Origin: a bacterium 1XD42-54
Lineage (GTDB): Bacteria > Bacillota > Clostridia > Lachnospirales > Lachnospiraceae
DNA length: 64,000 nucleotides
Reading direction: 5' to 3'
NCBI GenBank assembly: GCA_003612585.1
Contig: RAZH01000006.1
Location: 124,001-188,000 of the forward strand
Below the pieces are notes generated by a model. It ran no database searches, was not told the origin of the DNA, and saw nothing but the letters and a program-made list of their open reading frames with translations. Every line of letters begins with the position of its first letter. Positions within the stretch are counted from its first letter, which is position 1. Below, in pieces: positions 1 through 64,000 of this stretch. Both the position numbers and the translations under genes were made by a program.

Positions 1-1
1 T

Positions 2-1837
2 ACCCAGAAACCAGAATTCAGAAACCGGGATGAGCTGGCCAGGATAAGCAATGTGCTTGATGTAGAGTTTATCAGCTTTTTTGATGCGACAGGAACCATT
101 ATAGCAACAAACTCTTATTATAATAATTTCCGGTTAAGTCAGAATAAGGAAGACCAGTCCTATGAATTTAATAAACTTCTAGCAGGCGGTGAGTATCTGA
201 TTCAAGAAGCGCAGATGGATGATGCATTGGGAGAGTATAATCAATATATTGGTGTGGCCATACGAAATGATGAGGGTATGACAGAAGGCTTTGTACAGAT
301 CTGCGTCAATCCGGAGAAGCTAGAACATGCGCTGGAGAAGCTTCAGATTGCTTCAGTACTGGACGGTGTACAGATTGGGGCGAGGGGATTTGCTTTTGCC
401 ATCAATAAAGATGAGCACACCTTTGCTTATTATCCGGATGAGAGATTTATCGGCAGAAATGTTGCGGAATATGGTATCAGAGAGAACCAGATCCATGGCG
501 GATTCAGTGACTATCTGACAATTGGTTCCGGGCGTTATTTTGCAAACTGCCTGGAGACAGACCAGTATTATGTATATGCGTGTGTTCCCAAAAATGAAAT
601 AGCTTCAAACAAGGTCGCGATTGCGCTTTTCTCCACAGCGGTCAGCTTCATATGCCTACTGATCATTGCAGCACTTCTTTGTATCAACAGAGGCACGGAA
701 AGTGCTGAACCGAGCAGGGAAAAGCAGCCAGGAAGTATGATTAATGTGACGATGCCGGATGGAAAGAAAAAGAAAACAATGGATGTGTCCAGCAGATGGT
801 CCAATGTGGCTTTGCACTGGGCTGAAAAGACACCGGAGCAGAAGATGACCTCTGTATTGAAAGGGCTGCTGGCGGTTTATGCGTTGCTGATCTGTTTTGC
901 CTACATATTCCAAATGCAATCATCCGGCAATACATCCATGTTTGCGTATATCATTAACGGTGGATGGGAGCGCGGCTTAAATGTATTTGCAGTTACCGGA
1001 TGTATTTTTGTGATCTGTATTGTGATTACGCTGACGATCTGTATACAAGAAATTCTCCGTGTGCTTTCAAATATATCGAGTGCACAGGGAGAAACCGTTT
1101 TCCGGCTGATCAGCAGTTTCGTAAAATATGCGTCTGTTGTTGCTCTTCTGTATTACTGTTTTGCTTTGCTTGGCGTTGATACGGGTACGCTCCTTGCATC
1201 AGCTGGGCTGCTTGGTCTGATGATCAGTCTGGGGGCACAGAAGCTAGTATCGGATATTTTGGCTGGTCTGTTTATCATTTTTGAAGGCGAGTTCCGCGTA
1301 GGTGATATTGTTACCATTGGCGACTGGAGAGGAACTGTGGTGGAGATTGGAATACGGACTACAAAAATAGAAGAAGCTGGCGGCAACATCAAAGTAATCA
1401 ACAACAGTGCAATCAGCGGCGTGATTAACATGACGAGGCAATATTCGTTTGCAGCGTGCGATTTTGGCATTGAGTACGGAGAATCTCTTGAAAGAGTAGA
1501 GTATATTCTGAAAGAGGAGTTGCCGCGCATGAGAGAACGTCTGCCGGCAATTATGAACGGTCCTTTTTATAAGGGAGTTTCTGCGCTTGGCGATAACAGT
1601 GTAAATATTAAAATCGTGGCCCAGTGTGCAGAGGGAGACCGCATTCAGCTGATGCGCGATTTGAACAGAGAAGTAAAACTGCTGTTTGATAAATACGAGA
1701 TCAATATTCCATTTCCACAGGTAGTACTTAACCAACCTGCTGAATTTAAAAAGGCCACAGAGTGGCAGAAAATGCAGGCAGATAAATTCACTGAGGAACA
1801 AAAAGAACTGGCTAAAAAGCTGGAGGATGAACAGTAA
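2..1837 (+). CDS. Mechanosensitive channel (MscS family) with N-terminal Cache-like sensor, 5' partial
   Basis: The reading frame is open from the window edge, so the true start lies upstream; the GTG at 53 is not convincing. Counting from that GTG, about 185 residues form an alpha/beta extracytoplasmic domain resembling double-Cache sensors. A membrane helix near 190-212 and two or three more helices follow. A classic MscS core comes at about 370-470: the pore helix LLASAGLLGLMISLGAQKL, then GDIVTIGDWRG and the VINNSAI beta domain. The C-terminal cytoplasmic region ends in a charged tail. MscS channels release solutes on membrane tension; the fused sensor suggests ligand or envelope input as well. 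It sits just upstream of a secreted SH3 protein. The family call is firm; the Cache call rests on overall pattern only. Confidence 0.88.
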   Translation, partial: TQKPEFRNRDELARISNVLDVEFISFFDATGTIIATNSYYNNFRLSQNKEDQSYEFNKLLAGGEYLIQEAQMDDALGEYNQYIGVAIRNDEGMTEGFVQICVNPEKLEHALEKLQIASVLDGVQIGARGFAFAINKDEHTFAYYPDERFIGRNVAEYGIRENQIHGGFSDYLTIGSGRYFANCLETDQYYVYACVPKNEIASNKVAIALFSTAVSFICLLIIAALLCINRGTESAEPSREKQPGSMINVTMPDGKKKKTMDVSSRWSNVALHWAEKTPEQKMTSVLKGLLAVYALLICFAYIFQMQSSGNTSMFAYIINGGWERGLNVFAVTGCIFVICIVITLTICIQEILRVLSNISSAQGETVFRLISSFVKYASVVALLYYCFALLGVDTGTLLASAGLLGLMISLGAQKLVSDILAGLFIIFEGEFRVGDIVTIGDWRGTVVEIGIRTTKIEEAGGNIKVINNSAISGVINMTRQYSFAACDFGIEYGESLERVEYILKEELPRMRERLPAIMNGPFYKGVSALGDNSVNIKIVAQCAEGDRIQLMRDLNREVKLLFDKYEINIPFPQVVLNQPAEFKKATEWQKMQADKFTEEQKELAKKLEDEQ

Positions 1838-1883
1838 CGATTGCAGGAATAAAAAAATATATTTTAGATGGAGGATAAATACT

Positions 1884-2693
1884 ATGAACAAAAGAATTAT
1901 GGCAGGAATTATGACAGGTGTAATGTTTTCAGTTGCCGGACAAACAGTGGCATTTGCCATGCCGGGTGATATCAAGGAAGCGGTAATGGAATCCGGTTAT
2001 AACGCGTATGACCATACAAATTCGTACGCGAATTACAGTGATTCGGATCTGATTTCCATTCAGGGTTATTATGTGGCAACTGCACAGGCAATGATCAGAC
2101 AGTCACCGTTTGGAGAAATATATGGCAGTGTGACACCGGGACAGGAATATTATGTTGTCGGGGAATGTGCGGATTGCATGTGGTACAAGATTTCAGGCGA
2201 TGTTTCCGGATACGTATATGCAGCCTATCTGGTGCCAAAGAGTGATTATTTTGTACCGGCTATAAATACAGAGCAGACATGGAATGTGCGAGACCTGAAC
2301 ATGAAAATGACAGTTACGAATACATCTGCTGTTCATGTGCGCAGAGCACCGTCTGTAACGGGCGAAATTATAACAGCTCTTTCAGAAGGGGAAGAAGTAC
2401 ATGTAACAGGAAATGTATTGAATACAGAGTGGTATGAGTGTAAGTATAATGGTGAGACCGCGTATATCTGTGACGACTACCTTACACCGGAGCTTCCGCA
2501 GACGATGGCCTGTACTGCAAAAAAACTGAATGTGCGTGCAGCAGCGGATGGAAACAGTCCAGTCATCGGTACACTGAACCACGGAGATAAAGAAAGAATT
2601 AGTGCAGACGAAAACGGCTGGCTTCGTTTTTCACTTCCAGATGGAAGAATCGGATACGTGAGTGACGAGTATATGGCTGTTGTTGACCAGTAA
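1884..2693 (+). CDS. Secreted protein with three bacterial SH3 domains
   Basis: This 269-residue protein has a signal peptide (MNKRIMAGIMTGVMFSVAG, cleavage likely near AFA-MPGD). Three SH3b-type repeats follow, at about 45-115, 140-205 and 207-265, each with the RxxPS/AAD...GE...W...G.xGYV pattern typical of SH3_3. Such domains bind cell-wall peptides. There is no catalytic domain, so it is probably a wall-binding or adaptor protein. The start at 1884 is chosen because GGAGG lies at 1871-1875; an upstream ATG at 1827 would overlap the channel gene and precede the signal peptide by 19 polar residues. The gene follows the MscS gene closely and ends in a clear terminator. Confidence 0.85.
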   Translation: MNKRIMAGIMTGVMFSVAGQTVAFAMPGDIKEAVMESGYNAYDHTNSYANYSDSDLISIQGYYVATAQAMIRQSPFGEIYGSVTPGQEYYVVGECADCMWYKISGDVSGYVYAAYLVPKSDYFVPAINTEQTWNVRDLNMKMTVTNTSAVHVRRAPSVTGEIITALSEGEEVHVTGNVLNTEWYECKYNGETAYICDDYLTPELPQTMACTAKKLNVRAAADGNSPVIGTLNHGDKERISADENGWLRFSLPDGRIGYVSDEYMAVVDQ

Positions 2694-2712
2694 AAGAATT
2701 GTTCGTACCCTG

Positions 2713-2760
2713 AAAGCTGTCACATGGTTGTTATTCCAATGTGGCAGCTTTGGCTTTTTC
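2713..2760 (+). terminator. Rho-independent terminator after the SH3 protein
   Basis: A 13-bp stem (AAAGCTGTCACAT paired with ATGTGGCAGCTTT, one G-U pair) is followed by GGCTTTTTC. It separates the channel/SH3 genes from the ABC pair. Confidence 0.75.
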
Positions 2761-2777
2761 ACAATGGAGGATAAAAG

Positions 2778-4232
2778 ATGGAGGAGAAAAAGAAAGAGAT
2801 AGGAAAAATTGTGCGGGCAATTGTTTTTTCAGATAAAGATGCGCCTGAAGAATATGTTTTGGAAGAAAAGCTGCGCATTCCGGTAGGTGGGGAATTTGTG
2901 GAGATTTTTTCGGACGGGAAAGACTGGCGGGTTGACAGAACAGGGTTTCAAGGAGAGATATGGATCAATGGGAAAACGTATACGGATGAAAAATCTGTTC
3001 TGAGCGTTCGGGAGAGGGAGATTTTGCAGTTGAAAAATCATGTGGTTACAGATCTTGTTTTGGAACAGATGGAATCTGCAGATCTTCAGTGGAAAAGGAT
3101 GCCCCTTTCAGAATGTTTTCCAATTATCCGTATCAGAAAGGCCGGAGAGAAAGGTGAACAGGCTGAGGCTGATGCAGAAGCCCAGATCAGTGAGGATGAT
3201 GTCCATGAAGCGGTTATTCGTCTTGAGGAAAAAGAGTGGAGGCTTAGTAGCGTTCATACGGTCAGGGGAATTTTTGTGAATGGTGAACGCGTATTTGATT
3301 CACGCACCCTGAGGAAGATGGATGTGATATGTGCAGGAGATACGTTGTTTTTCTTTAACGGGGAAGCGTTGTTTTACAGTCATACCGTGCTTCGTGGAAA
3401 CAATCTTTCGATACATATTGAGGAAAGATCTGTCAAAAGCTTTTTTAAAAAGCATATTCTTTTACAGGATATTAACTTGACCATAGAGCCTGGCAACATG
3501 GTTCTTATTCTTGGGGGGTCCGGAGCAGGAAAGACAACATTTGTGAATGCAGTTACCGGATATGAGAAAGCAAAAGCACAGATTCTTCAGAGTGGTGTAG
3601 ATGTATACGAGAATTATGATGTGTTGAAACACTCCATTGGATTTGTCCCTCAGCAGGATCTGCTCCGGGAAGACGATACGGTCAAAATGACACTTGAAAA
3701 TGCGGCAGAGATGAGACTTTCCAAAAAGTATTCCGGGGAAGAACGGAACGTCCGTGTACAGACTGTACTAGAAATGTTCGGACTTTCCGTACAACAGAAT
3801 GAGCTTGTGCGAAAACTTTCAGGCGGACAGCGTAAAAGGCTTTCCATCTGTGTAGAATTTATCTCTGATCCGAAGCTGTTTTTCCTGGATGAGCCCGACT
3901 CAGGACTTGACGGTGTTATGGCCCGAGACTTAATGGAGAATTTAAGGGAAATTGCAAATGAAAATAAAATTGTGCTTGTGATTACCCACACTCCGGACCG
4001 CGTCATTGACTTGTTTGATCAGGTGATTGTTTTGGCAAAAGGGACACAGGATCATATAGGGCATCTTGCTTTTTTTGGCGCTGTAGAAGAGGCGCGCAAG
4101 TTCTTCAGCAAGGAAACAATGGAGGAAATTGTTTTGGCAGTAAATGGCACAAATGAGGGCGGCGAAGGGCGCGCGGATGAATTTATCGAAAAGTTCAAAG
4201 CGATAAATCCGGAGGAAAGAGGAAATGTTTAG
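2778..4232 (+). CDS. ABCG-like ABC transporter ATPase with FHA-like N-terminal half
   Basis: The 484-residue protein ends in an ABC ATPase domain (about 210-460). Walker A is GGSGAGKTT near residue 245, the signature LSGGQRKRLSI near 347 and Walker B LFFLDEPDSGLDG near 370, an ABCG/White-type pattern. The first 200 residues contain beta-rich segments of the type XXINGXXY and GIFVNGERVF...DVICAGDTLFF. These resemble one or two FHA folds, as in FHA-ABCG fusions, though the canonical phosphothreonine-binding residues are not clear. GGAGG precedes the start. It overlaps the permease gene by 8 bp, so the two are translationally coupled. The substrate is unknown. Confidence 0.82.
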   Translation: MEEKKKEIGKIVRAIVFSDKDAPEEYVLEEKLRIPVGGEFVEIFSDGKDWRVDRTGFQGEIWINGKTYTDEKSVLSVREREILQLKNHVVTDLVLEQMESADLQWKRMPLSECFPIIRIRKAGEKGEQAEADAEAQISEDDVHEAVIRLEEKEWRLSSVHTVRGIFVNGERVFDSRTLRKMDVICAGDTLFFFNGEALFYSHTVLRGNNLSIHIEERSVKSFFKKHILLQDINLTIEPGNMVLILGGSGAGKTTFVNAVTGYEKAKAQILQSGVDVYENYDVLKHSIGFVPQQDLLREDDTVKMTLENAAEMRLSKKYSGEERNVRVQTVLEMFGLSVQQNELVRKLSGGQRKRLSICVEFISDPKLFFLDEPDSGLDGVMARDLMENLREIANENKIVLVITHTPDRVIDLFDQVIVLAKGTQDHIGHLAFFGAVEEARKFFSKETMEEIVLAVNGTNEGGEGRADEFIEKFKAINPEERGNV

Positions 4233-5187
4233 ATCAAAAGATGAAAGGTATGCAGGATATTTGGAACAGACTCGCGTTTATTTAGGGAAACTGTTCCGCA
4301 TTTTCGTATATGAAAAAGACTGGAAAGTCCTTCCGATGGCAGGAATTATTGCAGCTATGGTAGCGTATGTGGTAGGACAAAATATGTTTGTAAATATGGA
4401 AGGCACTAAAATTGGTTCTCTGGCGTTTGTCTGCGTCTGCATATGGAATGGATTTTTTAATTCGATTCAGGTGGTTTGTAGAGAACGTTCTGTTATTAAA
4501 CGGGAACACAGATCAGGAATGAGTATTTTTTCATATCTTTCCGCACATGTTATTTATCAGTCAATGATCTGTGCGTTACAAGTAGGAATTTCTCTGGCGG
4601 TTTATGTGTTGATGAACGTGAAATTTCCGACAGAAGGGGTTGTCACGGGTAACTTTTTGGCCGATATTTTTATAACACTTTTTCTGATTACATTTGCAGC
4701 AGATATGATGGCGCTTATGGTATCCTGTATTGTACATTCCACAACAACTGCGATGACCGTTATGCCTTTTTTGCTGATTGTTCAGCTGGTATTTGCAGGC
4801 GTTGCTTTTCCTCTTCATGGTTTGCCGGATGCCATTTCAAATGCAGCCATCAGTAAGTGGGGGATTTATGCGGTATGTACAGAGAGCAATTACAACAATC
4901 TGCCTACATCTATGCTGAAAAAAAGCTGGATGCTGATCAAAAACAGCGAGTATATACAGGCTTTACAGGAATTGAAAGGCCTGTCAGACGATGAAAGTTT
5001 ATCTGAGGTGGAAGAAGAAATTTATCAGGATATTATACATACAGTGCAGAAAAGTCTTCAGGTGAAGGAATATGAAACAAACGAAAAGAATGTCTTGAAA
5101 GAATGGGGGATTTTACTGGCATTTGCATTACTGTATGCCATCATAGGCATGGTGGCGTTAGCATTTGTAGACAGGGACCAACGTTAA
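4225..5187 (+). CDS. ABC-2 type permease partner
   Basis: The 320-residue protein has about six hydrophobic segments, at roughly 32-52, 67-88, 113-133, 142-168, 173-193 and 293-315. A large soluble stretch precedes the last helix. This matches ABC-2 (ABCG-type) membrane subunits. It starts inside the 3' end of the ATPase gene and surely forms the complex with it. About 150 bp without a gene (5188-5341) follow before the nitroreductase. Confidence 0.8.
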   Translation: MFRSKDERYAGYLEQTRVYLGKLFRIFVYEKDWKVLPMAGIIAAMVAYVVGQNMFVNMEGTKIGSLAFVCVCIWNGFFNSIQVVCRERSVIKREHRSGMSIFSYLSAHVIYQSMICALQVGISLAVYVLMNVKFPTEGVVTGNFLADIFITLFLITFAADMMALMVSCIVHSTTTAMTVMPFLLIVQLVFAGVAFPLHGLPDAISNAAISKWGIYAVCTESNYNNLPTSMLKKSWMLIKNSEYIQALQELKGLSDDESLSEVEEEIYQDIIHTVQKSLQVKEYETNEKNVLKEWGILLAFALLYAIIGMVALAFVDRDQR

Positions 5188-5341
5188 AAAAAGCGACAAG
5201 GGTCTGATGCAGGACAATGAGGTTTCTGAGTTTGAAAATAATAGCTATCAATTTTTGCTATAGTTTGATAAACTAAACGAAGTATTCGAATTGGAACAGA
5301 TTATTCTGGACGCAAAGAATAAAAAGGAGGTACACATCACG

Positions 5342-5935
5342 ATGATAAAGGAAATCGCTACTCGCAGAAGTATACGTAAATATAAGCAGGATGAAATACC
5401 GGAAGCAATCATCAGACAGATGATACAGGCAGCTGCTCTGGCGCCGTCCGGGAAGAACAGGCAGCCATGGAAATTTTTGATTTATGAGAAAGAGGCAAAA
5501 GCAGAGCTCCTTGCGGGGATGGAAAAGGGCATTTTTCGCGAGACAGAAGGAGAGGCGTTGCTTCCAGAGTCTGCTTACGGTTTGTCGGATGCAAAAAATA
5601 CGCTGCGGATTATGCGGGAAGCGCCGGTTGTTGTGGTGGTAATGAATCCGGGAGGGAGTTCGCCGTTTGAGCCGCTTACCAATGATGAGCGTATGAAGGA
5701 AATCGTGGATTCTCTTTCTGCTGGGGCTGCGATTCAAAACATGCTTTTGGAGGCAGAACATTTGGGGATTGGAACGCTGTGGATTGCCAATACATGTTTT
5801 GCGTACCCGGAATTGATGGAGATTCTAAACGAAAAAGGGCAGCTGTTAGGAGCGGTTGCACTGGGCTATGCAAATGAAGCGCCGGGGCCGCGTCCAAGAA
5901 AGAAGCTGGAAGAGATTATAGAATATCGCTGCTGA
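5342..5935 (+). CDS. Nitroreductase family protein
   Basis: A 197-residue FMN-dependent oxidoreductase fold of normal family length. It opens with the typical TRRSIRKYKQDEIP and AAALAPSGKNRQPWKF motifs, in which R and S residues bind the FMN phosphate, and closes with the GYANEAPGPRPRK tail that contacts flavin. The start at 5342 has AAGGAGG 11 bases upstream; an in-frame extension to 5291 has no ribosome site. Members reduce nitro compounds, quinones or flavins with NAD(P)H; the substrate cannot be told here. The next gene is a regulator in the same direction. Confidence 0.9.
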   Translation: MIKEIATRRSIRKYKQDEIPEAIIRQMIQAAALAPSGKNRQPWKFLIYEKEAKAELLAGMEKGIFRETEGEALLPESAYGLSDAKNTLRIMREAPVVVVVMNPGGSSPFEPLTNDERMKEIVDSLSAGAAIQNMLLEAEHLGIGTLWIANTCFAYPELMEILNEKGQLLGAVALGYANEAPGPRPRKKLEEIIEYRC

Positions 5936-6050
5936 TATGAGCGAGAAAGAATGTCAGGGAAGTATTCTGTACGGACAAAAATGAGCAGGAATGGTCGGGC
6001 AGTCTTATGGAAAGCAGGATATACTGAAACAGCAGAAGGGAGGAAGTGCT

Positions 6051-6905
6051 GTGGATTGGGCAGGAACGATAGAAAGAGCGCTTGTTTATATGGAGGATCA
6101 TATCACGGAGGAACTGACCGTAGGCAGGATTGCCGGGGAAGTAAATATATCCGCATTTTACTTCCAAAAAGGCTTTGCCATGCTGTGCGGGTATACGATC
6201 GGTGAATATATTCGGATGAGACGGCTTTCACTGGCTGGCAGTGAATTGCTCGCGTCGGACAGCAAAGTGATTGACGTGGCTCTTAAATATGGTTACGATT
6301 CCCCGGACAGCTTTACGAAAGCGTTTACCCGGTTCCATGGAAGCACACCGACTGATGTACGGCGTGGCGGTGCGTCGGTGAAATCATTTGCGCCGCTGCA
6401 TATCAATCTTTCATTAGACGGAGGTACAGTGATGGAGTACAGAATTGAAAACAAACCTGCATTAAAAGTGATGGGCATATCCAGAATGTTTTCTTATGAG
6501 GCAGCTAATTCCGATATCCCGAAATACTGGAATGAAGTATATGTGTGTGCAGAAGAGAAATCGGTCATGGGCACGTATGGGATTTGCTTTGATGAAGAGA
6601 TGAGCGGAAATCAGTTCCGCTACATGATTGCGGACGACTGGAACGAGGCAGAGGCGGCCGGGAAGGAGCTGGAAGTGTATGAAATTCCGGCACATAAGTG
6701 GGCGATTTTTCCTTGTCGCGGGGCTATGCCGCTGCCGCTGCAGGAGGTGAACCGCAGAATCTTTGCGGAATGGCTGCCGGCAAACCGATATGAAATTGCA
6801 GAAGGGTACAATATTGAATATTACAGCAACCCGGCAGATTTCAAGGGCGGGACACAAGATCCTGAGTATTATGCAGAGGTTTGGATTCCGGTAAAGGAAA
6901 AATAA
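6051..6905 (+). CDS. AraC-family regulator with GyrI-like effector-binding domain
   Basis: A 284-residue regulator. Residues 1-105 form two helix-turn-helix motifs of the AraC/XylS type (TVGRIAGEVNISAFYFQKGF and VIDVALKYGYDSPDSFTKAF). Residues 125-284 form a GyrI-like/AraC effector-binding domain, like Rob or BmrR, that often binds hydrophobic drugs. The GTG start at 6051 is preferred: AGGGAGG lies 7 bases upstream and MDWAGTIERALVYMEDHI is the standard N-terminus. An upstream ATG at 5991 adds 20 unlikely residues. It may control the adjacent nitroreductase, which is an inference from position. Confidence 0.88.
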   Translation: MDWAGTIERALVYMEDHITEELTVGRIAGEVNISAFYFQKGFAMLCGYTIGEYIRMRRLSLAGSELLASDSKVIDVALKYGYDSPDSFTKAFTRFHGSTPTDVRRGGASVKSFAPLHINLSLDGGTVMEYRIENKPALKVMGISRMFSYEAANSDIPKYWNEVYVCAEEKSVMGTYGICFDEEMSGNQFRYMIADDWNEAEAAGKELEVYEIPAHKWAIFPCRGAMPLPLQEVNRRIFAEWLPANRYEIAEGYNIEYYSNPADFKGGTQDPEYYAEVWIPVKEK

Positions 6906-6921
6906 AACAGAATAGGAATGA

Positions 6922-6966
6922 TAAAACGTCTGACAGGGAGGCGCGTGCCTTCTGCCAGGCGTTTTA
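6922..6966 (+). terminator. Terminator-like hairpin after the AraC gene
   Basis: TAAAACGTCTGACAG pairs with CTGCCAGGCGTTTTA through a 15-bp stem containing G-U pairs. No long T-run follows, but it lies 17 bases after the stop codon. The remaining sequence to 7139 holds no gene that I can see. Confidence 0.55.
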
Positions 6967-7139
6967 TATTGCGAAAACGTTGATACGAGACAAAATTTTA
7001 CCGTCAACATATAATTTTACACACGTTTTGTTTCCACTTATGCTATACTGAAAACTGAAAAATTGGAAACTGATTTAGCGGGGCAGATATATAAAGCAGG
7101 GATATGATAGGGACAGAGGAGCATCAAAAGGAATTTTAA

Positions 7140-7475
7140 CAGGAGGATGAGGGGAAGATCTATTTCCATTGTGCCAGAGAGGGCCATAAAATAGACGCGA
7201 TCAGGCGCTGTGAAAAAGTATGCTTTACGGTATGGAATGAAGGTGTTCAAAAAGACGGAGACTGGGCGTATGATGTAATAAGCGTGGTTGTGATGGGCAG
7301 GGCAGAGCTTGTGAGCGACAGTTCCGTTGCGTTTGGGAAAGTCAGAGAGCTGGCTTTGAAATATTATCCGACTGCGTGTGAGGCAGAAGAAGAGGTGGCC
7401 AGATCAGCAGGCCGCGTGCAGGTTATTGCAGTCGCCATGGATCACATGACCGGAAAACTTGTGCATGAAAAATAA
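7140..7475 (+). pseudogene. Pyridoxamine 5'-phosphate oxidase-like (NimA-type) gene missing its 5' end
   Basis: From an in-frame TAA at 7137 the frame encodes about 111 residues starting QEDEGKIYFHCAREGHKIDAI and ending in MTGKLVHEK. This is the C-terminal two thirds of the small FMN-binding split-barrel family that includes NimA nitroimidazole reductases; the YFHCAREGHKIDAI motif is diagnostic. The usual N-terminal 45 or so residues are absent in all forward frames upstream, and no start codon with a ribosome site precedes the conserved block. The first possible GTG, at 7284, lies in mid-domain. I read it as a truncated remnant. Confidence 0.72.
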
Positions 7476-7511
7476 TTTTAACTTACGGATGTGAAAGGAT
7501 AGGGATGACAG

Positions 7512-8168
7512 ATGGCATCGGACGTTTTTTTGAATCTCCCGTTTTGGGAGCGACTGAGTGAAATGGAAAAAGAGTATACGACGCGCAATGCGTCTGTTCG
7601 TCATTATGAAAAAGACAGTCTTCTTTATGGCAGCGGTGGCGTCTGTCTTGGAATGGCCTGTGTATTGAAGGGAAAGATACGGGTCAGCCTTCTTTCGGAA
7701 GAAGGCCGTGAGATTACGCTGTTTCGTCTTGAGAAAGGAGATTCCTGCGTGCTTTCTGCATCGTGTGTGATCAGTCAGATCACGTTTGATACACAGATGA
7801 CCGTGGAGGAGGACTGCGATTTGCTGGTTGTCAATTCCGGTGCGTTCGGGCGTCTGTCAGAACAGAATATTTATGTGAAATGTTTTATGTATGAACAGAT
7901 GGCGGAGCGGTTTTCTTCTGTTATGTGGACCATGCAGCAGATTTTATTTGCCAGGATGGACCAGCGTCTTGCCGGTTTTTTGCTCCAGGAATATGACCGA
8001 ACGGGAAACATGAAAATCCATATGACCCAGGAGCAGATCGCATTGCAGATCAATTCTGCCAGGGAAGTTGTGGCGAGGATGCTCAAGCGGTTTATTGCGG
8101 ATGGTTTGGTTGAGGTCGGACGGGGTGTGATCATTTTACGGGATACTGAAAAGTTAAGGGAGATATAG
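7512..8168 (+). CDS. Crp/Fnr-family transcriptional regulator
   Basis: The 218-residue protein has an N-terminal cyclic-nucleotide-binding beta-roll (about 15-125, with LKGKIRVSLLSEEGREITLFRLEKGD in two parts). A long dimer helix and a C-terminal winged helix follow (MTQEQIALQINSAREVVARM at about 166-185). It lacks the four clustered cysteines of oxygen-sensing Fnr, although several scattered cysteines are present. The gene stands immediately upstream of the ferredoxin:thioredoxin-reductase-like gene and thioredoxin, so redox control of that pair is a reasonable guess. Confidence 0.88.
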   Translation: MASDVFLNLPFWERLSEMEKEYTTRNASVRHYEKDSLLYGSGGVCLGMACVLKGKIRVSLLSEEGREITLFRLEKGDSCVLSASCVISQITFDTQMTVEEDCDLLVVNSGAFGRLSEQNIYVKCFMYEQMAERFSSVMWTMQQILFARMDQRLAGFLLQEYDRTGNMKIHMTQEQIALQINSAREVVARMLKRFIADGLVEVGRGVIILRDTEKLREI

Positions 8169-8302
8169 AAAACAGAGGTCTTAGACAATGTTTCGAGAAA
8201 AAAATAGGTAAAATGAGACCTGGTTACGGTGCGTGTTTTCCTCTTCTGTTAAAATAAGCACATAAAACAGCAAAAGAAATTTAATCTGGGAGGTGGAGAT
8301 AG

Positions 8303-8500
8303 ATGAAAATTACATTAAATCCCGATGCGGAGATTGTCCGGGTGGTAAAAGAAGGGCTGAAGGAGACGGGCGGGTACTGTCCGTGCCGGATGGAGCGAAA
8401 AGAGGAGTATAAATGTATGTGCGAAGAGTTTAAGGCACAGATGAAAGACCCTGATTTTGAGGGATATTGCCACTGTATGCTTTACCATGTAAGCCGATAA
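8303..8500 (+). CDS. Ferredoxin:thioredoxin reductase catalytic-chain-like mini-protein
   Basis: A 65-residue protein with three CxC motifs: C26-P-C28, C38-M-C40 and C56-H-C58, the last in PDFEGYCHC. This is the cysteine layout of the catalytic subunit of ferredoxin:thioredoxin reductase, which holds a [4Fe-4S] cluster next to an active disulfide; the spacing between the first two motifs is shorter than in plants and cyanobacteria. GGAGGTGGAG precedes the ATG. A thioredoxin gene begins 56 bases downstream. Together they suggest ferredoxin-driven thioredoxin reduction. The family call is strong; activity is inferred. Confidence 0.82.
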   Translation: MKITLNPDAEIVRVVKEGLKETGGYCPCRMERKEEYKCMCEEFKAQMKDPDFEGYCHCMLYHVSR

Positions 8501-8556
8501 ATATTTTTTTAATAGGTATATTTTTTATAGAAGAAAAGACAGAGGAGGACATAAAA

Positions 8557-8871
8557 ATGGCTGAACTGAAAATCACAAAAAATAACTTTGAGGCGGAAGT
8601 AATCAAATCAGATATCCCGGTATTAATTGACTTCTGGGCTACCTGGTGCGGTCCGTGTCGGATGCTGGCGCCTGTAGTGGAGGAGATTGCCGAGGAATAT
8701 GATGGACGCGTAAAGGTAGGCAAGGTAAACGTGGATGAGGAGCCTGAACTGGCAGCTGCATTCCGGGTTGCAAGCATTCCGACTGTTGTTGTTCTGAAGG
8801 GCGGTAAGGTGGTACAGACATCCATTGGTTACAAAACAAAGGCGCAGATCGCCGGAATGTTGGAAAATTGA
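8557..8871 (+). CDS. trxA: Thioredoxin
   Basis: A 104-residue thioredoxin with the redox motif W30-C-G-P-C34, the cis-proline loop SIPTVVVLKGG and the usual buried aspartate (D25). GGAGG lies 5 to 7 bases before the ATG at 8557; the longer reading to 8467 lacks support. It is probably co-transcribed with the ferredoxin:thioredoxin-reductase-like gene just upstream, which may be its electron donor. The 113 bases after it contain nothing I recognise. Confidence 0.93.
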   Translation: MAELKITKNNFEAEVIKSDIPVLIDFWATWCGPCRMLAPVVEEIAEEYDGRVKVGKVNVDEEPELAAAFRVASIPTVVVLKGGKVVQTSIGYKTKAQIAGMLEN

Positions 8872-8984
8872 CAATTCATGGGTTTCGAGCTCCCGTTCTC
8901 TTGCTTTTGTGAAAAAATAGGTTTATAATTCAAAGAATAGAAAACAGGCGGAAGTATTTCGCAAAAGCAGAAAGAGGGAGAGAG

Positions 8985-10277
8985 ATGAAGCAGTATTTAC
9001 AATGGAAAAAGTGGTTATTTGTCATTATTTTTTGCTTGGCAGGCAGTATCGGGCTTTCGCAGAATATGCTGGTCTCAAGGGCCGCAAATACGATCACCCT
9101 GGGAAAATGCCAGAGCGCAGGAACGACGGTGCTTTTGGTGCCGGCAGAAATTTCCTGTACGGAGAACGGGACGTATGAGCTCTACCGGGCTACGAAGAAT
9201 CCTGCGAGCGGAGGCAAGTATACTTTGCTGGACAGCTTTGCAGCGTATGGCGCATCGTGGAGCAATGAAGGCAACGGATGGCACAGGAGCGGACAAAAGC
9301 GAGCGGTAGAGGTGTATTCTTTTGAGCAAAGCCCGTCTTTTAACGGTTCTGTAGTCTTTCAGGACAGACAGGCAAAGCTGGGAAAGACTTATTATTACCA
9401 GCTTGTATTCCGGTCATCCTACAGTGACGAAGAGGTCAGCTCTAATATGGTATCCGGTAAGACAGCGATTGGAACACCGGAGATTGTAAAATGCTACGGC
9501 GCATCGAACACTTCTGTTAAGGTGGCGTGGACGCGTGTAGATAAAGCGACTGGTTATCTCGTTTACCGGAAAAACGGAAAAAAATGGACCAAGGTTGCGA
9601 CGATTAAAAAAGGCAGCACGGTTACATGGACAAACAAGAAACTGAAATCCGGAAAAACCTATGAGTACCGGGTGAGGGCTTACTGCAAAACAGGCGGAAA
9701 GACGTATTACAGCAGTTACAGTCCGACCAGCAAAGCTTCTCTGAAAAAACTGACCGTAAAGGGCAGCTACAAAAAAGGCAGTGTATACGGCCCGTCACTT
9801 TCGACCGGAAAGCTTACGGAAGTGCGCAGAGTTGTGCAGGGATTCAAAGATAATTATATCCGCAAAGGCATGAGTGATTATGAAAAAGTATGGGCTGCGT
9901 TTTGCTTCATCCGGGCGAACTGTGGATATGCGCGCCGCGGCTGGCAGTACAATGGAGCCAATACAGCCTGGGGAGCCTTGGTTTACGGGGAAGCACAGTG
10001 TTCCGGCTTTGCGAGAGGTATGAAGGCGCTCTGTGATGCAATTGGCATTGACTGTCGGTATGTGCACGCAGATTCGAAAGCTTCCAATCCGAGCCATCAG
10101 TGGAATCAGGTAAAAATCGGAGGGAAATGGTATATCATTGACCCGCAGAGCGGATTTTTCCTTGTCGGAACCGATACATGGCGGAATGTGATGAGAATGT
10201 CCTGGAGTACGAAAGGACTTCCGAAATGTAGCAAAAAAGATCATGCCAGAGGCGGTTTCACTTACAGTATTACGTAA
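8985..10277 (+). CDS. Secreted transglutaminase-like protein with fibronectin III-type domain
   Basis: The 430-residue protein has a signal peptide (about 1-33, ending SRAAN). A beta-sandwich N-terminal region follows, then a fibronectin type III-like domain near 160-255 (VKVAWTRVDKATGYLVYRK). A C-terminal transglutaminase-like fold spans about 285-420. The papain-like triad is visible: C339 in AQCSGFA, H371 in SHQWNQV and D386 in IIDPQ. Such proteins act outside the cell as peptidases or protein cross-linkers. No wall anchor is present. It stands alone between the thioredoxin gene and a convergent regulator. Confidence 0.85.
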   Translation: MKQYLQWKKWLFVIIFCLAGSIGLSQNMLVSRAANTITLGKCQSAGTTVLLVPAEISCTENGTYELYRATKNPASGGKYTLLDSFAAYGASWSNEGNGWHRSGQKRAVEVYSFEQSPSFNGSVVFQDRQAKLGKTYYYQLVFRSSYSDEEVSSNMVSGKTAIGTPEIVKCYGASNTSVKVAWTRVDKATGYLVYRKNGKKWTKVATIKKGSTVTWTNKKLKSGKTYEYRVRAYCKTGGKTYYSSYSPTSKASLKKLTVKGSYKKGSVYGPSLSTGKLTEVRRVVQGFKDNYIRKGMSDYEKVWAAFCFIRANCGYARRGWQYNGANTAWGALVYGEAQCSGFARGMKALCDAIGIDCRYVHADSKASNPSHQWNQVKIGGKWYIIDPQSGFFLVGTDTWRNVMRMSWSTKGLPKCSKKDHARGGFTYSIT

Positions 10278-10304
10278 ATAAATGTGGCAAATATCGAGAC
10301 AAAT

Positions 10305-10341
10305 CAGCGGACGATGTCAGGAATCGTCCGCTGTTCCATTT
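10305..10341. terminator. Bidirectional hairpin between convergent genes
   Basis: An 11-bp perfect stem (CAGCGGACGAT with ATCGTCCGCTG, 7-base loop) is followed by TTCCATTTTG. It overlaps the last codons of the reverse-strand regulator, whose C-terminus is therefore encoded within the stem. Confidence 0.7.
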
Positions 10342-11048
10342 TGTAATTCTTTTTGCAGCGCAGCAGTGATTTTACCGTACTGTTCCTGTGTGATCAGGAT
10401 TTTTCCTTTCCTGGTGGAAATCAGTCCTTCCTCGTACATTGCGTCGAGCTTCCGGTAAAGTGTGCGCAGACTGATGTTGAGCGTTTGCGCCAGTTCCTCT
10501 TTTTTCATAGGAAGAAGATATGGAAAAGCCTTTCCATCAGAACATTCAAGCAGTTTTAAAAGAATGTTGCATCTTGCATTATTTAAAATTAGACCGTCGT
10601 TTTGAAGCAAAATCCGGTAAACAAATTTTGAAAGTATTTGTAGGGAAATCTGGAGCGCATCTATGCTGGTATTCAGTTCCTTCAGATAGTGATTTACCGG
10701 GATTTTCAGGCAGGTACAGGAGGTGATACAGCGGACAGAGACTTCATGCTGGTACAGGGGAAGCGGATGGACTGCCTCGAAAAGCCCGAAAAATTCGACC
10801 GGGCTGATGTTTTCTGAGATCAGAAGCCGGCCCTGAATGTTGTATTTTTCTGTACAGCAGAGTCCATCCACAAGAATACAAATACAGTAAATCGGATTCT
10901 GACATTGTATCAGCATGGTACCGGCCGGAAAGTGCTCAAAGTGCAGGTGCTCTTTTTGAAGGAGGCTGTCAAATTCCGGATCATATTTATAATTTTCATA
11001 AGAATCAGAGACGATTCGCTTTAATATTTTGGAGAAATTTGATGTCAT
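10317..11048 (-). CDS. Crp/Fnr-like regulator divergent from the glycyl-radical locus
   Basis: A 243-residue protein with a cyclic-nucleotide-binding-like domain (about 30-145, FPAGTMLIQCQNPIYCICILVDG in part) and a C-terminal winged helix (KKEELAQTLNISLRTLYRKL near 180-200). The domain order matches Crp/Fnr proteins of the YeiL type. GAAAGGA precedes the ATG. It is transcribed away from yjjI with 173 bases between the starts, the usual arrangement for a dedicated regulator. The effector is unknown. Confidence 0.83.
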   Translation of the reverse strand: MTSNFSKILKRIVSDSYENYKYDPEFDSLLQKEHLHFEHFPAGTMLIQCQNPIYCICILVDGLCCTEKYNIQGRLLISENISPVEFFGLFEAVHPLPLYQHEVSVRCITSCTCLKIPVNHYLKELNTSIDALQISLQILSKFVYRILLQNDGLILNNARCNILLKLLECSDGKAFPYLLPMKKEELAQTLNISLRTLYRKLDAMYEEGLISTRKGKILITQEQYGKITAALQKELQNGTADDS

Positions 11049-11221
11049 GGAAAATCCTTTCTAAAAAACTGCCATTTGTCATTTTTTTGACTGCAAAATC
11101 ATGTTACCATCTATCAGAGTATAAATCAATAAGAGATTGATTTTTCATAAAAAAGGACTGCAAAATGAAACAGGATATCTGTATGGCATACTGCAGAACA
11201 TCAGGAAAGGAGCATCCGAAT

Positions 11222-12733
11222 ATGCTGAATATTACAGATATGAAAAAGGATGTTGAGAGTATTATTACCAATACGGCGCTTACGAATGAACAGGCAGCCA
11301 TGAACCTGTCGGCAGTGCCGTTTAATTATGTGGAATTTTTTGAGACGAGCAGTGCATTTCGGGAACTTTTGGAGGCCGGTTGTGTCTGCACGATGACAGA
11401 GGGGAATGCGACGTACTGTCCCCGTTATACGTTGCCGGATTATGAAAAGCTGATGCGGGAGGGGTGCCGATTCCTTCGGCTTGATCCGCCGAAGACACTG
11501 TTTGAGGCCACACAGACGCTCGAAATGTTTTACCGGCATATTCCGTCTGTTACGCATTATCCGGTGTATCTCGGTTCAGTAGATAAAATGTTGGAGCCGT
11601 TTATGGATGATCCGTATGCGTATGAGATACTGAAAAGTTTTCTGATTTTTCTGGATCGTACCATTCCAGATTCGTACTGCCATATGAATCTCGGGCCGGA
11701 AGCGACAAAGGCCGGAGAAATGATCGTGGAGATTCAGACAGAACTGAAAAATGCCATTCCGTCGATCACACTTCTGTATGATCCGGATATCACACCGGAC
11801 GATTTTGCCGCGAAATGCGTCACGTGCGCGCTTGCATGTGCGAAACCAAGCTTTGCCAATCACAAGGCGTATCAGAAGATTTACCGTACACCATACGGGA
11901 TTGCAAGCTGTTACAATGCACTTCCGATCGGGGGAGGTTCGCTTACTTTATCGCGTATTGTGCTGAGCCGCCTTGCCGTGCGTGCAAAAGACAGTGAGCA
12001 TTTTCTGAACGATCTTCTGCCGCATACGGTGCGTGTGCTGTGTGAATACATAGAACAGAAAATCCGATTCCTTGTGGAACGGACCCATTTCTTTACATCA
12101 AACTTCCTTGTAGAAGAGGGTTTTTTGAAGCTTGAGAATTTTACCGGAATGTTTGGCGTTGTGGGAATGAATGAGTGTGTCAATACGCTCATGGAAAAAG
12201 AGGGCTGCGGTGACCGCTATGGGTACAGCGAGAAGGCAGACCGTCTGGCACAGGAGATTATGGAAAAAATGACACAGTGTGTCATGAACTTTGAAAGCAA
12301 ATACTGTGACTGTACGGATCATCATTTTACCATACATGCGCAGGTTGGAATTGATGTGGATTATGATATCAGTCCGGGAGTGAGAATCCGGATCGGGGAC
12401 GAGCTGCCACTGTATGAGCATTTGGAGCACTGTGCGAAGATGCAGCCGTATTTCAATTCCGGTGTCGGTGACATCTTTCCGTTTGATGAAACGGCAAAAC
12501 GCAATCCGGCAGCAGTGGTTGACCTCATCAAGGGTGCTTTTTCAAAGGGGATGCGGTATTTTTCTACGTACTCTGATGACTGTGACGTAATTCGGATCAC
12601 AGGATATCTTGTGAAAAAATCAGATATCGAAAAGCTGGACAAGGGAATCCGTGTGCAGCAGGCCAACGCTATGTGGGGCTACGGGGAAGTAAAGAACGCC
12701 CGTATTTACGAAAGGAAGGTACGAAACCTTTGA
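11222..12733 (+). CDS. yjjI: YjjI-family glycine radical enzyme
   Basis: This is a 503-residue member of the YjjI branch of glycyl radical enzymes (pyruvate formate-lyase superfamily), close to the length of the E. coli protein. The thiyl-radical cysteine is in GIASCYNALPIGGG (residue 230). The glycyl radical site is in RITGYLVKKSD (G461) near the C-terminus. The reaction of YjjI is not established. The start at 11222 has AAAGGAG at a good distance; an in-frame ATG at 11165 with AAGGA is an alternative that adds 19 residues. The yjjW activase follows with a short overlap. The radical enzyme is oxygen-sensitive, so it fits an anaerobe. Confidence 0.9.
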   Translation: MLNITDMKKDVESIITNTALTNEQAAMNLSAVPFNYVEFFETSSAFRELLEAGCVCTMTEGNATYCPRYTLPDYEKLMREGCRFLRLDPPKTLFEATQTLEMFYRHIPSVTHYPVYLGSVDKMLEPFMDDPYAYEILKSFLIFLDRTIPDSYCHMNLGPEATKAGEMIVEIQTELKNAIPSITLLYDPDITPDDFAAKCVTCALACAKPSFANHKAYQKIYRTPYGIASCYNALPIGGGSLTLSRIVLSRLAVRAKDSEHFLNDLLPHTVRVLCEYIEQKIRFLVERTHFFTSNFLVEEGFLKLENFTGMFGVVGMNECVNTLMEKEGCGDRYGYSEKADRLAQEIMEKMTQCVMNFESKYCDCTDHHFTIHAQVGIDVDYDISPGVRIRIGDELPLYEHLEHCAKMQPYFNSGVGDIFPFDETAKRNPAAVVDLIKGAFSKGMRYFSTYSDDCDVIRITGYLVKKSDIEKLDKGIRVQQANAMWGYGEVKNARIYERKVRNL

Positions 12734-13632
12734 CGTTAAACACAGACAAAGGTATGCAGCGGACGGAAATGGCAGAACGACCGAAGGTTTTGCGAGCTGC
12801 GGTCAATAAAATTCTTCATCACAGTGTGGTAGATGGACCGGGGAACCGGGCTGCCGTATTTTTTCAGGGGTGTAATTTCCATTGTGCCTACTGCCACAAT
12901 CCGGAGACGATTGCAATGTGCACATCGTGCGGTCACTGTGTGGAGGTTTGTCCTGCCGGAGCGCTGACGCTTCAAAACGGAAAGGTGAGATGGCAGCAGG
13001 AACTTTGCTGTGAATGCGACCGGTGCATTCACGAATGTGCGCATCTGGCTTCGCCTCGGACGAAGGATTACACAGCAGGGGAGATCATGGAGGAAATCAG
13101 AAAAGATCTTCCGTTCATCCGGGGACTTACGGTTTCCGGCGGAGAGTGCTCGATGCAGAGGGATTTTGTGGTAGAGTTGTTCCGGCTTGCAAAGGCAGAG
13201 GGGCTTTCCACCTTAATGGATAGCAATGGTTCTTATGATTATTCAAAGGATGAGGAACTTCTGGCAGTCTGTGACGGTGTGATGCTTGATATCAAGGCTT
13301 TTGATGAGGAGGAACATAAAAAGCTGACTGGACAGAGCCGGGAAATGGTGCTGAAAAACGCTGTTTATCTGGCAGGCTGCGGAAAGCTGGAGGAGATCAG
13401 GACCGTTGTTGTTCCTGAGTTTCTGTCTGGTGAAGAGACAGTGGAAAAAGTTGGACAAATGCTGGAACCGTACTTGAAGGAACAGAAGATACGTTATAAA
13501 ATAATTGCATATCGGCCATTTGGCGTACGTGTTCCATACAAAGAGACACTTCGCAGTCCGTCCGCGGAGGAATTGGAGCGCTGCAAAGAGATTGCAAAGT
13601 CATATGGATTTTCTGAGGTGGTGGTGATCTAG
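12730..13632 (+). CDS. yjjW: YjjW-family glycine radical enzyme activase
   Basis: A radical SAM enzyme of about 300 residues that installs the glycyl radical on its partner. It has the activase CxxxCxxC motif in GCNFHCAYCHNPE, then a ferredoxin-like insert with two cysteine clusters (CTSCGHCVEVCP and CCECDRCIHEC) as in PflA-type activases with extra [4Fe-4S] clusters. The TVSGGECSMQ motif lies near the middle. The exact start is uncertain: TTG at 12730, overlapping the yjjI stop and following GGAAGG by 10 bases, or ATG at 12754 or 12769. Pairing with yjjI is the same as in E. coli. Confidence 0.88.
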   Translation: MTLNTDKGMQRTEMAERPKVLRAAVNKILHHSVVDGPGNRAAVFFQGCNFHCAYCHNPETIAMCTSCGHCVEVCPAGALTLQNGKVRWQQELCCECDRCIHECAHLASPRTKDYTAGEIMEEIRKDLPFIRGLTVSGGECSMQRDFVVELFRLAKAEGLSTLMDSNGSYDYSKDEELLAVCDGVMLDIKAFDEEEHKKLTGQSREMVLKNAVYLAGCGKLEEIRTVVVPEFLSGEETVEKVGQMLEPYLKEQKIRYKIIAYRPFGVRVPYKETLRSPSAEELERCKEIAKSYGFSEVVVI

Positions 13633-13707
13633 TGCGCGAAGACAGACAAAAGCAGCCAGTATCAGAATATTGTATAGACATGCAAAGAAAATGCGAGAGG
13701 TGAGAAT

Positions 13708-14652
13708 ATGATAAAACTGTTGATTGACTGTGATACCGGTGTTGATGATTCGATTGCTTTGTTATTTGCACTGCATCGTAAGGATGTAGAGGTCATGGGG
13801 ATTTCGACAAGTATCGGGAATGTGACTGCGGCACAGGCGGCGGATAATACAATGAGGGTATTGAAGCTTGCAGGAAAAGAAGGGCAGGTTCCGGTATGTG
13901 TCGGAGCAGAAAAGCCGATGGTGGGGACGTGTGAGGATTTTCCGGACTTTATTCATGGGAAAAACGGACTTGGAGAAATCGAACTTCCGGAATCTTCCCA
14001 GAAACCGGTGGATATGGACGTATGTGATTTCCTGTATGAAAAGGCGTGTGAGGCGGATGGAGAAGCTGTTTTGGTCACGCTTGGCAGGATGACAAATATC
14101 GCGCATACCCTTCAGAAATATCCGGATTTTCCTGCAAAAATAAAACGTGTGGTATCAATGGGCGGAACCGTAAACGGGCCGGGCAATGTGGCGCCTATGG
14201 TTGAGGCGAATATCGGCGGAGATCCGGAAGCGGCAGATCTTGTCTTGATGGCTCCATGGCAGGTGACGATGGTAGGGCTTGATGTTACATTAAAGACGGT
14301 TATGCACATGGAGGATGTGAAAATGGCCCGCGGCTATTGTCGTGAGGAGTGCAGGCCGGTGCTTGATTTTATGATGCAGGAGTTGCAGCATTATATGAAA
14401 GGTGCAAGGATGCAGAACTGGATGCGTGAGTGCTGTCCGCTGCATGATCCTCTGGCGATGATCGTAGCGGTAGATCCGAGTGTTGTTCTGACACAGAAAC
14501 GCATTACACGCGTTGAGACGGGCGGTACCTACTGCCGGGGAATGTTTGTCACAGATCTGCGCGAGCAGCCGATAGAAGGACGTTTTGTCGAGCATTGCAT
14601 GCAAGTGGATGAGAGAAAGGCATTGAACGAACTTTTTGCCGTGTTTAACTGA
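13708..14652 (+). CDS. Inosine-uridine preferring nucleoside hydrolase family protein
   Basis: A 314-residue hydrolase that cleaves the N-glycosidic bond of ribonucleosides to give ribose and free base. The Ca2+-binding signature DCDTGVDDSIAL is at residues 7-18, STSIGNVTAAQAADN near 34-48, and a conserved C-terminal segment with DP (HDPLAM) supplies the remaining ligands. AGGTGAG precedes the ATG. It is followed after 60 bases by a nucleoside-type ABC importer, so uptake and cleavage are encoded together. Confidence 0.92.
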   Translation: MIKLLIDCDTGVDDSIALLFALHRKDVEVMGISTSIGNVTAAQAADNTMRVLKLAGKEGQVPVCVGAEKPMVGTCEDFPDFIHGKNGLGEIELPESSQKPVDMDVCDFLYEKACEADGEAVLVTLGRMTNIAHTLQKYPDFPAKIKRVVSMGGTVNGPGNVAPMVEANIGGDPEAADLVLMAPWQVTMVGLDVTLKTVMHMEDVKMARGYCREECRPVLDFMMQELQHYMKGARMQNWMRECCPLHDPLAMIVAVDPSVVLTQKRITRVETGGTYCRGMFVTDLREQPIEGRFVEHCMQVDERKALNELFAVFN

Positions 14653-14712
14653 AACCCGGATGATAAAATAGATTATCATAACAACACAAAAGAAAGCGAG
14701 GAAAAGAAAAAA

Positions 14713-15744
14713 ATGAAACGGAACGGAACATTACGGCTGGCGGTAACGGCAGCAGCACTGTCACTCACAGTTACAGCATTTGGACAGGCACAGACAGCAG
14801 AAGCGGCAGATGCAAAGGTAGCAGCTATTTTTGGTATCGGCGGTCTCGGCGACCAGTCCTACAATGACCTTGTATACGCAGGTCTGGAACAGGCGAAGGA
14901 AGAGCTTGGCGTGGAATTTGACTATGCTGAGCCGAAGGAAGTAACTGATTTTGAAGTAATTATGCGTGACATGAGCGATTCCGGAGAGTATGATACGATC
15001 CTTTGCATCGCATTTGACCAGCTGGATGCCCTGTCAAAAGTAGCTCCGGATTATCCGGATCAGCAGTATGCACTGATCGATGCAACGCTGGAGATGGACA
15101 ATGTAGTTAGCTACAGCTGTAAAGAGCATGAGGGCTCTTTCTTGGTAGGCGCACTTGCAGCTCTGATGAAGCAGGATGCGGCAGCTTACGGCCTGGAGGA
15201 AAACCACAACTACGGTTTCGTAGGCGCTATGGAAAATGATACCATCAATAAGTTTGCAGCAGGATATCAGGCAGGTATCAAATATTTTGATGACGCAGCA
15301 GAAGTTCAGATTCAGTTTGTAGGCGGAGACAATCCGTTCGGCGATACGACAACTGCAAAAGAAATCGCAGCAAGCCAGTTTTCCAAGGGCTGTGATATTG
15401 TTTACCATGCAGCAGGCGGTTCAGGACTCGGCGTATTTGCAGCAGCAGAAGAGAACGATTTTATCGCAATCGGCGTAAACTCCAATCAGAATATCATTGA
15501 TCCGGATCACATCGTTGCCAGCATGCTGAAACGCGTAGATACAGCAGCATTCGATATCGTAGAGAGCACACTGAACGGCAATCTTGCGGTAGGTACTGAA
15601 AAGGTGCTGGGCCTGTCTGACGAAGGGATTGGCTATACACTGGAAGGCAGCAACATCAAGGTTTCCGACGAGATCGTAGCACAGCTTGAAGAGCTGAAAG
15701 CACAGATCATCGACGGTACGATTGAAGTTCCGGCGACTCTGTAA
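14713..15744 (+). CDS. BMP/PnrA-type nucleoside-binding protein (secreted, no lipobox)
   Basis: A 343-residue substrate-binding protein of the basic membrane protein family: FGIGGLGDQSYNDL at the start of the mature part, GSFLVGALAALM in the middle and VYHAAGGSGLGVF near 235-247. Homologues bind purine nucleosides for ABC import. The first 33 residues are a signal peptide, but there is no cysteine at a lipobox; cleavage after AEA is predicted by eye. That is unusual in a Gram-positive, where these proteins are normally lipid-anchored. It is followed by ATPase and two permease genes. Confidence 0.88.
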   Translation: MKRNGTLRLAVTAAALSLTVTAFGQAQTAEAADAKVAAIFGIGGLGDQSYNDLVYAGLEQAKEELGVEFDYAEPKEVTDFEVIMRDMSDSGEYDTILCIAFDQLDALSKVAPDYPDQQYALIDATLEMDNVVSYSCKEHEGSFLVGALAALMKQDAAAYGLEENHNYGFVGAMENDTINKFAAGYQAGIKYFDDAAEVQIQFVGGDNPFGDTTTAKEIAASQFSKGCDIVYHAAGGSGLGVFAAAEENDFIAIGVNSNQNIIDPDHIVASMLKRVDTAAFDIVESTLNGNLAVGTEKVLGLSDEGIGYTLEGSNIKVSDEIVAQLEELKAQIIDGTIEVPATL

Positions 15745-15913
15745 TTTGTCCGGGCCGGACATAGAGAAAAGAAAACGATGCATCATTGGGGGGATGGCGT
15801 TTTTAGACAAGAATGACCGGTCAGATTGTAAAGGAGATGTCCAAGTATTGTTATGGAAGGCATCTCCTTCTTGTTATTATGAAATCAGAAATACAATCCG
15901 GGAGGTAGAGCGC

Positions 15914-17410
15914 GTGTATGCGGTTGAAATGAGAGGAATCACGAAGCGGTTTGGCAGCTTTACAGCAAACGACCACATCGACTTCTGTGTGGAAAAGGGA
16001 GAAATTCACTGTCTGCTGGGTGAAAACGGAGCCGGAAAAACGACGCTGATGAATATACTGTTTGGCCTGTATCATGCGGATGAAGGCGAACTCATCATTG
16101 ACGGTAAATCAGTGACGAAGCACTCTGCAAGGAACGCGTTTCTGTGCGGGCTTGGAATGGTTCATCAGCATTTTATGCTGGTAGACGCTCTGTCGATCTG
16201 GGAAAATGTGATCATCGGAAACGAGCCGGGAAGATTTTCCATTGACAGAAAAGAAAGCATCCGTCAGGTGCAGGCAATTGCGGACAGCTATAATTTTGAT
16301 TTAAACGTGGAAGAGAAGGTGTCGGAACTTTCCGTGGGTATGAAGCAGCGTGTGGAGATTTTGAAGACGTTGTACCGCGGGGCGGAAACCATTATTCTGG
16401 ATGAGCCGACAGCCGTGCTGACGCCCCAGGAGGTGGATCAGTTACTTGCTATTTTCCGCGATATGAAAAAGCAGGGTAAGACGATTATTTTTATTACACA
16501 TAAACTGAACGAAACAAAGGCGGTATCAGATCACGTGACAGTTCTTCGGGCAGGGAAATCCATACATACTGTACAGACAGCGGACGTGACCGTAAATGAA
16601 CTGGCAGGTATGATGGTAGGTCATGAGGTCAGCTTTGAACTGGAGCGCGCAGCGAACGAGCCTGGAGAGGTCGTATTGTCCCTTCAGAACGTGCGGTTGC
16701 TTCCGAACGCCCAGAATACCGTTTCCCTTGATGTGCGGGCCGGTGAGATTGTCGGTATTGCAGGCGTTGAGGGGAATGGACAGAAGCAGCTCGAGGAAAT
16801 GCTGCTCGGACTTTTAAAATGCAAAGAAGGGAAAATTTCGCTGTACGGTGAGGATATCAGCAGCTGGCCTACGAGAAAACGTGTGGAAAAGGGAATCAGC
16901 TATATACCTTCCGACCGGTATCAGCGTGCAATCCTTCCAGGATTTTCGATTCTGGATAATTACCTGCTGGGCAACCAGTTTGACGAACGTTATGTACCGC
17001 ACGGCATGATTGATTATCACGTTCTGGAGGAGCGGGCGGAGGAACTGATGAAGGCCTACGATGTCCGCGCAGTGGATGAAAAGCAGAGCATCGGTTCACT
17101 TTCAGGCGGCAACCAGCAGAAAATGGTTCTGAGCCGTGAAGCATCGAAAGATGCCGGCTTTGTGCTGGCATGCCAGCCGATTCGCGGCCTCGATATCGGG
17201 GCAATTCAGTATATTCGGGAGATTCTTTTGAAGCTGCGTCAGCAGGGGAAGGCAATTCTGTTGATTTCAGCGGAGCTGACGGACATTTTTCAGCTCAGTG
17301 ACAGAATTGCGGTTCTTTACAAAGGAGAACTCATGGATATGAGGAAGAACGAAGCATTCACAACACAGTCGATCGGCCTTTTGATGGCAGGGCAGAAGGA
17401 GGAGGCATAA
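15914..17410 (+). CDS. Nucleoside-type ABC transporter ATPase (two ABC domains)
   Basis: A 498-residue tandem ATPase of the sugar/nucleoside (RbsA, NupO/YufO) type. The first domain has Walker A GENGAGKTT, signature LSVGMKQRVE and Walker B IILDEPTAVL. The second has a degenerate Walker A (GVEGNGQKQ), signature LSGGNQQKMV and a changed Walker B (LACQPIRGLDIGA), as is typical of the family. The GTG at 15914 follows GGGAGGTAGAGCGC and gives the standard MYAVEMRGITKRFG start; the frame is open further upstream to 15722 but overlaps the binding-protein gene. It energises import through the two permeases that follow. Confidence 0.92.
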   Translation: MYAVEMRGITKRFGSFTANDHIDFCVEKGEIHCLLGENGAGKTTLMNILFGLYHADEGELIIDGKSVTKHSARNAFLCGLGMVHQHFMLVDALSIWENVIIGNEPGRFSIDRKESIRQVQAIADSYNFDLNVEEKVSELSVGMKQRVEILKTLYRGAETIILDEPTAVLTPQEVDQLLAIFRDMKKQGKTIIFITHKLNETKAVSDHVTVLRAGKSIHTVQTADVTVNELAGMMVGHEVSFELERAANEPGEVVLSLQNVRLLPNAQNTVSLDVRAGEIVGIAGVEGNGQKQLEEMLLGLLKCKEGKISLYGEDISSWPTRKRVEKGISYIPSDRYQRAILPGFSILDNYLLGNQFDERYVPHGMIDYHVLEERAEELMKAYDVRAVDEKQSIGSLSGGNQQKMVLSREASKDAGFVLACQPIRGLDIGAIQYIREILLKLRQQGKAILLISAELTDIFQLSDRIAVLYKGELMDMRKNEAFTTQSIGLLMAGQKEEA

Positions 17411-18484
17411 ATGAGCAGAGAGAAAAAAGCGGGCTCTGGCAGATGGACTTCGGGGCTTCAGAATATCTGGCTTTCGGTCATTGCCATCCTTTTGTCGCTT
17501 GTGATCACGTCCATTATCATGGCAGCTTCCGGCAACAATCTGGCAGAGGCATATTCTGCACTTTTTAAAGGCGCTTTCGGCAGCCGGAATGCGATTGCGA
17601 ATACGCTTGCCAAAACCGTTCCGCTGATTTTTGTCGGAATGGCCTGCGCTTTTTCAAACAAGGGCGGTATTTTTAATATCGGTTGTGAAGGGCAGCTCTA
17701 CAGCGGAGCGCTTGCTGCGGCTGTTGCGGCAATCTTTCTTCAGGGGGCGCCGCGCATCCTTGTGATTCCGGCTGCATTTGTTGCAGGAATGGCAGCTGGA
17801 ATGCTGGTCGGCGGACTGAACGGGTTTCTGAAAGCAAAGCTGCAGATCAACGAGGTGCTTGTCGCAATTATGCTGAACTACATTATGCGTTATCTGACGA
17901 GCTATTTCGTACACGGTCCGTTGAAAGATCCGGAGGCAAGTGTCGCGCAGACGGTAGCAATGGATGACACCTATATGCTGACAAAGCTTGTTCCGAAAAC
18001 GCAGTTGACAACAGCGCTGCTGCTTGCGCTTGTGATTGCAGTTTTGCTGCATTTCTTTTTTCTGAAAACGCGGACGGGCTTTAACATCCGCGCGGTCGGT
18101 GAAAATCGTCTGGCAGCTCAGGCATCCGGCATCGCGATGTCGTCCACGATTGTGCTGACTATGGCGGTAAGCGGCGCTCTGGCAGCCTTGACGGGCGTGA
18201 CAGAGGTGCTCGGTAAAACCGGAAAATTTGTGGATGGATTTTCTCCGGGTTATGGTTTTACCGGAATTGCGGTTGCTGTTCTGGGGCGCAACAATCCGGC
18301 GGGCGTTCTTTTAAGTGCGCTGCTCTTTGGTATCATGGAATCGGGTGCGATGAAGATGAGTTATGTGGCGGGTGTGTCTACCAGCATGATTAAGGTAATG
18401 CAGGGCCTTGTGATTCTGTTTGTGGCGACTCCGAATCTGGTAAGTTTTTTAAGACGGCGAAAGGGGGAGCGAAAAGGTGAATAA
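17411..18484 (+). CDS. Nucleoside ABC transporter permease 1
   Basis: A 357-residue membrane protein of the BPD_transp_2 family with about nine hydrophobic segments. Conserved parts include FSNKGGIFNIGCEGQLYSGAL near 76-96 and GFTGIAVAVLGRNNPAGVLL near 280-299. It resembles YufP/NupP of Bacillus. It starts directly at the end of the ATPase gene and overlaps the second permease by 8 bp. Confidence 0.92.
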   Translation: MSREKKAGSGRWTSGLQNIWLSVIAILLSLVITSIIMAASGNNLAEAYSALFKGAFGSRNAIANTLAKTVPLIFVGMACAFSNKGGIFNIGCEGQLYSGALAAAVAAIFLQGAPRILVIPAAFVAGMAAGMLVGGLNGFLKAKLQINEVLVAIMLNYIMRYLTSYFVHGPLKDPEASVAQTVAMDDTYMLTKLVPKTQLTTALLLALVIAVLLHFFFLKTRTGFNIRAVGENRLAAQASGIAMSSTIVLTMAVSGALAALTGVTEVLGKTGKFVDGFSPGYGFTGIAVAVLGRNNPAGVLLSALLFGIMESGAMKMSYVAGVSTSMIKVMQGLVILFVATPNLVSFLRRRKGERKGE

Positions 18485-19394
18485 TTTACAGCATTTGTTT
18501 TCCATGCATATGGTGCTTTCAACGCTCCGTCTGGCGATTCCTTTGACGCTTGCCTCAATCGGAAGCGTAATCTGTGAGCGGAGCGGAATCATTAATCTGG
18601 GAATTGAGGGTATGATGCTCTCTGGTGCATTTGGTGCAGTGTTTGGCACCCATATATCCGGCTCTCCCTGGATTGGTATGCTTGTGGCAATTCTTGTGGG
18701 CGGCCTGTTTGGACTGATTCATGCGCTTCTGTGTATCCGCTACCGAACTAATCAGGCAGTCAGCGGAGTCGGAATTAATATTTTTGCATCGGGTATCACG
18801 ATTGTGCTCTGTCAGGTTGTGTGGAACAAAGAGGGGTTAAGCGGCGAGGTTACAGCCATACCGAACGTGACGGTTCCTGGACTCAGTCAGATTCCGGTGC
18901 TTGGCAAATTGTTTGAGAAACAGTCTCCGTACTTTTTTATCACGCTTGTGATTGTTGCGGTTTCGTGGTACGTGATGTATCGTACAAAAGTCGGCCTGCG
19001 GTTGCGCACGATCGGCGATAATTCAAAAGCGGCTGCAACGGCCGGAGTCAATGTGACGCGTTACCGTTACGTATCTGTGATTGTCTGCGGCATGCTGTGC
19101 GGGCTGGCCGGTTCGTTCCTGTCCATTGTACAGAGCAACCTGTTTGTCAAGGATATGGTGGCAGGGCGCGGTTACATCGCTTTGGCGGCGACGATTTTTG
19201 GCGGCTGGAATCCGTTTGGTTCGTTCCTGGCCAGTTTGTTGTTCGCCTTTTCACAGGCGCTTCGTATCAATATCGAACTGGATATTCCGGAGCAGTTTTT
19301 ACAGATGCTTCCGTATTTGCTGACTATGGTGGTGCTGATCATTGCCGGACGTAAAGTGAAAGGCCCGCAGGAGTCGGGAGATATCAGGGACTGA
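18477..19394 (+). CDS. Nucleoside ABC transporter permease 2
   Basis: A 305-residue partner permease of the YufQ/NupQ type. It carries ICERSGIINLGIEGMMLSGA near 24-43 and YIALAATIFGGWNPFGSFLA near 235-254, the usual marks of the second subunit. It is translationally coupled to permease 1 and is the last gene of the importer operon, ending before a strong hairpin. Confidence 0.92.
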   Translation: MNNLQHLFSMHMVLSTLRLAIPLTLASIGSVICERSGIINLGIEGMMLSGAFGAVFGTHISGSPWIGMLVAILVGGLFGLIHALLCIRYRTNQAVSGVGINIFASGITIVLCQVVWNKEGLSGEVTAIPNVTVPGLSQIPVLGKLFEKQSPYFFITLVIVAVSWYVMYRTKVGLRLRTIGDNSKAAATAGVNVTRYRYVSVIVCGMLCGLAGSFLSIVQSNLFVKDMVAGRGYIALAATIFGGWNPFGSFLASLLFAFSQALRINIELDIPEQFLQMLPYLLTMVVLIIAGRKVKGPQESGDIRD

Positions 19395-19460
19395 CAGATA
19401 GTTACATGATTTTTTATAGGAGAAGATACGGAAGTGTTTTCATAGGATCTTACAGAATTT

Positions 19461-19501
19461 CAGGGGCAGATTTCTGATAGTTAGAAATCTGCCCCTGGTT
19501 T
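19461..19501. terminator. Strong hairpin between convergent transcripts
   Basis: A 15-bp perfect stem (CAGGGGCAGATTTCT with AGAAATCTGCCCCTG, 7-base loop) is followed by GTTTTA. It lies between the nucleoside importer and the reverse-strand polyferredoxin gene and probably serves both. Confidence 0.85.
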
Positions 19502-19511
19502 TATCGGATTG

Positions 19512-20102
19512 CTATTTATCGGATGTGCCCCTGTTTTTTGCTTTGCATATAAGCTGTGTCATGGTTCCCATTGGACAGTACACGCACCAGGAACGTGGTT
19601 TGAATAAAACCATTGTGACAAATCCGAGTACAGTGGAAGTAAGCATTACACTGTAAAAGCCGAATGCAAACTGTGCAACACCGTCGGAGAAGAGCGTTCC
19701 ATGATAGGCCCAGTGCCATGGAAGTTTAAACGTCCAAAGCAGGGTGACTGCCTTGCCTAGCGTTTTAGTTCCGGCAAATACCAGATAGGTGTTCCAAAGC
19801 ATGAGAAAAAACATTACAAAAAAGAAGATTAAAAATCCATAGCGAAAATAGCTTGATTTCATCCATTTGGGGATATCCTTTTTGCGGGAAAGCCCGAAGT
19901 TGCCGCCAATCAGGGAAAAAAGCTGACCCCTGCCGCAATATTTGTTACAGTAAGCTTTGCTGCCGTTTGCGACTGCGATAATCAGCGGGATAAAGAAACA
20001 AAGCAATCCAAGCCAAGCAAAAAGGATATTGAAAAATCCAAGAATCAGATAAGTGAGTGAAACAACCCAGAGGTAATCGTACCATTTCTTTTTTCCTTTC
20101 AT
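19512..20102 (-). CDS. 4Fe-4S membrane protein (NapH/CcoG/polyferredoxin-like)
   Basis: A 196-residue protein with about four membrane helices and two paired-cysteine motifs: CNKYCGRGQLFSLIGG near 50-65 and WCVYCPMGTMTQL near 174-186. This is the Fer4_5 pattern of NapH/NosR-like electron carriers at the membrane. The start at 20102 follows GGAGGTGGTAAAGGA and overlaps the ferredoxin stop (ATGA), so the two genes are coupled. A longer frame upstream would only run through the ferredoxin gene. It probably passes electrons across or at the membrane; the partner may be the TlpA-like lipoprotein encoded divergently. Confidence 0.82.
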   Translation of the reverse strand: MKGKKKWYDYLWVVSLTYLILGFFNILFAWLGLLCFFIPLIIAVANGSKAYCNKYCGRGQLFSLIGGNFGLSRKKDIPKWMKSSYFRYGFLIFFFVMFFLMLWNTYLVFAGTKTLGKAVTLLWTFKLPWHWAYHGTLFSDGVAQFAFGFYSVMLTSTVLGFVTMVLFKPRSWCVYCPMGTMTQLICKAKNRGTSDK

Positions 20103-20296
20103 TCCTTTACCACCTCCATTGTGATAACACTTGCGGGACATTCTTTTGCACATTTTCTGCATCCGACGCACAGACTTTTGTTGATTTCGGCGTATGTACC
20201 TTTGTAGATTGAGATTGCGTTTTTGGGACAGACTTTTACGCAGCATCCGCAGGCAACGCATTCCTGAACGGTGACAATTGCGTTTCGTTTTGGCAT
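20099..20296 (-). CDS. 2[4Fe-4S] ferredoxin
   Basis: A 65-residue ferredoxin with two CxxCxxCxxxCP clusters (CVACGCCVKVCP at 13-24 and CVGCRKCAKECP at 43-54). AAAAGGAG precedes the ATG. It is coupled to the downstream membrane iron-sulphur protein. The spacer to the divergent lipoprotein gene (20297-20599) is about 300 bases, carries a forward promoter and otherwise shows G-runs and no gene. Confidence 0.9.
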   Translation of the reverse strand: MPKRNAIVTVQECVACGCCVKVCPKNAISIYKGTYAEINKSLCVGCRKCAKECPASVITMEVVKE

Positions 20297-20515
20297 GAGT
20301 GGACTCCTTTTAAAAATAATGATGATAAATTGCGAAAGGGGCTGGCCTTTGCTTTCGCAAGTTTGAATTTTTATTTAGTATACAGGAGAGCGGGGGTTTC
20401 GTCCGTGACAAAGTTACAGAAACGGTTGTTTTTTTGGGGTATTAATAATTTGAGAGAAGTAAGGGGAACGAGGGGGGATAAGAGGATTTCAATAGGGGGG
20501 GAGGAAAAGAAATGG

Positions 20516-20544
20516 TTGACGTGGCGGTAAGTATCGGTCATAAT
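20516..20544 (+). promoter_or_regulatory. Sigma-A type promoter of the TlpA-like lipoprotein gene
   Basis: TTGACG and CATAAT are separated by 17 bases, 56 bases before the ATG at 20600. Confidence 0.6.
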
Positions 20545-20599
20545 TCAAATTAAGTAAATTGTGTATTTGAGTAGAGAAAAACGAAAGGAGATTATAGTT

Positions 20600-21346
20600 A
20601 TGCATAAAAAAGGATTCATGGTGTTGGGATTAGCTTTGTGTGTGTTGCTTGGAGGGTGCTCGTCAGGAAATACGCAAAAGGAATCGAAGGAGACACAGAG
20701 TGAGGCACGTACGGAGAAGAAAACAGAGAAAGAGACAGAGCTGGCCTCTGAAACAAATACCGAGATAGGGGCTGAAAAGCACGGGGAGACAGAAACGGAG
20801 ATAAATTCTGAGAAGCATACAGAGACGGAACGTGAAACGGGTGCTGCGGGACAAACAGAAGCAGAAACGGTGTCACAGGAAGATACAGAGGTGTCTGATT
20901 TGTCGGATGGACTTTTTGGTGTTTTTGAGACTAAGACGCTGGATGGGGAGAAGGTTGACCAGAATATATTTGCGCAGGCAGATTTGAATATGGTGAATAT
21001 TTGGGGGACATTCTGCGGTCCGTGTATTAATGAGATGCCGGAGCTTGGAGAGCTGGCGGAGGAATATGCTGAAAAAGGAGTGCGTCTGATTGGTATTATT
21101 TCAGATGTGAGAGAGCCGGGGAATGAGGCGGCTGAGAAAATTATCGAGACGACAGGAGCGGATTACACGCATTTGGTTATGTCTCAGAGTCTTAAGGTAA
21201 ATTATCTTGATCAGGTGCAGGCAGTTCCGACGACGATTTTCCTGGACAGAGAAGGAAAGCAGGTTGGAGAGGTCTGTGTGGGAGCGCAATCAAAAAAGAA
21301 TTGGAGCAAGCTGATCGATGAAATGCTGGAGGAGGTTGCGAAATGA
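20600..21346 (+). CDS. TlpA/ResA-like thiol-disulfide lipoprotein
   Basis: A 248-residue lipoprotein. The lipobox LLGGC places the lipidated cysteine at residue 20. Residues 26-100 are a low-complexity Glu/Thr/Lys-rich linker that would hold the domain away from the membrane. Residues 105-248 form a thioredoxin fold of the TlpA type with the active motif F-C-G-P-C (IWGTFCGPCINEMPEL) and the cis-proline loop AVPTTIFLD. AAAGGAG lies 11 bases before the ATG at 20600. Its stop overlaps the tatD start. Extracytoplasmic disulfide reduction is the likely job; the reductant could come through the divergent polyferredoxin pair. Confidence 0.87.
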   Translation: MHKKGFMVLGLALCVLLGGCSSGNTQKESKETQSEARTEKKTEKETELASETNTEIGAEKHGETETEINSEKHTETERETGAAGQTEAETVSQEDTEVSDLSDGLFGVFETKTLDGEKVDQNIFAQADLNMVNIWGTFCGPCINEMPELGELAEEYAEKGVRLIGIISDVREPGNEAAEKIIETTGADYTHLVMSQSLKVNYLDQVQAVPTTIFLDREGKQVGEVCVGAQSKKNWSKLIDEMLEEVAK

Positions 21347-22134
21347 TTTTTGATACGCATGCGCACTATGACGATCAGGCCTTTGACGAAGACCGGGATG
21401 TCATGCTGGGGCAGCTTGCGGCAAACAGAGTCGGTGCAGTGGTAAATGTAGGCGCGTCCCTGCGCGGCGTTCAGGCGAGCCAGGATCTGTCGGAGAAATA
21501 TCCGTTTGTTTATGCTGCTGTTGGCGTGCATCCGGACGAGGTTGGTGCGCTGGATGAGCAGAAGCTTCTCTGGATGTATGATCTGTGCCGGAAACCGAAG
21601 ACGGTGGCAGTGGGCGAGATCGGTTTGGATTATTACTGGGACAAGGAAACGCATGAATTTCAGAAAGAATGGTTTATCCGACAGCTTCAAATGGCGCGCG
21701 ATGTCGGACTTCCGGTGAATATTCACAGCAGAGAGGCTACGGAGGATACGTTTCAGATTATGAAGCAGTACCATGCCGGGACGACGGGCGGCATCATCCA
21801 CTGTTTTTCTTCGTCGGCATTTGTTGCGGCGGCTTATGTGGAGCTGGGATATTATATTGGAATCGGCGGTGTTGTGACGTTTAAAAATGCGAGAGTCATC
21901 AAAGAGGTTGTGGAGGCTGTTCCTTTGGAGCGCATTGTGCTGGAGACCGATTGTCCGTACCTTGCGCCGACGCCGCATCGCGGGAAGCGGAACTCTTCGC
22001 TTTATCTCGAATATGTGATTGAAGCGATTGCTGCGGTAAAGAAGATCACGCCGCAGGAGGTGGAAGAGGCCACCTGGAGAAATGCGCTGCGCGTCTATCC
22101 GAAGGCAGAGCGTGACATGAGACTGCAAAGCTGA
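21343..22134 (+). CDS. tatD: TatD family metal-dependent DNase
   Basis: A 263-residue TIM-barrel metal hydrolase. The metal ligands are evident: FDTHAHYDD at 3-11, GEIGLDYYW near 89-97, NIHSREA near 126, HCFSSS near 151 and LETDCPYLAP near 202. Members act as 3'-5' exonucleases or endonucleases in repair and DNA turnover. Overlap with the preceding stop (ATGA) implies co-translation. Placement just before rsmA is common in Firmicutes. Confidence 0.94.
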   Translation: MIFDTHAHYDDQAFDEDRDVMLGQLAANRVGAVVNVGASLRGVQASQDLSEKYPFVYAAVGVHPDEVGALDEQKLLWMYDLCRKPKTVAVGEIGLDYYWDKETHEFQKEWFIRQLQMARDVGLPVNIHSREATEDTFQIMKQYHAGTTGGIIHCFSSSAFVAAAYVELGYYIGIGGVVTFKNARVIKEVVEAVPLERIVLETDCPYLAPTPHRGKRNSSLYLEYVIEAIAAVKKITPQEVEEATWRNALRVYPKAERDMRLQS

Positions 22135-22211
22135 AATAGCGAAGTGATGAGGCATATACCAGAGAGACAGGAGCGCGGTTTTTAGAGCTGTTCTTTCTGA
22201 CGACATAACGA

Positions 22212-23087
22212 ATGGAGCAAAAAATGGAAAAGCTTTCAAATCCTCAGAAAACCATTGAGGTGATTCAAAAATACAGTTTTTATTTTCAGAAAAAATTCGG
22301 GCAGAATTTTCTGATTGACGCACATGTGCTGGACAAGATTATTGCGGCAGCGGAGATCACAAAGGATGATTTTGTGCTGGAAATCGGACCGGGCATCGGA
22401 ACGATGACGCAGTATCTGGCAGAGGCGGCCCGCGAAGTGACAGCAGTGGAGATCGATCGGAATCTGATTCCCATCCTCCATGAGACGCTGGCGGAATATG
22501 ATAATGTTACAATTTTAAATCAGGATGTACTGAAGACGGATATCGCAGCGATCGCGCGTGAAAAAAACGGAGGCAGGCCAATTAAAGTGGTGGCAAATCT
22601 TCCGTATTATATTACAACGCCAATCATCATGGGGCTTCTGGAAAGTCAGGTGCCGGTGGATTGTATTGCGGTCATGGTACAAAAAGAGGTGGCGCAGCGG
22701 ATGCAGGCAGGCCCTGGAACGAAGGATTATGGAGCACTTTCCCTTGCCGTTCAGTATTATGCGGAACCATATATTGCAGCCAACGTACCGCCGAACTGTT
22801 TTATCCCGCGTCCGAATGTCGGCAGTGCGGTAATCCGCCTGACTCGGTATCAGGAGCCGCCGGTGAAGGTAAAAGATGAAAAATTGCTGTTTGCCCTGAT
22901 TCGCGCTTCCTTTAATCAGCGTCGGAAGACGCTCGTGAACGGACTGAAAAATTCGTCGGAGCTGCCGTATGGAAAAGAGGAATTATTATCTGCATTGGAA
23001 AAAGCAGGCTTGCCGGAAAATATAAGAGGCGAGGCGTTGACGCTGGAGCAATTTGCACAGCTTGCAGATGCATTGATTCGGGAATAG
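22212..23087 (+). CDS. rsmA: 16S rRNA (adenine1518/1519-N6) dimethyltransferase
   Basis: A 291-residue KsgA/RsmA enzyme that dimethylates two adenines in the 3' hairpin of 16S rRNA during small-subunit maturation. It shows FGQNFLID near 31-38, the SAM-binding EIGPGIGTMTQYLAE near 57-71 and the catalytic NLPYYI(T) near 127. The ATG at 22212 lacks a clear ribosome site, and the ATG at 22224 is an alternative. The RNase M5 gene that often lies between tatD and rsmA is absent here; 22135-22211 holds nothing recognisable. Confidence 0.95.
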   Translation: MEQKMEKLSNPQKTIEVIQKYSFYFQKKFGQNFLIDAHVLDKIIAAAEITKDDFVLEIGPGIGTMTQYLAEAAREVTAVEIDRNLIPILHETLAEYDNVTILNQDVLKTDIAAIAREKNGGRPIKVVANLPYYITTPIIMGLLESQVPVDCIAVMVQKEVAQRMQAGPGTKDYGALSLAVQYYAEPYIAANVPPNCFIPRPNVGSAVIRLTRYQEPPVKVKDEKLLFALIRASFNQRRKTLVNGLKNSSELPYGKEELLSALEKAGLPENIRGEALTLEQFAQLADALIRE

Positions 23088-23179
23088 ATCCGTCCGCTTA
23101 CTGACTGGCAGATAAAAAGATTAAAAGATAAAACGATTAAAATAGAAACGCAGTGCTCAAAACAGAAAGGAGTGATTGT

Positions 23180-24121
23180 ATGATAAAAGAAGAACATTTT
23201 TATTTTCCTTCTGCGGAAGGAACCATGCAAATTCATGGTATGCGATGGGTTCCAGAAGGTGAGGTAAAAGCAGTATTTCAGATCACGCATGGAATGTCAG
23301 AGCATATTGAGCGTTACCGAGATTTTGCGATGTATCTGGCCGGGTTTGGCATTCTGGTAGTCGGACATGACCATCTGGGGCATGGAGGGTCTGCGCCTTC
23401 TGAAAAAGAGTTCGGATATTTTGCAAAGGAAAATGGAAATAAAATTCTCGTCAGTGATATTCACAGACTGGTGCGGATGACAAAGCGCGATTATAAAAAG
23501 CTTCCGTATATTCTGCTGGGACACAGCATGGGTTCCTTTCTTGCAAGGCAGTATCTGTGTCAGCATGGCGGCGAGCTGGATGGAGCCATTATCTGCGGGA
23601 CAGGTTATCACTCCTATGCGGAAGCTCGGCTGGGGATGCTGGTGGCAAAAAGCGAGGCGTTTCTGCACGGCTGGGAATACCGGAGCCGTTTGCTTTGGTG
23701 GATGACCTTTGGAAGCTTCAATGCAAAATTTAAGGATACGTGTACGGATTGTGATTGGCTGTGCCGGGATTACGCTGTGGTGGAGGCGTATATCCGTGAT
23801 CCGCTTTGTGGCTTTGCATTTACCGTAAATGGTTATTATAATATGCTGAAAGGCATTTCTAAAATTGCGCGTCCGGAATATCTCGAGAGGATGCCGAAGG
23901 AGCTTCCGGTTCTGTTTATCGCAGGCGAGAGCGATCCGGTTGGGAATTTTGGCAAAGGCGTGCGCCGTGTGGAAAAGGAGTTCCGCAAAATTGGGATGCA
24001 GCATGTGGCATGTAAACTGTATCCAGAAGACCGGCATGAGCTGTTAAATGAGCTGGATAAAAAGACTGTATACAAGGATATTGTAAAGTGGCTGGAAGAG
24101 AGCGGGCTTTTACAGAATTAA
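23180..24121 (+). CDS. Monoacylglycerol lipase/lysophospholipase-like alpha/beta hydrolase
   Basis: A 313-residue serine hydrolase. The oxyanion region is ITHGMSEH, the nucleophile elbow GHSMGS (S116), the acid residue in GESDPVG near 252 and the base in DRHELLNE near 285. The length and order match the Hydrolase_4 (PldB-like) family, acting on monoglycerides or lysophospholipids. AGAAAGGAG lies about 7 bases before the ATG at 23180, so the longer frame from 23153 is not used. It stands alone before a bidirectional terminator. Confidence 0.88.
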   Translation: MIKEEHFYFPSAEGTMQIHGMRWVPEGEVKAVFQITHGMSEHIERYRDFAMYLAGFGILVVGHDHLGHGGSAPSEKEFGYFAKENGNKILVSDIHRLVRMTKRDYKKLPYILLGHSMGSFLARQYLCQHGGELDGAIICGTGYHSYAEARLGMLVAKSEAFLHGWEYRSRLLWWMTFGSFNAKFKDTCTDCDWLCRDYAVVEAYIRDPLCGFAFTVNGYYNMLKGISKIARPEYLERMPKELPVLFIAGESDPVGNFGKGVRRVEKEFRKIGMQHVACKLYPEDRHELLNELDKKTVYKDIVKWLEESGLLQN

Positions 24122-24147
24122 AATAAGATAATTGCACAGGCTGTATA

Positions 24148-24179
24148 AAAATTTCCCATCCGGATGGATGGGAAATTTT
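24148..24179. terminator. Bidirectional terminator
   Basis: A 14-bp perfect stem (AAAATTTCCCATCC with GGATGGGAAATTTT, 4-base loop). The A/T-rich stem bases provide U-tracts in both directions, between the lipase and the reverse-strand propeller gene. Confidence 0.85.
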
Positions 24180-24202
24180 GGTATCATTATTCTGTTTTAT
24201 TG

Positions 24203-26401
24203 TTAGAACTGCAATACTCCTGTCTTTTCAAAATCTTTCTCCATATCGAAGGAGATCAAGAACGTATTTCCTGCCAGATAGAAGGCATCTTCAATGTAAA
24301 GACCGCGCATGGTATCATATTCTGCCTGTCCTGTCAGCATGTCGGAATAAAAATCATAGACCATTTCCTGGACGAAGCCTTTTTCTTCATCGTAGGAGAA
24401 CAGGAGGTAGCGGTTGTCGCAGTAGAAACCGATCAGATTTTTTTTAGGCTGCACGAGAATGGATTTGTAGTTCTCAATGGCCGGACACCAGGTAATGCCT
24501 GGGATTGTGAAACGGTTTACCTCTGTAACCTGTTTCGGATCGGAAATGTCAAACATGGACAGCTTTAAACCTGTGATCATTCCCGTGGCTTCATCTGCCT
24601 CGTAGCCGATACCAAGCAGGTGATTTTCTCCGTAAAAATGCAGGTAGGAGGAAAAACCGCTGACCTTCAGCTCGCCGAGTATCTGTGGATTTGCCGGATC
24701 GGACAGATCAACAGAAAACAGGGGATCTGTCTGGCGGAAGGTTACAAAGTAACCGATATCTCCGAAAAACCGGGCGGAACGGATTGTTTCGTTGTCAGCA
24801 AGTCCTTCAATCTTGCCGATTTGCTTTAACTGTTCGTCGAGGACATACAGTGCATTGTGTTCTGTCCAGTTTTGTTCGTAGTATTGGCCGGTGATGTTGC
24901 TGGCAAAATCACGGACTGCGTTGGCATCATCTCCGGTGTACGTGGAGACAACGCGCAGGTTTCCATTATATTCATTCAGAGAGAAGGAATTGTTCAGGTA
25001 TCCTTTTACAGAACCGGCAGCTACGCCGACGATCTGTCCGTCTGAATAATGGAATTTTGTGATCTGCGTATGCGGCTGTCCGGAATCATATTTTGTGTTC
25101 GTAATGTAAATGTTTTCTGCACTTACATAGTAATTGGAAGCTCCGGATACCAGGATCTTGCTGTCAGCAATTGCATCCGGCTGTGCCGTATTGACAGAGG
25201 AGATCACAAGATAAGCGCTGTCGGAGAGGTTTTCTGGAAGGAAGACATCACCTGCTGCAGCTTCTGTTCCGTTGATACGCGGCATAATCGTACTGTTTTC
25301 ATACGTATCCTGAATGTCCGGATGATAGCTGGTGAATAAGTAAATATACGGACCATTTTTACGGGACGTTTCATAAAAACCATCCTGTGTGACAGTACCT
25401 GTCAGAACCGGAGTTTTACGGTCAGCAATATCATAGGTCAGAAGTTTTGCCTGACGGTTTGCACTTGTATAATAAATATTTTCATTATTTTCAAGAGAAG
25501 TAATATACTCACTTAAAATAATGTAAAGTGTTTCCTTTTCCGCATCAAGATACATTTCCTGGATCGCACCCTCTGTCTGACTGCCGAGGTACGTAGTGCT
25601 GATGAACTGCGGTTCTTTTTTGTCGGCTTTGAGGATACTCAGAGACAGATCACGGCGAAGAATATAAATGTACTGTCCGTCTGTCTTGACGATATCTCCC
25701 TCATCTACGCTGAGTTCCTGCAGGTTTGTAGTGGAAAAGTCGGCGCCTGACTCGCCACTCCCACCAGTGTCAGCTGTATCCATGGTTGCTGAGCGGGCCA
25801 TCTCCATCTCCATCTGCATCGGTGCGGAATCTTCGACTATTTCACCGCGTATTAGATTAGTACCTTTTGAAGATATGCTGCCGTATCCGTCAGCGTCCAT
25901 AGAATTCTGGCGAAACTGTTCATAGAGGGCAGTATAAATGGCCTGCGGATCGGAAGCGTACGTGAAAGACTCTTTGAACTGTGTTTTTGGTTTCTCTACA
26001 TCCGGCGTACGCTCTGTCTGTGTAGAATCTTCGGACTGTACATGCCCAGTCTGGCCAGCTTTTTTTACAGTGTTTTCCTCTGTCTGGAAAATGACAGTGT
26101 CCTTCGGAGCAGCATCATGCTCGCTGCGTTTTGAGATACGCTGTGACTGCCACATAGCGGCCATGGCAAAGACGAAAACTGCGGCAATGCTCCCATAACG
26201 GGTCAGCGCACGATAACGGCGCTTCTTTTTATCAAACAAAACTGGCTCTGGGTATTCGTGTTCTGGTTGCTCGCCCTGATATTTTTCCTGTTTGGCGCGC
26301 TCCCGAAGCATTTGTTCTACCGCATCAGGAGCCAGTGAGGAAGGCGGCGTCACCTGCTGCGCATCCTCTTTGATTTTCTGTAACATATCTTTTTCGTTCA
26401 T
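24203..26401 (-). CDS. Membrane-anchored beta-propeller protein, possible anti-sigma factor
   Basis: A 732-residue protein. Residues 1-67 are cytoplasmic in character (PPSSLAPDAVEQMLRERAK, then basic KKKRRYRALTRY). One membrane helix lies near 70-84. A polar linker of about 100 residues runs to 185, then a large extracytoplasmic beta-propeller region follows (about 200-732) with repeats such as DGQYIYILRRDLSLSILKAD. It matches the Beta_propel (PF09826-like) proteins found in clostridia and archaea. The gene directly follows a sigma factor gene on the same strand. The layout (cytoplasmic N-terminus, one helix, external sensor) is that of a transmembrane anti-sigma factor; this role is inferred, not shown. 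Confidence 0.8.
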   Translation of the reverse strand: MNEKDMLQKIKEDAQQVTPPSSLAPDAVEQMLRERAKQEKYQGEQPEHEYPEPVLFDKKKRRYRALTRYGSIAAVFVFAMAAMWQSQRISKRSEHDAAPKDTVIFQTEENTVKKAGQTGHVQSEDSTQTERTPDVEKPKTQFKESFTYASDPQAIYTALYEQFRQNSMDADGYGSISSKGTNLIRGEIVEDSAPMQMEMEMARSATMDTADTGGSGESGADFSTTNLQELSVDEGDIVKTDGQYIYILRRDLSLSILKADKKEPQFISTTYLGSQTEGAIQEMYLDAEKETLYIILSEYITSLENNENIYYTSANRQAKLLTYDIADRKTPVLTGTVTQDGFYETSRKNGPYIYLFTSYHPDIQDTYENSTIMPRINGTEAAAGDVFLPENLSDSAYLVISSVNTAQPDAIADSKILVSGASNYYVSAENIYITNTKYDSGQPHTQITKFHYSDGQIVGVAAGSVKGYLNNSFSLNEYNGNLRVVSTYTGDDANAVRDFASNITGQYYEQNWTEHNALYVLDEQLKQIGKIEGLADNETIRSARFFGDIGYFVTFRQTDPLFSVDLSDPANPQILGELKVSGFSSYLHFYGENHLLGIGYEADEATGMITGLKLSMFDISDPKQVTEVNRFTIPGITWCPAIENYKSILVQPKKNLIGFYCDNRYLLFSYDEEKGFVQEMVYDFYSDMLTGQAEYDTMRGLYIEDAFYLAGNTFLISFDMEKDFEKTGVLQF

Positions 26402-26466
26402 GGAAATCTCCTTTCCCTGCTAAATTATACCTACAATAGCTAATTACAAAACTTTTATCAAATCCA

Positions 26467-26544
26467 GAACCCTGAGCAACGATACAAAATAAGGGGTGAC
26501 TTGTTTGCCTCGGAACCCCGTTTTTGTATCGTTGCTCAGGGTTC
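26467..26544. repeat. Long inverted repeat between sigma factor and propeller genes
   Basis: Two perfect 23-bp arms, 26467-26489 (starting GAACCCTGAGCAACG) and 26522-26544, flank 32 bases that contain a further short G4/C4 pairing. As RNA it would form a stem of more than 23 bp. It lies 66 bases before the propeller start on the reverse strand. It could be an attenuator or processing site in the sigma-propeller transcript, or a palindromic mobile repeat. Confidence 0.85.
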
Positions 26545-26587
26545 GTCCGCCTTCCAAAAAGTCTCGCAATATTCAAAATAAAAAAAT

Positions 26588-27097
26588 TCAGACAAGCAGC
26601 TCCTCCATCTTTTTCAGCGCCCGGCTCTGCCTGGAACGCACAGTATTGGGATTCATCTGAAGCTGTTCGCCGATCTCCTGACTGGAATAGCCGGCAAAAA
26701 TACTCATGGATATGATCAGCCGATCTTCTCTGGAAAGCACGCCAAGTGCACGCTGAATATCCGTCTGCTGGCAGATAGCCTCTTCTTTTTTACTTTCATC
26801 GCCCAAATCCTCATCCAGCTGCGCAGGGGCAGTGGTGTATTGGCGGATGCGCCGGTTGCACTTGGCGGTTAAAATACGGAAAATCCAGGATTTGAAAGCA
26901 GATGCCTCCCGAAGCATATGTATTCCGGAGAAAGCATCCAGCACCGTTTCACTTACTGCATCTTCAGCATCCTGTGCGTGGCGCAGCGTATAAAGTGCAA
27001 AGCGATATAAATCTGTGTAGACAGCTTCATACAGCCTGGAAAATGCATGCGCATCCCCGCCTTGCGCCAGACGGATCAGCTCAGTCGTTGTATTCAT
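26588..27097 (-). CDS. ECF-type RNA polymerase sigma factor
   Basis: A 169-residue sigma-70 family protein with region 2 (LYRFALYTLRHAQDAEDAVS near 30-49) and region 4 (GYSSQEIGEQLQMNPNTVRS near 133-152), and no regions 1 or 3, as in extracytoplasmic-function sigmas. It precedes the membrane beta-propeller gene on the same strand, the usual order for a sigma factor and its transmembrane anti-sigma. Targets are unknown; the operon itself is the first candidate. Confidence 0.9.
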   Translation of the reverse strand: MNTTTELIRLAQGGDAHAFSRLYEAVYTDLYRFALYTLRHAQDAEDAVSETVLDAFSGIHMLREASAFKSWIFRILTAKCNRRIRQYTTAPAQLDEDLGDESKKEEAICQQTDIQRALGVLSREDRLIISMSIFAGYSSQEIGEQLQMNPNTVRSRQSRALKKMEELLV

Positions 27098-27131
27098 GAG
27101 AATCTCCTTTCTCTGTGTTTATATACTAAGT

Positions 27132-27164
27132 GCAAAAAGATCCCTGAACTGTTGCAGGGATCTT
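27132..27164 (-). terminator. Terminator of the YitT gene
   Basis: Read on the reverse strand, AAGATCCCTG pairs with CAGGGATCTT (10 bp, 8-base loop) and is followed by TTTTTGC, six bases past the yitT-like stop codon. Confidence 0.8.
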
Positions 27165-27169
27165 AAAAT

Positions 27170-28033
27170 TTATTCATTTTTTTCAATGAAACCTTCTCCG
27201 TATACTTCACGGGTCTCCGTCATCATGATAAATGCGTTCGGGTCAATTTCATGCACGGCATTTAAGATTGTATGGGTCTGTACCTTGGAACAGGCGCACA
27301 ACAATACGTCGCGTTCCTGACGAGTGTAGGTGCCCATGGCGCGGATTGCCGTAGAGCCTCGGTCCGTAATTTCACTGATTTTTTCAGCGATCTCCAGGCC
27401 GTTGTCCGTAATGATGACAGCCAGTGCCCCGGCGGATGTGCCATACATGATTTTATCAATCGCGAGGGAGGTGATAAAAGTGGTAATTAATCCATACAGT
27501 ACCGCGTCCACGTGTTGAAATACGGGCCATCCGAGCAGGATTACAAGCAGATCAAGAACCATCGTCACAGCGCCGAGCGAGAGATGCGGATGCAGGCGCT
27601 TGATCGTCATGATCAGAAAATCGGCGCCTCCGGAGGAAGTGCCGCGCATGTAAAACAGGCCAAGCCCGATACCGAGAAATACGCCAGAATATAAAGCCGC
27701 CATAAAAGGAGAACCAGTATAAGACGGAGTGTACGGGAATACAATATCCAGGAAAAAGGTGCAAAGCAGCATGGTTCGCGCGGATTTTCGAAGAAATTGT
27801 TTTCCTACAACCCGATAACTGATCAGGATAAGCGGAATATTCAGAATCAGGGATGTGATACCGATCGGAAACTTCCATAAATAATTGATAATCAGAGCCA
27901 GACCAGATACACCTCCGGGCGCAAAGTCAGCGGCCCGTGCAAAAGTATAGATGCCGATTGCATAGCAGATACTGCCAATGAGATCGAATAAAAAATCAAG
28001 AAGTAAGTTTTTTGTACTTTTTTTCAGGTTCAT
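27170..28033 (-). CDS. YitT family membrane protein
   Basis: A 287-residue protein of the YitT family (membrane part DUF161, C-terminal DUF2179). Five or six hydrophobic helices span about 8-200, including GIYTFARAADFAPGGVSGLA and GTSSGGADFLIM. A soluble domain follows at about 205-287 (ITDNGLEIAEKISEITDRGS). The function of the family is unsettled. The ATG at 28033 with GGAG eight bases upstream is chosen over a TTG at 28039. It is transcribed away from asnS. Confidence 0.9.
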   Translation of the reverse strand: MNLKKSTKNLLLDFLFDLIGSICYAIGIYTFARAADFAPGGVSGLALIINYLWKFPIGITSLILNIPLILISYRVVGKQFLRKSARTMLLCTFFLDIVFPYTPSYTGSPFMAALYSGVFLGIGLGLFYMRGTSSGGADFLIMTIKRLHPHLSLGAVTMVLDLLVILLGWPVFQHVDAVLYGLITTFITSLAIDKIMYGTSAGALAVIITDNGLEIAEKISEITDRGSTAIRAMGTYTRQERDVLLCACSKVQTHTILNAVHEIDPNAFIMMTETREVYGEGFIEKNE

Positions 28034-28158
28034 GGTCAAGTCTCCGTTTCTTAATTAAAAAGCCTGCATCATTTTTCCGTAACGCAGGGAATGATCTATC
28101 AGTTATCCTATCATAATTTCAGGAATTTTAAAAGCCATATGGCCTGTACATTTATGCC

Positions 28159-28187
28159 TTGCAGGAACGCAGGAAAAAAGGTATAAT
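28159..28187 (+). promoter_or_regulatory. Promoter of asnS
   Basis: TTGCAG and TATAAT are separated by exactly 17 bases, about 83 bases before the asnS ATG. The leader between is too short for, and lacks the GGTGG element of, a T-box. Confidence 0.75.
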
Positions 28188-28269
28188 GTCCGGAAAGAGG
28201 GCTTTTAGGGCCGGGTTGCGGCAGGTGTATGCGGCAGCTTTGTACAAAAATAGAAGAGGAGCTTATATT

Positions 28270-29658
28270 ATGGAGTTTACCACAGTCAGAGAATTATACC
28301 GCAACAGCGGCACTTACACAGATAAGGAAATTACAGTCGGAGGATGGGTGCGCAGCATCCGTGATTCTAAGACGTTCGGTTTTATCGTTCTGCACGACGG
28401 CACCTTTTTTGAGACGCTTCAGATTGTTTATTCAGACAGCCTTGCGAATTTTGTAGAGATTTCCAAATTGAATGTCGGCGCGGCGATTATTGTAAAAGGT
28501 ACCCTGGTTGCGACCCCGGGTGCAAAGCAGCCGTTTGAAATTCAGGCGACAAGTGTGGAAGTAGAAGGCGCATCCACACCGGATTATCCGATGCAGAAGA
28601 AGCGCCATTCGATGGAATATCTGCGGACCGTTCCGCATCTTCGTCCGCGAACGAATACTTTCCAGGCCGTGTTCCGCGTGCGGTCCCTGATTGCCTATGC
28701 AATACACAAATTTTTCCAGGAACGCGACTTTGTTTACGTGCATGCGCCGCTGATTACAGCCAGCGACTGTGAAGGCGCAGGAGAGATGTTCCAGGTGACG
28801 ACATTTGACCTGAACAATATTCCGAAGAATGATAAAGGGGAAGTTGATTTTGCACAGGACTTTTTCGGAAAGGCAACAAAGCTGACAGTCAGCGGTCAGC
28901 TTGACGTTGAGGCATTTGCGCAGGCTTTCCGCAACGTTTATACCTTTGGTCCGACGTTCCGTTCTGAGAATTCCAATACGGCGCGTCATGCGGCGGAGTT
29001 CTGGATGATTGAGCCGGAGATTGCGTTTGCAGATCTGAAAGATGATATGATTCTGGCGGAGGACATGATTAAATATGTGATTCGTTACGTGCTGGAGCAT
29101 GCGCCGGAGGAGATGAATTTCTTCAATTCGTTTGTGGACAAGGGACTAATTGAGCGTCTGAACCATGTCCTCAACTCTGAGTTTGGCCATGTGACCTACA
29201 CGGAAGCAGTTGAGATTCTTGAGAAGAACAATGACAAATTTGAGTACAAGGTATCCTGGGGCTGTGACCTCCAGACCGAGCACGAACGTTATCTGACCGA
29301 GCAGGTATTTAAAAAGCCGCTGTTTGTGACCGATTATCCGAAGGAGATCAAAGCGTTTTATATGAAGCTGAACGAGGACGGAAAGACCGTTGCAGCTATG
29401 GACTGTCTTGTTCCGGGCATTGGAGAGATTATTGGCGGAAGTCAGAGAGAGGACGATCTGGAAAAGCTTCAGACGCGTATTGAAGAGCTGGGTATGAACG
29501 CGGAGGATTACAAATACTATATGGATCTGCGGAAATACGGTTCCACGCACCATGCAGGATTCGGGCTTGGTTTTGAGCGCTGCGTGATGTACCTGACCGG
29601 AATGTCAAATATCCGCGACGTGCTCCCATATCCGCGTACCGTGGGCAACTGCGAGTAA
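28270..29658 (+). CDS. asnS: Asparaginyl-tRNA synthetase
   Basis: A 462-residue class IIb synthetase, the normal AsnRS length. The N-terminal OB-fold anticodon-binding domain covers about 1-110 ([19 protein letters not shown]). The catalytic domain carries motif 2 ([21 protein letters not shown]) in two parts near 235-256 and motif 3 [15 protein letters not shown] near 425-440. The RHAAEF and short-insert features fit AsnRS rather than AspRS. GAGGAG precedes the ATG at 28270; the frame open to 28159 would begin upstream of the -10 box and is rejected. Confidence 0.95.
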
Positions 29659-29667
29659 AGGAGAAGT

Positions 29668-30363
29668 ATGAGCAGCAAGATTTTAGTTCTGGACGATGAG
29701 AAGGAGATTGCAGACGTAATCGCACTCTATCTGCGTAACGATGGTTATGAGGTGGAGACAGCCTACAGCGGCCGGGAGGCGCTGGGACTGATTGAGAAGG
29801 GAGAGCCGGATCTGGCGCTTCTCGACGTGATGCTTCCTGATATCGACGGTTTTCGAATTCTTCAGAAGATCCGGGAAAAATACAGATTTCCGGTTATCAT
29901 GCTGACTGCCAAAACAGAATATACGGATAAGATTGCCGGGCTGACACTGGGGGCGGATGATTACATTGCAAAGCCGTTTAATCCTCTGGAGCTTGTGGCG
30001 AGGGTCAAGGCTCAGCTCCGTCGTTACACAAAGTACAACGAAAACAACAAGCAGCAGGGCAATCTCATTGATTTTGCCGGGCTTTTGATGAATCGTGATA
30101 CACATGAGTGTACCTACAACGAACGGGAGCTGGTATTGACGCCAATTGAGTTTGATATTTTGTGGCTTCTGTGTGAAAACCGTGGCAAGGTGATTAGCTC
30201 CGAGCAGCTGTTTGAACAGATCTGGAAGGAAAAATATTTCAAAAACAGCAATAATACCGTGATGGTTCATATCCGTCATCTTCGCGAAAAGATGGGGGAT
30301 GGCAGAAGGAAAAGTGATTTTATCAAAACCGTCTGGGGAGTAGGATATAAGGTTGAAAAATAA
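29668..30363 (+). CDS. OmpR/VanR-like response regulator
   Basis: A 231-residue regulator with a receiver domain (acidic pair D9-D10, phosphoacceptor D53 in LALLDVMLPD, K102 in AKPFNP) and a winged-helix DNA-binding domain at about 135-231 (VHIRHLREKMGD). The sequence style is close to VanR-type regulators that are widespread in Lachnospiraceae without vancomycin genes. AAGGAG precedes the ATG. It overlaps the kinase gene by 11 bases and follows asnS by 9 bases. Confidence 0.92.
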   Translation: MSSKILVLDDEKEIADVIALYLRNDGYEVETAYSGREALGLIEKGEPDLALLDVMLPDIDGFRILQKIREKYRFPVIMLTAKTEYTDKIAGLTLGADDYIAKPFNPLELVARVKAQLRRYTKYNENNKQQGNLIDFAGLLMNRDTHECTYNERELVLTPIEFDILWLLCENRGKVISSEQLFEQIWKEKYFKNSNNTVMVHIRHLREKMGDGRRKSDFIKTVWGVGYKVEK

Positions 30364-31477
30364 TTATGGAAAGTTAAAACGAACAATACTGATCCGCTCA
30401 CTTCTGATTTCCGTTTTGGTAGCGGCAATCGGATACGGCATCCTGACATTTCTGGTGGACGGAGTTTTTCAGGACAGCTTCGCACGGTTTGTCATGGCTA
30501 TTTTTACGAGATTTGGCATTGAGCAATGGAAGGCAGTAGAGTATTACAACCGTATATTTGTCTACAACAAATCCATTTTTGTGGTGGGAAGTCTGGGGAT
30601 TTTGTTCCTGTTTTATTTTTATGTTTCCGTGGGACGTCTGACGAAGTATCTGAACGATATCAGCGGTGCCCTGGAAAAGACGCTGAACCCTTCAGATGAG
30701 CCAATTATTCTGGTGCCTGAGCTGGAGCCGATGGCTGAGACGCTTTCCACACTCAAAATGAAGCTGAAATGCCGCGAGAGGGAAGCAGCGGAGAGCGAGC
30801 AGCGCAAAAATGAGCTGGTCGTTTATCTTGCACATGACCTTAAGACGCCATTGACCTCTGTGATTGCCTATTTGACGATGCTCGATGAGCAGTCGGATAT
30901 GCCGCAGGAAGACCGGGCAAAGTACACGCATATCACGCTGGAAAAGGCGATACGGCTGGAAGAGCTGATCAGTGAGTTTTTTGATATTACGAGATTTAAT
31001 TTGCAGAATATTGTTCTGGACAAAGAACGGCTGAATCTTTCGATTTTGCTGGAACAGCTGGCGGACGAGAGCTATGGAATGTTGAGCGAGAAGAACATGG
31101 TCTGTGCCGTGGATGTGGAAGAGAAGCTGATGTTCCAGGGAGATCCGGATAAGCTTGCGCGTGTGTTTGACAATCTTCTGCGCAATGCCGCTGCGTATGG
31201 CTATGAAGGAACGCAGATTCTGATTCAGGCCAGAGGAGGCAACGATTATATTACGATTATTTTTACGAATGAAGGGCCGCAGATTCCGCAGAAAAAGCTG
31301 GAAATGATTTTTGAAAAGTTTTATCGGATTGATGATGCCAGATCAAGCCGGACCGGAGGCGCCGGATTGGGACTTGCGATTGCAAAGCAGATCGTGGAGC
31401 TCCATGGCGGAACCATTTCTGCGACAAGCGACAGCCGGAATACACGTTTTATTGTAAGCTTTCCGGTTCAGGAATAG
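30353..31477 (+). CDS. VanS-like sensor histidine kinase
   Basis: A 374-residue membrane kinase. Helices near 11-35 and 74-92 flank a short extracytoplasmic loop of about 38 residues. The dimerisation helix holds the phospho-histidine H161 (YLAHDLKTPLTSV). The ATPase domain has the N box NLLRNAAAYG, G1 box-like IIFTNEGPQIP and the GGAGLGLAIAKQI G2 box. The start is a TTG inside the end of the regulator gene. It is likely partner of the upstream regulator. No resistance ligase genes are nearby; a class B sortase gene follows after 15 bases. Confidence 0.9.
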   Translation: MKNNYGKLKRTILIRSLLISVLVAAIGYGILTFLVDGVFQDSFARFVMAIFTRFGIEQWKAVEYYNRIFVYNKSIFVVGSLGILFLFYFYVSVGRLTKYLNDISGALEKTLNPSDEPIILVPELEPMAETLSTLKMKLKCREREAAESEQRKNELVVYLAHDLKTPLTSVIAYLTMLDEQSDMPQEDRAKYTHITLEKAIRLEELISEFFDITRFNLQNIVLDKERLNLSILLEQLADESYGMLSEKNMVCAVDVEEKLMFQGDPDKLARVFDNLLRNAAAYGYEGTQILIQARGGNDYITIIFTNEGPQIPQKKLEMIFEKFYRIDDARSSRTGGAGLGLAIAKQIVELHGGTISATSDSRNTRFIVSFPVQE

Positions 31478-31492
31478 TAAGGGGGATATCAC

Positions 31493-32377
31493 ATGTCTGG
31501 AAAAAAAAGAAAGAAAACATTTGGAGACGTGCTCAGTACACTGTTGATGCTCGTTGCGCTTGGTGTATTTGTTTTTTCTGCGTATACCCTGTATGGTTTT
31601 TATCAGGAATATCGCAAAAGCTCCGTAGAATATGACAACCTGGAGAATGACTATGCATCTGTGGACGAAGCAGATGAAACCGAGGATTTTGATGCGCTTG
31701 AGGATGATAAGACAGTACAGGATTTACAGAACAAGCAGAATATCAGCGGAAAAGAAGTTGTGACCGTTATGGAAAATGGAAAACAGATTACGGTACCGAC
31801 TATGCGCAACCCCATTGATTTTACAGAGTTGAAACAGAAAAATGAAGATATTGTCGGCTGGTTGCGTATCCGTGCGCTCGGCATTTCCTACCCGGTCGTA
31901 CAGGGGGAGGATAATGATTTTTATCTGCACCGCACCTTTGAAAAAGAAGACAACTTTGCTGGCTGTATTTTTGTGAACTGTGACAACAGCGGGAATTTCA
32001 CTGACCAGAACACCATCATCTACGGCCACAATATGAAAGATGGTTCCATGTTTGGAAAGCTGAAGAAATTTCGGGAAGAGGGTGTTTTTGATAAGAGCAA
32101 ATATTTCTGGATGTTCACACCGGACCTGATCTATGAATACCGGATTTTCTCCGCAACGGTTGTAGATAAGACCGGAATTACATATCAGTCATTCTTCACG
32201 CAGGAGGATTTTGATACGCTGATGCAGCATGCGTTTGAGACGTCAGTGATCGACGGTTCCGATGTGGATGTCAATATGAACGACCGGATTATGACGCTTT
32301 CGACGTGTACCGGAGACGATGCAACGCGGTTTGTCGTGATGGGCAAGCTGGTGCAGATTTATGCTTCAAAGAAATAA
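31493..32377 (+). CDS. srtB: Class B sortase
   Basis: A 294-residue transpeptidase with an N-terminal membrane anchor (about 13-37), an acidic linker and a sortase beta-barrel (about 105-294). The catalytic residues are H179 in IIYGHNM, C272 in TLSTC and R279 in ATRFVV. Class B enzymes attach proteins with NPQTN-like signals to peptidoglycan or build pili. No protein with a recognisable sorting signal is encoded in this window. AAGGGGG precedes the ATG; the gene is probably co-transcribed with the VanRS-like pair. Confidence 0.9.
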   Translation: MSGKKRKKTFGDVLSTLLMLVALGVFVFSAYTLYGFYQEYRKSSVEYDNLENDYASVDEADETEDFDALEDDKTVQDLQNKQNISGKEVVTVMENGKQITVPTMRNPIDFTELKQKNEDIVGWLRIRALGISYPVVQGEDNDFYLHRTFEKEDNFAGCIFVNCDNSGNFTDQNTIIYGHNMKDGSMFGKLKKFREEGVFDKSKYFWMFTPDLIYEYRIFSATVVDKTGITYQSFFTQEDFDTLMQHAFETSVIDGSDVDVNMNDRIMTLSTCTGDDATRFVVMGKLVQIYASKK

Positions 32378-32400
32378 AATAAATCTTTTTAATAATAAGG

Positions 32401-32436
32401 GGCTGTCCATCTTGTAATACTTTAAGATGGACAGCC
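32401..32436. terminator. Bidirectional terminator
   Basis: A 13-bp perfect stem (GGCTGTCCATCTT with AAGATGGACAGCC, 10-base loop) lies between the sortase gene and the convergent GH31 gene. Confidence 0.8.
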
Positions 32437-32470
32437 TGCTTATTTTGCGTTGGATTGACAGTCGGTAGTT

Positions 32471-35002
32471 TTATATTGCTTCAAAAACAGGAATTTGATC
32501 TAAAGGGGCATCCACGGTATACCACTGATTGCCTTCATAGGTTTCTCCGGTAAAGTAGTGCTGCCAATTTCCCACAGGCAGATAAACATCCCAGGTGGTT
32601 GCGCCCTGCTCAGTTACCGGGCATACAAGATACTTATCCCCAAACATATACTGAGTTTCAGCTTTTCGTGCTTCCGGATCGTCCGGATACTCATAAGCCA
32701 GTGAGCGCATCATCGGATAGCCGGTTTCGCTTGCTTTTTCTGCGTTTTCCAAAATATAATCCTGAAGCTCATAGTGTATATCATTAAAGATGTTAAAGAT
32801 ATCAATAATGCTGTCATCGTGATAGCGTTCTGCCAAATTCCAAGGCATTCTGGTACGGCTCAAATCCGGGTTTTCACGGTTCCGGCCCTCAGAGTGAAGC
32901 TGGATGGCAGGAGAGAATGCTACCTGCGCAAGGGCTCTCAAATACAGCTCCTTGTATTCATATCCTGGCAGATCTCCTCCGAATCCGGCCATGTCCGGGG
33001 TATTGAAAGGAACATTGGAGAGGGCGAGATTCATCTGTGCATTCAGTACGGATCTGAACTCTTCCCAGGTTGGATTCTGATCGCCCATCCACATCCACGG
33101 ATGCTGGTTCATATGGCGGCCTGCAGCGCGGCTGAACATGACTGCATCTCCACCAGTCAGTTCATTGGCAATGTCGTAGAGTGTCTGTGCATACAGATCC
33201 GGATAATCATTTCTGAGTTCATCTCCGCGGCGTCCGTCAAAGGCAACGGCATCACGTCCCCAGAGGAATTCTCCTCCGTCCGTTTTAAATCCGCTGATTC
33301 CGATTTCGGTAAACAGGTAGCCCATTTTTCCTTTCAGCCATTCTTTTGTCATCGGGTTGGTGAAGTCCAGAATCATATTATCTGTAAACCAGTCGTTTGG
33401 CTGCCGATAAGGAGTGCCGTCTTCATTCATAATAACCATATTGTTTTCAATCAGGTATTCGATGTCTGCGGTCATCTGCGGATTTGTGGAATTTCCGTCT
33501 TCATCCAGGGCAGGTTCTTTGATAGAGGGAACCAGCCACAGAATAAAGTGGGCATCCTTTTTCTTCATTTTTTCTACGAGAGCCACCGGATCGGTCCAGC
33601 GGTCACCCCAGATGAAATCAGAGGCGCTGAAATAATAGTCTCCGGACTGCGGCGTATAAGAGGAATCGCTGAAGATGTAGAAGTTATTTTTCCATCCCTC
33701 TGTAATAATAGCATTATATTTTACACTGTATTCCTCAGCCTTGTTCATTACGTCTTCAATTTCAGCGGTAGTGCGCCATTCATTTGCGCACAGCCAGGTA
33801 CCAAAGGACCATTCAGGCGGCATAGCTGCATGACCGTTTACATCAGCGTATTCAGCTGCAATTTCCTCATTATCTCCAAGGAAAATATGCAGATCAGTCT
33901 GATTCTCTTTTCTGGAAGAAACGCGGTCAATAATCTGGATGTCATTGTTTTCAGAGGCCATCTGGAAGGAAATCTGATCGGACTCATCAATATAGAGACC
34001 GTATTTATCGGGAACCGTATAATAAGGAACCGGCGCATAGGTGGCACCGCTCTTATACTGCTCCAGATACCAGTTTATGGTTTGAATATGAACGGTATTT
34101 CCGCGTTGATTCAAATCGGCAAACTGCATACCAAATCCCATATACTGATCGTCATCCTGGCTGTCGAGATCATACTGAATCTGTTCTACATTGCCAGCGG
34201 AATCTGAAATTGCGGAAATTCCGTTGATTGCAGTAACATAATCGCCATTTTCATTATAAAAACGGATACTGAAAGGATTATAGTTTACTTCAACGCGGCA
34301 GTCGGAAGTTTTGGCCGTGAGACCGTTCTCATTTTCGATGATCTCAGCGCTCTGTTCGTCTGGTATAAGTTCGCCGAAGCCGGTATTTAAATGAATGTCG
34401 CCTTTTTCTCCGAATACCATTTGTATCTGGAAACCGTCCTCTGCTTCTAATACGAGACCGGCTTTTTCCGGATTGCGTTTCATGTTTGTATAATTCTGAT
34501 GAGCCATAACGGTTACTTCATAATCCTCGCTGACGGTATCGCCAAACTGGAAATGATATGTAACTACGTCGTCCTTTTCAAGAGCCGGAAGATTGCAGGA
34601 ATAGATTTCCCGGTCTACTTTACTCAGATCTACCTGATCTGCCTTATCTGCGGTAAATCCCGGGATAGCAAAGGGCAGGCTCAATACGTCCTCTACAAGG
34701 CCCATCTTTATGGGCTCCTGCTTTTCCCCATTTACAGTCCACTCCAGTGTTACATTGCGGATCATGAAATCTTCAGAATCCATTTTGGCAGAAACATAAA
34801 TGGCAGTTTCCTCGCCTGAGATGGGAGTGGTGGGATTTCGTACCGCTGTTACCGGATCCACAACTTCGATCGAATAGACCTGCTGAATGCCATAAGGGGT
34901 ATGACTAAAGGTCACCTCGCCAGTTTCGGCGTTGGCATAGCCAGTCAGGCCGAGCGGTACGGATAAAGTTAATAGGAGTGCTAAAACTTGTTTCTTTTTC
35001 AT
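32471..35002 (-). CDS. Secreted GH31 family alpha-glycosidase
   Basis: An 843-residue exported enzyme. The signal peptide covers about 1-26 (MKKKQVLALLLTLSVPLGLTG, cleavage near ANA). N-terminal beta-sandwich domains follow, then the GH31 barrel. The nucleophile is D575 in GFKTDGGE and the likely acid/base D641 in WMGDQNP. Activity may be alpha-glucosidase, alpha-xylosidase or transglycosylase. There is no wall anchor. The ATG at 35002 follows GGAGG by eight bases; the ORF start 15 bases earlier is unlikely. It diverges from the sugar-sensing operon, so its expression is probably controlled by it. Confidence 0.92.
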   Translation of the reverse strand: MKKKQVLALLLTLSVPLGLTGYANAETGEVTFSHTPYGIQQVYSIEVVDPVTAVRNPTTPISGEETAIYVSAKMDSEDFMIRNVTLEWTVNGEKQEPIKMGLVEDVLSLPFAIPGFTADKADQVDLSKVDREIYSCNLPALEKDDVVTYHFQFGDTVSEDYEVTVMAHQNYTNMKRNPEKAGLVLEAEDGFQIQMVFGEKGDIHLNTGFGELIPDEQSAEIIENENGLTAKTSDCRVEVNYNPFSIRFYNENGDYVTAINGISAISDSAGNVEQIQYDLDSQDDDQYMGFGMQFADLNQRGNTVHIQTINWYLEQYKSGATYAPVPYYTVPDKYGLYIDESDQISFQMASENNDIQIIDRVSSRKENQTDLHIFLGDNEEIAAEYADVNGHAAMPPEWSFGTWLCANEWRTTAEIEDVMNKAEEYSVKYNAIITEGWKNNFYIFSDSSYTPQSGDYYFSASDFIWGDRWTDPVALVEKMKKKDAHFILWLVPSIKEPALDEDGNSTNPQMTADIEYLIENNMVIMNEDGTPYRQPNDWFTDNMILDFTNPMTKEWLKGKMGYLFTEIGISGFKTDGGEFLWGRDAVAFDGRRGDELRNDYPDLYAQTLYDIANELTGGDAVMFSRAAGRHMNQHPWMWMGDQNPTWEEFRSVLNAQMNLALSNVPFNTPDMAGFGGDLPGYEYKELYLRALAQVAFSPAIQLHSEGRNRENPDLSRTRMPWNLAERYHDDSIIDIFNIFNDIHYELQDYILENAEKASETGYPMMRSLAYEYPDDPEARKAETQYMFGDKYLVCPVTEQGATTWDVYLPVGNWQHYFTGETYEGNQWYTVDAPLDQIPVFEAI

Positions 35003-35302
35003 TCTTGATTCCTCCATTTTTCTTTACAGTTTATCAGTTTCAGTTATTCCGTTCCTGTTACTGCAATTGCACTATAAGCGATTTTATCCGCTGTGCCAAC
35101 TCGATTATTTTATCTATAAAAGATAATGATTATAAAATAATGCCAATAAATCGTGCGTTATTCCATGGATTTTTTATGTAAAGTGCATATTAAAATCTGG
35201 AGAAAGTGTAAAAAAACCAATCCTCTAACGTTAGGACTTTAATCAAAATATATGATATAATCAATTTAACCAGAGAAACAAAAGGAGATTCAGGGGGAAA
35301 TC
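35003..35302. promoter_or_regulatory. Divergent control region between GH31 and the sugar-sensing operon
   Basis: This stretch of 300 bases is AT-rich and has no gene. A good -10 box (TATAAT, 35256-35261) faces the binding-protein gene, with only a weak -35 before it. Binding sites for the YesN-like regulator are expected here but I could not single one out. Confidence 0.5.
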
Positions 35303-36259
35303 ATGAACAGATTAAAAAAAAGGACGCTTATTACAATAATCTGCGGTATACTCTGTGGATTTACGCAGACAGTAGATGCGACGGAAGTATGCAGCCCGCG
35401 GATTGCAGGTATCCTTTCTACAAAATCAACCTACTGGCAGGAAATGCTGCAGGGTATAGAGGAAGGCTGCAGGGAGCAGGGGCTTTCTTTTTTTGCTTTG
35501 GATATTTCGCTGCAGGACAAGGATGCTATGACCTGGAACGTGCTGGATGCCTGGCGGTTAGTATTGATGTCCGATGTAGATGTGATTATTGCTGAAGGCA
35601 ATCTTCCGGATACGGAAGTGATAAAGGAAGCGCGGGAGAAAGGAATCAAGATTGTTCTGGTAGATTCTGATGCCGGAAAGGAACTGCGCGACGCCTATGT
35701 AGGAACAGATAATGTGCAGGCAGGTTACCTGGCGGCACAGATACTGGACGAGCTGTATGGAATCAGCAACAATCCTGTTATGATTCAGGATAATGAAACG
35801 AACGCTGCTGTTTCCGATCGTTTTTATGGAATTTGTGAGGCATTGAGGCAGAAATGGCCGGATGTAGAAATTAAATCTCCTGAGACACCCTGGTATTCAG
35901 AGCGGGTATCCAATTCCAGCCTGGAAAATCTGATTCTGGAAAATCCGGACATTCAGGCGATTTTTGGCCTGATGGAATCAGAAACGATGTTGTACGCACA
36001 AATTCTGAAACAGATTAACCTGGAAAAAAAGGTACATTTGATCGCCTTTGATCGTTCGGAGGAAACTCTGGAGCTTCTTGCAGATGGCATTGTTGACGCA
36101 GTAATTGTACAGCAAAGTTACGAGGTAGGCTATCAAAGCGCACAAATTGCAGGATGCCTGGCAAATGGAGGAACGCCGGAACAGGACACGATATATATAG
36201 ATTGTTCAGTTATCAGCCACAAGGATCTTCCGGCTTTGGATGGAGGGAAAATCGAATGA
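35303..36259 (+). CDS. Sugar-binding periplasmic-type protein acting as sensor
   Basis: A 318-residue Peripla_BP_4 (RbsB-like) protein with a signal peptide or N-terminal anchor (residues 1-26, IITIICGILCGF) and no lipobox after it. The two lobes of the type 1 binding fold are clear (PRIAGILSTKSTYWQEMLQG; KIVLVDSDAG; GTDNVQAGYLAAQIL; VHLIAFDRSEETL). No ABC permease or ATPase genes follow. Instead its stop overlaps the YesN-like regulator start (ATGA). It is probably an extracytoplasmic sugar sensor that signals through the kinase, as XylFII does for LytS in clostridia. Confidence 0.85.
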   Translation: MNRLKKRTLITIICGILCGFTQTVDATEVCSPRIAGILSTKSTYWQEMLQGIEEGCREQGLSFFALDISLQDKDAMTWNVLDAWRLVLMSDVDVIIAEGNLPDTEVIKEAREKGIKIVLVDSDAGKELRDAYVGTDNVQAGYLAAQILDELYGISNNPVMIQDNETNAAVSDRFYGICEALRQKWPDVEIKSPETPWYSERVSNSSLENLILENPDIQAIFGLMESETMLYAQILKQINLEKKVHLIAFDRSEETLELLADGIVDAVIVQQSYEVGYQSAQIAGCLANGGTPEQDTIYIDCSVISHKDLPALDGGKIE

Positions 36260-37812
36260 ATAAATATTATACGGTAGGGATTGTAGAGGATGAAGTTATC
36301 GAACGCCAGGTACTTCAACTAATTCTGATCCAAAACCGACCAATTCTGCAGATTGTTTTCGAGGCAGAAGACGGGAATAGTGCGTTGGAGTTGGTGCACA
36401 GGTATACTCCGGATATCCTGATTGTTGATATTCAGATTCCGGAGCGCTCCGGACTGGAGCTGTGCCAGGAACTTCGGCAGGAGGGGTATGCAGGGTTAAT
36501 CATTATTAGCACCTCTTATTCTTTGTTTAACTATGCTTATCTGGCAATCAAGCTAAATGTATTGGATTATCTGTTGAAGCCAACCAGTGAGACGCAGATT
36601 TTGTCTGTATTAGACCGGTGTGTTTCTATACTGGAAAAGGATGAACAGCGAAAGGAAAAGGAACAGAGACTTGAGGAACATATGTGTCAGGCCAGATATG
36701 AGGCAGACAGGCGGTCTATCCACCATGTGCTATCCGGAAATGAACAGATATTACCGAAGCTGAGGGAGGTCGGGCTTCCACAGGACGGGGAATGGCAGGC
36801 AGTATGGATTGCCCAAGCATTGGATATTTCTGAAGATACAGGCACGCGAGAGGCATTCAGTCTGCATTCATCCGTTTGTCGGATCTTTCAGCGTGCTTTT
36901 TTTGTATTTGCCCGGATAGAAAAGGACAGGCTTCTTCTTTTCATTCATCCGCAGGAAACGAAGGAATTGTTTCAACTGTACAGTATGCTGCGCTGCTATA
37001 TCTGGTCGCTCAAGCAGCTTACTGGTCAGAAACAGCCCTGCTATGTAGGGCCGGTATGTATATCGTTGGAAGAAATGCAAGCAGCCGGAAGGCAAATTCC
37101 CGAAGAATTGTATTCGCTGCAGATGACCAGCAGGGATTTTATTGGGTATACGTGTTTTGATCGCTGTCCGCGTGCATTTTCAAAGGATAAGTATGTATTT
37201 CATATGCACAAAATCCTTCGTCTTTTGCAGGATAATCGGATGAAATATCTGGAATCCATGATTCTCTCAGAGTTGCGGGAATATGCCGAAAGGGCGCCGC
37301 AAAAATTTTGGGAATATATTCGGATTTTTGTGGACGCAGTGCTCTCGTTTTCTGATTCGTGGGATCTTTCTCGCGTTCAGGAGGAAATCAATCATACAGA
37401 GCTCCTGAAAAATCCGGAAAAGCAACAGGAGATAATTCATCAGATATTGTCTTTTCGTCCGACTGTCAATGAGGAAGGAGCAGATGCGTCGATCGATAAG
37501 ATTCTCCGGATTATGCGTACGGAATATTCATCGGATCTGTCCCAGGCAGCGATTGCTCATCGGATGGGCATGACACAAACGTATTTTAGCCGTATCTTTA
37601 AAAACAAAACAGGGAAGACCTTCGTATCTGTGCTGACTGAGATAAGGATGAACCGGGCGAAAGAATTAATTGCAGAAAACAGAGGCATTACGATCGGTGA
37701 ACTGACGGCATTATGCGGATATACGAGTAAAACGTATTTTTGCTCTCTTTTTCGGAAAACGACTGGACTTACTGTATATGAATATCAAAGGCGGATAGAA
37801 GATGAAGAATAA
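36256..37812 (+). CDS. YesN-like response regulator (receiver plus AraC-type HTH)
   Basis: A 518-residue regulator. The receiver domain has E11-D12 and phosphoacceptor D58 in LIVDIQIPE. A middle region of about 250 residues has no named motif. The C-terminal AraC HTH pair is at about 420-515 (LSQAAIAHRMGMTQTYFSRI and IGELTALCGYTSKTYFCSLF). The start at 36256 overlaps the preceding stop; an upstream ATG at 36154 lies inside the binding-protein gene. It overlaps the kinase gene by 11 bases. It likely activates the GH31 and GH13 genes on either side. Confidence 0.92.
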   Translation: MNKYYTVGIVEDEVIERQVLQLILIQNRPILQIVFEAEDGNSALELVHRYTPDILIVDIQIPERSGLELCQELRQEGYAGLIIISTSYSLFNYAYLAIKLNVLDYLLKPTSETQILSVLDRCVSILEKDEQRKEKEQRLEEHMCQARYEADRRSIHHVLSGNEQILPKLREVGLPQDGEWQAVWIAQALDISEDTGTREAFSLHSSVCRIFQRAFFVFARIEKDRLLLFIHPQETKELFQLYSMLRCYIWSLKQLTGQKQPCYVGPVCISLEEMQAAGRQIPEELYSLQMTSRDFIGYTCFDRCPRAFSKDKYVFHMHKILRLLQDNRMKYLESMILSELREYAERAPQKFWEYIRIFVDAVLSFSDSWDLSRVQEEINHTELLKNPEKQQEIIHQILSFRPTVNEEGADASIDKILRIMRTEYSSDLSQAAIAHRMGMTQTYFSRIFKNKTGKTFVSVLTEIRMNRAKELIAENRGITIGELTALCGYTSKTYFCSLFRKTTGLTVYEYQRRIEDEE

Positions 37813-39277
37813 AAAATTTCATACCCTGCAGGGAAAATTGGGTTTATTGGTCAGTATGATTGCACTGACTTCCCTGCTTTTCTTTTTCGGAAATTTTTAT
37901 TTAGCAGGTATAGTAAGCGAGGAATACACATTGCTGATTGAACAGAATCAGCTTATGCCTCAATATATGAAAGCACTGTCAGAATATCGTTCTGCCCTGC
38001 AAAAATACTCGAATATGACAAAGGATTTGAACTGTATGAAGGAGTATTTGGAAAGCAAGGAAAAATTAGTACGAATTGCAACAGAGCTTTTTGAGGCGTT
38101 CCCGGATCCCTATATTGAAAATTTGTCCTATTTATCTGAAAATCTTTCCAGACAGGGAATGCTGATTATTACAGAAACAAAAAAAGGGGAAACAGAAGCA
38201 GCAAAAAGCGCATATACAGAATTTTCTTCCGAGTATTCCCTTTTAAATAAATACACGGTGTATGTCCAGCAATCCATTGATAAATTATCTGTCCAGGAAA
38301 TCAGTCGTATCGGAAGCCAGCAGGCGGAGCGTCAGCGCAATATGCTGTTAGTTTTTTGCAGTGTTATTATCGTACTGGCTGTTTTATCTTTTCTTCGCAT
38401 TCGCAACATCGTGCGGCCGATTTTACATCTCACGGAAATGGCAAATCTGGTAATGCAGAATGTATGGGATCTCCCGGGGTGGCATCATCCGCAAAAGGAC
38501 GAAACAGGTGTATTGATCAATTCTTTTTACCATATGGTACAGACGATTCAGGAGCAGATTGAAATATTAAAGCAGCAGCAGAAGGTGGAAATGGAGCGTA
38601 AAGAGGCAAATGAAAAAAAGCTGCAGCTGGAGTACAGAAACGTACAGCTGGAGCTGAAAGCTCTTCAGAATCAGATAAATCCTCACTTTTTATTTAATTG
38701 CATGAATATGATTGCGAAGCAGGCATATATTGAAGCGGCGTCTCATACGCAGCATATCACAGAGGCGATTGCCCGTTATCTTCGCAGTGTGTTGGACCAG
38801 GAGCGGGAAATCGTAACCATAGAGCAGGAACTGCAGCAGATACAAAATTATTTAGATATTCAGACAATTCGTTTTGGCAGTCGTTTTCAATATGAGATAA
38901 ACTGTGACTCGTCGTGTTTTTCTTTATACGTGCCATTTATGATTTTGCAGCCCCTTGTGGAAAATACGATTACCCACGGCGTGGATTGCTGTGCCAGGGG
39001 GATTCAGCTAAGCTGCAACATAAAAAAGGAGGCGCAGGGGATCGCTATTTATGTGGAGGACAATGGACCGGGAATGGAAGCGGAAAAGGTAAATGAACTG
39101 CGTATCATGGCTCAAAGCATATCTCCGGAAACTCACACAGCCGGAATCGGACTGATTAATGTATTCCGTCGGATGCAGTTATATTTTCAGGAACAAGTGG
39201 AAATTTTTATTGAGAGTACGCCCTATATCAGGACGGTTATCGGCTTCCGTATTCCGGAGGCAGGGCTGAAACGGTGA
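37802..39277 (+). CDS. YesM/LytS-type sensor histidine kinase
   Basis: A 491-residue kinase. Two helices (about 14-36 and 181-199) flank an extracytoplasmic region of about 145 helical residues. A HAMP domain follows (about 201-255), then a short coiled coil, then the His_kinase domain with the phosphorylated H295 in NQINPHFLFNCMN. The ATPase domain has PLVENTITHG and DNGPGM. It is the partner of the YesN-like regulator. The helical external domain is a suitable docking surface for the sugar-binding protein encoded first in the operon. The next 218 bases hold the GH13 promoter region. Confidence 0.92.
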   Translation: MKNKKFHTLQGKLGLLVSMIALTSLLFFFGNFYLAGIVSEEYTLLIEQNQLMPQYMKALSEYRSALQKYSNMTKDLNCMKEYLESKEKLVRIATELFEAFPDPYIENLSYLSENLSRQGMLIITETKKGETEAAKSAYTEFSSEYSLLNKYTVYVQQSIDKLSVQEISRIGSQQAERQRNMLLVFCSVIIVLAVLSFLRIRNIVRPILHLTEMANLVMQNVWDLPGWHHPQKDETGVLINSFYHMVQTIQEQIEILKQQQKVEMERKEANEKKLQLEYRNVQLELKALQNQINPHFLFNCMNMIAKQAYIEAASHTQHITEAIARYLRSVLDQEREIVTIEQELQQIQNYLDIQTIRFGSRFQYEINCDSSCFSLYVPFMILQPLVENTITHGVDCCARGIQLSCNIKKEAQGIAIYVEDNGPGMEAEKVNELRIMAQSISPETHTAGIGLINVFRRMQLYFQEQVEIFIESTPYIRTVIGFRIPEAGLKR

Positions 39278-39495
39278 TTCGCATGTTGATTTTTTGCCAT
39301 ACAGTGTAAAGGAATGAACAAGATGCACAAAAAATGAATGGAATGTCCAGGCAAAAATGGGTGATTTTGTTTAAAAATGTAATGGGACGTATAAAAAAAC
39401 TAAATAGACAGTACAAAAAAATGAATATAGAATACCTCTCGTAAGATCTGGCAGAGAACCTTGCTGATCGAATAAAGGAAAAGGAGAGGAAGAAC

Positions 39496-41445
39496 ATGTG
39501 TAAAAATAGAACCATGTGTAAAAAATTTTTATCCACAGGGCTTGCAGTAATCATGGCGTTTGGAAGTCAGGCAGCTGTATTTGCAGCGGAGCCGCAGGCT
39601 TTTACTGCGAAAGACGGGGTCATTGACGAGCAGGAAGGCGACGTATATTATGAAATTTTTGTACGTGCTTTTCGGGATTCAAACGGGGATCACATCGGTG
39701 ATTTCAAAGGAGTTGAGGAGGCTGTTCCGTATCTGGCAGATCTGGGGATCACCGGTATCTGGCTGATGCCGATTACAGGATCAGACAGTGCGCATGGCTA
39801 TGATGTAGTTGATTATTATGCAGTAAACAGCGATTATGGAACAATGGAAGATTTTGAAAGCATGCTGGCTACCTGTCATGAATATGGCATTGAGGTTATC
39901 ATGGATTTGGTCGTTAACCACTGCAGCTGGTCGAACGTCTGGTTCCAGGAAGCACTGAAAGGGCCGACCTTGGAGGATGGCAGTGCAAACCCATACTGGG
40001 ATTATTTTACCTTTGTTCCTGCCGATGCAAATTATGTAGAGAAAACAGCAGATGAGATCCATGCAGAAGAGGCGGCTTATCTCGAAGAACATGGAAGCAT
40101 GGAAGGATATGAAGCACAGTATCCTCTCTATGATAATGCAACAGCGGGTCCAGATAAAACGGTATGGCGCAGTACGGATGAGACGGCAGAGAGGATGGTA
40201 TCGCGCGGTATTATTGAAAATGCCGATAATATCATTTCGGGATACAATTACACAGGCATCTTCAGCTCAGGAATGCCTGATCTGAACTATGAGAGCGAGG
40301 CGCTTCGGGAGGAAATGAAGGATGTGGCGGCTTTCTGGCTTGAGGCAGGAATTGACGGATTCCGTCTGGACGCAGCGCGCCACATTTATGGAGACTATTA
40401 TTCAAATATTTATACAGATTACATATTTGAGAAAAATATGGATTACTGGAGAGACTTCCGTGCATCCCTGGAAGCAGAGTATCCGGAGGTTTACCTGGTA
40501 GGTGAAGTTTGGGAGAAAAATACAGATAATGTGGTTCCGTTCCTTACTGACGGCGGATTGCACAGTATTTTTGACTTCAATCTTTCCGGTAAGATCTATG
40601 AAGCAGTTTCCAACGAGACAACTGCTTACAATCCGGAACTCGCATCAGAAACGAACCGTCTGAGTGAAAAAACGGATCTGGATATCGTAGGAGGACTGAT
40701 TGATTATTATAATAAGCTTGGCGAAGGATCTAATTATGAATTCATTGACTGTCCATTCATAACAAATCATGACCAGAACCGTCTGATCAGCCTTTTGCGT
40801 TATAAATTTGATGAGAGTGCGGATGATATTCTGACAGCACCTGTTCTTCTTGATCCGAATGAGAATCCGGTGCCAAGAGATGATGCAGAAAAGGCAGAAA
40901 GCCATGCAAAGGTAGCGGCAAACCTGCTGCTGACACTGCCTGGAAAACCGTTCCTGTATTATGGAGAAGAGATTGGAATGGACGGCGCAAAGCCTGACTC
41001 CAGTATCCGTGAGTGTATGGGATGGTTTGAAAAGCCTTTTGAAGGCGGATTTGCAAAGGATGGACTTGCAAACTATAATACTGTATATTACAGTCTCGGC
41101 GGAAAATCTTCTGTAGAAGTTCAGCAGGAGGATCCGACATCCATGTTGTCTCATTATAAAGAGGTTATTAAGACACGAAAAGAAATTCCGGCTCTGATGA
41201 ATGGTGACATTGATGAATATGCTGTAGATTCCCAGGAAATCGTATCCTACATTCGCATGACTAAGGATCAGCGTGTGCTGGTACTGATCAATCTGACCGG
41301 CAAAGAACTGACTCAGGAGATTGCTGCAGATCCGAACTACGGTGAATTTACAGATGTGGTATTCCAGTCTGCAGTAGATGAAACTAGCAGCTTCGATGGA
41401 CAGACAGCGACACTTGCACCTTACTCTATGCTTATTCTTGAGTAA
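39496..41445 (+). CDS. Secreted GH13 family alpha-amylase/alpha-glucosidase
   Basis: A 649-residue exported enzyme with a signal peptide of about 31 residues (ending VFAAEP). The GH13 barrel shows all four conserved regions: DLVVNH, GFRLDAARH (nucleophile D292), LVGEVWE (acid/base E337) and TNHDQNR (D426). A B-domain and a C-terminal beta domain are present. The likely substrate is an alpha-1,4 or alpha-1,6 glucan or oligosaccharide. AAGGAGAGGAAGAAC precedes the ATG. There is no sorting signal. It completes a small starch-type locus with the GH31 enzyme and the sensor operon. Confidence 0.92.
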   Translation: MCKNRTMCKKFLSTGLAVIMAFGSQAAVFAAEPQAFTAKDGVIDEQEGDVYYEIFVRAFRDSNGDHIGDFKGVEEAVPYLADLGITGIWLMPITGSDSAHGYDVVDYYAVNSDYGTMEDFESMLATCHEYGIEVIMDLVVNHCSWSNVWFQEALKGPTLEDGSANPYWDYFTFVPADANYVEKTADEIHAEEAAYLEEHGSMEGYEAQYPLYDNATAGPDKTVWRSTDETAERMVSRGIIENADNIISGYNYTGIFSSGMPDLNYESEALREEMKDVAAFWLEAGIDGFRLDAARHIYGDYYSNIYTDYIFEKNMDYWRDFRASLEAEYPEVYLVGEVWEKNTDNVVPFLTDGGLHSIFDFNLSGKIYEAVSNETTAYNPELASETNRLSEKTDLDIVGGLIDYYNKLGEGSNYEFIDCPFITNHDQNRLISLLRYKFDESADDILTAPVLLDPNENPVPRDDAEKAESHAKVAANLLLTLPGKPFLYYGEEIGMDGAKPDSSIRECMGWFEKPFEGGFAKDGLANYNTVYYSLGGKSSVEVQQEDPTSMLSHYKEVIKTRKEIPALMNGDIDEYAVDSQEIVSYIRMTKDQRVLVLINLTGKELTQEIAADPNYGEFTDVVFQSAVDETSSFDGQTATLAPYSMLILE

Positions 41446-41474
41446 GTTTCTGTGATTATACAGGAAGAGAATAC

Positions 41475-41511
41475 GGGGAGGAAATACGGCGGTTAGCCGT
41501 ATTTCCTCCCC
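41475..41511. terminator. Strong bidirectional terminator
   Basis: A perfect 16-bp stem (GGGGAGGAAATACGGC with GCCGTATTTCCTCCCC, 5-base loop) separates GH13 from the convergent XRE fragment, whose stop codon lies in the loop. Confidence 0.85.
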
Positions 41512-42146
41512 ACAACATAAACAGGGACAAATAATCCCGCCAGATACACAACCAGTAAAATGCTTTGCAGAAACAGATTTACGGATAAACTGGAAGCAGC
41601 GGCAGTGCAACAAATGTAAAACGGCGGTATGGTCAGCAGGGTGACGAGCGACCAGATACGCAATGCCCTTACGATGTGCGGCCAGTTGCTGTTGTTAAAA
41701 TACAGACCAGGCACATTCATACGAAAAAATCCGTCCGAGATGCCACTGATTTTATTTTCGTCATAATAAGCAGGCAGTCTGTTTTTCATGAAAAACCAGA
41801 AATAGACTCCAAAGATAAAACTAAGCAGCTCAAATGTCAGAAATGTGGTTGCAAATGGATAGAGTATTGATTTTCTGCCGGATAAAAACCATATTCCTAA
41901 CAATAGCTCCAATAAGGAAAGCAGCGTGCAGCTGCCAAAAAGAACCGCGTGTTTTTTACGCTGTTCTTTTCTTTTTTCCGGTGTTTCTTCTGAGAAGGTG
42001 AGGGCTTTTTTGACAAGGACTTCTACCTGCGAAAGCTCCATGTCAGAAGCGGTATCAAGACGCCGTGCTTCAAGCAGTTCCGTGACGGAAACGCCGAGGA
42101 TGTCAGCGAGCGGCATCAGAAGAGAGATATCCGGCATACTCAAGCC
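41493..42146 (-). pseudogene. XRE-family regulator with membrane domain, 3' part (split by the mobile element)
   Basis: This frame encodes the last 217 residues of a regulator. It begins GLSMPDISLLMPLADILGVS, the second half of a standard XRE helix-turn-helix domain that normally reads VSKWE(R/T)G-LSMPDISLL. A linker and four hydrophobic segments follow. The 5' part of the gene, ending in VSKWERG, lies on the far side of the element at 58274-58404. An in-frame stop lies just inside the element, so no full protein can be made. The pair gives a precise empty-site prediction. Confidence 0.9.
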
Positions 42147-42147
42147 C

Positions 42148-42167
42148 GTTTCCCTTAATTAAAGATA
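42148..42167 (+). repeat. Left terminal inverted repeat of the element
   Basis: Reading inward, the 20 bases start GTTTCCCTTAATTAAAG. They match the right end in 18 of 20 positions. Confidence 0.88.
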
Positions 42168-42188
42168 TTGTTGGGTAAAAAAGAAAGG

Positions 42189-43810
42189 TCAATCGATTTT
42201 GCCGATAAAGCGGTAGTAGATTTCTACTTCCTGCTCACGGCTTCCATCCTCGCCCTTGACAGCTTCGTGGACGGTTATTTTTTCAATTAGAGTGTTCAGA
42301 AGTTCGGCGGTCAGCTCCACAGGGTTGACATACTGTTTCATCAGGGCAATCCACTTTTCAGCATCCGCTGCGGTCTGTACGGCGGCTTCCATCGTTTCGT
42401 GAAGCTGTCTTATTTTTGTTTCAAGCTCCTTTTGCTCGTTCTGGTACTTCTCGGACAGCATATTGAAGTTATACTCGGTTATGCGTCCAGCAGACCAGTC
42501 CTCATACATTTTAGCAAACAGCCCGTCAACCTCGGCTTTACGCTTCTCTGCCTTTTTCAGCTCCGCAGCCTGCTTTTTCTTCGCAGAGTTTCTTTCCCTG
42601 TCGCTGGCATTGAGCAGGCGTTTCAGCAGCTTGTCCTCGTCTTTCTGTGCCAGCATAGACCAGTATTGCAGTCTTCAAGTACATAGGCATACAGTACATC
42701 ATAGCGGATATAGTGCATGGAACACTGGCGTAATCCCTGTCCGTTTTTGCTGCAATGGTAGTACCCGTATGGGTTTTTGTTCTGCTTGTTTTCCCCATAG
42801 GCTAAAGACCATCCGCAGTCTGCACATTTTATCAATCCTGCGAAAATCTGTGTCGTACCGTTTCTGCGTTTCCTGCGTCTGCTTGCAATCAGCTCCTGAA
42901 CTTTTTGGAACACTTCTTCGGAAATGATGGCTTCGTGGGTATTTTCCACACGATACCATTCTTCCTGCGGCTTCCGCACCTTTTTCTTGTTCTTGAATGA
43001 AATGTTGCTCTGCTTGTTGTGAACACTGTGACCGATGTAGGTTTCCTCTTTCAAAATGCTCTTGACCTGTGCAATCGTCCACGCATAGGCTTTTTCTGCG
43101 GGCGCACCGGCGTAGATATTAGCGAAAGTCCCGTATCTTTCATAGTTCAGCCAGCCGGGGGTAGGTACTTTTTCCTCCACCAGAATCCGTGTAATGCTGG
43201 CGGCACCACGCCCGTGTACGGCAAGGTCAAAAATCTTCTCTACAATCCAGCGTGTTTCCGGGTCGATCAGAAGATGACCTTTTTTGTCCGGGTCTTTTAC
43301 ATAGCCCAGCGGTGCATAGGCTCCATAGTGTGCGCCATTGGCAAATCTTGTGTGCATGGCAGCCTTGACCTTTTTGCTGGTCTGTCGGGCGTGCATTTCA
43401 TTTAGGATGTTTAAGAACGGGGCAAGCTCGCTTTCTCCGTTGATGGTGTCCACATTGTCATTGATGGCAATGTAGCGTACTCCCTTGCTGGGGAAATAGA
43501 TTTCCGTGTACTGACCGGTCAGGATATAGTTTCTTCCCAGACGGGATAAGTCCTTTGTGACAACGCAGTTGATTTTTCCGTCCTCGATGTCATCAATCAT
43601 CCTTTGGAAACTTGGACGCTCGAAATTTGTCCCGCTCCATCCGTCGTCAATGTACTCGTCTACAACGGTCAGCCCATGCTCTGCGGCATACTGCCTAAGC
43701 ATCATGCGCTGGGTCTGGATACTGCCGCTTTCCCCCTGTAATTCATCGTCACGGCTCAATCTCAAATATAGTGCAGTGTTATAAATCGTTGTATTGTATG
43801 GTTGTTTCAC
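42189..43810 (-). pseudogene. Large serine recombinase (TndX/TnpX type), frameshifted
   Basis: The first frame (43810 to about 42675) carries the resolvase domain with catalytic S19 in YLRLSRDD, the Recombinase domain and a zinc ribbon (CADCGWS ... YYHCSKNG). Near 42672-42679 the frame is lost. The adjacent frame continues with RLQYWSMLAQKDEDKLL and a coiled-coil C-terminus to 42189. Joined, the product would be about 540 residues, the TndX size. One missing base in GTACTTGAAGACTGC explains it. The GTG start follows GAAGGAGG. Position at the left end, 3' end outward, fits the family. Confidence 0.88.
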
Positions 43811-43838
43811 GGTTAAAAATCCTCCTTCTAAAAGAAAC

Positions 43839-43888
43839 AACCCACGCTTATACAATACTCGCTGGTACAAGTATATCATAAGCGTGGG
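43839..43888. repeat. Palindromic arms over the recombinase promoter
   Basis: CCCACGCTTA at 43841-43850 pairs with TAAGCGTGGG at 43879-43888. A -10-like TATACT for the recombinase lies between the arms on the reverse strand. The 16 bases 43839-43854 recur in inverted form at the right end (58220-58235). Confidence 0.7.
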
Positions 43889-43917
43889 CTGATTGACAGT
43901 CGTTATTCCGTATTTTT

Positions 43918-44103
43918 TCAGGAAGCGGCGGCAGCGTGCTGGATCACATCTTCCAGCAGGCTGTCAAGCGGCTTCCCATCCTGTGCGAAATGCTCCGATA
44001 CCTTGATACGGACTTTCCCCATGACAAAATACTGGGTGCCGTCTTTTTCGGTAAGCAGGGTGCCGCTGTTTTTGTTATTGCTCTCGTTTTTGTTTTTTGC
44101 CAT
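43918..44103 (-). CDS. TnpW-like small transposon protein
   Basis: A 61-residue protein with a polar Asn/Lys-rich start and a C-terminal half (GTQYFVMGKVRIKVSEHFAQ) resembling the TnpW family encoded next to TnpX-type recombinases. GGAGG lies upstream of the ATG. It is probably co-transcribed with the recombinase and its role is unknown. The 100-base gap to the recombinase carries the palindromic promoter region. Confidence 0.65.
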   Translation of the reverse strand: MAKNKNESNNKNSGTLLTEKDGTQYFVMGKVRIKVSEHFAQDGKPLDSLLEDVIQHAAAAS

Positions 44104-44179
44104 AGGCAGTTACCTCCATAAATGAAATATGCCCGACAAGGGAATGTCAGGCAGGTGTACAGCCGCAGACTGTCTCCAT

Positions 44180-44454
44180 GTCAACCAAACCGTGTCAACC
44201 GTCAGAAAAGACTTTGAAAACAATCCATTGGCGCTCTATGATTACTTTTTACTTTTTCTTTGATTTCTTGGTTGACATGGTTGACAAAGGAGAGAAATGC
44301 CCAAAATATCAGGCTTTTCCCCGTCAACCGGCTGTCAACCGAAGCGTCAACCAAACTGTTAACCGGTGGCTTTTCAGAATGGCAGTTCCATTTGCCGGGC
44401 TTCTTCTTCCGTGATTTCTCGAAAACCGTCCCCCTCCGGCGGAGCTTGGTTGAC
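44180..44454. repeat. Cluster of GTCAACC iterons, candidate replication origin
   Basis: Eight exact copies of GTCAACC or its complement begin at 44180, 44194, 44270, 44279, 44323, 44334, 44346 and 44448. A GTTAACC variant is at 44358. Four copies from 44323 are spaced 11-12 bases apart, close to one helical turn. The region from 44104 to 44373 has no convincing gene; the last copy lies in the end of the helicase gene. Confidence 0.7.
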
Positions 44455-45771
44455 ACGCTCCCAGCCTTTTTGAGAACCGTATTTCTTATACCGCTTCGGA
44501 CTTTTGTAGGCTACCCAGCCCTGTATGATACCGCCCGCAATGCCGGTATTCATAATCTCGCAGATTGCCCGTGTCTCCCAGTCTGCCGGGGAATTTAAGT
44601 TCCCCAATGCTTCCTCATAAAGCTGCTTGGAGCATACCCTGTCGCCGGTGTAGTCCTCCAAATAGGCGTAGATCATGCCAGCCTGTGTGTCTTCCTGCAT
44701 GAAGTCCTGCTGGTGTTCTTTCAGATACCGCTCCATTGCTGGGCTTAGTTTCAGCTTTACATCGCCTTTCCGGTAAACCTCCATGACCTCCGCCCACATC
44801 TGCCCGATGTAGGCTCTGGAAGCGGCTTCATCTTCCAGAAAGTGAACCTCCGCCGCTTCCGCCTGCACCTGCACCGGCATGAAACGCCGGTTCCCGGTTC
44901 GGTCAAGAGGCAGGAAGTCCAGCGTGTTGGAAGTTCCGGCAAACACGCACTGCCGCTTATGGTCTTTTGGGTGGACTTCATAAGGGGCTTTGTAGGTTTC
45001 CTTCTGGCGGCTCAAAAAGGACTTAATATCCTCAATGCTCTTTGCGTTCGCCGTGGCAATCATTTCCGACATTTCAATAATCCAATGCCCTTGCAGCTTG
45101 CGGTACACATTTTCATCGTCCAGCTTCTTCAAATCGTCTGAAAACCATTCGCCCCTGCCTGCCAGCAGCCGGAAAAAGGTAGATTTCCCGGCTCCCTGAC
45201 CACCAACCAGACAGAGCATGACCTCAAACTTGCTCCCCGGTCTGAATACCCGCCGGATGGCTCCCATCAGGAACAGTTTCAAGGCTTCATAGGTGTATTC
45301 GTCCGTATCGGCTCCCAGAAAGTGATGCAGGGCGTAACGGATGCGCTCTGTGCCGTCCCATTGCAGGCTGTTCAGGTAATCCCTGACCGGATGGTAGCGG
45401 TTTTCATTGGCAACAATCTTGATGGCGCTCTGCACCTTTTTCTCGCTGGTAAGCCCGTAGTTTTCTTCCAGATACAAAAGCAGGTAGTTCATGTCCATGT
45501 CGGTCAGCGTGGTACTGGTGCGCTCCCAGCCCAGCGGCTTCACAATGTCAATCTGCTCCGTCAAAAGGTTCAGACGCAGCGCCCCACGAAACAGAGGGTC
45601 ACGCTGGAACACCGTCAGGCAGTTTCGGATGCTGTTCTTCACGCCGCCTTTCTGCGTCCCCTCTAATGTCTCCCGGATTTCTGTCGGTGTCTGCGCCGGT
45701 TCCATTGTGTCCATCGTCCTTTTGACAGCTTCCTGCGTTTCCGGCGGCAAGCTCTGAAATTCGCTGTTCAA
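44374..45771 (-). CDS. VapE-like (virulence-associated E) primase-helicase ATPase
   Basis: A 465-residue protein of the VirE/VapE family. The P-loop GGQGAGKST is at 190-198, followed by WIIEMSEM (Walker B-like) and a segment TSNTLDFLPLDRTGNRRF near 275-295. Related proteins act as replicative helicases on phages and mobile elements. The start is a TTG with GGAGG 9 bases upstream, which lies 173 bases inside the 3' end of the primase gene in another frame. It likely works with that primase at the iteron region downstream. Confidence 0.85.
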   Translation of the reverse strand: MNSEFQSLPPETQEAVKRTMDTMEPAQTPTEIRETLEGTQKGGVKNSIRNCLTVFQRDPLFRGALRLNLLTEQIDIVKPLGWERTSTTLTDMDMNYLLLYLEENYGLTSEKKVQSAIKIVANENRYHPVRDYLNSLQWDGTERIRYALHHFLGADTDEYTYEALKLFLMGAIRRVFRPGSKFEVMLCLVGGQGAGKSTFFRLLAGRGEWFSDDLKKLDDENVYRKLQGHWIIEMSEMIATANAKSIEDIKSFLSRQKETYKAPYEVHPKDHKRQCVFAGTSNTLDFLPLDRTGNRRFMPVQVQAEAAEVHFLEDEAASRAYIGQMWAEVMEVYRKGDVKLKLSPAMERYLKEHQQDFMQEDTQAGMIYAYLEDYTGDRVCSKQLYEEALGNLNSPADWETRAICEIMNTGIAGGIIQGWVAYKSPKRYKKYGSQKGWERVNQAPPEGDGFREITEEEARQMELPF

Positions 45772-46333
45772 GCCGCAGCACCTCCTTTCCCTGTGCGGCG
45801 ATCAATGCCGCTTTTTCTTCTATTTCTCCGTATAACAAAATATCCAAAAGGTATTCTGTGTAGCTTATCCTCTGCAACGCTTCCACAAAAAGAGGATGCG
45901 CATCCTGCGGCTGTGGGGCGTATGCTGTTTTCCAATGCTCCAGCAGGCGCAGATAATCGCATAGCACCCGGAAACAATACCGTTCCGTTTCCTGAAATCT
46001 CTGCTCCGCTGATTTTTGTCGGGGCTGTGACCTGTTGTGACGCTTCCTATCTGGCGGCGCATTGCCGGATTTCTCATAGGAAACGCCGAAGTCCTCCGCA
46101 AGCCTGACCGCAGCTTCCCGTTTCCCCAATCCATGCAGCAAAGCGGCAAAGTCGATCACATCCCCGGAAGCCCCGCAGCCGAAGCAGTAAAAGCGGCTGT
46201 CCACTTTCATGCTGGGCGTGCGGTCATTGTGGAATGGACAGCAGACCATGCCGTTTCTCCCCACCCGGATTCCATAGAATGAAGCAGCCTGCCGGGTGGT
46301 AACAGACTGTTTCACCGCTTCAAATACATTCAA
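45599..46333 (-). CDS. CHC2 zinc-finger primase-like protein
   Basis: A 244-residue protein. The CHC2 zinc-binding domain is at 25-95, with C32-P-F-H35 and C50-F-G-C53 as ligands, and FAALLHGLGKREAAVRLAEDFG in two parts after it. The rest is helical with a basic Lys/Arg-rich segment and no TOPRIM domain, so it may only recognise template DNA and rely on the VapE-like partner. The long overlap with the helicase gene suggests coupled translation. Confidence 0.83.
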   Translation of the reverse strand: MNVFEAVKQSVTTRQAASFYGIRVGRNGMVCCPFHNDRTPSMKVDSRFYCFGCGASGDVIDFAALLHGLGKREAAVRLAEDFGVSYEKSGNAPPDRKRHNRSQPRQKSAEQRFQETERYCFRVLCDYLRLLEHWKTAYAPQPQDAHPLFVEALQRISYTEYLLDILLYGEIEEKAALIAAQGKEVLRLEQRISELAAGNAGSCQKDDGHNGTGADTDRNPGDIRGDAERRREEQHPKLPDGVPA

Positions 46334-46380
46334 ATGCTCCCTCCATAAAAATACCGGCAGCGGTAAAGCTGCCGGTTATA

Positions 46381-47852
46381 TCATAGCTCCATCTCATGTT
46401 TCTTTCTTTGTACTTCCTGTGGCTGCTCCCACCGGCGCAGTGCGGTATCTACGGCGTTCTGCACCTGCCGCAGCCGTATGACTTCCTCCCGGAGCGGCTT
46501 GTGCTGCGGAGACAGTTCGGCATACTCTGTTTTTAACTGTGCATATTCCTGTTTCCATGCTTTCAGGGCAATGGGTTTTCCGTCCAGTTTTTCTTTCAGA
46601 ATACGGCGGGCGGCATAAAACAGCCGTAACTCCGCATCGTGGGATGTTTCAAATTTCTCCCTCTGTTTCTTAAACTTGATATTGTTCAATTCCGTATGGA
46701 CAGGTTTTAGCCGCTGGTAATTCTCGCCCTCCCGTATCAATTCCTTCAATTCCTTTATCCGGGCAGATTTCTTTTTCATGGAGCCGCTTAATGCTTAAAT
46801 TCTTCACTGACAGAGGAAAGACGCTCCTGCAAATCCTCTAATGTGAGCAGCTTGTTTTCCGTCAGATAATTGACGGCTTCGGCAAACTGCTTTAAGTTTC
46901 CGGTTCTGGCTTTATTGCTCCATGCCCCTGCGTTGCGCTGGTTGTAATAAGCGATCAGCAGGTCGGCAAGGTTCGGTGTCTGCGGTTTGGAAAGTTCTTC
47001 TTTTACCTCTGCCATCCAGACAAACAGGGCTTTGATCTTCTTCCTCACATCCTGCATGAGCCGGTTGGTAGCTTTAATCCAGCGGTTCAGTTCCCCTTTT
47101 TCGGTACGGATGCCCTTTGCTTCCATCTGCCGGACATTAGCGCCCTCGTGGACAGTAGGTATCAGGTCAAGCCCCTGCCGCACATAGGAACGGTGGTCGA
47201 TACGCACATCCTGCCCTTTTTCCTCAAATTTTGTATTAACGGCAGCCGCCCACTGCTCCCGCCAGTGTTCCAGTGTTTCCGGCTCGTGCCAGTCTGTTGT
47301 GTGGACAGCATTAAACATATAATCGCCGTTTTTATCCCGGATTCGGTTTCCATCTTCATCAAGAAGATATTCCCGCCGCTGTTTTTGTCCCCATGTGCCA
47401 TCCGGGTTCAAAGGGCGCATGGTTGTCATCACATGGAAATGTGGGTTAGGGATGCCGCCGTCCTCTTTCTCCGGGCTGTGAAAAGCAAGATCGGCAATCA
47501 TGCCTTTTGCCACAAACTGCTCCTGCACGAACTTCCTCGCCAGCTCCATGTTTTCTTCCAGCGTCAATTCATTCTGCATGGCAATATCAAAGGAATAGGC
47601 AAGCTGGGCTTTTGGATGTTTCTCGCAGTTCTCCACAGCATTCCAGAGGGTCGCCCGGTCAAGATATATTTCCGGCGCATGGGGCGGCAGCATGATTTCC
47701 GAAGCGATCACGCCGCCCTTTTTGGTGTAGTCGCTGACTTCTCCATAGTAGCTGCTGTAAAGACGCTCCCCGGCTCGGTAGGCTGCGCTGGCAATGGCGC
47801 TCTGACCGGCGCTGCGCTTTATCTGTGCGATTGAAAAATGATAAAGTGCTAT
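46381..47852 (-). pseudogene. MobA/MobL-family relaxase, frameshifted, apparent ATA start
   Basis: The N-terminus ALYHFSIAQIKRSAGQSAIA and the metal-binding H138-F-H140 (NPHFHVMTT) identify a MobQ-class relaxase that nicks oriT and pilots the strand. The frame is open to an in-frame TGA; the first codon before ALYHF is ATA at 47852, three bases after the upstream gene. At 46794 one base is lost: the frame ends EEFKH-stop, whereas the adjacent frame continues LSGSMKKKSARIKEL to 46381 as a helical C-terminus of 132 further residues. Restoring one G gives an uninterrupted protein of about 490 residues. Confidence 0.85.
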
Positions 47853-47854
47853 CC

Positions 47855-48172
47855 TTAGTCACCGCCTTTCTCCTGCCCGGAAATACGGGCGTGGTTTTCT
47901 GCGGCAGACCGGATGAAATGCTCCGCCTGCGGCAGATTCAAAATGCTTTCCATGAGGGAATAAAATTCCGTTTCGGTCAGCTCCTTTGTCTGTGGCGCAA
48001 TGCTCTCAATAGCTGCCCCACGGGTAATCAGCCGGTGCGTCCTCTGTTTCCGGGAACCGCTTTCCAGATACGCCTGCCGGTTTTTCAAACGCTGCATTTT
48101 CCGTTTTTCCCGTTCCAGCAGGACAGTGGTTTTTTCATATTCCTGCTTTAACTGTTCCAAAGATTTTTCCAT
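47855..48172 (-). CDS. DUF3847-like mobilization accessory protein
   Basis: A 105-residue, highly charged protein with an N-terminal coiled coil (SLEQLKQEYEKTTVLLEREK) and a basic middle (RKQRTHRL). It resembles DUF3847 proteins encoded directly before MobA/MobL relaxases on such elements and probably helps relaxosome formation. The ATG at 48172 has AAAGGATGTGAG upstream; a longer frame to 48211 is less likely. Two bases separate its stop from the relaxase ATA codon. Confidence 0.7.
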   Translation of the reverse strand: MEKSLEQLKQEYEKTTVLLEREKRKMQRLKNRQAYLESGSRKQRTHRLITRGAAIESIAPQTKELTETEFYSLMESILNLPQAEHFIRSAAENHARISGQEKGGD

Positions 48173-48415
48173 GTTCTCACATCCTTTACTGATAAGATAA
48201 AGAAAGACCATCCGCAGACAGTCTGTGTGTCAGTGCTTCTATAAAACCCGATGAAAAGGGAAAACCGCAGAGCGGATTTCTCTTTGCGGCGGGTACACAG
48301 GGGATAGCCGCTTTAGCGGCGCAAGGGGGTGTAGCCACCTTGTCGGAGCGAAGCGAACGCAGACCTCGGATTGCTGATTTTATCAGCGGCAGGGGTAAGC
48401 TCCGCAGGACGCACG

Positions 48416-48454
48416 ATACATGGTCTTTAGACTATGTATAGAAGTGCGCCCTTA
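48416..48454 (+). other. Candidate origin of transfer (RSF1010-like nic)
   Basis: Inverted repeat arms 48416-48425 and 48430-48439 (ATACATGGTC/GACTATGTAT, one mismatch) are followed after two bases by AAGTGCGCCCTTA. The AAGTGCGCCCT core is the nic-region consensus of MobQ/RSF1010-class origins. It lies just upstream of the relaxase operon in a stretch of 286 bases without a gene (48173-48458). Confidence 0.75.
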
Positions 48455-48458
48455 GTTC

Positions 48459-48662
48459 CTAAGGGATTTTGCCGTTTCCGGCAGTCTTGTTCTTTTTCTT
48501 GGAACGCTTGGAAAGATACTTCGGGCAGTCAACCACAACCGCCCGGAAGCTCTGTTTACATTCGTGCTGGCATTTCCGGCACAGTTCGTTGTAAGTGATA
48601 CGGCTGCGGTCATTTAGGAAGAAAGACCATTCCAACCGCCGCTTGTTGCTCATTCTTGCCAT
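48459..48662 (-). CDS. Small cysteine-rich conserved element protein
   Basis: A 67-residue basic protein with CRKCQHECKQ near 29-38 and another cysteine at 46, suggesting a zinc-binding site, and a lysine-rich C-terminus. AAGGAG precedes the ATG. I do not recognise the family; similar short genes are found near oriT on such elements. A DNA-binding accessory role is possible. Confidence 0.6.
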   Translation of the reverse strand: MARMSNKRRLEWSFFLNDRSRITYNELCRKCQHECKQSFRAVVVDCPKYLSKRSKKKNKTAGNGKIP

Positions 48663-48808
48663 AACCGGCTCCTTTCTCCGTTTCTATCTGATGTACGCAG
48701 ATAGGCTGTTTTGGTGTAGCGTTTCGGTATCATTTTTAAGGTTTTTTCCCTCTGTATACCCCTTTGGAAAGTACGGCAGTTTTGCAGTCAGGGAATGATA
48801 CCTCACGC

Positions 48809-49033
48809 TTATTTGTCGCTTACCGGTACGGTTTCGGAGCCTTTTGCCATCCATTCAAAGAAGGCAATTTTGCTGACCTTGATAAGCCTGCCCCTGCGGA
48901 ACGCCGGAAAGCCGGGTGTGTGTACCAGCTCATAGGCGCTCGCTCTTGAAATTCCCATAATCCGCTGAATGTCCGCCACATCCAAAACCAGCGGTAAATC
49001 CTCGTAGCTGTTCAATCTCTTTTTATCGTTCAT
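48809..49033 (-). CDS. Excisionase-like helix-turn-helix protein
   Basis: A 74-residue protein with a MerR-like/HTH_17 winged helix (DVADIQRIMGISRASAYELV) followed by GFPAFRRGRLIKVSKIAFFEWM, the standard excisionase-family pattern. The ATG at 49033 follows GGGAGGAACAG; a longer frame to 49090 lacks support. It may steer the recombinase toward excision or regulate transfer genes. Confidence 0.85.
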   Translation of the reverse strand: MNDKKRLNSYEDLPLVLDVADIQRIMGISRASAYELVHTPGFPAFRRGRLIKVSKIAFFEWMAKGSETVPVSDK

Positions 49034-49248
49034 TCTGTTCCTCCCATAAATCAAATAGGTTAAAATGCTTCCTGTTGCCGTTCTCCCCAAAAGCCGTTTT
49101 CCTGCCCCATTCCTGCGGTGTTTCCCTGCATTGGTGCGCCGGATGCGTCACTTCTCCTGCCGGTCATATCCCTTTTGGACGGTCATTCACTTGTCAAGGT
49201 ACTGTATGGCACGAAATTACCAACTACAATCATCGTAGCGGACTATCC

Positions 49249-49277
49249 TTGACAAAACAACGCTTCTGCGATACCAT
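49249..49277 (+). promoter_or_regulatory. Promoter of the forward-strand element gene
   Basis: TTGACA and TACCAT are 17 bases apart. The -35 lies in one arm of an inverted repeat (TTGTCAAGG at 49191-49199, CCTTGACAA at 49247-49255), a possible operator. The remainder of 49034-49334 shows no gene. Confidence 0.55.
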
Positions 49278-49334
49278 GAGTGTAACGGATATAACTGAAT
49301 TATATAATTACCATAGATAAAGGCAGGGATAGGG

Positions 49335-50375
49335 ATGGAGAATCAGTTTATACGGCATGAGCCATGTTTTGAGAGGATTTTGTTTGTCCTGACGCTGGAC
49401 AGGAAGAAAATGAAAGAGCGGATTTTGATTGGGGAAGAACAGCAGATCCGCTTCCAGCTGAACGGGAGCCAAAACGCAGAGGTGCTTTGTGATATGACAC
49501 GCCCGCTGGGAACTTTTTTGATAAACTTTGAGCGTGACACGGACAGAGACTGGAACTTATACGGGCTTTCTCCGCTGCGGCAAGCCCTCCACTCCAACCG
49601 ATGGAAACAGCCGGAGCTGGAGCAGGCGGCAAGCGAATTTCTCTGGGGAAAATATCTTAGCAATGACCCTCTGAAAATGTATGTGGCGTTCCGTATCTGG
49701 AACAGCTATCTGCTTGCCAGAGAACCCCGTGACCGTAACGCTGCCTGTGACCGCTTCATGGATAAAATGAGCAGCCTGACCGGGGTATTCCATAGCGAAG
49801 CCATGACCTTTGACAGGGAGACAGGAAAACCGAAACATTTTCAAGCTGGCAGCCTTTATTTCAAAGGCGCACCATCAGAAGATACCCGGCTTGACCTCTG
49901 GTTCCCGGACAACCGTCGCACAGAAGAATGTGTGTCTGCCTATGCGTCCCTCTACCCGTTGATTACCTATTATCTGAGCAGACTGAATGACTGGGGGCTT
50001 TGCTTCCGGCGGTGCAAGGTTTGTGGAAAATATTTTCTGGCAAAGAGCCAGCGGTATGAGCTGTGCAGCGATAAGTGCCGAAAAGCACAGGCGCTTCAAA
50101 ACAAGCGGGAATTTGACGAGAGGGCAAGAGAAAATACCTATGACCTGCTTTATAAAAATGAATGCCAGAACTGGCGCAACAAAATAAACCGGGTAAAAAA
50201 TACCGCAGGCTTTCCGGCTGACCGTCTGGAAAAAATACAGGCTGCCTTTTCCGACTTTAAGAAAGAAGCATTGCAGAGAAAAAAGGCTGTAAAAACAGGA
50301 ACAGCCAGCCCGAAAGAATTTACGGACTGGCTGTATCAGCAGAGTAATGTAATTGTTGAGCTGACCGAGATATGA
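49335..50375 (+). CDS. Zinc-finger protein of unknown function (DUF6076-like)
   Basis: A 346-residue protein and the only gene of the element on the forward strand. The C-terminal part has a CGNR/treble-clef-like cysteine motif (CKVCGKYFLAKSQRYELCSD, next cysteine soon after) near 227-250, followed by a basic helix. The N-terminal 200 residues have no motif that I recognise. It resembles proteins labelled DUF6076 on clostridial mobile elements. A regulator or nucleic-acid-binding protein is plausible. It has its own promoter divergent from the excisionase-like gene. Confidence 0.6.
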   Translation: MENQFIRHEPCFERILFVLTLDRKKMKERILIGEEQQIRFQLNGSQNAEVLCDMTRPLGTFLINFERDTDRDWNLYGLSPLRQALHSNRWKQPELEQAASEFLWGKYLSNDPLKMYVAFRIWNSYLLAREPRDRNAACDRFMDKMSSLTGVFHSEAMTFDRETGKPKHFQAGSLYFKGAPSEDTRLDLWFPDNRRTEECVSAYASLYPLITYYLSRLNDWGLCFRRCKVCGKYFLAKSQRYELCSDKCRKAQALQNKREFDERARENTYDLLYKNECQNWRNKINRVKNTAGFPADRLEKIQAAFSDFKKEALQRKKAVKTGTASPKEFTDWLYQQSNVIVELTEI

Positions 50376-50467
50376 AAAACTTTCTATCGTCAATTTCGCA
50401 TTATTGCAATAACAGATTGCTTCTTCCATGAATGGTAATATTATCATCAAACTTTTGGAAGAACTAT

Positions 50468-50546
50468 AAATGTCCGAGGTACCTTTGATTTCGACAGAAA
50501 AACAGGCTGAATTGTTACAACGCTCGGACATTTCAAAAATTTTTTT
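50468..50546. repeat. Intergenic repeat, diverged copy at the end of the cargo operon
   Basis: It begins AAATGTCCGAG and ends GTTACAACGCTCGGACATTTC, split here between 50468 and 50535, followed by AAAAATTTTTT. The outer motifs match the copies at 53681 and 56185, but the middle differs. Confidence 0.7.
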
Positions 50547-50600
50547 GAGAAATGGCGAAAAAAGCGGGGCAGCATACGCCGCCCCGCCGATCTCAAAAGG

Positions 50601-52967
50601 TCATTCCATCGCCCGCATTTGTTCAATCAGAGATTGTTTTTTCTGTCTGCGGACTGTCCATACAGACAAAATCAGCTCCATTCCGAACAATACCAGAATG
50701 AACAGACCCATTTCCAAAACCGGGAATTTGTAAGGCACTACTTTTCCGGCAAAAGCTCCTACACTAAATTTGCTGCAAGCAAAGATGGAAGCCGGAAGCC
50801 CAACGATCAGCGTCGCCAATGTTGCAAAGAATGCATAGCACAGCCCCTCGCAGATATTCATTTTACATAGCTGCTTTTGGGTCAGTCCGATGGAACGCAA
50901 AACACTGTTTTCCTGTTTTCTGGACATTTGATTAGAGAGGGTCGTGTTAATTAGGTTGATAACGCCAAAGAGGAATACCAGCCATGAAAGTACCTCCATA
51001 CTGCCAAATACAAAAGAATTTATATTTTTTTCATACTCAATTACAGTGTTAATATCATCTAATGCAATATCCGTATGAGCGGATATAATATTTTTTAATT
51101 CATCCCTCACATGATCCGCTTTTTGGGGATCACTTACAATGCTCCATGAATAATCGAAAGAGGTGATTTCCGGGTGCAGTTCATGGAACAATGCTTCCGG
51201 TGCAAATTCCAATACACCGTCAAAGTGATGTGTTCCATGTCCATTATCCAGATTATTGTTAAACACCCCGGATATAGTAACCGGAATGGTTGATTTCCCG
51301 GAGATAAGTTCAGCTGTTTCTCCGACACCTATATGTTCACGGTTACTTGTTGCCGAATCAATTAGGATGCTGTGTGTATCCGTCGGCATAGTGCCCTCTA
51401 TCAATGAAGCTTCAACCTTAGAATAATTTTGATCAGTCAGTATATCACACATACCACCATATTCAATTCCGTTGACGTTATAATTTATATGAAGGCTTTG
51501 CCTTTTTGCAATCACATCGGTTACACCGTCAATAGACAAAATTTCCTGTTTGAGTTCCTCATTCAGTGGATTTCCTGCTGCCATGACTTCTTGTTCTGAC
51601 AACTTTGAATCCAGATAAACCTTATAGTCACCATCCGGGAACTCTTGTCTTGCAAGCGCCTCTGGGGAGCGCAGCAAAACAATGGAGGATACCACAAGCA
51701 GGATAATTCCACCCAAACTCAATGAGGCTACAATAGCAACGGTCTTTTTGCGGTCACGCTTAAAATTCGCAATTCCCATTGAAACAGGATTGAGCTTGAT
51801 ATTCTTTTTCCGGCTGCGGATGTCCTTTTGCGCCGGGGTAAAACGGACGGCTTCAATGGGGGAAATCCCTGCCGCTATTTTCACCGGCTTACGGATGGAA
51901 ACAGATACCATGATCCAACTGCTTATGAGTGTCAAAATAATCGTTGCCACATAGGAAACAGCATTAAATCCCTTGGGAAACAAAAGAAAACCGCCGCATA
52001 CACCCAGTACTGTACCAATCAAAATTCCGATACTGCCGAGTTTGCGCCCCTCCCGCTTTACAATCCGCTTGATTTGCTTTGGCGTCGCGCCAATCGTCCG
52101 AAACTGCCCGTAGCTCTGGATTTTGTCATTGATGGAGATACGGAAGATACTCTGGATCACAATATAGCCGCCGATCAGAACAATAGCAATCACACCAACA
52201 ATCGGTAAAAAATCAAAGGATTTAGAAGCATAAGCAAAATATTTGCTGTTCATTTTGGGCATAGAAAGCTGATATTCCTCCGCAACCTCCCTGCAATAAG
52301 AGGTCATCAGTTCTTCGTCCAACTGAACGCTGTTTTTGAAATGGGCATAGGCGCGATACCCAGCGGGGTTAAACCCATCCCATTCTTTCAGGGCAGCTTT
52401 GGAAAGAATGATGGCACAGGTATTCGCTTCTTTTTCATTTACGCTGTCCAGAATGCCGGTAACGACATAATCGCCATGAAAACTCTCTGTATCTAAGGTC
52501 ACAGTGTCCCCAATTTTGGCATTGTTTCCATAGGTGGAAAGAAAGTATTCGCTTACGACAACTTCATTTGCCTTTTGGGGCAGATTCCCCTCCAATAGCT
52601 TCATTTGGTCGCGCCCAATCTCCATCATTTCTGCGTCATTATATACATAAGAGGCATGATAGCCCTGTTCTGAAAGTTCCTCACCCAGCATATAGTAGCC
52701 GCCTACGCGCTCAAACTCCGGCACTCCTTTCAGGGTTTCAATGTCGTTTTCCTCTACACCCAGCCAAACCGCCTCATAAGTATCGACAACCTGATTGCGC
52801 TGCATTTGTGTCAGGGAAGTAGACACAATTCCCGTAAAGCAGATCAGAAACGCCGCCAGCGCAACGGCGATCACCACCATCAGATTCCGGCGCTTCTCGC
52901 TTTGTAAACTTTTCTTTGCCAGCTTCTTTGTAATGGCGTTGGTATCATTCTCAAAAGGCCATGTCAT
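50601..52967 (-). CDS. FtsX-type ABC permease 2 of the cargo exporter
   Basis: A 788-residue membrane protein with an N-terminal helix (about 29-50), an extracytoplasmic MacB-PCD-like domain, two FtsX four-helix regions (three helices near 260-365 and at the C-terminus 655-775) and a second N-terminal-like helix near 410-430. It shares the start MTWPFENDTNAITKKLAK with the other permease gene, so the two are paralogues. AAGGAGG precedes the ATG, 14 bases after the ATPase gene. Likely function: export of, or defence against, peptide antibiotics. Confidence 0.85.
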   Translation of the reverse strand: MTWPFENDTNAITKKLAKKSLQSEKRRNLMVVIAVALAAFLICFTGIVSTSLTQMQRNQVVDTYEAVWLGVEENDIETLKGVPEFERVGGYYMLGEELSEQGYHASYVYNDAEMMEIGRDQMKLLEGNLPQKANEVVVSEYFLSTYGNNAKIGDTVTLDTESFHGDYVVTGILDSVNEKEANTCAIILSKAALKEWDGFNPAGYRAYAHFKNSVQLDEELMTSYCREVAEEYQLSMPKMNSKYFAYASKSFDFLPIVGVIAIVLIGGYIVIQSIFRISINDKIQSYGQFRTIGATPKQIKRIVKREGRKLGSIGILIGTVLGVCGGFLLFPKGFNAVSYVATIILTLISSWIMVSVSIRKPVKIAAGISPIEAVRFTPAQKDIRSRKKNIKLNPVSMGIANFKRDRKKTVAIVASLSLGGIILLVVSSIVLLRSPEALARQEFPDGDYKVYLDSKLSEQEVMAAGNPLNEELKQEILSIDGVTDVIAKRQSLHINYNVNGIEYGGMCDILTDQNYSKVEASLIEGTMPTDTHSILIDSATSNREHIGVGETAELISGKSTIPVTISGVFNNNLDNGHGTHHFDGVLEFAPEALFHELHPEITSFDYSWSIVSDPQKADHVRDELKNIISAHTDIALDDINTVIEYEKNINSFVFGSMEVLSWLVFLFGVINLINTTLSNQMSRKQENSVLRSIGLTQKQLCKMNICEGLCYAFFATLATLIVGLPASIFACSKFSVGAFAGKVVPYKFPVLEMGLFILVLFGMELILSVWTVRRQKKQSLIEQMRAME

Positions 52968-52981
52968 AGCCTGCCACCTCC

Positions 52982-53647
52982 TTATTCCACAATCTTTCCG
53001 TCCTCAATGCGGACAATCCGATCTGCAAGACGGGCAATATCGTTGTTGTGGGTAATCATCACTACGGTTTGCCGGAACTCCGCGCTGGTACGCTTGATAA
53101 GCCCCAGCACCTCGGCGCTGGTCTTGCTGTCAAGGTTGCCGGTCGGCTCGTCGGCCAGCACAATAGCTGGTTTGGTAATCAAGGCGCGGGCAATCGCCAC
53201 ACGCTGCTGCTGGCCGCCGGAAAGATTGTTCGGCATATTTTTTAGTTTATCTTCCAGCCCCAGCAGGTGAACGATCTCGTCCAAAAACTTCTGATCCACC
53301 GTGTCCCCGTCCAGCTCCACCGGCAGGACGATATTCTCATACACATTCAGGATGGGAACAAGGTTATAGTTCTGGAAGATAAAACCGATGTTGCGGCGGC
53401 GGAAGATGGTGAGCTGTTCGTCGTTCTTCTTTGCCAGTTCTTCGCCCCGGACAATCACGGTTCCGCTGGTGGGAGTGTCCAGCCCGCCCATCATGTGAAG
53501 CAGGGTAGACTTGCCGCTGCCGGAGGTTCCCACAACGGCCACAAATTCGCCCTCGTCTACGGAGAAGTTCACGCCGTCAAGGGCGCGGGTAATGTTCGGC
53601 TCTGCACCGTAATGCTTTTTTAGGTCAATCGTCTGTAAAATGCTCAT
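52982..53647 (-). CDS. MacB/LolD-type ABC ATPase of the cargo exporter
   Basis: A 221-residue ATPase. It has Walker A GTSGSGKST near 37-45, the Q-loop FIFQNYNLVPILNVYEN, signature LSGGQQQRVAIARAL near 140-154, Walker B ADEPTGNLD and an H-loop MITHNND. The type pairs with FtsX-domain permeases and detects or removes antimicrobial peptides. The ATG at 53647 follows AAAGGAG; the frame open further upstream only runs through the intergenic repeat. Composition is GC-richer than the first permease gene. Confidence 0.93.
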   Translation of the reverse strand: MSILQTIDLKKHYGAEPNITRALDGVNFSVDEGEFVAVVGTSGSGKSTLLHMMGGLDTPTSGTVIVRGEELAKKNDEQLTIFRRRNIGFIFQNYNLVPILNVYENIVLPVELDGDTVDQKFLDEIVHLLGLEDKLKNMPNNLSGGQQQRVAIARALITKPAIVLADEPTGNLDSKTSAEVLGLIKRTSAEFRQTVVMITHNNDIARLADRIVRIEDGKIVE

Positions 53648-53680
53648 ATTCAAAACTCCTTTCAAGGCTTTCTGCCTGTT

Positions 53681-53788
53681 GATAAGGGTATTGTAAAACC
53701 CAAATGTCCGCGAAATGTTACAGCGGCCCAAAAAATTCATTGAAAATCGGGGTGAAATGTTACAACGCTCGGACATTTCAAAAATTTC
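53681..53788. repeat. About 105-bp intergenic repeat, copy 2
   Basis: It starts GATAAGGGTATTGTAAAACC, contains AAATGTCCG and CGGACATTT as outer inverted arms and two ATGTTACA motifs, and is nearly identical to 56185-56290. Confidence 0.85.
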
Positions 53789-56163
53789 TATGATAATTCC
53801 CGTATTTGATCTACCAGAGATTGTTTTTTTATCTGCCGGATTGCCAAATACGAGAAAAGCATTTGGACAGCAAGCATCAGTATAAAATAACTGAACATTT
53901 CAACTGTCGGAAAATGATAGCTTACTTTTCCAAAAATACTCATTGCACTAAAGACGGTGCAGAGAAGATATCCGATAAGAGTTCCGCATGATATGGAAAG
54001 AAGCAGCACCCCTAATGTATAGAACAAGCCCTCTATCAATAACATTTTTGAAAGCTGCTTACTGCTCAAACCAACCGCTTGCAAAACACCCAGTTCCCGC
54101 TTCCGTGTCAAGATGTTTGTTATCAGTGTGTTTAACAGGTTGATAATGCCAAAAACCCCGATAAACATAACAAAAATGTAAACTGGCATACGATAATTCA
54201 ATAGTTTTTCGTTGTATGCCTCTGCCCAATCATTCAAGGTACTGACATAGAGGCTGGAAGTCGGTGGAATTATCTTTTGGATTTCATCTTTTGCAGCTGC
54301 CCATTTACTGTCATCTGTATCTACAATAAATTGATAATTGAGGTTTTCAACAGGAACGATCTTTGACAGCATTTCTAAAGGAATAAATAGCGTATCATAT
54401 CCGCCATACGGGATATCAGCGTCCACAATTCCCATTACTTTTACTTCCAATGTTTGTCCGCCAACTTCAATCAGAAGTTCGTCCCCAATCGCTGCATCCC
54501 ACCCAAAAGTTTCTTTCCACTGTGGGCCATTTTCAATAATAATGCCATTATTATTGAGTAGTTCCTGCAAATCTGCTGTACCATCAATCAAATATTCTTC
54601 AAGCAATTTTTGAGAGCTTGGCATATATGCGTCTGAAACAACCGGTTCAATATCTCCCGTTGGCATACGGACATTCAAAACGGTGCCCTGGTATTCTTTT
54701 ATTTCTTCCACACCATCTATGTCCAAAATGGATTCTCTAAAATCTTCTGTGAGCAGATTTGATTTTTGGAGTTCTGAATATTGTTCGCTGTTATGTGCCT
54801 GCGGCCCGTAATCGCCTAATTCAAGGCGAATTTCTCCGTAAGGAAAACTCCTGCGCGCCATCGCTAAAGGATCAATGGAATTAAAATATGCAGAGCTTGC
54901 CATCAGCAAAATTCCACATACCCCTAACGACAGGATCGTTAAAGCGGTTTTCTTTCTGTTCCTTGCAAAATTAAGGAAAGCTAAATTTTTCGCGGATAGA
55001 GAACGATGCAACACTTTTGTACTGTTGGACATTACATCATTATTGCCCGCCATATAACGGACTGCTTCAATAGGCGTAACATGAGCAGCAGTTTTGGCTG
55101 GCTTAATTACAGCAATCATAACGCATAGATACACAAACAGAGCTGTGACAGCGGCAATTACAAATACTATTAAAGTGTTCCAGCCTTGTGGGACAAGGAC
55201 ATACCCCGCTATTGCACCGGCTAATATTCCAATCGGAATACCAATTCCGGAAAGATGGAATCCCTCTCTAAAAACGATTTTTTTCATCTGTTTTCCAGTT
55301 GCCCCTATTGTCCGCAGTTTCCCATATTCTTTTGTTTTTCTGGCTATGGACACATAGAACAGACTGTAAATAACAAGGGTACAAGACAAAGCGATAATAA
55401 TACTGATAAATGCTATTACAGCGATATATTGACTGCTTCTCTGTTCAATGAGAGAAAAATAATATGTTGAAAACTGCATTTGCTCCGGCTGTATTTCCAA
55501 TTCTCTGCACAATGTTGATAATTCAGCTTGTATAGCGGCCTTAGACCAACCATCAGATTCATTCAAACGGATATAAGCGGAGTATGCCGGTTCGCTGATC
55601 TTGTTTTCAATATAGGACTGCGGCACGAATACGGAATAATTTGAATTTTCGACAGGCAAAATACCACATAAGGTATAATCTTTTTCTCCATCTCCCAGAT
55701 TTAACGATATAGTATCGCCTATGGATTTGGACAATCCAGCTCTATCAAGAAACGCCTTTGTGATAGCAATTTCATTTGTAGATTTGGGCAATTCTCCCTC
55801 TAAATCAGGATATTTTGCTAATTTCATCAACGTTTCGTCCATTGAACGAACGGTTAATTTGTAGTCCCCATAAGATACTAAACCCAACAAATGACTTACA
55901 CCCACTTGAACCCTATCGTCATTTACTAATTTCGTAATGGTATCATTATCGACTTCATTGATGATTGCTTGATAACGCCCAGCCGCATCATTTAATGATT
56001 TTCGCTGCGAAGCAAAAAAATACAAGGTCGTTGTCATTATCAAACAGGTAGCTAAGGCAATCGTAATGATAATGAGGATGTTTCTGCTTTTATCTGCTTT
56101 TAAGTTTCGTTCTGCCAACTTTTTTGTAATGGCGCTTGTATCGTTTTCAAAAGGCCATGTCAT
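53788..56163 (-). CDS. FtsX-type ABC permease 1 of the cargo exporter
   Basis: A 791-residue permease with the same plan as permease 2: a first helix near 30-50, a large extracytoplasmic domain, an FtsX region near 255-375, a middle helix near 415-435 and a C-terminal FtsX region near 665-785. Two permeases of this size served by one ATPase recall the Vex-type exporters that sit beside VncRS. The ATG at 56163 follows GGAGGTGATACAACT. The gene is clearly richer in A/T than the kinase and ATPase genes beside it, which suggests a mosaic origin. Confidence 0.85.
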   Translation of the reverse strand: MTWPFENDTSAITKKLAERNLKADKSRNILIIITIALATCLIMTTTLYFFASQRKSLNDAAGRYQAIINEVDNDTITKLVNDDRVQVGVSHLLGLVSYGDYKLTVRSMDETLMKLAKYPDLEGELPKSTNEIAITKAFLDRAGLSKSIGDTISLNLGDGEKDYTLCGILPVENSNYSVFVPQSYIENKISEPAYSAYIRLNESDGWSKAAIQAELSTLCRELEIQPEQMQFSTYYFSLIEQRSSQYIAVIAFISIIIALSCTLVIYSLFYVSIARKTKEYGKLRTIGATGKQMKKIVFREGFHLSGIGIPIGILAGAIAGYVLVPQGWNTLIVFVIAAVTALFVYLCVMIAVIKPAKTAAHVTPIEAVRYMAGNNDVMSNSTKVLHRSLSAKNLAFLNFARNRKKTALTILSLGVCGILLMASSAYFNSIDPLAMARRSFPYGEIRLELGDYGPQAHNSEQYSELQKSNLLTEDFRESILDIDGVEEIKEYQGTVLNVRMPTGDIEPVVSDAYMPSSQKLLEEYLIDGTADLQELLNNNGIIIENGPQWKETFGWDAAIGDELLIEVGGQTLEVKVMGIVDADIPYGGYDTLFIPLEMLSKIVPVENLNYQFIVDTDDSKWAAAKDEIQKIIPPTSSLYVSTLNDWAEAYNEKLLNYRMPVYIFVMFIGVFGIINLLNTLITNILTRKRELGVLQAVGLSSKQLSKMLLIEGLFYTLGVLLLSISCGTLIGYLLCTVFSAMSIFGKVSYHFPTVEMFSYFILMLAVQMLFSYLAIRQIKKQSLVDQIRELS

Positions 56164-56184
56164 AGTTGTATCACCTCCATATTT

Positions 56185-56290
56185 GATAAGGCTATTGTAA
56201 AACCCAAATGTCCGCGAAATGTTACAGCAGCCAAAAAATTTCATTGAAAATCGGGGTGAAATGTTACAAAGCTCGGACATTTCAAAAAAA
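56185..56290. repeat. About 105-bp intergenic repeat, copy 1
   Basis: It covers the gap between kinase and permease 1. Outer arms AAATGTCCG/CGGACATTT and two ATGTTACA motifs are present. The recurring motif probably marks regulator binding sites. Confidence 0.85.
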
Positions 56291-56328
56291 TTTGCGGCGG
56301 GCAGCCGGAAATGGCCGTCCGCCGCGTT

Positions 56329-57360
56329 CTATTTTGTCGGCAGCATAATGGAAAATTCCGAACCCTTTCCCAGCTCCGAAACCACTTTGATATAGCCGCC
56401 CTGCCGCGTTACGATCTCACGGGCCAGATACAGGCCAATGCCCACGCCCTGTTGTTCGTGTACTTCTTCCTCACGATAGAAGCGCCGGAAGATGGCGGCC
56501 TGATTGCTTTCGGAAATGCCCTTGCCGGTGTCGGCCACTTTGATCTCCACATACATTTCCCACAGCACCACTGACACAGCGATTTTCCCGCCTGCCGGGG
56601 TGTACTTCACCGCATTGTCCAACAGGTTAAAAAGGGCTTCGGATGTCCATTTGCTGTCATGGGAAACGGCCAAATCCTCCGGGCAGTCCACAGACACGGC
56701 GATTTCTTTTTTCTCCGCTGCATATACAATCCCACTCATAGCCTGCGCTACGGTATCAAAAAGGTGGCCAGGTTTCTTATCCAACTGGATCACGCCCGTT
56801 TCCAGCCGGGAGGTTTTCACAAGGGCCTGAAAGAGAAAGTCCAGCTTATCCGTCTGGCTGCGGATTCCCAAGATAAAGTCAGTGCGCTCCGCCTCGGTCA
56901 TGGGCCTTTCCAGCAGGGTGTCCGCCGCCATTTTCAGATTGCTTACCGGCGTTTTCACCTGATGGGAAATATCCGATACAAGGGTCTGTAACTCCTGCCG
57001 TTCCTCGTCCACAAGACGGCGGTTCTCCTGCATGATCTGATAAAGTCTTGCCAGCCGGTGTCCGATTCTGGCAAGCTGGGTTTCGCTGTCCTCCGGGCGC
57101 TGGGGCGCTTCATTTCCGGCGATCATGTGGTCTAAGGTCTGGCATAGGTCAGCGGTAAACTGCGACAGCCGCTTTCCAAACACCTGCGTCAGTACAAAAA
57201 TCCCCACAAGGGCGCACAGCAGCAGCGCCCCGCCAGTCAGCAGCGCCGCCGTTTGTTTTGTCACAAAAAACAGGGCTATGGTAATCCCGGACATAGAGAG
57301 GACAAGCCCTATTGCCACCCGGCCAAACAGCCGCTTTACAGATAGGTTTTGAAACTTCAT
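56329..57360 (-). CDS. Sensor histidine kinase of the cargo two-component system
   Basis: A 343-residue kinase with two helices (about 13-33 and 37-59) and almost no external loop between them, as in intramembrane-sensing kinases that take their signal from an ABC transporter. H133 in DISHQVKTPVSNL is the phosphorylation site. The ATPase domain has NLLDNAVKYTPAGG, DTGKGI and GVGIGLYLAREI. Its ATG overlaps the regulator stop (ATGA). Confidence 0.9.
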   Translation of the reverse strand: MKFQNLSVKRLFGRVAIGLVLSMSGITIALFFVTKQTAALLTGGALLLCALVGIFVLTQVFGKRLSQFTADLCQTLDHMIAGNEAPQRPEDSETQLARIGHRLARLYQIMQENRRLVDEERQELQTLVSDISHQVKTPVSNLKMAADTLLERPMTEAERTDFILGIRSQTDKLDFLFQALVKTSRLETGVIQLDKKPGHLFDTVAQAMSGIVYAAEKKEIAVSVDCPEDLAVSHDSKWTSEALFNLLDNAVKYTPAGGKIAVSVVLWEMYVEIKVADTGKGISESNQAAIFRRFYREEEVHEQQGVGIGLYLAREIVTRQGGYIKVVSELGKGSEFSIMLPTK

Positions 57361-58049
57361 TTCGCCTCGCCTCCCGTCCACTGATAGCCCATGCCGTAAA
57401 CGGTCTTGATGTAGGGCGTGCCGCCGTCGGATTCGATCTTGCTGCGAATCCGGCTGATGGAGGTTGTCAGGGTGTGTTCATCCACAAACTTCTCGTCTAT
57501 ATCCCACATCTTTTCCAGAAGCTGCCCACGGGTCAGCACTTGCCGGGGATTTTTACGGAACAGGTTCAGCATTTTGTACTCCATCGGGGATAAGGTCAGG
57601 GGCTTGCCGTTTAGGGAAGCCGCCTGCTCCGAGAAGTCCAGAAACAGCCGCCCGTCGTCGTAAATGTCCCTGGCCGGTTTGTGGTGTTCCAGCATGGCGA
57701 ACATGGCTTTGATTTTCCGCTGCAAGGCCCCGATCACAAAGGGCTTTGTGATGTAGTCCACCGCGCCCACCTCATAGCCCCGTATCTGGTCGCTTTCCTG
57801 ATCGTTGGCGGTCAGGAAGATTACAATGGTGTCCGGGTGCTGGGGCTTTATCAGCTTGCACAGTTCAAAACCATTCCCATCCGGCAGGTTGATGTCCAGC
57901 AGCACTAAATCAAATTCCCGCTGGCGCAGGACATCAGCTGCGGTCCTGGCATTCAGGGCAGAAGTCACGCCGTACCCGTCTGTGGTCAGGTTATAGGCCA
58001 ACATCTTATTCAAAAAACTGTCGTCCTCGACAATTAAAATCTGCTTCAT
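57357..58049 (-). CDS. OmpR-family response regulator of the cargo system
   Basis: A 230-residue regulator with receiver residues E8-D9-D10, D52 in LVLLDINLPDG and K101 in TKPFVIG, and a winged-helix C-terminus (HTLTTSISRIRSKIES). AAAAGGAAG precedes the ATG at 58049; an apparent 117-residue extension to 58400 crosses the element end and is not real. It presumably binds the ATGTTACA/TGTCCG motifs that lie upstream of itself and between the transporter genes. Confidence 0.9.
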   Translation of the reverse strand: MKQILIVEDDSFLNKMLAYNLTTDGYGVTSALNARTAADVLRQREFDLVLLDINLPDGNGFELCKLIKPQHPDTIVIFLTANDQESDQIRGYEVGAVDYITKPFVIGALQRKIKAMFAMLEHHKPARDIYDDGRLFLDFSEQAASLNGKPLTLSPMEYKMLNLFRKNPRQVLTRGQLLEKMWDIDEKFVDEHTLTTSISRIRSKIESDGGTPYIKTVYGMGYQWTGGEAK

Positions 58050-58089
58050 ATCCTCACTTCCTTTTCTTTTTGCAAATAGTATAACAGGC

Positions 58090-58111
58090 AAATGTCCGAG
58101 AATTGTTACAA
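58090..58111. promoter_or_regulatory. Single copy of the repeat motif upstream of the response regulator
   Basis: AAATGTCCGAGAATTGTTAC (then AA) matches the outer motif of the intergenic repeats and lies 41 bases before the regulator start. This fits autoregulation. Confidence 0.6.
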
Positions 58112-58169
58112 GGACAAATATATTTATCATTTTACAGCTTTTTTCTGTGTACTGCAATTTTATAAAAGA

Positions 58170-58198
58170 AAGGACAGCAGTATCAAATTGCTGTCCTT
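58170..58198 (-). terminator. Hairpin insulating the right end of the element
   Basis: AAGGACAGCA pairs with TGCTGTCCTT (10 bp, 9-base loop). On the reverse strand it is followed by TCTTTTATAAAA, so it would stop transcripts entering from the XRE promoter. Confidence 0.6.
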
Positions 58199-58219
58199 GC
58201 GGTTTATTATAGCTGGTAG

Positions 58220-58235
58220 TGTATAAGCGTGGGTT
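58220..58235. repeat. Right-end copy of the recombinase-promoter arm
   Basis: TGTATAAGCGTGGGTT is the exact inverted match of 43839-43854. It lies 38 bases inside the right end. Confidence 0.65.
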
Positions 58236-58252
58236 CATCATATTTGGTGTGG

Positions 58253-58272
58253 TATCTTTAACTATGGGAAAC
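58253..58272 (-). repeat. Right terminal inverted repeat of the element
   Basis: Reading inward on the reverse strand it starts GTTTCCCATAGTTAAAG and matches the left end in 18 of 20 positions. Confidence 0.88.
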
Positions 58273-58273
58273 T

Positions 58274-58404
58274 CCACGCTCCCATTTGCTGACCGCTTTG
58301 TCAGACACGAACAGTTTTTCGGCAAGTTTTTTTTGGGTATAGCCTTTTGCTTTTCGCTCCTGGCATAAAAATTCTGCAAATGCAGTTTTGTTAAGCTCAA
58401 ACAT
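58274..58404 (-). pseudogene. XRE-family regulator, 5' part (split by the mobile element)
   Basis: The first 43 or so residues of the regulator: MFELNKTAFAEFLCQERKAK, then GYTQKKLAEKLFVSDKAVSK and WERG, the first half of an XRE helix-turn-helix. The frame then enters the element and stops at 58258 after VSHS. The missing remainder starts GLSMPD at 42146. Its promoter is still intact, so a truncated 48-residue DNA-binding fragment could be made. Confidence 0.9.
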
Positions 58405-58687
58405 GTTTTATTACCTGCTTTCTGATAAACTATTTATTGGAGATTTTAGTACGAGGGAAATCGTTTTCAGTTTACCTGTTTCGTCCCCAAATAGCAACCG
58501 ACTGGCAGTAGAATTGCCGGAAATTGGGGCAAAATCATTGTTAACAGAGAAAAATGTTATAAATGAGAAACAGGCAATCGGTGCAAAATCTGGCAGTGAG
58601 AGAAAGAATTATCAGATTTCAATGCAAAAACGGTCAGTGCCAGGGCAGGTATTTTGAGATTACATGCGCTATCTTTTCCTGTAATCA
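58405..58687. other. Non-coding stretch upstream of the split XRE gene
   Basis: No credible gene. It should hold the XRE promoter on the reverse strand. Two similar segments, around 58518-58537 (GGAAATTGGGGCAAAATCA) and 58568-58590 (GGCAATCGGTGCAAAATCT), form an imperfect direct repeat of unknown meaning. Confidence 0.5.
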
Positions 58688-59532
58688 GAGGATGTGACAG
58701 AGAATTCTCCAGTTATTGTATTTATCCACGGTGGTGCATGGTGGGAGGCATCCTACAAATGTGAAGAAGAATTTACAGGTTCTTGGTCCAATCAGCAGCT
58801 TGCATACGTGCTTTCTCTTGTAGAGGAAGGGGCTCGATTGATTATCGCCTGAGCCAGGAAATGGCTTATCCGGCACAGATCGAGGACTGCAAGGGTGCAG
58901 TACGGTTCCTGCGTGCTCATGCAGAGGAATACGGAATTGATCCAGAGCGGATTGCTTGTTCCGGAACTTCAGCAGGTGCACATCTGGCAATTCTGCTTGC
59001 TGTTACAGGCGATGTGGAGGAGCTGGAAGGAGAGACAGGAGGAAATCTGGAACAGTCCAGTCGGGTGCAGGTGTGCGCAGACTATTATGGTATGACAGAT
59101 ATTATTATTCTGAGTACAGATTTGTATGATGCCCCGTATCACATCAATGCAATGGATGCCTATAATCAGATAGACGCATATAACTCAGCACGTTCTCAGC
59201 TTATCGGGTTTAAGGAAAAGGGAGAAGGCATGGGCGTTCTGCGTGCAGAACAGTATAATCCGGATACGCCTTACAAAGAGGAGCTGAAGCTTGTGGAAAT
59301 GGCGAGTCCGATCAATTATGTGACAACAGATGATGCACCGATCTTTATGGGGCAGGGGGGAAAGGACCCGCGTGTATTTGTTGCACAGGCAGAGCGTCTT
59401 CACAAATTATACATTCAAGCAGGCCTTGAGGCATACCTCATGGTGAACTCCATGGCAGGCCGTGATAATCTTGGAACATATATCAATGAGGCGGCATTAA
59501 GCTTCCTGCGTGACAAGCTTGGTATGAATTAA
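58688..59532 (+). pseudogene. Alpha/beta hydrolase (esterase/lipase), truncated and frameshifted
   Basis: The first frame reads EDVTENSPVIVFIHGGAWWE and on to LVEEGARLIIA-stop (about 58688-58852), giving the oxyanion HGGAWW motif. The other frame picks up SIDYRLSQEMAYPAQIEDCK, with the nucleophile in GTSAGAHLA, and runs to 59532. The codons normally joining the two blocks are partly deleted. The N-terminal part before HGG is missing, and the C-terminal histidine region reads AGRDN instead of an expected AGH. The gene is dead. Confidence 0.82.
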
Positions 59533-59544
59533 GGATTTTGAATA

Positions 59545-59595
59545 ACCGCGGTATCCAAAAGGCATCCGGCCCCGAAGATACCGCGGTCTTTTGTT
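59545..59595 (+). terminator. Terminator after the hydrolase remnant
   Basis: ACCGCGGTATC pairs with GATACCGCGGT (11 bp), followed by CTTTTGTTG. Confidence 0.75.
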
Positions 59596-59691
59596 GACGG
59601 CTCAGCGATTTTCTTGTTATGATAAATGAAGAGAGAATCGCGATAGAGGTGAATGAACTACCCGCAAAGGCAAAAAAGGAGGGCAAAGCCG

Positions 59692-60473
59692 TTGAAAAAA
59701 TGGATGATCCCGGTACTGTTGCTCGGAATAGCATAGCTGAATGTTGGTCTGGTCTATGAGAAGGAAAGTGATAACCGGATAGCTGAAAAAGTTAAGTTTA
59801 CATTTGTGGCTCCGACGGCAAATTATGGCTACTGGGAGCAGGCGGCTCTGGCAGTTTCCGAGGCGTGTAAGGAGCGCGGCATTGATATAAATTTTCAGCC
59901 GGGCAGACTGCTGCCCGATTACTCGCGGATCTGACCGGGGAAAAGGGAAGGATAGCTGCTGTTGCGTCTGAAATTGAAAAGTCGAATCAGGCGGAGCGGC
60001 TGCGTGGCCTGAAAGAAGGACTGGAACAATATCCTGATATGGAGATTACTGCTGTGCTGGAACGAGGTGAAAGTATTATTGCGCTGAAGGATCAGATTAC
60101 ACAGCTTTTGGACCAGAATCCCGAGATTGACGGATTGTTTTGCATCGAAGGGTATTCTTCACGGGCGATTTCGCTGATTATGGAAGAACATCCGGAAAGT
60201 TATACACAGATGCACAAGGTGGTTTTTGATTTGAATGACGATACAAGCCAGGCGCTGCAAAACGGCTATGTAGATGTTGTTCTGGAACAGCGTCCGCAGA
60301 CGATGGGAACGGAGGCTGTGCGGGTTTTATATGAACATTGTAATCAGGTGGCGGAGGGAGGCAGTATGGAGCGTGAAAAGGATGTGCTTCTGAAGCCGGA
60401 GATTATAACAGCCTGGAATGAAAGCGTGACAGAGCCGTATATCAGTGGGGAATTATCATGGCATGTATACTGA
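59692..60473 (+). pseudogene. Sugar-binding protein, decayed
   Basis: A TTG start after AAGGAGGG gives MKKWMIPVLLLGIA, then an in-frame TAG at codon 15. The same frame continues as VKFTFVAPTANYGYWEQAAL and stops at about 59934. The adjacent frame carries AARLLADLTGEKGRIAAVAS and the second lobe to 60473. The middle of the first lobe is deleted. The fold and its position before a YesN-like remnant match the intact gene at 35303. Confidence 0.8.
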
Positions 60474-61110
60474 AGAAAAAATATAAAGATACGATTCACT
60501 CTATCCTGCGGCGTGATCTGATTTCTATTTTTACAGGGGCGCTTACCATGCTCATCGACCGTTTATCAAAGGCGAAAGTGAATCGGGCTTTTTCATGGGA
60601 CATTTTAGATATGGCGGCGCTTGTGGAAGGGTATCAGCAGCAGATTATCCGGATAAGGGAAATGCTTGACCAGGAGTTTTCAGGAACCGGCGTAAAGATA
60701 CAGGAACAGTATGTTTTGCTTTCATGCCTGGCAAGACAGTGCGGTGCATATCGGCCAGATCTGATGTTTTCGGCCGAACATGGGTTTTGGCCATATATCA
60801 GGTGGAAGAATGCAGCAGACCAGAGGAAATCGCAGCAGAATGTATAAAGGCGATTAAAAGGTGTTGCAGTATTGCCGAACCGGCCGATACGAGGGCTCAG
60901 TACGTGCGGGAAGCGATCCGGATTATGAAAGAGCAGTTCACTGATGACCTGGCGCTGGAGGATCAATGCGGCAATTGATCTGATCCGGCAGAACCGTGAA
61001 CTGAGTATCCGGGATATCGGAAAAATGGCCGGGTACAGTTCAGAGACATATTTTTATAAGGTATTAAAAAAATACAGGTATGGCAGTTGGCAGGATGCGT
61101 GCGCTGCTGA
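60464..61110 (+). pseudogene. YesN-like regulator, decayed
   Basis: After MYTEEKI-stop the receiver domain is missing. A middle segment (LVEGYQQQIIRIREML) runs to 60847, the next frame has AQYVREAIRIMKEQFTDDLA, and after a deletion inside the AraC domain a third frame ends with SIRDIGKMAGYSSETYFYKV. No kinase gene remains. The last 200 bases to 61312 contain nothing recognisable. Confidence 0.78.
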
Positions 61111-61312
61111 CCGGAGCAGAAAAGTGACAAGGGTGAGTCGTGGAGAAGCAAGGCAGAATTTTTCTAGTTGTTGGACATGCAGATTCATGGTAAAGTGATT
61201 ACAGGAATTGGAAATTAAGAGTAAGTTAGTTGAGAATGTTGAGAATATGGAGACAGTGGCAGAGATTGGAGTCTACCGGGATACGGATTTCAGATAAAGG
61301 AGATTTGGCAGA

Positions 61313-62038
61313 ATGGAAGAGAAGATAAATAAATTACAGGAGATCATCAGCGGCAGTGATAACATTGTATTTTTTGGCGGCGCAGGTGTGTCTACGGAAA
61401 GCGGGATTCCGGATTTTCGAAGCGTGGATGGTCTGTATCATCAGGAGTATGATTTTCCACCAGAAACGATTCTGAGCCATACCTTTTTTGTGCGGAATAC
61501 AAAGGAGTTCTACCGGTTTTACCGGAATAAAATGCTCTGCCTCGATGTACAGCCAAATGCAGCGCATAAAAAGCTGGCTGAGCTGGAGGAAAAAGGAAAG
61601 CTAAGGGCGGTTGTGACGCAGAACATTGACGGGCTGCATCAGGCAGCAGGGAGCAGGCGGGTGCTGGAGCTGCATGGCAGCGTGCACCGCAACTACTGTC
61701 AGCGTTGCAAAAAGGCTTACGACGCCAGATATATGCTGGAGTTTCAGGGTGAAGTACCGCTTTGTACCTGTGGAGGTGTCATAAAACCGGATGTGGTGCT
61801 CTATGAAGAGGGGCTGGATCAGCAGACGATACAGGATTCAATTTACTATATTTCCCATGCGGATGTAATGATCATTGCAGGTACCTCTCTGGCTGTTTAT
61901 CCGGCAGCGGGGCTGGTTGATTCTTTCAGGGGCAGGCATCTTGTGGTAATCAACAAATCTCCGACCCCCAGAGATCAGGAAGCCAAACTGCTGATTTCTG
62001 ACAGGATCGGCAAGGTGCTTGCGCAGATTGAGGTGTGA
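61313..62038 (+). CDS. cobB: Sir2-family NAD-dependent protein deacylase
   Basis: A 241-residue sirtuin. NAD-binding motifs GAGVSTESGIPDFR (23-36) and TQNIDGLHQ (about 103) are present, with the catalytic histidine in LELHGS and a zinc site of CQRCKK...CTCGG, where the cysteine pairs are 130-133 and about 151-153. It removes acyl groups from lysines using NAD+. AAGGAG precedes the start. It marks the return to intact conserved chromosome after the decayed stretch. Confidence 0.93.
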   Translation: MEEKINKLQEIISGSDNIVFFGGAGVSTESGIPDFRSVDGLYHQEYDFPPETILSHTFFVRNTKEFYRFYRNKMLCLDVQPNAAHKKLAELEEKGKLRAVVTQNIDGLHQAAGSRRVLELHGSVHRNYCQRCKKAYDARYMLEFQGEVPLCTCGGVIKPDVVLYEEGLDQQTIQDSIYYISHADVMIIAGTSLAVYPAAGLVDSFRGRHLVVINKSPTPRDQEAKLLISDRIGKVLAQIEV

Positions 62039-62142
62039 GAGAAGAACAGAGGGAAAAGACCTCTAAATGCTGAATAAAAGAAGTTATTCTGAATCGTTAT
62101 GACCATTATGGAAATGGAAAAGCAGAAAGCAGGTGAGCGATC

Positions 62143-62328
62143 TTGGATTATGAAGTGGGACAGATTGTAAAATTGAAGAAAAAACATCCCTGCGGCAGTC
62201 AGGAATGGGAAATCTTGCGCGTGGGAGCAGATTTTCGATTGAAGTGTCTGGGATGCGGCCACCAGATTATGGTTGCCCGCAAACTGGTAGAGAAAAATAC
62301 GAAGGGACTGCGGGCAAAAGAAGGCTGA
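62143..62328 (+). CDS. DUF951 family protein
   Basis: A 61-residue protein beginning MDYEVGQIVKLKKKHPCGSQ, with CGS...CLGCGH cysteines that may bind metal and an (R/K)-rich C-terminus. The TTG start follows AGGTGAG. The family is conserved next to rpsF in Firmicutes; its role, perhaps RNA- or ribosome-related, is not established. Confidence 0.88.
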   Translation: MDYEVGQIVKLKKKHPCGSQEWEILRVGADFRLKCLGCGHQIMVARKLVEKNTKGLRAKEG

Positions 62329-62358
62329 AGGACGCCGTGGGGCTTGGGCAAAAACTGC

Positions 62359-62387
62359 TTGCTTTTGCAGACAAACTATGGTAAAAT
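62359..62387 (+). promoter_or_regulatory. Promoter of the rpsF operon
   Basis: TTGCTT and TAAAAT with a 17-base spacer. The leader of about 70 bases to the rpsF ATG contains a CTCCTTT...AAAGG pairing and could hold the S6:S18 autoregulatory structure, which I could not confirm by eye. Confidence 0.7.
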
Positions 62388-62462
62388 CAGTGCTTGTGAT
62401 ATATTATTTCCTTGCTCCTTTCATCGAAAAGGGGCCAGAGACCATAAGGAGGTGCGAGAAGC

Positions 62463-62750
62463 ATGAACAAGTATGAATTAGCAGTGGTTGTCAGCGCAAA
62501 AATTGAAGACGAAGACAGAGCCGCTACAATCGAAAAGGTAAAAGAGATCATTACACGTTTTGGCGGTACTGTAACCGAGGTAGACGAGTGGGGCAAAAGA
62601 AAGCTCGCTTACGAAATCCAGAAAATGCGTGAAGGATTTTATTATTTCGTTCGTTTCGAGTCTGATGCTACATGTCCGGCAGAAGTTGAAAGACGGATCC
62701 GTATCATGGAAAACGTAATCAGATATTTATGCGTGAGACAGGATGCATAA
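62463..62750 (+). CDS. rpsF: 30S ribosomal protein S6
   Basis: A 95-residue S6 protein with the usual start MNKYELAVVVSAKIED, the KRKLAYEIQKMREGFYYFV central strand and IMENVIRYLCVR near the end. It binds S18 on the platform of the small subunit. AAGGAGG precedes the ATG. It is the first gene of the rpsF-ssb-rpsR operon. Confidence 0.97.
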   Translation: MNKYELAVVVSAKIEDEDRAATIEKVKEIITRFGGTVTEVDEWGKRKLAYEIQKMREGFYYFVRFESDATCPAEVERRIRIMENVIRYLCVRQDA

Positions 62751-62769
62751 ATAGAAAAGAGGAGATAGA

Positions 62770-63234
62770 ATGAATAAAGTCATCTTAATGGGACGTTTGA
62801 CGAGAGACCCTGAAGTACGTTATTCCGCAGGGGATAACTCAACCGCAGTTGCCAGATATACGCTGGCGGTTGACCGCAGATTCCGCCGTGATGGAAACGA
62901 CGGACAGAGTGCAGATTTTATTGGCTGCGTGGCGTTCGGCAGAAGTGCGGAGTTTGCAGAAAAGTATCTGCGTCAGGGAACAAAAGTTGTAGTGACCGGC
63001 CGCATTCAGACCGGCAGCTATACAAACCGGGATGGCCAGAAAGTATATACGACCGATGTGGTTGTGGAGGATCAGGAGTTTGCTGAGAGCAAGGCGGCGT
63101 CCGCAGACAGCGGTATGATGCGTCAGCCTTCACCAATGGCGGCGGCGCCGATGCCGTCACCGAGTCAGGCATCAGCAGGAGACGGCTTCATGAATATTCC
63201 GGACGGAATCGACGAAGAGCTCCCGTTTAACTAA
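62770..63234 (+). CDS. ssb: Single-stranded DNA-binding protein
   Basis: A 154-residue SSB. The OB-fold covers about 1-105 ([39 protein letters not shown]). A flexible Met/Pro/Ser-rich linker follows and the acidic tip DEELPFN recruits partner proteins. The location between rpsF and rpsR is standard and supports its being the chromosomal housekeeping copy. Confidence 0.97.
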
Positions 63235-63272
63235 AGCGCCTGGAATTTTTGCGTAAAAGGAGGAATAACCAA

Positions 63273-63536
63273 ATGGCATTCAATAAAGACAGAGGCGATG
63301 CTTCTATGAAAAGAAGAGGCGGTATGCGCAGAAGAAAGAAAGTCTGCGTTTTCTGTGGCAAGGAAAACAATGAGATTGATTACAAGGATGTAAACAAGCT
63401 GAAAAGATATGTATCTGAGAGAGGAAAAATCCTTCCGAGAAGAATCACAGGAAACTGTGCAAAGCATCAGAGAGCGCTGACCGTAGCCATCAAGAGAGCA
63501 CGTCACGTATCCCTTATGCCATACGTTCAGGACTAA
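63273..63536 (+). CDS. rpsR: 30S ribosomal protein S18
   Basis: An 87-residue S18 with the zinc-binding type start ([20 protein letters not shown]) and the signature [20 protein letters not shown]. Cysteines C25 and C28 plus later C/H residues fit the zinc form. AAAAGGAGG precedes the ATG at 63273; a frame open to 63249 begins before that site. Confidence 0.97.
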
Positions 63537-63566
63537 TTCGATAAAAAGAACCGTGATAAAAAACAG

Positions 63567-63607
63567 AAACGCCGCAGGATGTGTAAACATGTTGCGGCGT
63601 TTTTTTG
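63567..63607 (+). terminator. Terminator of the rpsF operon
   Basis: AAACGCCGCA pairs with TGCGGCGTTT and is followed by a run of T residues. Confidence 0.9.
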
Positions 63608-63708
63608 TATAAATGGGCCAAACTTCGTTTCGTATCTGAAAAAAGCCTCAGGCTGAATGCGCTTTTGCGCATTCTTTTTTGTGGGCTTATTATATAGGCA
63701 CTATGTAT

Positions 63709-63999
63709 TCAGGCATCATGTGTCAGGAAGAAATCCTGAATCTTGTTTACTGCGGACTTTTGCATATTTCCGTATATACGTTCCAGGGATACGAGATTTA
63801 CAATTTCCTCTATTAAAAGAGGACTTACAGTGTTGGGGTGTTCTTCGTTGTATTCGTTTAAAAATTCTAATATCTCTTTGGCCGTATTGTATGCTAAAAC
63901 GGCTTTCATAAATGCCTCGAAATTGAAAACCCACATGTCACTGTCTTTGGGAGCAGAAGCAGCCGTTTCCAAATCAAAAGAAACAGGGCAATAAATATC
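63709..63999 (-). CDS. Unrecognised protein, C-terminal part (window edge)
   Basis: The reverse frame is open from the window end to a stop at 63709 and gives about 96 residues (DIYCPVSFDLETAASAPKDS at the visible start, DFFLTHDA at the end). They are mostly helical and acidic. No start with a ribosome site is visible, so the N-terminus is probably outside. I do not recognise the family. It converges on the ribosomal operon. Confidence 0.5.
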   Translation of the reverse strand, partial: DIYCPVSFDLETAASAPKDSDMWVFNFEAFMKAVLAYNTAKEILEFLNEYNEEHPNTVSPLLIEEIVNLVSLERIYGNMQKSAVNKIQDFFLTHDA

Positions 64000-64000
64000 A

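What the first reader, a model, noticed from the sequence alone, without database searches (positions are those of the whole stretch)
42141..58280. Exact ends of a 16.1-kb element that splits an XRE regulator at a glycine codon
Seen: the 5' part of an XRE gene (ending VSKWERG) lies at 58274-58404 and the 3' part (starting GLSMPD) at 42146. Joining them across a shared GG restores a standard helix-turn-helix in frame. Just inside each end are 20-bp inverted repeats, 18 of 20 identical. In a circular form the joined ends would make a near-palindrome around the central dinucleotide, as expected for a serine-recombinase attachment site. Known: Tn4451/Tn5397-type elements insert at a dinucleotide (GA there); a GG core would differ.
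Basis: partly seen in the sequence, partly recalled or inferred. Interest (0 to 1): 0.75.

Follow-up and report, generated by a model that had tools for sequence, protein, structure and literature searches.

The report
Mobile element targeting regulator-gene glycine codon
A 16-kb mobile DNA element has cut a bacterial regulator gene in two at one exact codon, and its relatives in many gut bacteria do the same to dozens of different genes of that regulator family, apparently by reading a short DNA stretch those genes share.

Summary
On the minus strand the XRE gene reads KWER|GG|element|GG|LSMPD. The two-base cores lie at 42145-42146 and 58274-58275, just outside terminal inverted repeats (42147-42167, 58253-58273; 18 of 20 identical). 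A same-genus genome has the uninterrupted gene, joined across one GG. The element is an integrative mobilizable element with a TnpX/TndX-type large serine recombinase (DUF4368), a MobA/MobL relaxase and an ABC-transporter/two-component cargo. In this copy the recombinase is split by a frameshift.

Of 92 distinct recombinase-side flanks, 90 fit G-x-x-x-P-[DENSTK]; of 60 opposite flanks, 56 end W-[EQ]-x. As HTH halves, 82 of 92 and 55 of 60 score, against 0 of 92 shuffled. Recombinases at least 97% identical hit XRE domains with a median of 37% identity. The attB is a codon block, TGGGA-N4-GG-N10-CCNGA. A GG core is not new (Tn6115, phage A118, MTI_1737), and one XRE insertion is in print for S. 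suis. Ten searches found no report of the family-wide codon-block attB.

The parts
58276..58404 (-). 5' half of the interrupted XRE regulator gene (MFELNKTAF...VSKWER)
   Evidence: HTH_3 PF01381 E 1.1e-6; orthologue uninterrupted in G045
58274..58275 (.). core dinucleotide, copy next to the 5' half (CC on +, GG on -)
   Evidence: only GG is shared by attL, attR and the empty site
58253..58273 (+). terminal inverted repeat, cargo end (TATCTTTAACTATGGGAAACT)
   Evidence: same repeat at the far ends of relatives
42147..42167 (-). terminal inverted repeat, recombinase end (TATCTTTAATTAAGGGAAACG on -)
   Evidence: same repeat next to the recombinase in relatives
42145..42146 (.). core dinucleotide, copy next to the 3' half (CC on +, GG on -)
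41493..42144 (-). 3' half of the XRE gene (LSMPDISLL..., with a C-terminal part that looks membrane-bound)
   Evidence: no Pfam family for this half; 95% identical orthologue in an open frame in G045 and a 52% one in G003
42623..43879 (-). large serine recombinase, 418-aa frame: Resolvase, Recombinase and zinc-ribbon domains; split from its C-terminal part by a frameshift
   Evidence: Pfam; best solved relative is TnpX 2mhc (120-residue chain), E 1e-34; 591-aa open frames in relatives
42189..42656 (-). C-terminal part of the same recombinase with DUF4368, in another frame
   Evidence: PF14287 E 6.4e-24
44374..45771 (-). VapE-like-domain protein (probably replication; role inferred)
   Evidence: PF05272 E 2.6e-71
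45599..46333 (-). CHC2 zinc-finger (DnaG-type) protein
   Evidence: PF01807 E 1.8e-16
46788..47711 (-). MobA/MobL relaxase
   Evidence: PF03389 E 5.3e-73; MobQ model E 1.6e-56 but under its cut-off
47855..48211 (-). DUF3847 protein; possible relaxase accessory (inferred from its place)
   Evidence: PF12958 E 9.4e-26
48809..49090 (-). HTH_17 protein; possible excisionase (inferred)
   Evidence: PF12728 E 1.9e-8
49335..50375 (+). DUF6076 protein
   Evidence: PF19553 E 7.9e-6
50601..52967 (-). cargo: FtsX-type ABC permease 1
   Evidence: PF02687 E 1.4e-16
52982..53776 (-). cargo: ABC transporter ATPase (the listed frame's N-terminus is probably over-long)
   Evidence: PF00005 E 4.4e-36
53788..56280 (-). 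cargo: FtsX-type ABC permease 2 (the listed frame's N-terminus is probably over-long)
   Evidence: PF02687 E 5e-25
56329..57381 (-). cargo: sensor histidine kinase
   Evidence: PF02518 E 3.8e-25
57357..58049 (-). cargo: OmpR-type response regulator (part of a longer mechanical ORF 57357-58400)
   Evidence: PF00072 E 3.1e-27 and PF00486 E 1.1e-21

Best explanation
The stretch 42145-58275 is an integrative mobilizable element with a large serine recombinase of the TnpX/TndX (DUF4368) type. Shown by comparison: it lies in the XRE gene with a GG dinucleotide as the only shared sequence, and its relatives mostly lie at the same codon of other XRE genes. Inferred mechanism: the recombinase recombines attP (joined ends, a near-palindrome around GG) with an attB that is a conserved codon block of one class of helix-turn-helix (HTH_3) genes, K-W-E-x-G-x-x-x-P-D, that is TGGGA at -9 to -5, GG core, CC.GA at +11 to +15. 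GGGA at -8 to -5 lies at the same place in attB and in the attP arm, so one half-site may be read alike in both. Because a protein motif carries the site, one recombinase has landing places in most genomes of the family, each in a regulator that is probably dispensable (inferred). Integration cuts the regulator within its HTH. Excision at GG would restore it exactly, but this copy's recombinase is frameshifted, so it would need help in trans (inferred).
For: Empty site in the same genus, joined across a single GG. Recombinase-side flanks: 90 of 92 distinct ones (106 before de-duplication) fit G...P[DENSTK]; opposite flanks: 56 of 60 (61 before) end W[EQ]x (ends needed the repeat with up to 2 mismatches and a GG core, apart from L058 and L140, and at least 40 nt of flank; L058 was counted with its core read as GG). 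Scored against an HTH model from 26 HTH_3 sequences of the window's own genome, 82 of 92 recombinase-side halves and 55 of 60 opposite halves reach E<=0.01, and 0 of 92 shuffled ones. Joined halves: 49 of 52 at E<=1e-3 (the window's join was off-frame there and was redone); since 92 of 102 halves reach that alone, the gain is in the score, median 68.6 bits joined against 40.5 and 15.8. Recombinases at least 97% identical (17 compared, median 99.3%) go with 18 HTH domains whose median pairwise identity is 37%, range 22-72%. The genome GAM79 holds two copies in two different XRE genes. In 60 family genomes the motif TGGGARNNNGGN10CCNGAY occurs 173 times against 13 for the reversed control; in the window's own genome it occurs 4 times against 1, and all 4 lie in HTH_3 genes. 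Of 33 such loci fetched, 26 score as HTH; 4 of the 26 are own-genome genes that also helped build the model, so 22 of 29 without them. Target choice is not 'any XRE': 5 of 26 own HTH_3 sequences have WE.G against 56 of 60 target flanks with W[EQ], Fisher P 1e-11 (one genome against many). The rule spans recombinases of 60-100% identity, inside a clade with SH-aLRT 99 in a quick tree. Ends taken later: 5 of 7 have CC.GA in register.
Against: Not every copy obeys. Nine insertion sites are not in XRE genes as far as I can tell: L041/L101, L065, L085, L090, L122, L191 in an E. faecium plasmid and L192 in an L. amylovorus plasmid, L233 and L241. Four of these keep CC in register (L085, L090, L122, L233) and L065 keeps TGGGA; L041, L191, L192 and L241 keep little or nothing of the parts checked. 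Five more flanks score weakly as HTH (L021, L026, L037, L125, L129). Of the 7 later ends only 3 score as HTH at E<=0.01 (L232, L240, L242). A few cores differ (AG in L058, GA in L140 and L232). Silent positions of targeted and vacant KWE genes show no difference (TCN against AGY serine codons, Fisher P 0.79), so reading at the DNA level is not shown independently of protein conservation. No experiment was done, no circular form was seen, and the recombinase of this copy is split.
Confidence: 0.9

Rival explanations
1. Relaxed ('non-specific') multi-targeting recombinase: it needs little beyond GG, and XRE genes turn up because they are common in these hosts.
For: The DUF4368 clade is described as multi-targeting, partly with relaxed specificity (PMC10083194; PMC13137831), and off-target copies exist.
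Against: GG alone would hit any gene in any register, yet 90 of 92 flanks share the same register and pattern, and 82 of 92 score as HTH halves.
Confidence: 0.04
2. Site-specific in the classical sense: the element belongs to one orthologous XRE gene and the other cases descend from it.
For: Similar targets do recur (XRE genes with VTELLE(G/A)R in the window, L055, L128, L197).
Against: Targets of near-identical recombinases are only 37% identical (median) to each other, in many genera, and two copies in one genome sit in different XRE genes.
Confidence: 0.02
3. The insertion acts as a genetic switch: precise excision restores the regulator under some condition, as in regulatory lysogeny, and selection maintains it.
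For: The two-base core would give scarless restoration, and most targets are regulators.
Against: Targets are many different XRE genes, not one conserved regulator; this copy's recombinase is frameshifted; no excised form was seen.
Confidence: 0.1

Closest known systems
Tn6115 (C. difficile QCD-63Q42; PMC3158075: section 12 and passages seen)
   Same: 13.6 kb (table) or 15 kb (text); serine recombinase, VapE/VirE-domain protein PF05272, ABC transporter, two-component system, GG direct repeat
   Different: A single element in a homologue of CD1573, whose nature the passages do not give; no general target rule is stated in what I saw
Tn4451/Tn4453 (TnpX) and Tn5397 (TndX)
   Same: TnpX-type large serine recombinase, 2-bp target, mobA/mobL gene in Tn4451 (PMC3158075); a record annotated TndX is 43% identical over 394 aa
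S. suis IME in an HTH-XRE gene with ant(6)-Ia (PMC7168690, passages)
   Same: IME inside an XRE gene; the S. suis locus L077 found here has ends 7.4 kb apart, XRE flanks on both sides and aadE, so it is probably the same kind
   Different: One case among 13 integration specificities; codon and generality are not described in the passages seen
Multi-targeting DUF4368 recombinases, among them MTI_1737 (PMC10083194: section 6 and passages; PMC13137831: passages)
   Same: DUF4368; one recombinase cluster, many target genes; MTI_1737 has GG cores flanked by A/G-rich and C-rich sequence, as here
   Different: Described as relaxed or non-specific; the target-gene Pfam test of PMC10083194 left this clade out; 'XRE', 'helix-turn-helix' and 'HTH' do not occur in its main text. 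Whether MTI_1737 is in this clade was not tested
Phage A118 integrase (comK; PMC3556126, passages)
   Same: GG crossover dinucleotide; its solved structures are distant relatives
   Different: Phage; one gene target

Membership tests
Elements with a TnpX/TndX-type large serine recombinase | Resolvase + Recombinase + zinc-ribbon + DUF4368 recombinase at one end, facing out | tested here: met
   (in two frames in this copy)
Elements with a TnpX/TndX-type large serine recombinase | 2-bp core shared by both junctions and the empty site | tested here: met
   (GG)
Elements with a TnpX/TndX-type large serine recombinase | excision as a circle by the recombinase | not testable with these tools
   needs PCR; recombinase split in this copy
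Tn4451/Tn5397 proper (not filed as a member) | core GA | tested here: not met
GG.
Tn4451/Tn5397 proper (not filed as a member) | close recombinase relationship | tested here: not met
   43% identity to a record annotated TndX; TnpX compared only through the 120-residue chain 2mhc
Integrative mobilizable element | relaxase and own recombinase, no conjugation machinery of its own | tested here: met
   relaxase and recombinase; no type IV secretion family among the 16 element proteins scanned there. Smaller ORFs were not scanned, and transfer was not tested
[quoted passage not shown]
   (judged by pairwise identity, not by that paper's pipeline)
XRE-codon-block targeting group (proposed here) | insertion at GG of the W-E-x-G codon of an HTH_3 gene | tested here: met
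   window and most relatives
BceAB/BceRS-type peptide-detoxification cargo | FtsX-type permease, ATPase, short sensor kinase and OmpR-type regulator of the Bce families | tested here: inconclusive
   domains present; no Bce model among the NCBIfam rows shown, which were capped at 25 for three of the proteins; the Bce name is recalled

The most novel reading that the evidence does not exclude
A protein family's conserved codons serve as a universal attachment site. This recombinase clade has evolved to read the DNA that encodes the K-W-E-x-G...P-D part of helix-turn-helix domains, and so treats a whole multigene regulator family as landing pads. Insertion also rewires the host: each landing silences one XRE regulator, or leaves a truncated HTH peptide, in a way that exact excision can reverse.
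Probability: 0.12. Interest if true: 0.85.

Novelty: new variant of a known kind. Interest (0 to 1): 0.62.

Why it matters
It explains how one 'multi-targeting' recombinase can be both promiscuous and exact: the site is a codon block kept by protein selection in a large gene family whose members are probably dispensable one by one. That gives a rule that predicts landing sites in new genomes, fits the spread of near-identical recombinases across many genera of gut bacteria, some of them in elements with an aminoglycoside-resistance gene (17 of 80 loci), and gives a motif for finding split XRE genes. It also makes recombinase specificity testable at single bases with a natural set of about 90 attB sites.

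Tried and rejected
Considered and rejected: insertion into one orthologous gene only (target diversity); GG-only targeting; XRE gene halves carried by the element (flanks differ from host to host); two unrelated pieces of XRE genes meeting by chance (empty site). Tested with a negative result: codon-choice difference between targeted and vacant KWE sites. The site-model scan of fetched loci is weaker than it looks: the scanned set held loci fetched because they are HTH_3 genes (L161-L190), and 7 of the 17 hits above 21 bits come from them; others are junctions. I therefore rest the specificity claim. Recombinase relatives of the own genome at 33-56% identity (L008-L013) did not give the repeat with an XRE flank; the 56% one (L008) has a doubtful end, and its flank is not XRE. 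L124 (55%) lies beside sequence that reads as another serine recombinase gene. One search gave a long ORF print, cut, of little use. The tree is the quick tree of 62 rows left from 113 after removing near-identical rows; 11 of the 12 named loci taken out before it were present in the set of 124, among them the window's own split recombinase. The careful search did not finish. Cargo function was not pursued. No structure was predicted.

Papers: PMC3158075 section 12 and passages; PMC10083194 section 6 and passages; PMC5704250, PMC12904643, PMC7168690, PMC13137831, PMC3556126, PMC5357655 passages only; all others in the search listings only. Supplements were not readable.
Full report
1. Ends. 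Reading both junctions places the core dinucleotide at 42145-42146 and 58274-58275 and the terminal repeats directly inside. The repeats agree at 18 of 20 positions. The 5' XRE half scores as HTH_3. Of 47 genus genomes searched, the window's own included, 4 had a hit to the 3' half at E<=0.001. G045 carries a 95% identical copy in an open frame that joins across one GG, and G003 a 52% identical one in a 264-aa open frame. Because the base before GG differs on one side and the base after GG on the other, the overlap is exactly 2 bp. In a circle the ends would give TATCTTTAATTAAGGGAAACG-GG-AGTTTCCCATAGTTAAAGATA, a near-palindrome around GG; the circle was not observed.

2. What the element is. 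It carries a large serine recombinase facing out next to the XRE 3' half (Resolvase, Recombinase, zinc ribbon, and DUF4368 in a second frame), a VapE-like protein, a CHC2 zinc-finger protein, a MobA/MobL relaxase, DUF3847, HTH_17 and DUF6076 proteins, and a cargo of two FtsX-type permeases, an ABC ATPase and a two-component system. The best solved relative is TnpX, 2mhc. I therefore call it an integrative mobilizable element with a TnpX/TndX-type recombinase, but not a member of Tn4451/Tn5397 proper. In the window the recombinase is split by a frameshift, while relatives of the same family have 591-aa open frames. Whether the split is real or a sequencing error is unknown.

3. The family. A scan of genome contigs with the 418-aa part found 284 relatives and kept the best 80 loci, 23 of them at 98-100% identity in the best segment, in different genera. 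One listed host, Dechloromonas (L062), is likely a contaminant (its record title gives coverage 1.4). The host family of the window is probably Lachnospiraceae, inferred from the same flanks in same-family genomes G054 and G190 and in the named loci L041 and L027, with the family of those names recalled. In one search the sequence beyond the recombinase-side repeat was translated with GG as the first two bases of a codon. It nearly always read G-x-x-x-P-D/E, like the second half of an HTH_3 domain. The opposite ends, fetched by a pattern search in 26 genomes (25 with a match) or present in the loci, mostly read ...SKWE-x.

4. Counts. After de-duplication 90 of 92 recombinase-side flanks fit G...P[DENSTK]; the misses are L041 and L065. 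Of 60 opposite flanks 56 end W[EQ]x; the misses are L090, L131 (an HTH with SYES), L139 and L144. L139 was paired with L042, whose recombinase-side flank does read as XRE; I cannot explain that pair. The most fixed positions near the core are TGGGA at -9 to -5 (1.6-1.9 bits each) and CC.GA at +11 to +15 (1.6-1.9 bits). Fitting the pattern is not the same as being XRE: against an HTH model from 26 own-genome HTH_3 sequences (26 of the 30 loci fetched out of 48 matches), 82 of 92 recombinase-side halves and 55 of 60 opposite halves reach E<=0.01, and 0 of 92 shuffled ones do. L041, L065, L085, L090 and L122 are not HTH by that test; L021, L026, L037, L125 and L129 are weak. Joined: 49 of 52 at E<=1e-3, misses L041, L065, L090; halves alone reach it in 92 of 102, and the joined median is 68.6 bits against 40.5 and 15.8. 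Of six family copies in the plasmid and phage collections, four have the XRE flank (L193, L194, L195, L197) and two do not (L191, L192); the seventh record fetched, a TndX (L196), showed no such end. In Pusillibacter the two halves are annotated as a helix-turn-helix regulator and an XRE family regulator. Twelve more loci came; 7 had a recognisable repeat. Five of the 7 have CC.GA in register (L231, L232 with core GA, L239, L240, L242), 3 of them score as HTH at E<=0.01 (L232, L240, L242), L233 has CC only, L241 neither. The other 5 were not classed.

5. Is it the DNA or the gene? A site model without the window finds the empty site at 34.6 bits against 1.2 for the next position on that strand of its locus. 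In the window's genome the degenerate motif occurs 4 times against 1 for the reversed control, and all 4 lie in HTH_3 genes. In 60 family genomes it occurs 173 times against 13, with 49 of 60 genomes holding at least one. Of 33 such loci, 26 score as HTH, or 22 of 29 without the 4 own-genome ones. Only 5 of 26 own HTH_3 sequences have WE.G. So the element uses one class of XRE genes, the one whose codons give TGGGA and CCNGA. Among the off-target copies, L085, L090, L122 and L233 keep CC in register and L065 keeps TGGGA, which fits DNA reading; L041, L191, L192 and L241 keep little. Silent positions do not differ between targeted and vacant sites, so protein conservation and DNA preference cannot be told apart from those data alone.

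6. One recombinase, many targets. Eighteen XRE domains that go with recombinases at least 97% identical have a median pairwise identity of 37% (range 22-72%). The complete genome GAM79 has two copies in two different XRE genes. Recombinases down to about 60% identity keep the rule; L008 at 56% does not, though its end is doubtful. In the quick tree, in which the window's split copy was left out, the rows with XRE flanks lie among 56 rows with SH-aLRT 99 (midpoint root); L124, among them, sits beside another recombinase gene.

7. Literature. Ten full-text searches found no paper that describes the codon-block target. What is in print: Tn6115 with a similar gene plan and GG; one IME in an HTH-XRE gene of S. 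suis with ant(6)-Ia, while here 17 of 80 loci carry an aadE, among them the S. suis locus L077; the DUF4368 multi-targeting clade, left out of that paper's target-gene domain test; MTI_1737 with GG cores and A/G- and C-rich flanks; A118 with GG. The library lacks most subscription papers, and supplements were not readable, so an unseen report is possible.

8. Verdict. The new part is a family-wide rule: the conserved codons of an HTH class act as attB. Shown: junctions, empty site, counts. Inferred: DNA contacts, dispensability of the targets, restoration on excision, immobility of this copy.

Noticed in passing
window 50513-50533, 53702-53722, 53758-53778, 56206-56226, 56262-56282, 58090-58110: Six matches (up to 3 mismatches; 0.03 expected) to AAATGTCCGNGAANTGTTACA, near the starts of the cargo ATPase, permease 2 and response-regulator genes and at 50.5 kb: perhaps the operator of the element's own two-component system.
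   Followed up: partly
window 50601-52967 and 53788-56280: The two FtsX permeases hold almost the same start (MTWPFENDT.AITKKLA), and 106 nt at 53679-53784 and 56183-56288 are 95% alike, which suggests duplication within the cargo.
   Followed up: no
window 42189-43879: The recombinase is split by a frameshift in this copy while relatives keep 591-aa frames.
   Followed up: partly
L051, L060, L061, L065-L068, L072-L075, L077-L079, L081, L082, L085: A stretch of aadE at 99.8-100% identity in 17 of 80 loci (L069-L071 and others have none); in eight of those joined the ends lie 7,431 bp apart, in different hosts.
   Followed up: partly
L055, L057, L197: Relatives whose recombinase lies at the other end: beside the 5' half of the XRE gene in L055 and L057. 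L197 groups with L057 in the tree, but its recombinase-side flank reads as a 3' half.
   Followed up: no
L124 1960-2300: A 55% identical recombinase ends beside sequence that reads as another serine recombinase gene: perhaps a sister with another target.
   Followed up: no
L009, L012, L013 (own genome, contig C6:8578-12423): Three serine recombinase matches side by side.
   Followed up: no
L191, L192: Copies on an E. faecium and an L. amylovorus plasmid sit outside XRE genes.
   Followed up: partly
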